Source: a virus. Taken from it: a DNA stretch of 21,804 bases. Each line of letters starts with the position of its first letter. The stretch's first letter is position 1. Made by a program: the position numbers and the translations under genes. The stretch spans positions 1 through 21,804 of IMG/VR virus record IMGVR_UViG_3300005664_000116. One strand, 5' to 3'. The notes below the pieces were generated by a model. The model worked only from the letters and a program-made list of their open reading frames with translations. It was not told the DNA's origin and searched no databases. Shown one piece after another: positions 1 to 21,804 of the stretch.

Positions 1-828
1 TTCCATCGGTTCGCGAGCGTAGGCAATCATGTCGCTGAACTGGTCGCGCAGCAGATCGCCTTCCTGTCCGGGCGGGATCATCATGCCGCGAAGACCGGAA
101 ACCAGTTTCACGTCGTCCCAATCATCGAACAACTGAATGGTCGCAGAGCCGTCAAGGTGCAGATCGCCGTCAGCGGTGAGGAAGCCGACTGCAATTTTTC
201 CTTCTTCGGTCGACGAATACCAGCCGAACGCGTTGGAGTTGCCGGTGATTGCAGCCTGTTCGCCAGACACGGCGCCGTAGGCCGTGAATTCAACGACCGA
301 ACGCGACGCGGCAGTCTTGGTTGACGGCACAGTGGACGTTTCGGCCCAGCCTGCAATGTCGATGGCCGTGACGGCTGAAGTGACGCCGTTTATTTTCAGT
401 CCGCCATCGTCGGCGTTGTAGCGCTCAACGAAACCGTACGTCGAAGCGTCAATGCCTTCGTACGCAAGTTCGTGGTTCACTGAAGACGAGCGCCATTGCT
501 GGATTGGATCGTTCGACGCCGACTGTTCGCCTTCGTCGTCGTACCATTCGAGAATGAGGTTGGAAAAATTTCCAGAGTCGGGAATGTCTGCGCCAATGGG
601 CGTGCCGTTGATCTGGCCTCCGGAAATCTTGATCCGCGTGACGTTGAAGTTTTCGGCAAACTCAAAGTTGCCAGTCGTGCGGTTGGTCGGAACGCGAATG
701 ATGGTTTCCGGGTTTCCCGTTCCAACCAGCAGGACGTTGGTGTTGCTGGCGTAGCCGAGCCCCATGACTGCAAGGTCTGCGCTGGCCTCTGCGCCCGAAC
801 GCAGAATGATTGTCGATACGTCGCTCAT
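1..828 (-). CDS. Tail protein, probably fibre or baseplate-peripheral (partial, 3' end outside window)
   Basis: An open frame runs without a stop from ATG at 828 to base 1 (276 codons), so the C-terminus lies beyond the left edge. The start is supported by GGAG about 9 bases upstream and by close spacing (14 bp) to the TAA of the preceding tail gene. The protein opens MSDVSTIILRSGAEAS and is rich in Asn, Thr, Gly and Asp with almost no Cys, typical of beta-structured phage fibre or adhesin proteins. Around residues 200-235 it reads GWYSSTEEGKIAVGF, then LHLDGSATIQLFDDWDDVKL, which looks like the end of a fibre shaft followed by an alpha-helical tail region (about 235-276). I do not recognise a named family. 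Its place last in the fibre block, after two receptor-binding candidates, suggests another peripheral tail component. That it is a real gene is sure; the role is inference. Confidence 0.75.
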   Translation of the reverse strand, partial: MSDVSTIILRSGAEASADLAVMGLGYASNTNVLLVGTGNPETIIRVPTNRTTGNFEFAENFNVTRIKISGGQINGTPIGADIPDSGNFSNLILEWYDDEGEQSASNDPIQQWRSSSVNHELAYEGIDASTYGFVERYNADDGGLKINGVTSAVTAIDIAGWAETSTVPSTKTAASRSVVEFTAYGAVSGEQAAITGNSNAFGWYSSTEEGKIAVGFLTADGDLHLDGSATIQLFDDWDDVKLVSGLRGMMIPPGQEGDLLRDQFSDMIAYAREPME

Positions 829-842
829 GAAATATTTCTCCG

Positions 843-3137
843 TTAAGCCGCGAGGCGATTGATTTTAGCAGTCCAGTCCAGCGGAGTGGAGGTTGCTACA
901 AAGGTGAGGTATCCGCCGTCGGCGGTAGCGGTGAAAGTTACGTCCGTGCTGGCGAGTGTGTTACCTTCGCCAGCGATGACTGCGAGCGCGACTGCATCGC
1001 CGCTTTCGAGACGACGCAGGATGAGCGTTCCCTTGAAGCGACGGATGAGGCCAGTGTTCTGCACTGCAACCGCGTCAATCTCGAATATTTCCTGACGACG
1101 CGGCTGCACAGTGAGGCGCGGGCCAACCTTGTTGACAGTGGCGCCGGTGGTGAATTCCAGATCAAGATCGTTCTTTGGGCGAACGCGGTATTGCGTCAGG
1201 AATTTTTCGTACTCGGAACGGTCGAACGTGATTGGAGCGTTCTGAAGACGCGCCCAATTCTTGCTGTCCCACGTGAACGATACCGCCGCGCGCCAGCCGC
1301 GAACGTTGAAGGCAATGTTGGTCACGCCCGCCAGATCGTAGTTGCGCAGTCCAGACGAGGCAATGATTTCGCCGTTCTGAACCTTGTAGAGATTGGCTTC
1401 CGTGATGAGGCTGTAGGAATCGAATTCGTCGTCACCGCCGACAAGCTGGAAATAATCCCCGACGATTTCAGCCGAGTTTGCTTCCGTGAGCGTGTTGAGG
1501 TTTTCGAGCGCCGCACGGTCAGCCGCCTTGATGCGGCCGTTCTTGCCAAAGGTGAGCGAAGAAATTTTCGCGTTGTCGAGCGGCTGCGATCCGTTGACGC
1601 CAAGGCCCACGCGAATGACGGCGCTTGTGTTGACGGGCTGCGTTCCGGACGCCGTAACCCTGCGGCCATCGGCAATGAGATAAAAAATACCATTGTCGAA
1701 ACCGAACAGGAACGGCACAGGCTTGTTGAGCGGAAGTTCGCCCGTCATTGGAACCAGCGTGACTTCCGCCGTGGCGTAGCCGTCCTGCGACGAGACAAAC
1801 TTGAGAACGTTGCTCTCGACAAACAGCTTGAACGCGTCGCCAGAGTATCCCGACGGGTTGTAACCGAATTCCAGAACTACGTCGTTGTCGCATGTGCCGG
1901 TGCGAATAATTTCCCCGGCGATGGACCACGAGTTCGACAGGAAACCGCCAGCGTACAGCGGAATGGTGGCTCCCGCGTAGTCAGCCGCAAGATAGTTGCC
2001 GGTCGCCCAGCCCGCCCAGAATTTTTTCCCTTTGACAATCGTGGACGTCAGCGTTCCCGTTTTCGTGAAATCTGCGCTGTTGGTGAGAATGTCGTCTTCC
2101 GGGTCAGTTCCGCCCGCACACACCATCGCCATTGCAATGCCGGGCACTTTCGGACCGAACGAACCTTCGGAAATAATTCTCTGTCCGCCGAGCGCTGTAT
2201 CCAGATCGGCAACCAGCGTCACGCCAGTATCGACTCCAGCAGAACGCAGGCGAAGACCAACTTCGTTGTTGCCGGGACCAATCTTAGAGCCGTCAGGGAC
2301 AACCACTTCATTGTTGGCTCCGAAAATGACGCTGCCTTGACCGGCAGTCGTGACAGTTGTCGATCCGGCAGGCCACAACCAGTTGTCAGGGCGAAGCAGA
2401 ACGGCTTTTGATCCAGCATCCGTTGCACCGCCACGGAAAATAATCTCTCCACGCGGCAGAACGTCCAGATCATAGACGCCAACCCAGCCGGAAGCCGTCC
2501 ACTGCACGCTGCGAAGGTCTGGCGTCAGAGCCGACACGACTGCGCCGCTCTCAACGAAAATATACGGACGTTGCGTTGGGCGGGCCACAGGCTTTGCAAA
2601 CATGCTGACTGCGCGCGAGCAACGCACGCGGCCAGAAGCGTTTGCCGTGAGCGCCGCCGTGCCAATCTGCACGAGAACTTCCGATCCCCAGCGTTCGCCC
2701 CACGTTTCGTTGTTGGGCGGCTTGCACAGGAACAGCCCGGCAGTCGTCATCTTCATCACGGCGCGCGTGTATAGGTCGAACAGGTAGAGATTATTTCCTG
2801 CACGAACGGCAATCATGCCTTCAGCCGCGTGCGCGTTGGTGACTGCATCGACAGCGAGCGGACCCCAAATGCGCAAAATTTGCGGACCGTAGTGCGGGAC
2901 TTCCTTGCGAACCGGTTCGGTCGCATCGATGAGTTCAACGGCGCCGGTGCGGGCAATGACAAACATGCACGATGGCGCTCCCGTCTTGACGGTCGGCGTC
3001 TGCGTCTCGTTGGCGACGCCAGAAGCGCGCCAGAATTCCCGCCACAGACCAACGTCCTGATCGCGAGCCGTATCCCAGACAACAGCCGACAGAACGTCAG
3101 TGTAATCCAGCGTAATCTTGGAACCTGCGAAATCCAT
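843..3137 (-). CDS. Large tail protein with propeller-like repeats and a LamG/ConA-like lectin domain (764 aa)
   Basis: The start ATG at 3137 has AAGGA 8 bases upstream. Residues about 55-300 contain short beta-rich units of propeller type, for example CMFVIARTGAVELIDA and MIAVRAGNNLYLFDLYTR. Residues about 350-545 look like a concanavalin/LamG jelly roll: a segment TGNYLAADYAGATIPLYAGG, then alternating strands with DAFKLFVESNVLKFV and FLFGFDNGIFYLIADGRRV, closing with an alpha-helical AADRAALENLNTL. The last 200 residues are beta-rich and unassigned. Both the propeller and lectin parts match the order and local wording of the 1043-aa protein encoded just upstream, so the two are paralogues. 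LamG/ConA domains in phage tails usually bind glycans, so a role in host-surface recognition is likely but inferred. No enzymatic motif or signal peptide is visible. Confidence 0.8.
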   Translation of the reverse strand: MDFAGSKITLDYTDVLSAVVWDTARDQDVGLWREFWRASGVANETQTPTVKTGAPSCMFVIARTGAVELIDATEPVRKEVPHYGPQILRIWGPLAVDAVTNAHAAEGMIAVRAGNNLYLFDLYTRAVMKMTTAGLFLCKPPNNETWGERWGSEVLVQIGTAALTANASGRVRCSRAVSMFAKPVARPTQRPYIFVESGAVVSALTPDLRSVQWTASGWVGVYDLDVLPRGEIIFRGGATDAGSKAVLLRPDNWLWPAGSTTVTTAGQGSVIFGANNEVVVPDGSKIGPGNNEVGLRLRSAGVDTGVTLVADLDTALGGQRIISEGSFGPKVPGIAMAMVCAGGTDPEDDILTNSADFTKTGTLTSTIVKGKKFWAGWATGNYLAADYAGATIPLYAGGFLSNSWSIAGEIIRTGTCDNDVVLEFGYNPSGYSGDAFKLFVESNVLKFVSSQDGYATAEVTLVPMTGELPLNKPVPFLFGFDNGIFYLIADGRRVTASGTQPVNTSAVIRVGLGVNGSQPLDNAKISSLTFGKNGRIKAADRAALENLNTLTEANSAEIVGDYFQLVGGDDEFDSYSLITEANLYKVQNGEIIASSGLRNYDLAGVTNIAFNVRGWRAAVSFTWDSKNWARLQNAPITFDRSEYEKFLTQYRVRPKNDLDLEFTTGATVNKVGPRLTVQPRRQEIFEIDAVAVQNTGLIRRFKGTLILRRLESGDAVALAVIAGEGNTLASTDVTFTATADGGYLTFVATSTPLDWTAKINRLAA

Positions 3138-3161
3138 GAAATAATTCCTTCGTTTGCTGGA

Positions 3162-6100
3162 TCAGTTGAACTCAGAACGCCAGTCGAGCATTCCGCTGTT
3201 GAAACCGCCGCTTGGACGCAAATAATTCTCGAACACGTTCGTCTGGATTGTGAACAGTTGATCCGCAGGGTGTTCGACCCACACTGCCAGATTGTTGGTT
3301 CCGGCAATCGGCTCGATACGAATATTTACCGAGTCGTCGCCAACGCAGTTGTGTTCAACCGGCGTGACTGCAATTGAAGGCCACGGCGGCACGTAACGGT
3401 TTTCCGGGTCTTTGCCGGGCTGCGGGCTGATCGTGTGGTAGCCGTAATGCCAGAAGCCATATTTTCTTATGTCAGGCATTCCGTTGGTGCGGAAGATTGA
3501 GAGCGCCTGAATGGCCGGGCGCGACCACTCCGCCAGAAGGTCGGGGTGATAATTTACGTACGCGGCCCAATCAGCGCCAGCGAGCGTTGTCACATCGGTC
3601 GGCGGTGCAACTGGCGACGGCTGCACGTTGTAAGTTCCGTTGCACACGTGCGGCTCAACAGGCTTGGGATCATCCAAGACGGGGCAGACAGTAATGTCCG
3701 TGTCGATTGTGCCGGTCGTGTCGGGCGGAATTTCAATGACGGCGGCGAGCGTTTCCGTAATCGTGTTGGTGCCCGCGTTGTATTCCTGATAGCTGCCGCC
3801 AGCGTTCGTGACGAAATAATTCTCGTTCGGAGTCGACGCATCGAGAACCGTCGATACTTTCTCACGCATGCTGATGGGCGGGAAAGAAGCCCACGTTCCG
3901 TCAGCCGTGCCACACACCATGTTTCCCGCGCGCAGCGACACGTCATTCACATCGAGAGACGGAATGTTGGAGTTGTCGGGCAGGAAATTATTCGTCATGC
4001 GGAAACGCTCGTACTGGTAGACGCCGTGGTCGGTCGCCAGCGCCAGCGTTCCAGTGATGGGGTCAATGTCGATTGCGCGGATTTCCTCCGGCGACGCGCC
4101 GAAGTGGAATTCGTCCGCGCTGCCAGTGTTGGTGAAAAATTGGCGCTCCCAATCCAGCATCGTCTCAAGCTGGTTGTCGGTCGGAGGCGTCCAGCACCAG
4201 CGCATGAGCGCAATCTGTCCTTCGAACGGAGCAGCAGGCGTGCGAACGCCGCGACCAATGTAGAGCGAGCAGGAAGCGTTCTGCACGCCGCGATAGTTTG
4301 CGGCCAGCGTCGGCGTGAAGGTGTACGCCATAAAAAATACGCCGTTGTAGCTCACCATGAGACGGTTGCCGCGCTTCACGATTGCAAACAGCGACCACTG
4401 ATTATTATCCACGGCGTTGAACGACACCATGGTAATGACGTTTCCGTTCGAACGGTGCGTGACCTTCAATGCAGTGCGCGCGACGGCGGGCGTGTCCGGA
4501 TCGGCGTTGGTTTCGACTTCATCAATCTCGACGCGCAGATAGTCTTCGTTTGCGTCGGAGGACGAAATCTCGAACAGGACTTGATTGGTCGTCGTCGCAG
4601 GAATTTTCGCCCAAAACGGAATGCACCAGCCGGTTGCAGGAAGGCTGATGGTGTTGGCGCCGTATGCAGCAGAGAAATAATTGCCTGATGCAAACGGTCC
4701 GTAGGCTTTCACCTTGGAGACGAGCGCTTCGGGAACAGTGCCGTTCTGCGTCAGGCTGGTTGCACGGCCAGAGCGATCAAGCGTTTTCGAGTTTGCGAGC
4801 CACGCGCCCTTGCAGTCGCCAATGAGCCAGCCGGAAGACCAGTCTTCCGATTGCATTGCGACCATGCCGCGATCCGGGTCAGTCTTGTTCTCGATGACGC
4901 GAGCCAGAATGAGTTGCGAGGATGAATTTTTCCACGCGGCTGCAATTGTGCTTCCGTGCGCAGCGACCAGAACAGGATGCGAGCCGTTGGAATAGACGGG
5001 CAGGCAGAGCTTGTTGACGTTGGCGGCGCGCGTCTTGTACTCGTACAGCGGCGCAATGAAGCCGTCGTTGTCGAGGAATTCCGAGTCGGACGAAGCGAAC
5101 AGGGTTTGCGGGCGGAACGCCTTGATAGCGTCTTCGCCAGCCATGAAAATATCCCCGTACGGAGAGCACGCAACGTCAGTGAACGCGTTGTCCTGTCCGA
5201 CAAGCAGCACAGTGCGCGACGGCGTAATCACGTAACCGTTCGTCTCGCCAACGGCTGCAACGTAGTTGCGGTTGATGCCAGTGAGCGGATCGACGAATGA
5301 GGCCGACGAAATGCCCGCAGCAATTTTTGCCACGTCACCGAACAGCGCAGAGCCGACTGCGCCCTGACTGTTGATGGAGCCAACGTTGATGGCTTGCGCC
5401 GTGTCGTTGCGTTTCGAAACTGGCGTCGAGTAGCGGTAGCGGAACTGTTCGGTGAAAAAATATCCCTCGTCGTTCGGCAGATCGAACAGCATGAGGCCGG
5501 TTGCCGACGCAATGAGAATGACGCCGTTGCGCGCGTCAACAGCAGTCGGCGCGGCGCGAAGCCAGCGGTCAGGGCCGTAGGTGAACGTCATCCAGAGCGC
5601 AAGGTTCACATCGTCCGCGTCGTAGATTTGCAGCTTGTCGGTGCGGGCGACAATGAGAGCCGTGGACGGAAATTTTCTTTTCACGCCGCGAACGGTCGAG
5701 GCCGCTTCGTGACGCCATGACACTGCACCGAGCCGGTCGCGCCAGCTTCCCTTGTCAGCATCGAGGCGCGTTTCATACACGCACGTCGCTACAATGTCGG
5801 CGTTGTCGTCGAGCGACTTGTTGATTGCGGCCAGCACAAAGTCATCAGCTTCCGAAACGCCATAGACCTTCGATCCGGCGCGGCCAATGATTTTTTTCTT
5901 CACGTCCACATCGTCGTGACCGAAGATGACTGTGTCTTCTTCATCGACAGTGACGGCAACGCCGGTCGGGTTGTTGGAAATGTCCTTGGTGAAATAAATG
6001 CCGTACGTCGGCGCGTTGTGGTTTGTGATGGACGGAAGCTGACGCGATCCCCACGGCGCGCCAATCTTGAAGGATGCCTTCAAGGAAAAATCGTTGTCGT

Positions 6101-6293
6101 ACGTGTCGAAACCCGGAGCGATACCGCCGTGGTCGTTGACAGGCGCAAACGGGACAACGGTATCGGCGCCGGTCGCAATTTGCAGCCGGTGCGTAATTAC
6201 GTCCCAAAACGGTTCGCCTGCAACCGGTGCTTCGGCAGGATCATTGATAACAGCTTCACCGAGACGGAAAGTGATGTGATAAGGGCCGTGCAT
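3162..6293 (-). CDS. Very large tail protein with propeller-like repeats and a LamG/ConA-like lectin domain (1043 aa)
   Basis: ATG at 6293 has GGAG 8 bases upstream and follows the previous TGA by 3 bp. Residues about 200-470 carry propeller-like strand units (ALIVARTDKLQIYDA, GVILIASATGLMLFDLPND, SPYGDIFMAGEDAIKAF). Residues about 495-715 form a LamG/ConA-like region (SGNYFSAAYGANTISLPATG, then LMVSYNGVFFMAYTFTP, then SLYIGRGVRTPAAPFEGQIA). More propeller-like units follow (IRAIDIDPITGTLALATDHG). A Pro/Cys-containing linker near residue 880 (CPVLDDPKPVEPHVCNG) precedes a C-terminal part with YVNYHPDLLAEW and YGFWHYGYHTIS, faintly like the PDL...HY repeat found in some bacterial surface proteins. 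This is the largest gene in the window and its shared domain order with the 764-aa neighbour marks a duplication. I infer a receptor-binding or tail-fibre role; the exact position in the tail cannot be told from sequence. Confidence 0.8.
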   Translation of the reverse strand: MHGPYHITFRLGEAVINDPAEAPVAGEPFWDVITHRLQIATGADTVVPFAPVNDHGGIAPGFDTYDNDFSLKASFKIGAPWGSRQLPSITNHNAPTYGIYFTKDISNNPTGVAVTVDEEDTVIFGHDDVDVKKKIIGRAGSKVYGVSEADDFVLAAINKSLDDNADIVATCVYETRLDADKGSWRDRLGAVSWRHEAASTVRGVKRKFPSTALIVARTDKLQIYDADDVNLALWMTFTYGPDRWLRAAPTAVDARNGVILIASATGLMLFDLPNDEGYFFTEQFRYRYSTPVSKRNDTAQAINVGSINSQGAVGSALFGDVAKIAAGISSASFVDPLTGINRNYVAAVGETNGYVITPSRTVLLVGQDNAFTDVACSPYGDIFMAGEDAIKAFRPQTLFASSDSEFLDNDGFIAPLYEYKTRAANVNKLCLPVYSNGSHPVLVAAHGSTIAAAWKNSSSQLILARVIENKTDPDRGMVAMQSEDWSSGWLIGDCKGAWLANSKTLDRSGRATSLTQNGTVPEALVSKVKAYGPFASGNYFSAAYGANTISLPATGWCIPFWAKIPATTTNQVLFEISSSDANEDYLRVEIDEVETNADPDTPAVARTALKVTHRSNGNVITMVSFNAVDNNQWSLFAIVKRGNRLMVSYNGVFFMAYTFTPTLAANYRGVQNASCSLYIGRGVRTPAAPFEGQIALMRWCWTPPTDNQLETMLDWERQFFTNTGSADEFHFGASPEEIRAIDIDPITGTLALATDHGVYQYERFRMTNNFLPDNSNIPSLDVNDVSLRAGNMVCGTADGTWASFPPISMREKVSTVLDASTPNENYFVTNAGGSYQEYNAGTNTITETLAAVIEIPPDTTGTIDTDITVCPVLDDPKPVEPHVCNGTYNVQPSPVAPPTDVTTLAGADWAAYVNYHPDLLAEWSRPAIQALSIFRTNGMPDIRKYGFWHYGYHTISPQPGKDPENRYVPPWPSIAVTPVEHNCVGDDSVNIRIEPIAGTNNLAVWVEHPADQLFTIQTNVFENYLRPSGGFNSGMLDWRSEFN

Positions 6294-6296
6294 TCG

Positions 6297-7085
6297 TCAG
6301 TCTCCAAAATTTCCGCCGCCGATGGAGACAGAACTTGCGTTGTCTCCGAACGTGCCGCCGTTGAGTGTGCCGCCTGAAGTGTCCAGCTTGTTGAAGTAGC
6401 CGCCGAAATACAGCTTGCCAGCCGGTCTTGAATATTTATCTCCAACGCGTCCGCCGCTAAGCGTTGTGAAGTAGCCTTCGTGGTAGGCTTGGAACATGTT
6501 GTTCACCCACCACGTGTCATTGTCCGCGTCAGCGTACAGCAATGCAGGCGTGTTGAGCCCGTTAAAATTTTGCACCACGTAAAGCGGGAACTCTGCGTCG
6601 CCCGGCGGCGATCCGACAAGCCCGTCTTCAGTGTCCACAACGGGAAGCGCCGCAGAGTTCTCCACTAGCACCTGCAACGACGAAGCCTTTTCGTTGGACA
6701 GGATGCGGACTGCGAATTGCAGGATGAGTTCAGAACCTTGCTGCGTCGTCGTCGTCTTTATTTTCGGCAGCGGCGTCGTGCGAACACCAGCGGCGAACGG
6801 TTTGCCGTTCTGGTCGAACGCCATAATGTTGCCGACGTTGAAGTCGCCAATGCTGGAATTGAGCGTCAGTTCAATCACCAATATTTCCGGGTTCTCTCCC
6901 AAGAACCAGCGCATTGCATCAGCACCGCCTTCATAGACGTAGCCGCGAACGTCAGTGTCAGTGATGCGCGGCGTATAGCTCACCGTGGAGCCGATGCGAA
7001 ACTTTGTGAACCGCAGCGGGACTTGGTTGACGATCATTGCCATGATCGCCTTTGTCCCTTCCGTGAGCAGGATGGCTTCGTTCAT
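6297..7085 (-). CDS. Tail-collar-type fibre protein, Gly-rich C-terminus (262 aa)
   Basis: ATG at 7085 has GAGGA 6 bases upstream. The N-terminal 165 residues follow the pattern of phage tail-collar fibre proteins that attach to the baseplate: LTEGTKAIMAMIVNQVPLRF, then FRIGSTVSYTPRITDTDVRG, then a central IGDFNVGNIMAFDQNGKPFA, then LILQFAVRILSNEKAS. From about residue 180, LLYADADNDTWWVNNMFQAY leads into GGRVGDKYSR and a short Gly/Asn repeat tail (SGGTLNGGTFGD, then SIGGGNFGD), which looks like two or three rungs of a beta-helix. The protein is much shorter than a normal full fibre, so it may be an adaptor to which the larger downstream proteins bind. The 208-aa neighbour encoded immediately upstream shares the layout and the segment around GG-x-VGD-x-Y, implying local duplication. 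Confidence 0.7.
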   Translation of the reverse strand: MNEAILLTEGTKAIMAMIVNQVPLRFTKFRIGSTVSYTPRITDTDVRGYVYEGGADAMRWFLGENPEILVIELTLNSSIGDFNVGNIMAFDQNGKPFAAGVRTTPLPKIKTTTTQQGSELILQFAVRILSNEKASSLQVLVENSAALPVVDTEDGLVGSPPGDAEFPLYVVQNFNGLNTPALLYADADNDTWWVNNMFQAYHEGYFTTLSGGRVGDKYSRPAGKLYFGGYFNKLDTSGGTLNGGTFGDNASSVSIGGGNFGD

Positions 7086-7094
7086 TTTCTATCC

Positions 7095-7721
7095 TCAGAG
7101 GTATTCATCACCGACGTCACCGCCGGAAATAATGTTCATGTCCTGATCGGCTTCGACGAAACTGTTTGTCAGCCACGTTTCCTTGTCGAACAGGACAAAC
7201 GCCGGGCGTTGGCCGAACGCATCCTGTTTTTTTATTAGTCCTTGGTTCTGCGGAGCCAGTTGCCATTCGCTGTACGTATCGAATTCCGGCATCCCGTAGT
7301 TGAGCGACTGTTCAGGCGGCAGAGTGAACTTGGAGAAAATATTCGTGCGGCGCAGCGACAGGCAGACTGTGATGCGGTCGGCGGCGCGGTCATCGCCTGC
7401 CGGATACAGGCGGATGCGCTGGTTGAAACGACCAAACGCCAGCGGCGCTCCGCCCGACAGATACACAATCATGCAGCCAAGATCGATTTCGGCCGTCGGA
7501 ATAATTTCCAGATACAGGTTGAGTTTGCCCGCACCAAACGCCAGCCATTTGATTGCCGACGCGTTGAACGTCTGCTGAATGTCGGGAGCGACTGTAGACG
7601 TAGGACCGACAGAGTCGACTCCCGGCGTTCCACCAATCACCCAATTGCCGAGTTGAAGCGCACCGCTTGCGGCGGCGTCAATCGTCGTCTTTGCTGTGTT
7701 GTTCAAACCTGCAAAAAACAT
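7095..7721 (-). CDS. Collar/fibre-like tail protein, shorter relative of the 262-aa protein (208 aa)
   Basis: ATG at 7721 has GGAG 6 bases upstream and sits 3 bp after the previous TAG. I see no named family, but the order of segments parallels the 262-aa protein encoded next. An N-terminal LNNTAKTTIDAAASGALQLG aligns with LTEGTKAIMAMIVNQVPLRF. A central IDLGCMIVYLSGGAPLAFGR aligns with FNVGNIMAFDQNGKPFAAG. A C-terminal PAFVLFDKETWLTNSFV ends in SGGDVGDEYL, against PALLYADADNDTWWVNNMF ending in SGGRVGDKY. It stops exactly where the partner continues into its Gly-rich tail. It probably occupies an equivalent baseplate or fibre-attachment position. The paralogy is seen by eye only and the function is inferred from position between wedge and fibre genes. 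Confidence 0.6.
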   Translation of the reverse strand: MFFAGLNNTAKTTIDAAASGALQLGNWVIGGTPGVDSVGPTSTVAPDIQQTFNASAIKWLAFGAGKLNLYLEIIPTAEIDLGCMIVYLSGGAPLAFGRFNQRIRLYPAGDDRAADRITVCLSLRRTNIFSKFTLPPEQSLNYGMPEFDTYSEWQLAPQNQGLIKKQDAFGQRPAFVLFDKETWLTNSFVEADQDMNIISGGDVGDEYL

Positions 7722-7724
7722 GAC

Positions 7725-8675
7725 CTACTCCGCTCGCGCCGTGTAACGCGCCACAGTGATTGTCCCGGCGAGTGACGGCGCGTCGTGGGGGAATTCCACA
7801 GGCAGAGACGAAATGCCATGCAGCACAACGTTGATGGGAGCCTGCGTAAGAAAAAATTCGCGAAGCTTTTCCAGATCAATGTCCGGGTTTTCCTCGACGT
7901 TGTAGAGCAGCAGCACGCGCGACGTTGGGAAGTACAGCGGCGTTGACACTTCGGCGGCGCGAACGCCAGAGAACACTGTCAGCAACCGGTTGCGCGAAAC
8001 GAGGCTGTAGCGAATAAAATTTTCACCGTCGTTCGACCACAGCGGTTCGACAGCGAGTTTGGCGTTGAGAATCCAGCCAAGGAAGTTTAGCCCTCCGTAG
8101 GTGGAGCTTTCCTCCCAATACATTGACGTGTACTGCGCCAGACGCCAGTAGCCTTCGGTCGACAGTTCGTCAGACAAAAATTCAAAGCCAAGCATGTTGG
8201 CGTTCTTGACGAGAAACTGCCTGCCAATGCGGACGCGATCAGTGATGGTCGCAAAGGTTCGCTCTCGCGTGTTCTCGCCAGTGATGCGGTCCCAATATAT
8301 TTCAATCTGGTCTTCGGGGATTTCGCGCGGGTCGTCGCTGATGTTGGCGAGTCCAGCGGCAGTGAGCAGCGGCGGCAACTCGCGATCCGTCAGGAACACG
8401 TAGGACAGGGCGGCGCGAACGTTCGAAAGCTGTTCGCCGTTGATGATGAAATAATCACCAATGTCGCGGCGGTACAGCGAACGCATGCGGCCAAGTTCGC
8501 GGCGAGGCTCAGTGACAAAGTTGTGCTCAACCACGTCCCACGCCAGCATGAGGGACGAGAAAAATTCATTGTCAGCAAGCGCAGGAGTCAGCAGGCGCTT
8601 GTGAGCGACCTTGTGAGCCCTGACGGCGAGCGTGGCGGAATCACCGACGTAATCAATCTCTACAATGGTGGTCAT
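7725..8675 (-). CDS. Putative baseplate wedge protein following gp6/gpJ (316 aa)
   Basis: The start ATG at 8675 overlaps the TGA of the gp6-like gene (ATGA), indicating translational coupling. The protein is soluble-looking and aromatic-rich, with a distinctive block around residues 165-215 (GYWRLAQYTSMYWEES, then YGGLNFLGWILNAKLAVEPLW) and a C-terminal region about 230-315 with LLTVFSGVRAAEVSTPLYFP and LEKLREFFLTQAPINVVLHG. Position directly after the gpJ-like wedge protein matches P2 gpI or T4 gp7/gp8 placement. I cannot see a diagnostic motif for either, so the family is left open. An acyl- or glycan-binding role is not indicated. It is most likely a wedge or fibre-linker component that connects the inner baseplate to the fibres encoded downstream. 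Confidence 0.6.
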   Translation of the reverse strand: MTTIVEIDYVGDSATLAVRAHKVAHKRLLTPALADNEFFSSLMLAWDVVEHNFVTEPRRELGRMRSLYRRDIGDYFIINGEQLSNVRAALSYVFLTDRELPPLLTAAGLANISDDPREIPEDQIEIYWDRITGENTRERTFATITDRVRIGRQFLVKNANMLGFEFLSDELSTEGYWRLAQYTSMYWEESSTYGGLNFLGWILNAKLAVEPLWSNDGENFIRYSLVSRNRLLTVFSGVRAAEVSTPLYFPTSRVLLLYNVEENPDIDLEKLREFFLTQAPINVVLHGISSLPVEFPHDAPSLAGTITVARYTARAE

Positions 8676-10222
8676 GCCGAACGCTCACCGTACACACACG
8701 TCAGACTGACGTTGTTCAGCTTGACGTAGCTGTAATTATTTACAGTCATGTCCACCATTGGCGCGGCCAGCTTGACGTGCGTCACGTACGGCGCGCTCGA
8801 TTCCTCGGTCGTGAGGATTTCGTAAATGTCCGAGCGATAGATATTTCGCCCAATGGAGCCAAGCGTCGGCTTGAGGCTTTCGCGCAGCGCAGTCTCAACC
8901 GCATTTTTTATCGCTTGCAGGTTCGAGTTGGGCTTGCAGTAGATTGTCGCCGTCACATCGAGGATGACGGGCGTCGGGTCTTTGCGCACCAGATGCACGC
9001 CAATCATCGATCTTTCAGTCAGCCATTTGACGAACGTGTTCCACTGGTCGGTTGACCACGGAATTGTCGACGCCGTAAGCACTGACACGTGCGCGAGGTT
9101 GAATAATTTCGGATCGTTGGGATCAATGTCCTGCTGTCCGAGAACTGCGCAGTCAATCACGTCGTCGTAGGTCAGCACCAGCGACTTGTACTGAGCGCGC
9201 GTAACGGCCTTGCCGCGTCCAGAGAAAAGCGTCGGAGCGTTGACGCGATAAAATTCATGGTCGCGTTCATCGCCGCCGCCAAGCGAAGCAGTCGTGGTCA
9301 GGCCAGTGATGACAGAATTGGTCAGGCATTTGACGGCAAGGCCAATCGTCGGGAATGCGCCTTGCGCTCCATCCGTGCGGGCGTAGACGAATTTGACTTC
9401 GGCGCCAGCCGGGGGAACGTCGCCATAGACGCCGTTGCCGAAAATAATATCCGCAGCGCCTTTGGCGGTTGTCAGATCGATGTAGACCTTCTGTTTCGGA
9501 TAGCGCCAGAGGCCATCCTGCACGTTTGTCCACGGCTCGTTATTGATGAAGCACTCAAGGTCTTCGTCCGACGTGGTGAAGTTGGACATGCCGACTTCGT
9601 AGCGCTGGTGAATTTTTCCATTCGCCGTGAAGGTTTCCTCCATCACGGTGCCTTGGTGCAGCACAATGCCCGCCTGTTGCGCCTGACCTTCGTTGAAGAC
9701 AATCTGGTCGCGGTTGAAAAATTTAGCGCGGCCGACCGACCATTGCGTGTAGGCGGGGATGACGTGGATTGCATCGAGGTTTGCGTTGTTCAGCGTGACG
9801 CGGACTGACGCAGGTTTTTTCCTCAACAGGCGAACGCCAAGCATGCGCGCAATGGCAAAGATGGAATTCGGCAGGCGCGCCGTGTCCAGCATGGTTTCCT
9901 GCGCCGCGCGCACGACCGCAGTCTGGTTCTGCGCAATGCCTGACGCAATGGCCGACAGAAGCAGGTTGCCAGTAGACGATTGGGAAGCGTCGCGCCAGCT
10001 ATCGGACTTGGTGACTTCCATCTGAAGCGCGCTGAAAATTTCCTCGAAGTCAGGCGTCACGTTCTCCAGCGCAACCGGCGTCGGCGCGTTGGCTTCCATG
10101 TACGCTCTGTACCATTCCGCAATGGTGTCTTCGGTAATATTTCCTAGCGCCACGCCAGAGTTGGAAAGCTGGCTGTGCAGGTATGCGGCGATGGGGCCTG
10201 AAACGCGATCATAATAGCTCAA
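8672..10222 (-). CDS. Baseplate wedge protein, T4 gp6 / P2 gpJ-like (516 aa)
   Basis: This is the conserved wedge protein that forms the ring around the tube and joins gp25 to the outer baseplate. Recognisable features are the N-terminal helical region (residues about 85-145, with SATGI-like LLLSAIASGIAQNQTAVVRA), the mid-region FGNGVYGDVPPAGAEVKFVY near 265-285, and the family hallmark GGGDERDHEFYRVNAPTLF followed by GRGKAVTRAQYKSLV (about 315-355). The C-terminal part (about 420-505) is the usual alpha/beta domain ending the family. Length is between P2 gpJ (about 300) and T4 gp6 (660). The start is TTG at 10222: a strong GGAGG lies 5 bases upstream and there is no closer ATG. The gene ends in an ATGA overlap with the next wedge gene. 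Confidence 0.9.
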   Translation of the reverse strand: MSYYDRVSGPIAAYLHSQLSNSGVALGNITEDTIAEWYRAYMEANAPTPVALENVTPDFEEIFSALQMEVTKSDSWRDASQSSTGNLLLSAIASGIAQNQTAVVRAAQETMLDTARLPNSIFAIARMLGVRLLRKKPASVRVTLNNANLDAIHVIPAYTQWSVGRAKFFNRDQIVFNEGQAQQAGIVLHQGTVMEETFTANGKIHQRYEVGMSNFTTSDEDLECFINNEPWTNVQDGLWRYPKQKVYIDLTTAKGAADIIFGNGVYGDVPPAGAEVKFVYARTDGAQGAFPTIGLAVKCLTNSVITGLTTTASLGGGDERDHEFYRVNAPTLFSGRGKAVTRAQYKSLVLTYDDVIDCAVLGQQDIDPNDPKLFNLAHVSVLTASTIPWSTDQWNTFVKWLTERSMIGVHLVRKDPTPVILDVTATIYCKPNSNLQAIKNAVETALRESLKPTLGSIGRNIYRSDIYEILTTEESSAPYVTHVKLAAPMVDMTVNNYSYVKLNNVSLTCVYGERSA

Positions 10223-10224
10223 GA

Positions 10225-10234
10225 CGGCCTCCGG
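10225..10234 (-). promoter_or_regulatory. Strong ribosome binding site deciding a TTG start
   Basis: On the minus strand the 12-bp gap between the gp25-like stop (TAA at 10237-10235) and the gp6-like gene contains CCGGAGGCCGTC followed by TTG. GGAGG is the best Shine-Dalgarno match in the window and is correctly spaced for TTG at 10222. Confidence 0.7.
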
Positions 10235-10639
10235 TTACGGGTTCGCAAACGCGAGTGTCAGGTTTCCGCGAAGATTGGGGAACTGCCTGATGCGATACGA
10301 GACGTTTAAGTAAAATTTCGGTTCTGCATTGTCGAGACGCACCTTGACGTCCGACGGCGTGACAATGATTTCGTCCACCCATTCCATGACAGACGACAGC
10401 ACATCGGACTCAATGCGGCTGGCCGTGGTCTGTGTGAATGGCTCTTTCAGATAGCGCTCAAGGTCGCATCCGAAATTCGGCTCCATGACGAGGGAATTTT
10501 TCGGAGTGACGAGAACGTTGGTAATCTTGCCGTTGATGGCTTCTTCATCAACGACAAGCAATTTTTTCCCACCGACCGTGTACTCGGAGTTCACGTCGAT
10601 GAATACGGCGCTATCGCGTGCGGACTTGGTCAGTTCCAT
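10235..10639 (-). CDS. Baseplate wedge protein, gp25/gpW family (134 aa)
   Basis: The small wedge subunit that also nucleates sheath assembly by mimicking the sheath handshake domain. The family pattern is clear: ITNVLVTPKNSLVMEPNFGC (about residues 40-60), then LERYLKEPFTQTTASRIESD and VLSSVMEWVDEIIV (60-95), followed by the C-terminal strand pair with FYLNVSYRIR. The length is normal for the family. I start at ATG 10639 because GGAGAG lies 8 bases upstream and this gives a TGATG overlap with the spike gene; a TTG one codon earlier (10642) is the alternative. The canonical helix ends in E-P-R in many homologues, whereas here the sequence reads EWVDEI. The order spike, gp25, gp6 is the standard baseplate order. 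Confidence 0.9.
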   Translation of the reverse strand: MELTKSARDSAVFIDVNSEYTVGGKKLLVVDEEAINGKITNVLVTPKNSLVMEPNFGCDLERYLKEPFTQTTASRIESDVLSSVMEWVDEIIVTPSDVKVRLDNAEPKFYLNVSYRIRQFPNLRGNLTLAFANP

Positions 10640-11319
10640 CAATCACTCTCCGTAGGCAATGCTGGCGCGGTCGGTTTGGTGCGCGCGGTTGCTGCGGATG
10701 GAGACGATCCGCTCGTGGACTGGTTGAGGTTGACGCGCGCCGCTCGAATGTCCACCTGCGAACCAGAGTGAACGTTGACCTGTCCGGATGACAAAATATT
10801 CGTCGTGCCGTTGACGTGCAAAGCCAAGTCCTTCTTCGTCGTCAGTTTCACGTCGCCGTTGTTCTCAAGCTCGATGAGCGAACCGGACACGTGATGAAAT
10901 TTTACTTTGCCAGTCTTGTTGTTGACCAGCAGCAGATTGCCGCCGCCGTCCAGAAATCCCCACGCATCGGGATAGTCCACCAGCAGTTCGGCCGGAATGT
11001 CGCCTTCCTTTTCCACCCGCCACGAAATATATGCCGGATGAAGCAGCGAGTCGTCCAAGAACATGAGCGCCACCTTGGCGCCAATGAGAGGGACGGCAAT
11101 CATGCCCGCCCCGCTTCCAGATATGCCTGTGCCGCCGCCAATGTTCATGGGCAGAGCCCACGGAACGTCTTCGTCAGGAATGTCCCTGTGCAGCACCGCC
11201 ACTCGCACGCGGCAACGCAGCATTTTTTTCGGATCGTCGTTTTCAATCACGACACCGGGAACAACCTTGCCTCGGAAGTTCTCGTTATGCTGCAATACGG
11301 CGGTAGGGCGGAGCGTCAT
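10639..11319 (-). CDS. Baseplate central spike, gpV/gp5 N-terminal-like, no lysozyme domain (226 aa)
   Basis: The needle tip at the centre of the baseplate. Residues about 30-110 form an OB-fold of the gp5/gpV/VgrG type: MLRCRVRVAVLHRDIPDEDV, PWALPM, a glycine loop GGGTGISGSGAG, MIAVPLIGAKVALMFL, then the strand ending at LHPAYISW. Residues about 140-205 are short alternating strands (IELENNGDVKLTTKKDLAL, then NGTTNILSSGQVNVHSGS) as expected for a triple-stranded beta-helix. The last 25 residues are Ser/Ala/Pro-rich and likely disordered. The length fits P2 gpV (about 210), not T4 gp5 (575): there is no lysozyme insert, and no HxH metal tip motif. The start ATG 11319 overlaps the upstream stop (TAATG) and has AAGGGG 5 bases upstream. 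A separate lytic domain exists on the tape measure protein. Confidence 0.85.
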   Translation of the reverse strand: MTLRPTAVLQHNENFRGKVVPGVVIENDDPKKMLRCRVRVAVLHRDIPDEDVPWALPMNIGGGTGISGSGAGMIAVPLIGAKVALMFLDDSLLHPAYISWRVEKEGDIPAELLVDYPDAWGFLDGGGNLLLVNNKTGKVKFHHVSGSLIELENNGDVKLTTKKDLALHVNGTTNILSSGQVNVHSGSQVDIRAARVNLNQSTSGSSPSAATARTKPTAPALPTESD

Positions 11320-11783
11320 TATTTCCCCTTGAACAAGCTAGGGATGACGTCCAGTCGCAGATTCACGTCCAGATCGATGTTGAGTTCTTCGGCTTCCCAT
11401 CCGTGCGGACCGCTGCCGACGCGAACAGAGTTCACAAACACGTACTGCGGAATGTAGACTTCCACGTCGAACGTTCCAGCCAGTTCAAACGCCAGAACGC
11501 GAACGATGCGATCCAGAATTGTGCGGTTGAACAGCATTTCCTGCTGGTGTTTGACAAGAAAATTTCCACCGTTGGTGCAGTTGACCTGCAAATCAGCTTC
11601 CAGCGATTCCATAATGCGCCGGTGATCGGTTTCCGTGATGTGCGTAATGTGGTTGGGGCCATTGTAGACCCGGACAATATGCGTGCAGCCATCATCCAGC
11701 GCTTCCTGCGTGATGACCTTGGAACGATGTTCAAGACTCAGTTCGGTCTTGTATGGGTAGGACAGACTTTTTTTCCTGCTCAT
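11319..11783 (-). CDS. Conserved-looking small tail protein between hub and spike, family not recognised (154 aa)
   Basis: The start ATG at 11783 overlaps the hub TGA (ATGA). The protein begins with a basic stretch (MSRKKSLSYPYKTE) and has no membrane segment or signal peptide. Visible blocks are CTHIVRVYNGPNHITHI near residue 35, a helical MLFNRTILDRIVRVLAFELA near 85-105, then strands VEVYIPQYVFVNSVRVGSG and LNIDLDVNLRLDVIPSLF to the end. The mixed alpha/beta character and hub-spike placement suggest a baseplate assembly or hub-accessory component. In T4 this region of the pathway includes gp28/gp51-like accessory proteins, but I see no sequence basis for equating them. It is a firm gene by overlap, codon use and size, with unknown function. 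Confidence 0.75.
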   Translation of the reverse strand: MSRKKSLSYPYKTELSLEHRSKVITQEALDDGCTHIVRVYNGPNHITHITETDHRRIMESLEADLQVNCTNGGNFLVKHQQEMLFNRTILDRIVRVLAFELAGTFDVEVYIPQYVFVNSVRVGSGPHGWEAEELNIDLDVNLRLDVIPSLFKGK

Positions 11784-12994
11784 ATCATTTTCGACTTTGT
11801 GTTGATGCTTCGCGAGTTGGACACCAGACGCAGTTTTTCGAAATACCGTCCGCCGTTCACTCCATATGCTTTAGCGATCACAAAGTAGACGCCTGAATAA
11901 TTATTGTTGTCGGTGTTGGAAAGAGGGTCTTTCATTTCCAGTTGCACCGTGTCGAACAGTTTGGCCTCGGTTTTTTTCTCGTAGTAAATGTCGACAAACA
12001 CCTTGTAAGTGAGGGCAAGACGCTCATTCTGGTAGCGCGCCCTAGCAAAATTTTCATGGCAATTGCCAGCGTCCATCGGCATGATGACGGAGCGCGATGT
12101 TCCAATGTCGGTCTTTACGTCCGTGTTGATATCGAGGTAGTCGCCGTGCTTTACAGCGTCGGCTTCGTTGATTTCAAATTTTTCCCCATCCACGCTCATG
12201 CCGGAAATGCGCGATGCGTACGCGCCGAGGATATTCGCAACGCCAGCCGTCTTGACCTGTAGGCTCAGAACGGGAATTTCGTTTTCGTCTTCCGGATCAG
12301 TCGGCATGAGCCATTTGGCGGTGAAGCCCGGTTGCTCGCCTGCAATCTGCGAAACGTCCACGTAGCGAAGCACGCGATCAACGTCCATGCCAATCGCCAT
12401 GCAGCTTTCGTCGGAAGCCCATCCGTAAGCGGAAATTTTCGACGCAAACTGCGCGTAGGTCTGCTGACGGGAAATCCACGCCATCTTGTCGTTGGTCGGA
12501 TGCGGCACGTGAACGCCAAGCCCGCAGTCCTGCGCCATGTCCTGAATGGCGCCAACGCTGGTATTATTTATCGAACCAGACTTGAGGCCGTTCCACCACT
12601 TCATTGCGTCAATGACGCCCTTGATCTTGAGGACTGGCGAACTCGTCGTGTTGTCCACCTTCGGCATCGAGAACAGACGGAAGCGGCGTTCCTTCAGCTT
12701 GTCCTGCGATGACTTGCCCAACGCAATGTCAATTTTTGCTCCGTCGCCAAGCGCAGACTCGCCAGCCGAACGATTGACTTCGTTGAACAGTCGGCCGAAC
12801 GGGTCTTCGCACACCATGTGCAGCGTCGGAAGGTACGAATAGATGTTCGACGTGATACGCAGTTCGCGGAAAATCTGCGACGTGACGGGATACGGCTCGT
12901 TGTTGATGTTGACAGCGCCGACGAAATAATCGTCCTGACCAAACAACTTTTGGCTGATTGAACGATCTGGATTGGACGGCGCAAACGACGACAT
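11780..12994 (-). CDS. Baseplate hub protein, T4 gp27-like (404 aa)
   Basis: The hub is the trimeric (pseudo-hexameric) torus that bridges the six-fold tube and the three-fold spike. The length is close to T4 gp27 (391). The C-terminal domain has the family's strand pattern: LTYKVFVDIYYE, AKLFDTVQLEMKDP, then the closing SGVYFVIAKAYGVNGG and YFEKLRLVSNSR (about residues 335-395). The N-terminal half contains LRITSNIYSYLPTLHMVCED (about 45-65), typical of gp27/gpD first tube-like domain, and the middle holds a helical insert (IQDMAQDCGLGVHV). The start ATG 12994 overlaps the upstream TAA (TAATG). Position directly before the spike agrees with this role. The family assignment rests on pattern and position rather than on a single invariant motif. 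Confidence 0.8.
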   Translation of the reverse strand: MSSFAPSNPDRSISQKLFGQDDYFVGAVNINNEPYPVTSQIFRELRITSNIYSYLPTLHMVCEDPFGRLFNEVNRSAGESALGDGAKIDIALGKSSQDKLKERRFRLFSMPKVDNTTSSPVLKIKGVIDAMKWWNGLKSGSINNTSVGAIQDMAQDCGLGVHVPHPTNDKMAWISRQQTYAQFASKISAYGWASDESCMAIGMDVDRVLRYVDVSQIAGEQPGFTAKWLMPTDPEDENEIPVLSLQVKTAGVANILGAYASRISGMSVDGEKFEINEADAVKHGDYLDINTDVKTDIGTSRSVIMPMDAGNCHENFARARYQNERLALTYKVFVDIYYEKKTEAKLFDTVQLEMKDPLSNTDNNNYSGVYFVIAKAYGVNGGRYFEKLRLVSNSRSINTKSKMI

Positions 12995-13356
12995 TAAATT
13001 TTCACCCTTGAACCGCGACCGCCTGTGCGAGCGCGCGTGGTGAGAGCAGCCTGATCAGCAACGGGAATGACGACGTAAGAACCGTTGATAATTTCAAACG
13101 GATGCTCTGCGCCGTTGTAGAACAGCGGAATCCACCAGCCCGAGACTGTGTTGAACGAACGCAGCGCAATCACGTCCAGCTTGTTGCGGGCGGACCACGG
13201 AATCTTGCTCTGCGGTTGAAGGCTACGGACAAACTTGGCGCCATCCGGATTGAAAATATCAATCCGCTTGTGCGCAGGTTCGCCGGGTTGCTCCACTACG
13301 TCCACGAGCGGGAACATGTTGGACATGTAGTATTGCTTGTTCGATGTGCGCGCCAT
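12994..13356 (-). CDS. Baseplate wedge protein with LysM-like domain, T4 gp53-like (120 aa)
   Basis: Residues about 58-100 match the LysM-like motif of gp53/gpX-type wedge proteins: LDVIALRSFNTVSGWWIPLF, then a short HPFEIINGSYVVIPV. In these phages the motif is a protein-protein clamp at the hub-wedge interface, not a peptidoglycan anchor, because the protein is cytoplasmically assembled. The N-terminal 50 residues include YYMSNMFPLVDVVEQPGEP and are otherwise unassigned. The C-terminal 20 residues are Arg/Gly-rich (RARTGGRGSR). ATG 13356 lies 3 bp after the previous TAA with GGAG about 11 or GGAA 6 bases upstream. Fusion to a larger wedge protein is common in relatives; here it is stand-alone and short. 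Confidence 0.75.
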   Translation of the reverse strand: MARTSNKQYYMSNMFPLVDVVEQPGEPAHKRIDIFNPDGAKFVRSLQPQSKIPWSARNKLDVIALRSFNTVSGWWIPLFYNGAEHPFEIINGSYVVIPVADQAALTTRARTGGRGSRVKI

Positions 13357-13359
13357 GAA

Positions 13360-14115
13360 TTATTCCACTCCAGAATCGTTTGGCGTGACCAGATCAGCCA
13401 AGTTGCTGGCAGAGTTGGAAAGGTCATCAGCCACGCCAGACGTGAACGACTTGAACGAGTCGCGGTTCAAGTTTGGAATTCCATAACCCTGATACTCGTC
13501 GTTTGCATCGGACATGAAAAATTCACTGATATCGCCTTGCGTCGGCGTGTTGACGGTTCGCAAGGTCACGTCGCATGACGCGCTGATTGGCACACCTGCC
13601 TTGTTCATGCGCGTATCCCATGTCGGGTTTACGTCCACAAGCAGGACAGAGTGAATGTAGAGAAAATTTCCAATGCGCAGCGAAATGCGGCCACGGTTGG
13701 GGTCCAGCAGCGTCGGGCCGGGCGGCTCAAGCAGAATGTCTTCCGGCGTTTTCTTGAACGGCAGCGCCATCATCATCAGCGTTTTGATGGGGTTCAGCAC
13801 GTCAACGCGCGCATCCTTCTTTGCGTCGAACAGAAGTGGAAGCGAAAACTCGATGGGCGACGACGACTGCCAGACTTGGTGGGAAAATTCCTGCAACACG
13901 CGGTTGACCGGCAGGAAGATGCTCGCTGCACCAAATTTTTGTCCAGCCACATCAGTGATAGAGTTTGGCAGGCGCGGCTCGTAGTTTGCATTGACGCCAA
14001 ACGCAAACGACTCGGGCAGACCCGCTTGGATCACGATTTCCGGATCGGGCTGCACGCGGCGAATGGTGACGACGTAGTTGGGGTTCTTTGGAATATTTTC
14101 GTCTGACGCGGCCAT
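13360..14115 (-). CDS. Putative tube-baseplate junction protein, tube-initiator-like (251 aa)
   Basis: ATG 14115 overlaps the tape measure TAA (TAATG). The N-terminal domain (about 1-130) has SLPLLFDAKKDARVDVLNPI, followed by a helix KTLMMMALPF and a proline-rich LLEPPGP. The C-terminal core reads GRISLRIGNFLYIHSVLLVD, then WDTRMNKAGVPISASCDVTL, a strand layout seen in T4 gp48/gp54-like proteins and other tube-fold initiators. The last 50 residues are polar (SDANDEYQGYG and after). Position between the tape measure and the hub/wedge genes fits a junction protein on which the tube starts. I have no diagnostic motif, so gp48 and gp54 cannot be told apart; a LysM-bearing peripheral baseplate protein is the main alternative. 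Confidence 0.6.
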   Translation of the reverse strand: MAASDENIPKNPNYVVTIRRVQPDPEIVIQAGLPESFAFGVNANYEPRLPNSITDVAGQKFGAASIFLPVNRVLQEFSHQVWQSSSPIEFSLPLLFDAKKDARVDVLNPIKTLMMMALPFKKTPEDILLEPPGPTLLDPNRGRISLRIGNFLYIHSVLLVDVNPTWDTRMNKAGVPISASCDVTLRTVNTPTQGDISEFFMSDANDEYQGYGIPNLNRDSFKSFTSGVADDLSNSASNLADLVTPNDSGVE

Positions 14116-16538
14116 TAGTAGGCTCCATTTGCAATAGCGAACCCGATATCATCCATCGGCACTTCCGACGGATCGAGCCGTGGAGGCGATGCTGGTGTCG
14201 GCGCCGGAGGACGCGGGGGAGGCGGAATATTTACATTGACGACCGGATCAACCATGCCGGGCGTGCGCGGGATTGAGACAGCATCGATCGATGGCGGCGC
14301 AGCAGCAGACATTGTTGCCGACTCTGATCCGAGATACGGCTTGATCGACAGGTTTGAAGCCTGTTGAGCGTAGGTCATATTATTTCCAATCAGACCGTTG
14401 TTCTGACTGATTGCCTTGTCACCCCAAAATCCAGCGGAAATCGCGTTCGGATTTGCTTCCAGACCTTTGATGAACTCGTACGCCTTTCCTGCGCCCATGA
14501 AGTGAGCGTAGTAGATTTCCTGCGTCGTCGGCTCGCGACCAAGCTTGCTTCTGAGGTAGTCAGAATTTTCCTTGATGAGCAACGCGCCCAGCGTGGCGTT
14601 GGACTTTGCGTTCATCCTGTCGTTGACCAGTCCGAGACGCGCGCCGTGCTTGGCGTACATTTCGTCCCACGTACCCGGCATGAACTGGAACAGACCGCGC
14701 GCTTTGGAATTCGGATTGGCGGCGTCGGGGATAAAATTTGATTCGCGTTTGGCAATCGCCATCATGGCGTCAACGTTGACACCTTGCGCGGCGGCTGCGG
14801 CGCGAACGTGGTATTCGCCGGTCGACTGAACCAGAGACGTAGCAGCGGCGCTTCTAGGCCCGGTTGATGCCGTAGTTGCTGCGGGAGCCGGGTCCGCCGG
14901 TCTAGGTCCGACAATCAGGCCAGCCGCTTGCTTGCGATTATTTATTTCCCCGTCCAGCTTTGCGACGACACCATCCACTTGCAGAATGGCGGCTTGGATA
15001 TCCTTGTAGGATTGCGCGTAAGCCGAAACGTCTTGACCGCTCGCCTTCATTGCGTCGTACGTGGCAATGAAACCCTTTGCGTCAGCGATTTGGCCGAGAG
15101 CGTGGTCACGCGCGGCCACCAATATTTTCAGTTCATCGTCAGCGAGGTTTGTGTCTTTCCCCGAGACAATGTTGTTGAACAGGTCTTTCGCGCGTGCAGC
15201 CTTGGACTGGCCGGGAATTAATTCCCACGCCGCATCAAGCAATCCAGTGACCCAATTCCACACGGCGTCACCGACACCGCTCATCCAATCCCAAACGTCG
15301 CCAGCCATGCCAGCAACCCATTTGCCCGCGTTGTCGAGGCCCGTCGCCAGCGATGTGCCCAATCCGCCAGTGAAGGAATCGAACACGCCCAAGAAGAAGT
15401 TGCCCAAGGACGAAAACACAACGGGCGTCCACTCTCCGATAAAGCCAATGACATTTTTTCCAATGTCCCACAGGATGCCGGGGAGTTGTTTGACGCCTTC
15501 CCAAATCATGCCAAGCAGAGCCTTGAAACCTTCGCCTGCCATCTGACCGATTTTTTTCCAGTCGGCATTCTTGATGAAGTCGCCAACGCTCGCAAACCAG
15601 CCGTCAATCTGTTCCTTGAAGTCAGCGTAGACTGACGTGACAATGCCGGTAAGACCGCCGACGACTGCGCCGACCGCAGTACCGACGACAGGAATGGCCG
15701 AACCGATTGCAGCGCCAGAGAGTGCGCCTGTGCCAGCGTTCAGCAAATAATCCGAAGCGCGAGAATCAAGCAGACCGCCTTCGCCTTCGTTCATGCCGAA
15801 GAAAGACTGGCCCTGCTTGGCGCGAATGGAATCGTAACCCTGCTTGAGGCCGACAACGCCAAGCGCCGCGCCAGCGCCGCCCGCCAGCAGGCGACCGCCA
15901 ACGTTGAGAATTCTTCCGCCCACGTTGGGGATTGCGCTCGTCGGCTTGAACCCGGCAGGCAGACGCTTGATTGCAGGACCGATGACCGGCAGCTTTGTTG
16001 CAAGATTGGTGAGCCCTCGGGCGCCCATCAACGCGCCAAGTCCGCCAAGCTTTAGAATATTTCCTCCGGCTCCGAGAAGTCCGCCTTGGCGGTTCCACGG
16101 CAGCAAGCCTGCGCCGCCATCGGCAATCTTCTTCAGAAGGTCGTTTGTCTTCTTCCACGAGGAAATAACCTGACGACGCTGTTTGATTTCGCGGATTTGC
16201 GTAATCTGGCGGCGTTGGTCATCAATCTGGCGGTGACGGCGCGTGTCTTTCGCAAGCTGCGTCGTGGCGGATGCAGCGTCTTCGGAGTGTTCAGTAGACT
16301 TGCCAATGGTGGCGGCAATTTTTTCCTGAACAGACATTGCCTTCTTTTGCTCACGGCGTTGATCTGCCATGGCGGAAGCCGCAGTAGCAGACGCGCCAGC
16401 GCTACGACCGGAGGCAGACGAAGTGATTGCGCCATCAGTCGTGTTGCGAGCACGATAGGCGACCAACGTGTTCAAACGTCCGCCGGTGCCTTCTTCACCA
16501 GCGGCGCGTCTAACCTGTCCTCCGAAAATATTCGCCAT
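14115..16538 (-). CDS. Tape measure protein with C-terminal lytic transglycosylase (SLT) domain (807 aa)
   Basis: The tape measure fixes tail length and is expelled into the cell envelope during injection. Residues about 55-155 are highly charged and helical (DTRRHRQIDDQRRQITQIRE). Residues about 155-220 and 225-250 are Gly/Leu-rich. Hydrophobic segments at about 264-308 (ALSGAAIGSAIPVVGTAVGA and following) and about 350-388 (VIGFIGEWTPVVFSSLGNFF) could insert in the inner membrane. Residues about 580-700 are an SLT domain with AIAKRESNF, whose Glu599 is the catalytic residue by family rule, then ARGLFQFMPGTW and a later LGREPTTQEIYYAHFMGAG. The C-terminus is Pro-rich (PPPPRPPAPTPASPP). ATG 16538 follows the chaperone stop by 3 bp. 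Position right after the two-frame chaperone is the classic tape measure position. Confidence 0.85.
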   Translation of the reverse strand: MANIFGGQVRRAAGEEGTGGRLNTLVAYRARNTTDGAITSSASGRSAGASATAASAMADQRREQKKAMSVQEKIAATIGKSTEHSEDAASATTQLAKDTRRHRQIDDQRRQITQIREIKQRRQVISSWKKTNDLLKKIADGGAGLLPWNRQGGLLGAGGNILKLGGLGALMGARGLTNLATKLPVIGPAIKRLPAGFKPTSAIPNVGGRILNVGGRLLAGGAGAALGVVGLKQGYDSIRAKQGQSFFGMNEGEGGLLDSRASDYLLNAGTGALSGAAIGSAIPVVGTAVGAVVGGLTGIVTSVYADFKEQIDGWFASVGDFIKNADWKKIGQMAGEGFKALLGMIWEGVKQLPGILWDIGKNVIGFIGEWTPVVFSSLGNFFLGVFDSFTGGLGTSLATGLDNAGKWVAGMAGDVWDWMSGVGDAVWNWVTGLLDAAWELIPGQSKAARAKDLFNNIVSGKDTNLADDELKILVAARDHALGQIADAKGFIATYDAMKASGQDVSAYAQSYKDIQAAILQVDGVVAKLDGEINNRKQAAGLIVGPRPADPAPAATTASTGPRSAAATSLVQSTGEYHVRAAAAAQGVNVDAMMAIAKRESNFIPDAANPNSKARGLFQFMPGTWDEMYAKHGARLGLVNDRMNAKSNATLGALLIKENSDYLRSKLGREPTTQEIYYAHFMGAGKAYEFIKGLEANPNAISAGFWGDKAISQNNGLIGNNMTYAQQASNLSIKPYLGSESATMSAAAPPSIDAVSIPRTPGMVDPVVNVNIPPPPRPPAPTPASPPRLDPSEVPMDDIGFAIANGAY

Positions 16539-16541
16539 TAC

Positions 16542-16808
16542 CTATCGCCTCTTGCTTGCCATCATTGCGTTGATGCGGTTGGCTTCCGCTACTCTACGTT
16601 CGTACTCCTGTTTCTCGCGCTCCGCCCTTTTTTCATGGAGGATGTGAAGCTCGAAGAACATTTTCGTTTCTGTGTCGTCGCCAACCTGAATGTGCCGGTC
16701 CGCTTGAAGAACGAACAGCAACTCAATGATTGACGCTTCCCTATACGCCGGGAAAGAAGGCCGAAATGTTGACGACGGCGCGGGTACGTTCCGGCCTCGG
16801 CAACACAT
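16542..16808 (-). CDS. Tail assembly chaperone, downstream (T-like) part, probably made by frameshift
   Basis: An open frame in the +1 (equivalently -2) register relative to the 435-aa gene that overlaps its 3' end; the frame is open from about 16877 to TAG at 16542. The part that looks like real protein begins near the upstream stop (AYREASIIELLFVLQ) and ends in a charged helix (HEKRAEREKQEYERRVAEAN). Such short helical second products between chaperone and tape measure are the T part of lambda G/GT-type systems. As an independent gene it could start at ATG 16808 (AAGG 5 bases upstream) or at TTG 16865, but residues encoded upstream of 16750 in this frame (MCCRGRNV) look like out-of-frame sequence. 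Joined at the CCC codon near 16750, the long product would be about 501 residues. The coordinates given are the stand-alone choice. Confidence 0.6.
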   Translation of the reverse strand: MCCRGRNVPAPSSTFRPSFPAYREASIIELLFVLQADRHIQVGDDTETKMFFELHILHEKRAEREKQEYERRVAEANRINAMMASKRR

Positions 16809-18048
16809 CGACCCCTTGAGCAGTTTTTTCCTTGATATCGTTGATTTCCTCAACGAGTTCTTCAATCGTCTTGGTCAGTGCTTCGTCTTCCAGTTCTTCG
16901 TTGAGCTTGATTAGTTGCGCGGCGCGTTCTTCCAGAGTCGCCAGAACCTTCTCAACATCGAATTTTTTCTTGTCCAGCGTGACGGGCACAAACTCGGTGA
17001 CGCCGTGGTAGAGCTTCATCTTCACGTCGCGAGCAGTTTCGAGCATTTCGTTGCCCATCACGTCCACGCGTTCCATGCGCTGACGGATAGTCTCGCCCGG
17101 CAGCGGCTTGAAATAACGAGAGTGCTGATAGAGCCACGTCATGCCATCGTCGACCACATCGAAATCGACGTTGCCGCTCGAATCCAGATCGTACATGCGC
17201 GGCCAGTCGAAACCTTGCTTGCTGGCTTCGAGGAATATTTTCTCATGCTCGTCGCGGTTCAGTTTGGTTTCTTCGAGCATGGTCTGCGTGATTGTCGTCA
17301 CGTCGTTGATGCCATAGCGCGAAGTCCACTTCACAACCATGGGCGACTTGACGAACGACTTGGCGCGCAACCAGTACAGCACGTAGTAAAAATCTTCCTG
17401 CGTGAGAACGCGCGGATCGACCGACACGACAGACGCGATAACGTCTAGCATGGTGGAGATTGAGTTTGAGCGCTGGACCGGCGACAGCTTGCGGAGTTCA
17501 CGCACCACAAACGGACGCGCGAACATTTCCTTGAAGTCGTAGAAAATATATCCGCTCGGCAGATCGATCATTTCCCACTGCGGGCCGTTCGGCACGCCAA
17601 TGTAAGGGCTCGTCTTTGCGTACACCGGCTGACTGAGCACGAGTTCAGCCATTTGTCGCGTGGCTTTCACTTCTTCCGGCTCGGGTTCTTCTTCCAGCTT
17701 TACGCTCTGCGGCGGTGGCGGCGGTGGCTGCACAAGCTGGGGAATAATTTCTTCTTCCGACGGTCCTTCAGGAACTTCAGTCTCTACTTCGACCAGTTGC
17801 GTGCTTTCCATTTTTTCCACAAACGCCTGCCATCCGGCCAGCGAAACCTGAGCTTCCTGCGCGTTGCGAATGTAGAGTTCGATTTCTTCCTTCAACCACG
17901 GCTTTTCGATTGCAATGGCTTCCAGACGCGCCATCACTTGCGGAATGGAACTGGCGTGCGCAAACTGATCAGTCTGCCCGCCTTCCTTGATAATGTCAGC
18001 GAGCAATTTCTCGCCTTCTTCCTTGCCGGTGACTTTCGTGACTTTCAT
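16741..18048 (-). CDS. Tail assembly chaperone, T4 gp26/gp51-like hub-assembly type (435 aa)
   Basis: The start is ATG 18048 with AGGAGA 7 bases upstream; an upstream extension to 18144 exists but would run into the preceding gene and reads as unlikely basic sequence. An N-terminal helical domain (about 1-95) is followed by an acidic, proline-rich linker around 105-130 (QPPPPPPQ, EEEPEPEE). Residues about 163-250 have the pattern of T4-type hub assembly proteins: LPSGYIFYDFKEMFARPFVV, then NSISTMLDVIASVVSVDPRV, LTQEDFYYVLYWLR and SFVKSPMVVKW. The C-terminal 70 residues are a coiled coil (VLATLEERAAQLIKLNEELE). Its place between the tube-fold genes and the tape measure, plus the overlapping second frame, points to the chaperone that binds the tape measure. 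This is larger than lambda gpG (140 aa), so extra functions are possible. Confidence 0.75.
   Translation of the reverse strand: MKVTKVTGKEEGEKLLADIIKEGGQTDQFAHASSIPQVMARLEAIAIEKPWLKEEIELYIRNAQEAQVSLAGWQAFVEKMESTQLVEVETEVPEGPSEEEIIPQLVQPPPPPPQSVKLEEEPEPEEVKATRQMAELVLSQPVYAKTSPYIGVPNGPQWEMIDLPSGYIFYDFKEMFARPFVVRELRKLSPVQRSNSISTMLDVIASVVSVDPRVLTQEDFYYVLYWLRAKSFVKSPMVVKWTSRYGINDVTTITQTMLEETKLNRDEHEKIFLEASKQGFDWPRMYDLDSSGNVDFDVVDDGMTWLYQHSRYFKPLPGETIRQRMERVDVMGNEMLETARDVKMKLYHGVTEFVPVTLDKKKFDVEKVLATLEERAAQLIKLNEELEDEALTKTIEELVEEINDIKEKTAQGVDVLPRPERTRAVVNISAFFPGV
16749..16758 (-). other. Candidate programmed frameshift site of the chaperone gene
   Basis: Minus strand codons TTC TTT CCC GGC lie just before the chaperone stop (GTA TAG). 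A +1 slip of the proline tRNA from CCC to CCG would join ...ISAFFP to AYREAS... of the second frame. An alternative slip site is the A6 run at 16824-16829 (GAA AAA ACT), where AAA can re-pair after either +1 or -2 movement. The late site is preferred because the zero-frame protein still looks natural up to the stop. No experimental support; inferred from frame openness. Confidence 0.4.
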
Positions 18049-18067
18049 GTCTCTTCTCCTGAATTTT

Positions 18068-18739
18068 TTATCGAATGCCGAACTGTGACAGAGCAATGTT
18101 GATGAGATCGTCACCAGCCTTGCCCGCGTCGGCTTGCGGTTCAATCAAAATGCCGTCCATGGAAAATTGTCCCTGCACGCGCAAACGGCCATCTTCCGCG
18201 TACGAATATTCAAACGTTCCAGTGTTGGACAGCCACGCATCCTGCATCGTGACTTTCAGCACTGGCTTTGTCGTCTGAATCCAGTCGAACACGGAAACAG
18301 TGATGGGCCGCTTGTACTTGTCGGGTTCGTTGTAGTTGTGGTCCTTGTCGACAATCAGGTCGCGCCACTTGCTCAAATATTTCGTGGCCTTGTAGCTCAC
18401 GTCCTCGTAAATCTGGATTGCCGCAGCCTCAGTCGTGGTGAAGCCGGGGAAGTATCGCTCGCCGCCGCCGAAGAAACGCGGCTGCGCCGAAGGCTGCGTC
18501 GGTGAGAACGACACGGACTCTGCGATAATATCTTGAGGATTGAACAACCCGTTGTAGAAGTCGCCTGCCGCTGCCGCAGTCTTGTCGAGCGCAGAGCCCC
18601 ACGAGCCATCCACCTGTTTGCGGATATTGGCTGCGGATTCCTCGTCTGCGGAAAGCAGAGTAGGAAAATTTACGACAAAGCGGAATGCGGGAGCAGGGGC
18701 TCCAATGTTGGAGCCAAGAGCGCGATTGAGTTGTGACAT
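18068..18739 (-). CDS. Tube-like protein, third tube-fold gene (223 aa)
   Basis: ATG 18739 is the first gene after the 80-bp intergenic gap; GGAAAAGG lies just upstream. The protein starts with MSQLNRALGSNIGAPAPAFR and FVVNFP, then strand-rich segments: IIAESVSFSPTQPSAQ, GGGERYFPGFTTTEAAAIQI, then KRPITVSVFDWIQTTKPVLK, VTMQDAWLSNTGTFEYSY and RLRVQGQFSMDGI. The positions of Pro/Gly loops, the interaction with the ITVSVFD and the QDAWLSNTG segment mirror the two tube genes upstream (VTITPFD and SNAWPKSIG in the 207-aa protein). I read it as a tube-fold paralogue. It may be a tube initiator, a terminator or a second tube subunit; sequence alone cannot tell. Position next to the tape measure chaperone favours the baseplate-proximal end. 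The gene ends 19 bp before the chaperone ATG. Confidence 0.65.
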   Translation of the reverse strand: MSQLNRALGSNIGAPAPAFRFVVNFPTLLSADEESAANIRKQVDGSWGSALDKTAAAAGDFYNGLFNPQDIIAESVSFSPTQPSAQPRFFGGGERYFPGFTTTEAAAIQIYEDVSYKATKYLSKWRDLIVDKDHNYNEPDKYKRPITVSVFDWIQTTKPVLKVTMQDAWLSNTGTFEYSYAEDGRLRVQGQFSMDGILIEPQADAGKAGDDLINIALSQFGIR

Positions 18740-18819
18740 TGACCTTTTCCGTGGGTATTATTTACCCTATTAGAAGATTGGCAACGCGTGAAAAGGTGAT
18801 GTTGCGCTAGAAGGGTGAC
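18740..18819 (-). promoter_or_regulatory. Intergenic regulatory candidate with palindrome
   Basis: This is the only sizeable non-coding gap in the module. On the minus strand it carries GGGTA-AATAA-TACCC (18767-18753), a 5-bp inverted repeat whose loop with the flanking TA makes TAAATAATA. That is reminiscent of the A/T-only core of T4-type late promoters (TATAAATA) but is not a match. It lies 14-28 bases upstream of the 223-aa gene start. An earlier TTGCCA-N6-TAATAG offers no properly spaced sigma70 promoter. Either promoter, operator or processing hairpin is possible; low certainty. Confidence 0.35.
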
Positions 18820-19443
18820 TTAACCGAAAAATTTTCGGAAAGAGTCTACGGCCGAAGCTCCGTCGATACCAAGTCCGACACCGAGCAGGCCAAAACTGTG
18901 CATGTCGTATTCCAGCACCATGTCGATGCTGATGATGGAGGAATTCGCTCCATCGAAGTCAAATGAACCAATCGACTTGGGCCATGCGTTTGACAGCACA
19001 AGCGATCCGACTTCCTTGTTAGTCTCGTCGAACGGCGTAATCGTGACCGTTGTCGAGTATCCCGGCGCGCCAGCAATGCCAAGATCGAAACCGCCGAAAT
19101 TTTTATTCGCTCCGGACGATCCAGACATGGAGTTGTCGACAAACTCATGCCAAGCGCGCAATTTTTTATACGTGCCCATCTTGCGATCTTCGACAAACCG
19201 CACCGTAACAGACTCGAAGGGCTCGCGCTTGCCACGGAATTTATACTGGTGCCCGAACAGATCGACAGGGATTGTGCCGACGCTCATCCCCGGCCACGTG
19301 CAGGACATTGCCTTCACAGTGAGGTCACGGTTTTCAAGCAACTCGAAACCAGTGCCGGGGATGGAGGCAAACCGAACAGCGAACTTGTCTGACGCCAGAG
19401 GCGAATCAACTTCGTCGTGAATGTCTGCCAGCGAAGGGCGCAT
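18820..19443 (-). CDS. Tube-like protein, second tube-fold gene (207 aa)
   Basis: ATG 19443 lies 6 bp after the tail tube stop; only a weak GAG precedes it, so translation is probably coupled. Core segments match the neighbouring tube protein: LTVKAMSCTWPGMSVGTIPV (against LNIKCQQVSLPGMSIEPMEM), FGHQYKFRGKREPFESVTVR (against LHGQVLRFPGRKTFPGTLST), then VRFVEDRKMGTYKKLRAWHE (against TTFVEESNVGTQRVLRTWHE). The C-terminal part adds VTITPFDETNKEVGSLVLSN and a Gly-rich tail. The match is close enough to call it a paralogue of the tail tube protein. In T4 the tube-fold relatives gp48 and gp54 start the tube, so this may be an initiator or a differently located tube ring. The insert of about 30 residues (SGSSGANKNFGGFDLG) is specific to this copy. 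Confidence 0.8.
   Translation of the reverse strand: MRPSLADIHDEVDSPLASDKFAVRFASIPGTGFELLENRDLTVKAMSCTWPGMSVGTIPVDLFGHQYKFRGKREPFESVTVRFVEDRKMGTYKKLRAWHEFVDNSMSGSSGANKNFGGFDLGIAGAPGYSTTVTITPFDETNKEVGSLVLSNAWPKSIGSFDFDGANSSIISIDMVLEYDMHSFGLLGVGLGIDGASAVDSFRKFFG
18824..18838. repeat. Perfect 7-bp inverted repeat at the end of the 207-aa tube gene
   Basis: Reads CCGAAAA-A-TTTTCGG on the plus strand. The one-base spacer is too short for a stable hairpin, so a protein-binding palindrome or simple consequence of the codons Arg-Lys-Phe-Phe-Gly is more likely than a terminator. It is also one of the A/T-only blocks described for the whole window. Confidence 0.45.
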
Positions 19444-19449
19444 AAAATA

Positions 19450-19971
19450 TTACTCGAACGGGTGGTTGTTCGAACGCCACGTGTCGTAGGTGAACGTGGC
19501 TTGCACCAGCATGACTTGCGAGCTTTGCCCGTCAAGCTGAATGTCCGACAGTTCCGACAGCCAGAGGCCGAAAATATCCACTTCATCGCGCAGAACGTTT
19601 GCGTTGTCGTAGACGTTGATGCGAGCGGTGACCGAGTAGTCACGCTTGTATCCAGTCGACTTGGACGTGTTGGTCGACTTGATTTTTTCGTGCCACGTGC
19701 GCAGGACACGCTGCGTGCCGACGTTCGATTCTTCCACGAACGTTGTCGAGAGCGTGCCGGGGAACGTCTTGCGTCCGGGGAAGCGCAGCACTTGTCCATG
19801 CAGCGCCATTTCCATCGGCTCGATGCTCATGCCCGGCAGGCTGACTTGCTGACACTTGATGTTCAGCGAGTCAGCATTGAGTCCTGCCGGGAGATTTCCC
19901 AGCAGAAACTCAAAGTTCATCGCGGGCATCGGGTCTTCAAGGTTGTTCAGGTCGTTGAGGGTTGCCCTCAT
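19450..19971 (-). CDS. Tail tube protein, T4 gp19-like (173 aa)
   Basis: This is the main candidate for the inner tube of the contractile tail. Length is near T4 gp19 (163). The pattern is MNFEFLLGNLPAGL, LNIKCQQVSLPGMSIEPMEM, LHGQVLRFPGRKTFPGTLST, TTFVEESNVGTQRVLRTWHE (the W-H segment is a family feature), then YSVTARINVYDNANVLRDEV and the closing strand GLWLSELSDIQLDGQSSQVM followed by FTYDTW. ATG 19971 has AAGGAG about 8 bases upstream, after the sheath stop by 28 bp. The order sheath then tube is standard. Nothing is truncated. Whether this copy or the 207-aa one is the major subunit cannot be proved here; length and position favour this one. Confidence 0.9.
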   Translation of the reverse strand: MRATLNDLNNLEDPMPAMNFEFLLGNLPAGLNADSLNIKCQQVSLPGMSIEPMEMALHGQVLRFPGRKTFPGTLSTTFVEESNVGTQRVLRTWHEKIKSTNTSKSTGYKRDYSVTARINVYDNANVLRDEVDIFGLWLSELSDIQLDGQSSQVMLVQATFTYDTWRSNNHPFE

Positions 19972-19999
19972 GTGAAAACTCCTTCAGAATTTTTTCGCA

Positions 20000-21804
20000 T
20001 CAGGCCGCGAGTTGACGGACGATTTCTTGGATGGTGATCTGTCCATCAGCAACGTTGGTGCGAAGGACGATTTCACGCGTCGGCTGGACGAAGATCAGCA
20101 GAATGTCGATGTTGATCCTGCCGACAGCTTCATCCGCTTCCTTGTTGTTGTCGCCGTCGCACTTCACGAGATAGAACGACAGACCTTCGCCCTGCTTGAT
20201 GGGCTCAAGGTACATGTTGATCCGCTGCGTGATGTTGAAACGCGTGTTTGCGTTCGCAGGGCGCTTGAGGAAATTTTCCAGATAGATACCGACTGCCGTT
20301 TCGATTTCGGACAGCGTGCGGCGGATCGGAAGGATCGACAGCGCGCTTTCCTGCACTTGCAGCGTCTTTGCATCCCAAAAGACAATCGAGCCGCCGCGAT
20401 GCTTGATGATCGGAGAAATACCGAGCGGGCAAAGCAGATCAAGATCGGCCTTCGTGTAGTCTTCCTGCACATCAACGGCGCGATCCATGATACCGCGATT
20501 GAGGCCAGACGGGTCTTCCCACATCTTGTTGCGGTCGTTGAACGCAATAATTGCGGCAATGTCGCCAGACGGCGGAATGAAGCGGCCGTTCGGGGAATAT
20601 TTCGACGTGACCTTGATGTACGGCGCGCAGATTGTGCCATACGAGTTGTCGGCAGCGAGAGTGAACTGACGATACTCGCGAAGCGCGGCAGTTTTTTGCG
20701 CAGTCTGCGGAGCGTCGAGAAGCGCGAAACAACCGCGACGCGTCTTTGCGACTTCCAGCATCTTGCGATGCACAGTGTCCGAAGAATAACCGCAGTTGAT
20801 GAGCAGCTTGACGTTGTAGCGCGTCGTGTCGAGGAACGCTTCCCACGCGGTTGCAATCATTGCATCCGTGATGGCGCTTCCATCCGTGCCGTTGGCGAGC
20901 CACTGGATCGACGAATGCACGTCGAACGTGGTTTTCGCAGAGTCGCGCCACGCGCCGCCAAAACGGACAATGCCATTTTTTGCGTACTTCGTGTACGGCG
21001 CCTGTTTGACGCGAACATATTTTGACGCGAGTTCGCTGTCGTTGACGACGCTTTCAATGTTGGTCTGCTTGCCGTTGCCGTCGATGCGGTCCTGCATCGT
21101 GACGTTGAAGCTTTCCACCGGCGAAGAAGAGTCCGAACGAAGGAACACTTCAAACGTGAACGAGGAAATATATGCAGACTCGGCAGTTTGCGCCGTAACA
21201 GTCGCAGTCGGAGGCGTAGAGCCGCCCATTGCCACGGACGCCACGAGCGCCGAACCAAAGTGCGTGTAGCGAACGTAGATTTCCAGATCGGTGATTGCCG
21301 CAGCGGTCGGGCTGGTGCCGAGAGCGTTGTCCCACGTCTGCGAACCGAAGCGGAAATAATATCCGAGCGGACCAAACTTGTTGCGCAGAGCGAGGATCAG
21401 CGCGTCCATGGTGGCCTTGTGCGACGTTGCATACGTCACAACGGATGACAGCGAAACGCCATTGAGCGTGACGTTGACAGTGTGGCCGGTCGCAAGGAAG
21501 CCTGACAGGGCAATCTTGGCTGACGCTTGGCTGGAATATTTCACATCGCGGATGCGATAGCCAACGTCATCGCCGTGAACGCCGGGGGTGAGCGCAAACA
21601 CGTCGAGCAGTTTCGCTTCCGGCCAGTAGATCACAGCGACTTGCGTAGAACCGCCCGTCAGAGTGAACTCGGAAAAAATCGGAAGCTCAACGCCTTGCGG
21701 CGAAACGATGCGAATGTAGTTGGAGCCTTGCGTCGTCGTTTCCGTGACCAGAGCAACCGTGATGCGGTTGTCCACGTTGGCGCGCAGGCTGGTTTGGATT
21801 GCAG
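20000..21804 (-). CDS. Tail sheath protein, T4 gp18-like (partial, 5' end outside window)
   Basis: The outer contractile sheath that shortens to drive the tube into the host. The frame stays open to the right edge (residues AIQTSLRAN precede a GTG at 21775), so the GTG is an internal valine and the start lies outside. About 600 residues are visible. The C-terminal domain (last 210 residues) has the sheath pattern: WEDPSGLNRGIMDRAVDVQE, LDLLCPLGISPIIKHRGGSI, VFWDAKTLQ, ILPIRRTLSEIETAVGIYLE, KRPANANTRFNITQRINMYL, then LVKCDGDNN and NIDILLIFVQPTREIVLRT. The middle holds gp18-like insert domains (AYISSFTFEVFLRSDSSSPV). The stop is TGA 20002-20000. Length is like T4 gp18 (659). Placement directly before the tube gene agrees. 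Certain in family; only the N-terminus is missing. Confidence 0.92.
   Translation of the reverse strand, partial: AIQTSLRANVDNRITVALVTETTTQGSNYIRIVSPQGVELPIFSEFTLTGGSTQVAVIYWPEAKLLDVFALTPGVHGDDVGYRIRDVKYSSQASAKIALSGFLATGHTVNVTLNGVSLSSVVTYATSHKATMDALILALRNKFGPLGYYFRFGSQTWDNALGTSPTAAAITDLEIYVRYTHFGSALVASVAMGGSTPPTATVTAQTAESAYISSFTFEVFLRSDSSSPVESFNVTMQDRIDGNGKQTNIESVVNDSELASKYVRVKQAPYTKYAKNGIVRFGGAWRDSAKTTFDVHSSIQWLANGTDGSAITDAMIATAWEAFLDTTRYNVKLLINCGYSSDTVHRKMLEVAKTRRGCFALLDAPQTAQKTAALREYRQFTLAADNSYGTICAPYIKVTSKYSPNGRFIPPSGDIAAIIAFNDRNKMWEDPSGLNRGIMDRAVDVQEDYTKADLDLLCPLGISPIIKHRGGSIVFWDAKTLQVQESALSILPIRRTLSEIETAVGIYLENFLKRPANANTRFNITQRINMYLEPIKQGEGLSFYLVKCDGDNNKEADEAVGRINIDILLIFVQPTREIVLRTNVADGQITIQEIVRQLAA

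Follow-up and report, generated by a model that had tools for sequence, protein, structure and literature searches.

Evenly spaced A/T runs, kept through synonymous codons, form a lattice along a GC-rich phage contig

Introduction

Why should a GC-rich phage sequence be interrupted, at fairly even distances, by short runs made only of A and T? The question is raised by virus contig IMGVR_UViG_3300005664_000116, which was analysed over its whole length of 21,804 bp (the window). A first-pass annotation, made from the letters alone, had described such blocks as enriched and evenly spaced through a phage genome of about 57% GC, and had proposed that they bind a nucleoid-like, packaging, replication or transcription protein, or are targets of a DNA modification. 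The contig proves to be a phage fragment, not a whole genome, and its GC content is 55.9%. Here we ask how regular the blocks are, at what level they are laid down, and what might read them.

Results

The Contig and Its Genes

Long minus-strand ORFs make up 99% of the window (as codons). The 20 genes of the contig either belong to the tail and baseplate or have no assigned role, and together make up a contractile-tail module that comprises sheath, tail tubes, baseplate wedge and hub, a PmgG-like protein, a large tail protein with a transglycosylase domain, and a tail-fibre-like protein. The genes referred to below are as follows.

8672-10222, minus strand: baseplate wedge gene (PHROG 219, 1.3e-56; 32% to Rhizobium phage RHEph12)
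14115-16538, minus strand: tail gene with a transglycosylase domain, tape-measure-like (PHROG 4067, 5.5e-31)
18820-19443 and 19450-19971, minus strand: two tail-tube genes (PHROG 45, 2.5e-23 and 1.6e-24)
20000-21802, minus strand: tail sheath gene (Pfam PF04984, 3e-15), open at the contig end and carrying part of the lattice

The best relative of the sheath is that of Rhizobium phage RHph_I42 (29% identity). The nearest named phages, at about 22%–37% protein identity, are the Rhizobium RHph_I42 group, Motura, PaBG, Lu11, BcepSauron and PhiXhv-12, which are jumbo or large myoviruses. Judged by the kinship of its sheath, tube and T4-like baseplate genes with those of jumbo phages, the contig is assigned to a jumbo-type myovirus (contractile tail), known from this fragment. 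No near DNA match was found among phages by megablast, no second copy or exact window DNA elsewhere in IMG/VR, and no close relative in single-protein scans of IMG/VR and GTDB genomes.

Several other features of the window may be recorded here. The minus-strand ORFs 843-3137 and 3162-6293 (764 and 1,043 aa) adjoin the tail-fibre-like gene; their products have no tblastn match in phages, and are probably receptor-binding or fibre proteins. A short basic reading frame on the minus strand between two tail genes (16542-16740; about 66 codons if it starts near 16740) is the only candidate on the contig for a small basic protein, and has no family match. Some palindromes are rare or absent, with GCCGGC found 0 times (13 expected), CTGCAG 0 (11), CCGCGG 0 (6.5) and CGATCG once (10), and GANTC occurs at about half the base-composition expectation. 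The missing palindromes could reflect restriction avoidance and would then offer a clue to the host.

Number and Length of A/T Runs

The window holds 124 A/T runs of at least seven bases, 28 of them in the first 5 kb, and 141 of at least six. Shuffled bases give 38 ± 5 runs of at least seven, a first-order Markov model 35 and a third-order model 56; for runs of at least six, random bases give 88 and the third-order model 114. A stricter null permutes synonymous codons within each gene, so that the protein and the per-gene codon usage are kept. In 500 such shuffles there were 55 ± 5.4 runs of at least seven (maximum 71) and 98 ± 7 of at least six (maximum 115).

The run lengths are bimodal. Runs of 4 to 11 bases, the longest in the window, number 165, 31, 17, 49, 49, 11, 9 and 6, versus 246, 128, 43, 26, 17, 5, 3 and 1.5 in the codon shuffles. 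Measured against these shuffles, near-sites of five bases are depleted fourfold (31 versus 128), whereas runs of 7 and 8 bases are two to three times as numerous.

Spacing of the Lattice

The runs of at least six bases form a lattice, of which examples are listed.

1-21804, no strand: lattice of 141 pure A/T runs of 6-11 bp; centre spacing mean 153, median 149, 5%–95% 65-266, range 31-311 bp
193-199, 389-396, 564-571, 830-837, 1084-1090, 1201-1207, no strand: example runs
1450-1456, 1562-1568, 1680-1689, 1905-1912, 2020-2027, 2171-2178, no strand: further example runs
16533-16960, no strand: widest gap between runs of at least seven (428 bp), with six-base runs inside it at 16628-16633 and 16824-16829
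19689-19987, no strand: among the longest intervals without runs of at least six (centre spacing 306 bp)

The coefficient of variation (CV) of the gaps is 0.46 for runs of at least seven and 0.43 for runs of at least six (0.41 centre to centre), as compared with 0.92–0.95 in every null; for runs of at least six the codon shuffles gave 0.92 ± 0.08, and the lowest of 500 was 0.71. Counts per 1 kb have a Fano factor (variance/mean) of 0.13, that is, 0.13 of the Poisson value. We also drew 141 sites, 5,000 times, from the 624 places at which the proteins permit a run of at least six. The floor of these trials was a CV of 0.73, a Fano factor of 0.22 and a longest gap of 460 bp, versus 0.41, 0.13 and 311 observed (0/5,000 as low). 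Gaps shorter than 60 bp number five, where 42.5 are expected and the lowest trial had 27. Each gap correlates negatively with the next (-0.24, p = 0.002), which points to a slightly tighter control of spacing than if gaps were independent. The distribution is nonetheless broad (gamma shape 5.5), unlike a crystal-like repeat, and neighbour distances have no helical phasing at 10-12 bp (Rayleigh z 2.7, as against 5.9 for the 95% point of the null). None of the other two-letter classes, nor any k-mer of 3-6 bases with adequate counts, is as even as the A/T runs.

Hence the annotation was right that the blocks are both enriched and evenly spaced, and its estimate of about 28 runs in the first 5 kb was exact. 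Neither of the outcomes it had named as refuting, a gap CV close to 1 or run counts no higher than in codon-preserving shuffles, was seen. Its widest gap, about 380 bp near 20600-20975, measures about 372 bp and is surpassed by the 428-bp interval listed above. With counts and gap CV outside all of the nulls, we reject chance, codon usage and Markov composition (through order 3) as causes.

A Threshold at Six Bases

The annotation had counted runs from seven bases upward, and the 17 runs of exactly six therefore provide an internal test. They sit in the long gaps of the longer set. Their median distance to the nearest run of at least seven is 99 bp, versus 45 bp for random points, and only one of the 17 lies within 40 bp of such a run, versus 45% expected. 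For instance, the 6-bp run AATTTT (4602-4607, no strand) is a lattice member in a gap between sites of at least seven. The Fano factor falls from 0.15 to 0.11 when six-base runs are added, and rises to 0.44 when five-base runs are. As six-base runs even out the lattice and five-base runs roughen it, any A/T run of six bases or more qualifies as the element, and the threshold is sharp.

What the Sites Look Like

Lattice sites are found both inside genes and between them, and the following are representative.

830-837, no strand: site AAATATTT, upstream of the start codon of the ORF ending at 828
1201-1207, no strand: typical 7-bp site AATTTTT, preceded by G and followed by C
2171-2178, no strand: typical 8-bp site AAATAATT, preceded by G and followed by C
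3138-3147 and 3813-3822, no strand: GAAATAATTC

No word dominates; the commonest canonical word, AAAAATT, accounts for 11 of the 124 runs. What the runs share is their outline. A at the start with T at the end is seen in 81% (49% in codon shuffles), and the full G-A...T-C bounding in 51% (24% in codon shuffles), whereas the TpA share within blocks, 0.13, is below the 0.178 of codon-shuffled runs of the same class. Flank enrichment is confined to the run edge (G 79%), with no clear signal further out and nothing at four bases. The A-rich/T-rich skew between strands is at background, and A-rich and T-rich blocks succeed one another in random order. The motif GAW6TC occurs 24 times in the 21.8-kb window (1.1 per kb), versus 5.1 ± 1.4 in codon shuffles. 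GA-W6-TC is also several-fold more frequent than CT-W6-AG in most of 150 Pseudomonadota genomes, so the G-A...T-C edge preference is partly general and alone is no proof of a site. Taken together, the A...T symmetry, the G and C edges and the low TpA would fit a reader that probes the narrow minor groove of double-stranded DNA.

The Lattice Is Written by Synonymous Codons

Codon choice switches at the blocks. Lys is encoded by AAA in 59/60 cases inside blocks and 64/245 outside, Asn by AAT in 45/47 and 48/348, and Tyr by TAT in 28/31 and 45/193; the Ile codon ATA occurs 11 times inside and three times outside. Blocks fall in all three codon phases (58, 44 and 31) and ignore gene borders. All 124 runs of at least seven lie at protein-permitted places (124/124), and all ORFs are intact. 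The order of residues adds no sites, since the proteins offer 487 potential sites, versus 484 ± 13 with shuffled residues, and a protein-level cause of the lattice was rejected. From the codon switching and the unchanged number of potential sites, it follows that the pattern is laid down through synonymous positions, while residue order shows no sign of change. These observations support selection at the DNA level, working by way of synonymous codons and alike on the two strands, and they agree with the earlier statement that no gene explains the blocks.

Relatives and Bacterial Genomes

The comparison covered about 110 relatives with protein identity of about 37% or less, comprising ten named phages, about 65 IMG/VR loci recovered by the sheath, two more, and 36 recovered by the baseplate hub. 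No lattice was seen among them; gap CV is about 0.73 or more and run lengths are not bimodal, a few loci being too short or too GC-rich to score. The IMG/VR loci, about 100 in all and distant, came from two-row alignment scans. In 11 relatives put through the same codon shuffle, the ratio for five-base runs is about 0.65–1.15, the depletion being strongest in the studied phage, and runs of at least seven are in deficit, not excess. Most relatives have fewer such runs than codon shuffles give, down to below half, perhaps as an escape from host silencers; in the studied phage such avoidance is seen between sites, alongside the lattice itself. Five whole relative genomes, from phages with proteobacterial hosts, have three to four copies of GAW6TC each in about 190–260 kb, and are without a lattice.

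Bacterial DNA gave a similar picture. The lattice is absent from the 150 Pseudomonadota genomes, a phylum that may not be the host's, and GAW6TC there peaks at about 0.5 per kb; the genome concerned is small, and its reversed control is high as well. Two IMG/VR contigs (314 kb and 195 kb, 51.6% GC) have mildly even runs of at least seven (CV 0.76, 47 sites), and their counts fall steeply from five- to six-base runs, a weak signal that could be codon-driven. No precedent for such a lattice was found in the literature (open-licence papers searched).

Discussion

The lattice is a firm statistical finding on one fragment and one region of a genome, and the mechanism set out here is a proposal. We consider the A/T runs best explained as binding or nucleation sites for an abundant architectural protein of double-stranded DNA, phage-encoded or host-derived, and give this reading a probability of roughly 0.5. 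It is preferred because an upper and a lower gap limit, erased near-sites, a size threshold and a shape-like symmetry coincide: sites closer than about 60 bp, gaps longer than about 310 bp and five-base near-sites off the lattice are all avoided. The protein would recognise a narrow minor groove spanning at least 6-7 bp and would coat, fold or protect the phage genome, be it in the cell, at packaging or in the capsid, with about one complex per 150 bp. Extra sites would be harmful or wasteful. That the reader is a protein, that it is architectural, and that its footprint or spreading length sets the spacing are what we infer. The more specific version, in which the phage lineage wrote a chromatin-like lattice, using synonymous codons to keep one narrow-groove A/T site per ~150 bp and to erase near-sites off the lattice, for a dedicated phage protein that covers the whole genome in evenly spaced complexes, is more tentative, with odds somewhat short of even.

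Some observations count against an architectural protein. Helical phasing, which contact in register between adjacent complexes might produce, is absent; the ~110 relatives without a lattice provide no evidence of conservation; and the spacing is broad. The 20 genes of the contig include no candidate binding protein and no convincing AT-hook protein. The protein-binding idea of the annotation stands in part, in that an abundant DNA-organising or packaging protein is the best fit. Phage transcription sites find no support, the density being far too high for promoters and no strand preference being seen. Its suggestion of DNA-modification targets finds no support, there being no common word and any A/T run of at least six counting.

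Other explanations fit parts of the data. The runs may tag phage DNA as self, for protection from phage or host nucleases or silencers or for recognition in packaging or exchange, in the manner of uptake sequences or Chi; whatever inspects a stretch of a few hundred bp would then have to find a site every time. The strict ceiling of 311 bp on centre-to-centre gaps and the coverage of the whole window speak for this, and its nearest precedent is Karlin's view of even USS spacing (PMC1939737). However, marking accounts for the upper limit only. It needs neither the lower limit nor the depletion of five-base runs, both strong in the window, and known marks are fixed words where the blocks have none in common, so that we think it improbable, if the foremost of these alternatives. 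Slightly less probable is a lattice of this kind in the host chromosome, serving the host's nucleoid protein, to which the phage has adapted. Phages often follow host sequence constraints, but the 1.1 copies of GAW6TC per kb in the window exceed anything in the 150 Pseudomonadota genomes, and the five whole relatives with proteobacterial hosts have a handful of copies each.

Signals for replication, transcription or RNA, such as primer, pause or AU-rich processing sites along the lagging strand or the mRNA, are unlikely. The main genes all lie on one strand, which would allow a strand-specific signal, and RNA processing could conceivably use a site every ~150 nt. Functions at the RNA level nevertheless fail to explain the symmetry of the blocks (A...T, G...C) and a strand asymmetry at background. 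Promoter-like matches are twofold above shuffles, largely through AATAAT in blocks, terminator-like matches are at chance, and there is no Rfam family; sigma-70 promoters with paired hexamers, or intrinsic terminators with a stem and a T run, at each site were rejected, with 16 promoter-like sites for 141 blocks. A search of the window for promoters, terminators, tRNA, RNA families and repeats yielded nothing that explains the lattice. We give still less credence to a functionless mutational process leaving A/T runs at regular physical intervals. It would yield word-degenerate, length-limited blocks, but the ORFs are intact, every block of at least seven is protein-permitted, residue order is unaltered, and five-base runs are depleted, not enriched; moreover, a footprint would not know the gaps. 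Equally improbable is an artefact, be it recoded or synthetic DNA or an assembly oddity. The record is single, with no second copy in any collection searched, collections that may leave out its nearest records, yet it holds a coherent tail module of intact genes with distant relatives (22%–37% protein identity) along most of its length, and spaced synonymous changes cannot arise from assembly error.

If the architectural reading is true, phage genes would carry a second, architectural code nearly free of the protein sequence, and genome organisation would gain a new layer. A phage nucleoid or packaging protein could then be looked for directly, with its required target as the guide. The gap CV and the run-length bimodality of two-letter runs can be applied to all viral contigs to find others.

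Comparison with Known Systems

Several known systems resemble the lattice in part. Nucleation sites of H-NS, MvaT and Lsr2 are likewise A/T-rich and read in the minor groove, with filaments spreading from them (PMC6936261, PMC7002338); none of the 20 genes of the fragment encodes a silencer protein of this type. Their targets are AT-rich regions, however, whereas the lattice consists of isolated 7-8-mers evenly spaced in GC-rich DNA, and these proteins prefer TpA steps over A-tracts (PMC6936261); sites of this type were rejected, as TpA is depleted and A...T ends are favoured in the blocks. Fis sites share the symmetry and the A/T centre with G/C edges, and are read by minor-groove width (PMC4784862). 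The Fis core of 15 bp is bounded by G/C at ±7 and usually has a Y-R step at ±3-4 (PMC4784862), but the blocks have G directly at the run edge, an R-R (GA) step there and nothing further out, and Fis-type sites were rejected too. Helically phased A-tracts and nucleosome-positioning signals are also architectural A/T runs, and the lattice distance is roughly of nucleosome scale. The known prokaryotic phased A-tract signal has a period of 10-11 bp (PMC3940949), and a helically phased array was rejected, multiples of 10-11 bp being absent by the Rayleigh values given above.

The uptake sequences of Pasteurellaceae (USS) and Neisseriaceae (DUS) are similar in being a short DNA signal repeated through a genome. 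They are fixed words, far sparser and chromosomal, whereas the phage lattice is built of degenerate A/T runs, one per ~150 bp and with strong repulsion; an uptake- or Chi-like mark with one fixed word was rejected, the commonest word being as infrequent as noted above and no k-mer being spaced as evenly as the A/T runs. Karlin remarked on how evenly they are spaced and took this to hint at a role in compaction, repair or replication; the spacing is judged not even enough for compaction in the paper cited (PMC1939737). By analogy, the compaction idea put forward for uptake sequences is the nearest precedent of the idea advanced here, though not of the thing itself.
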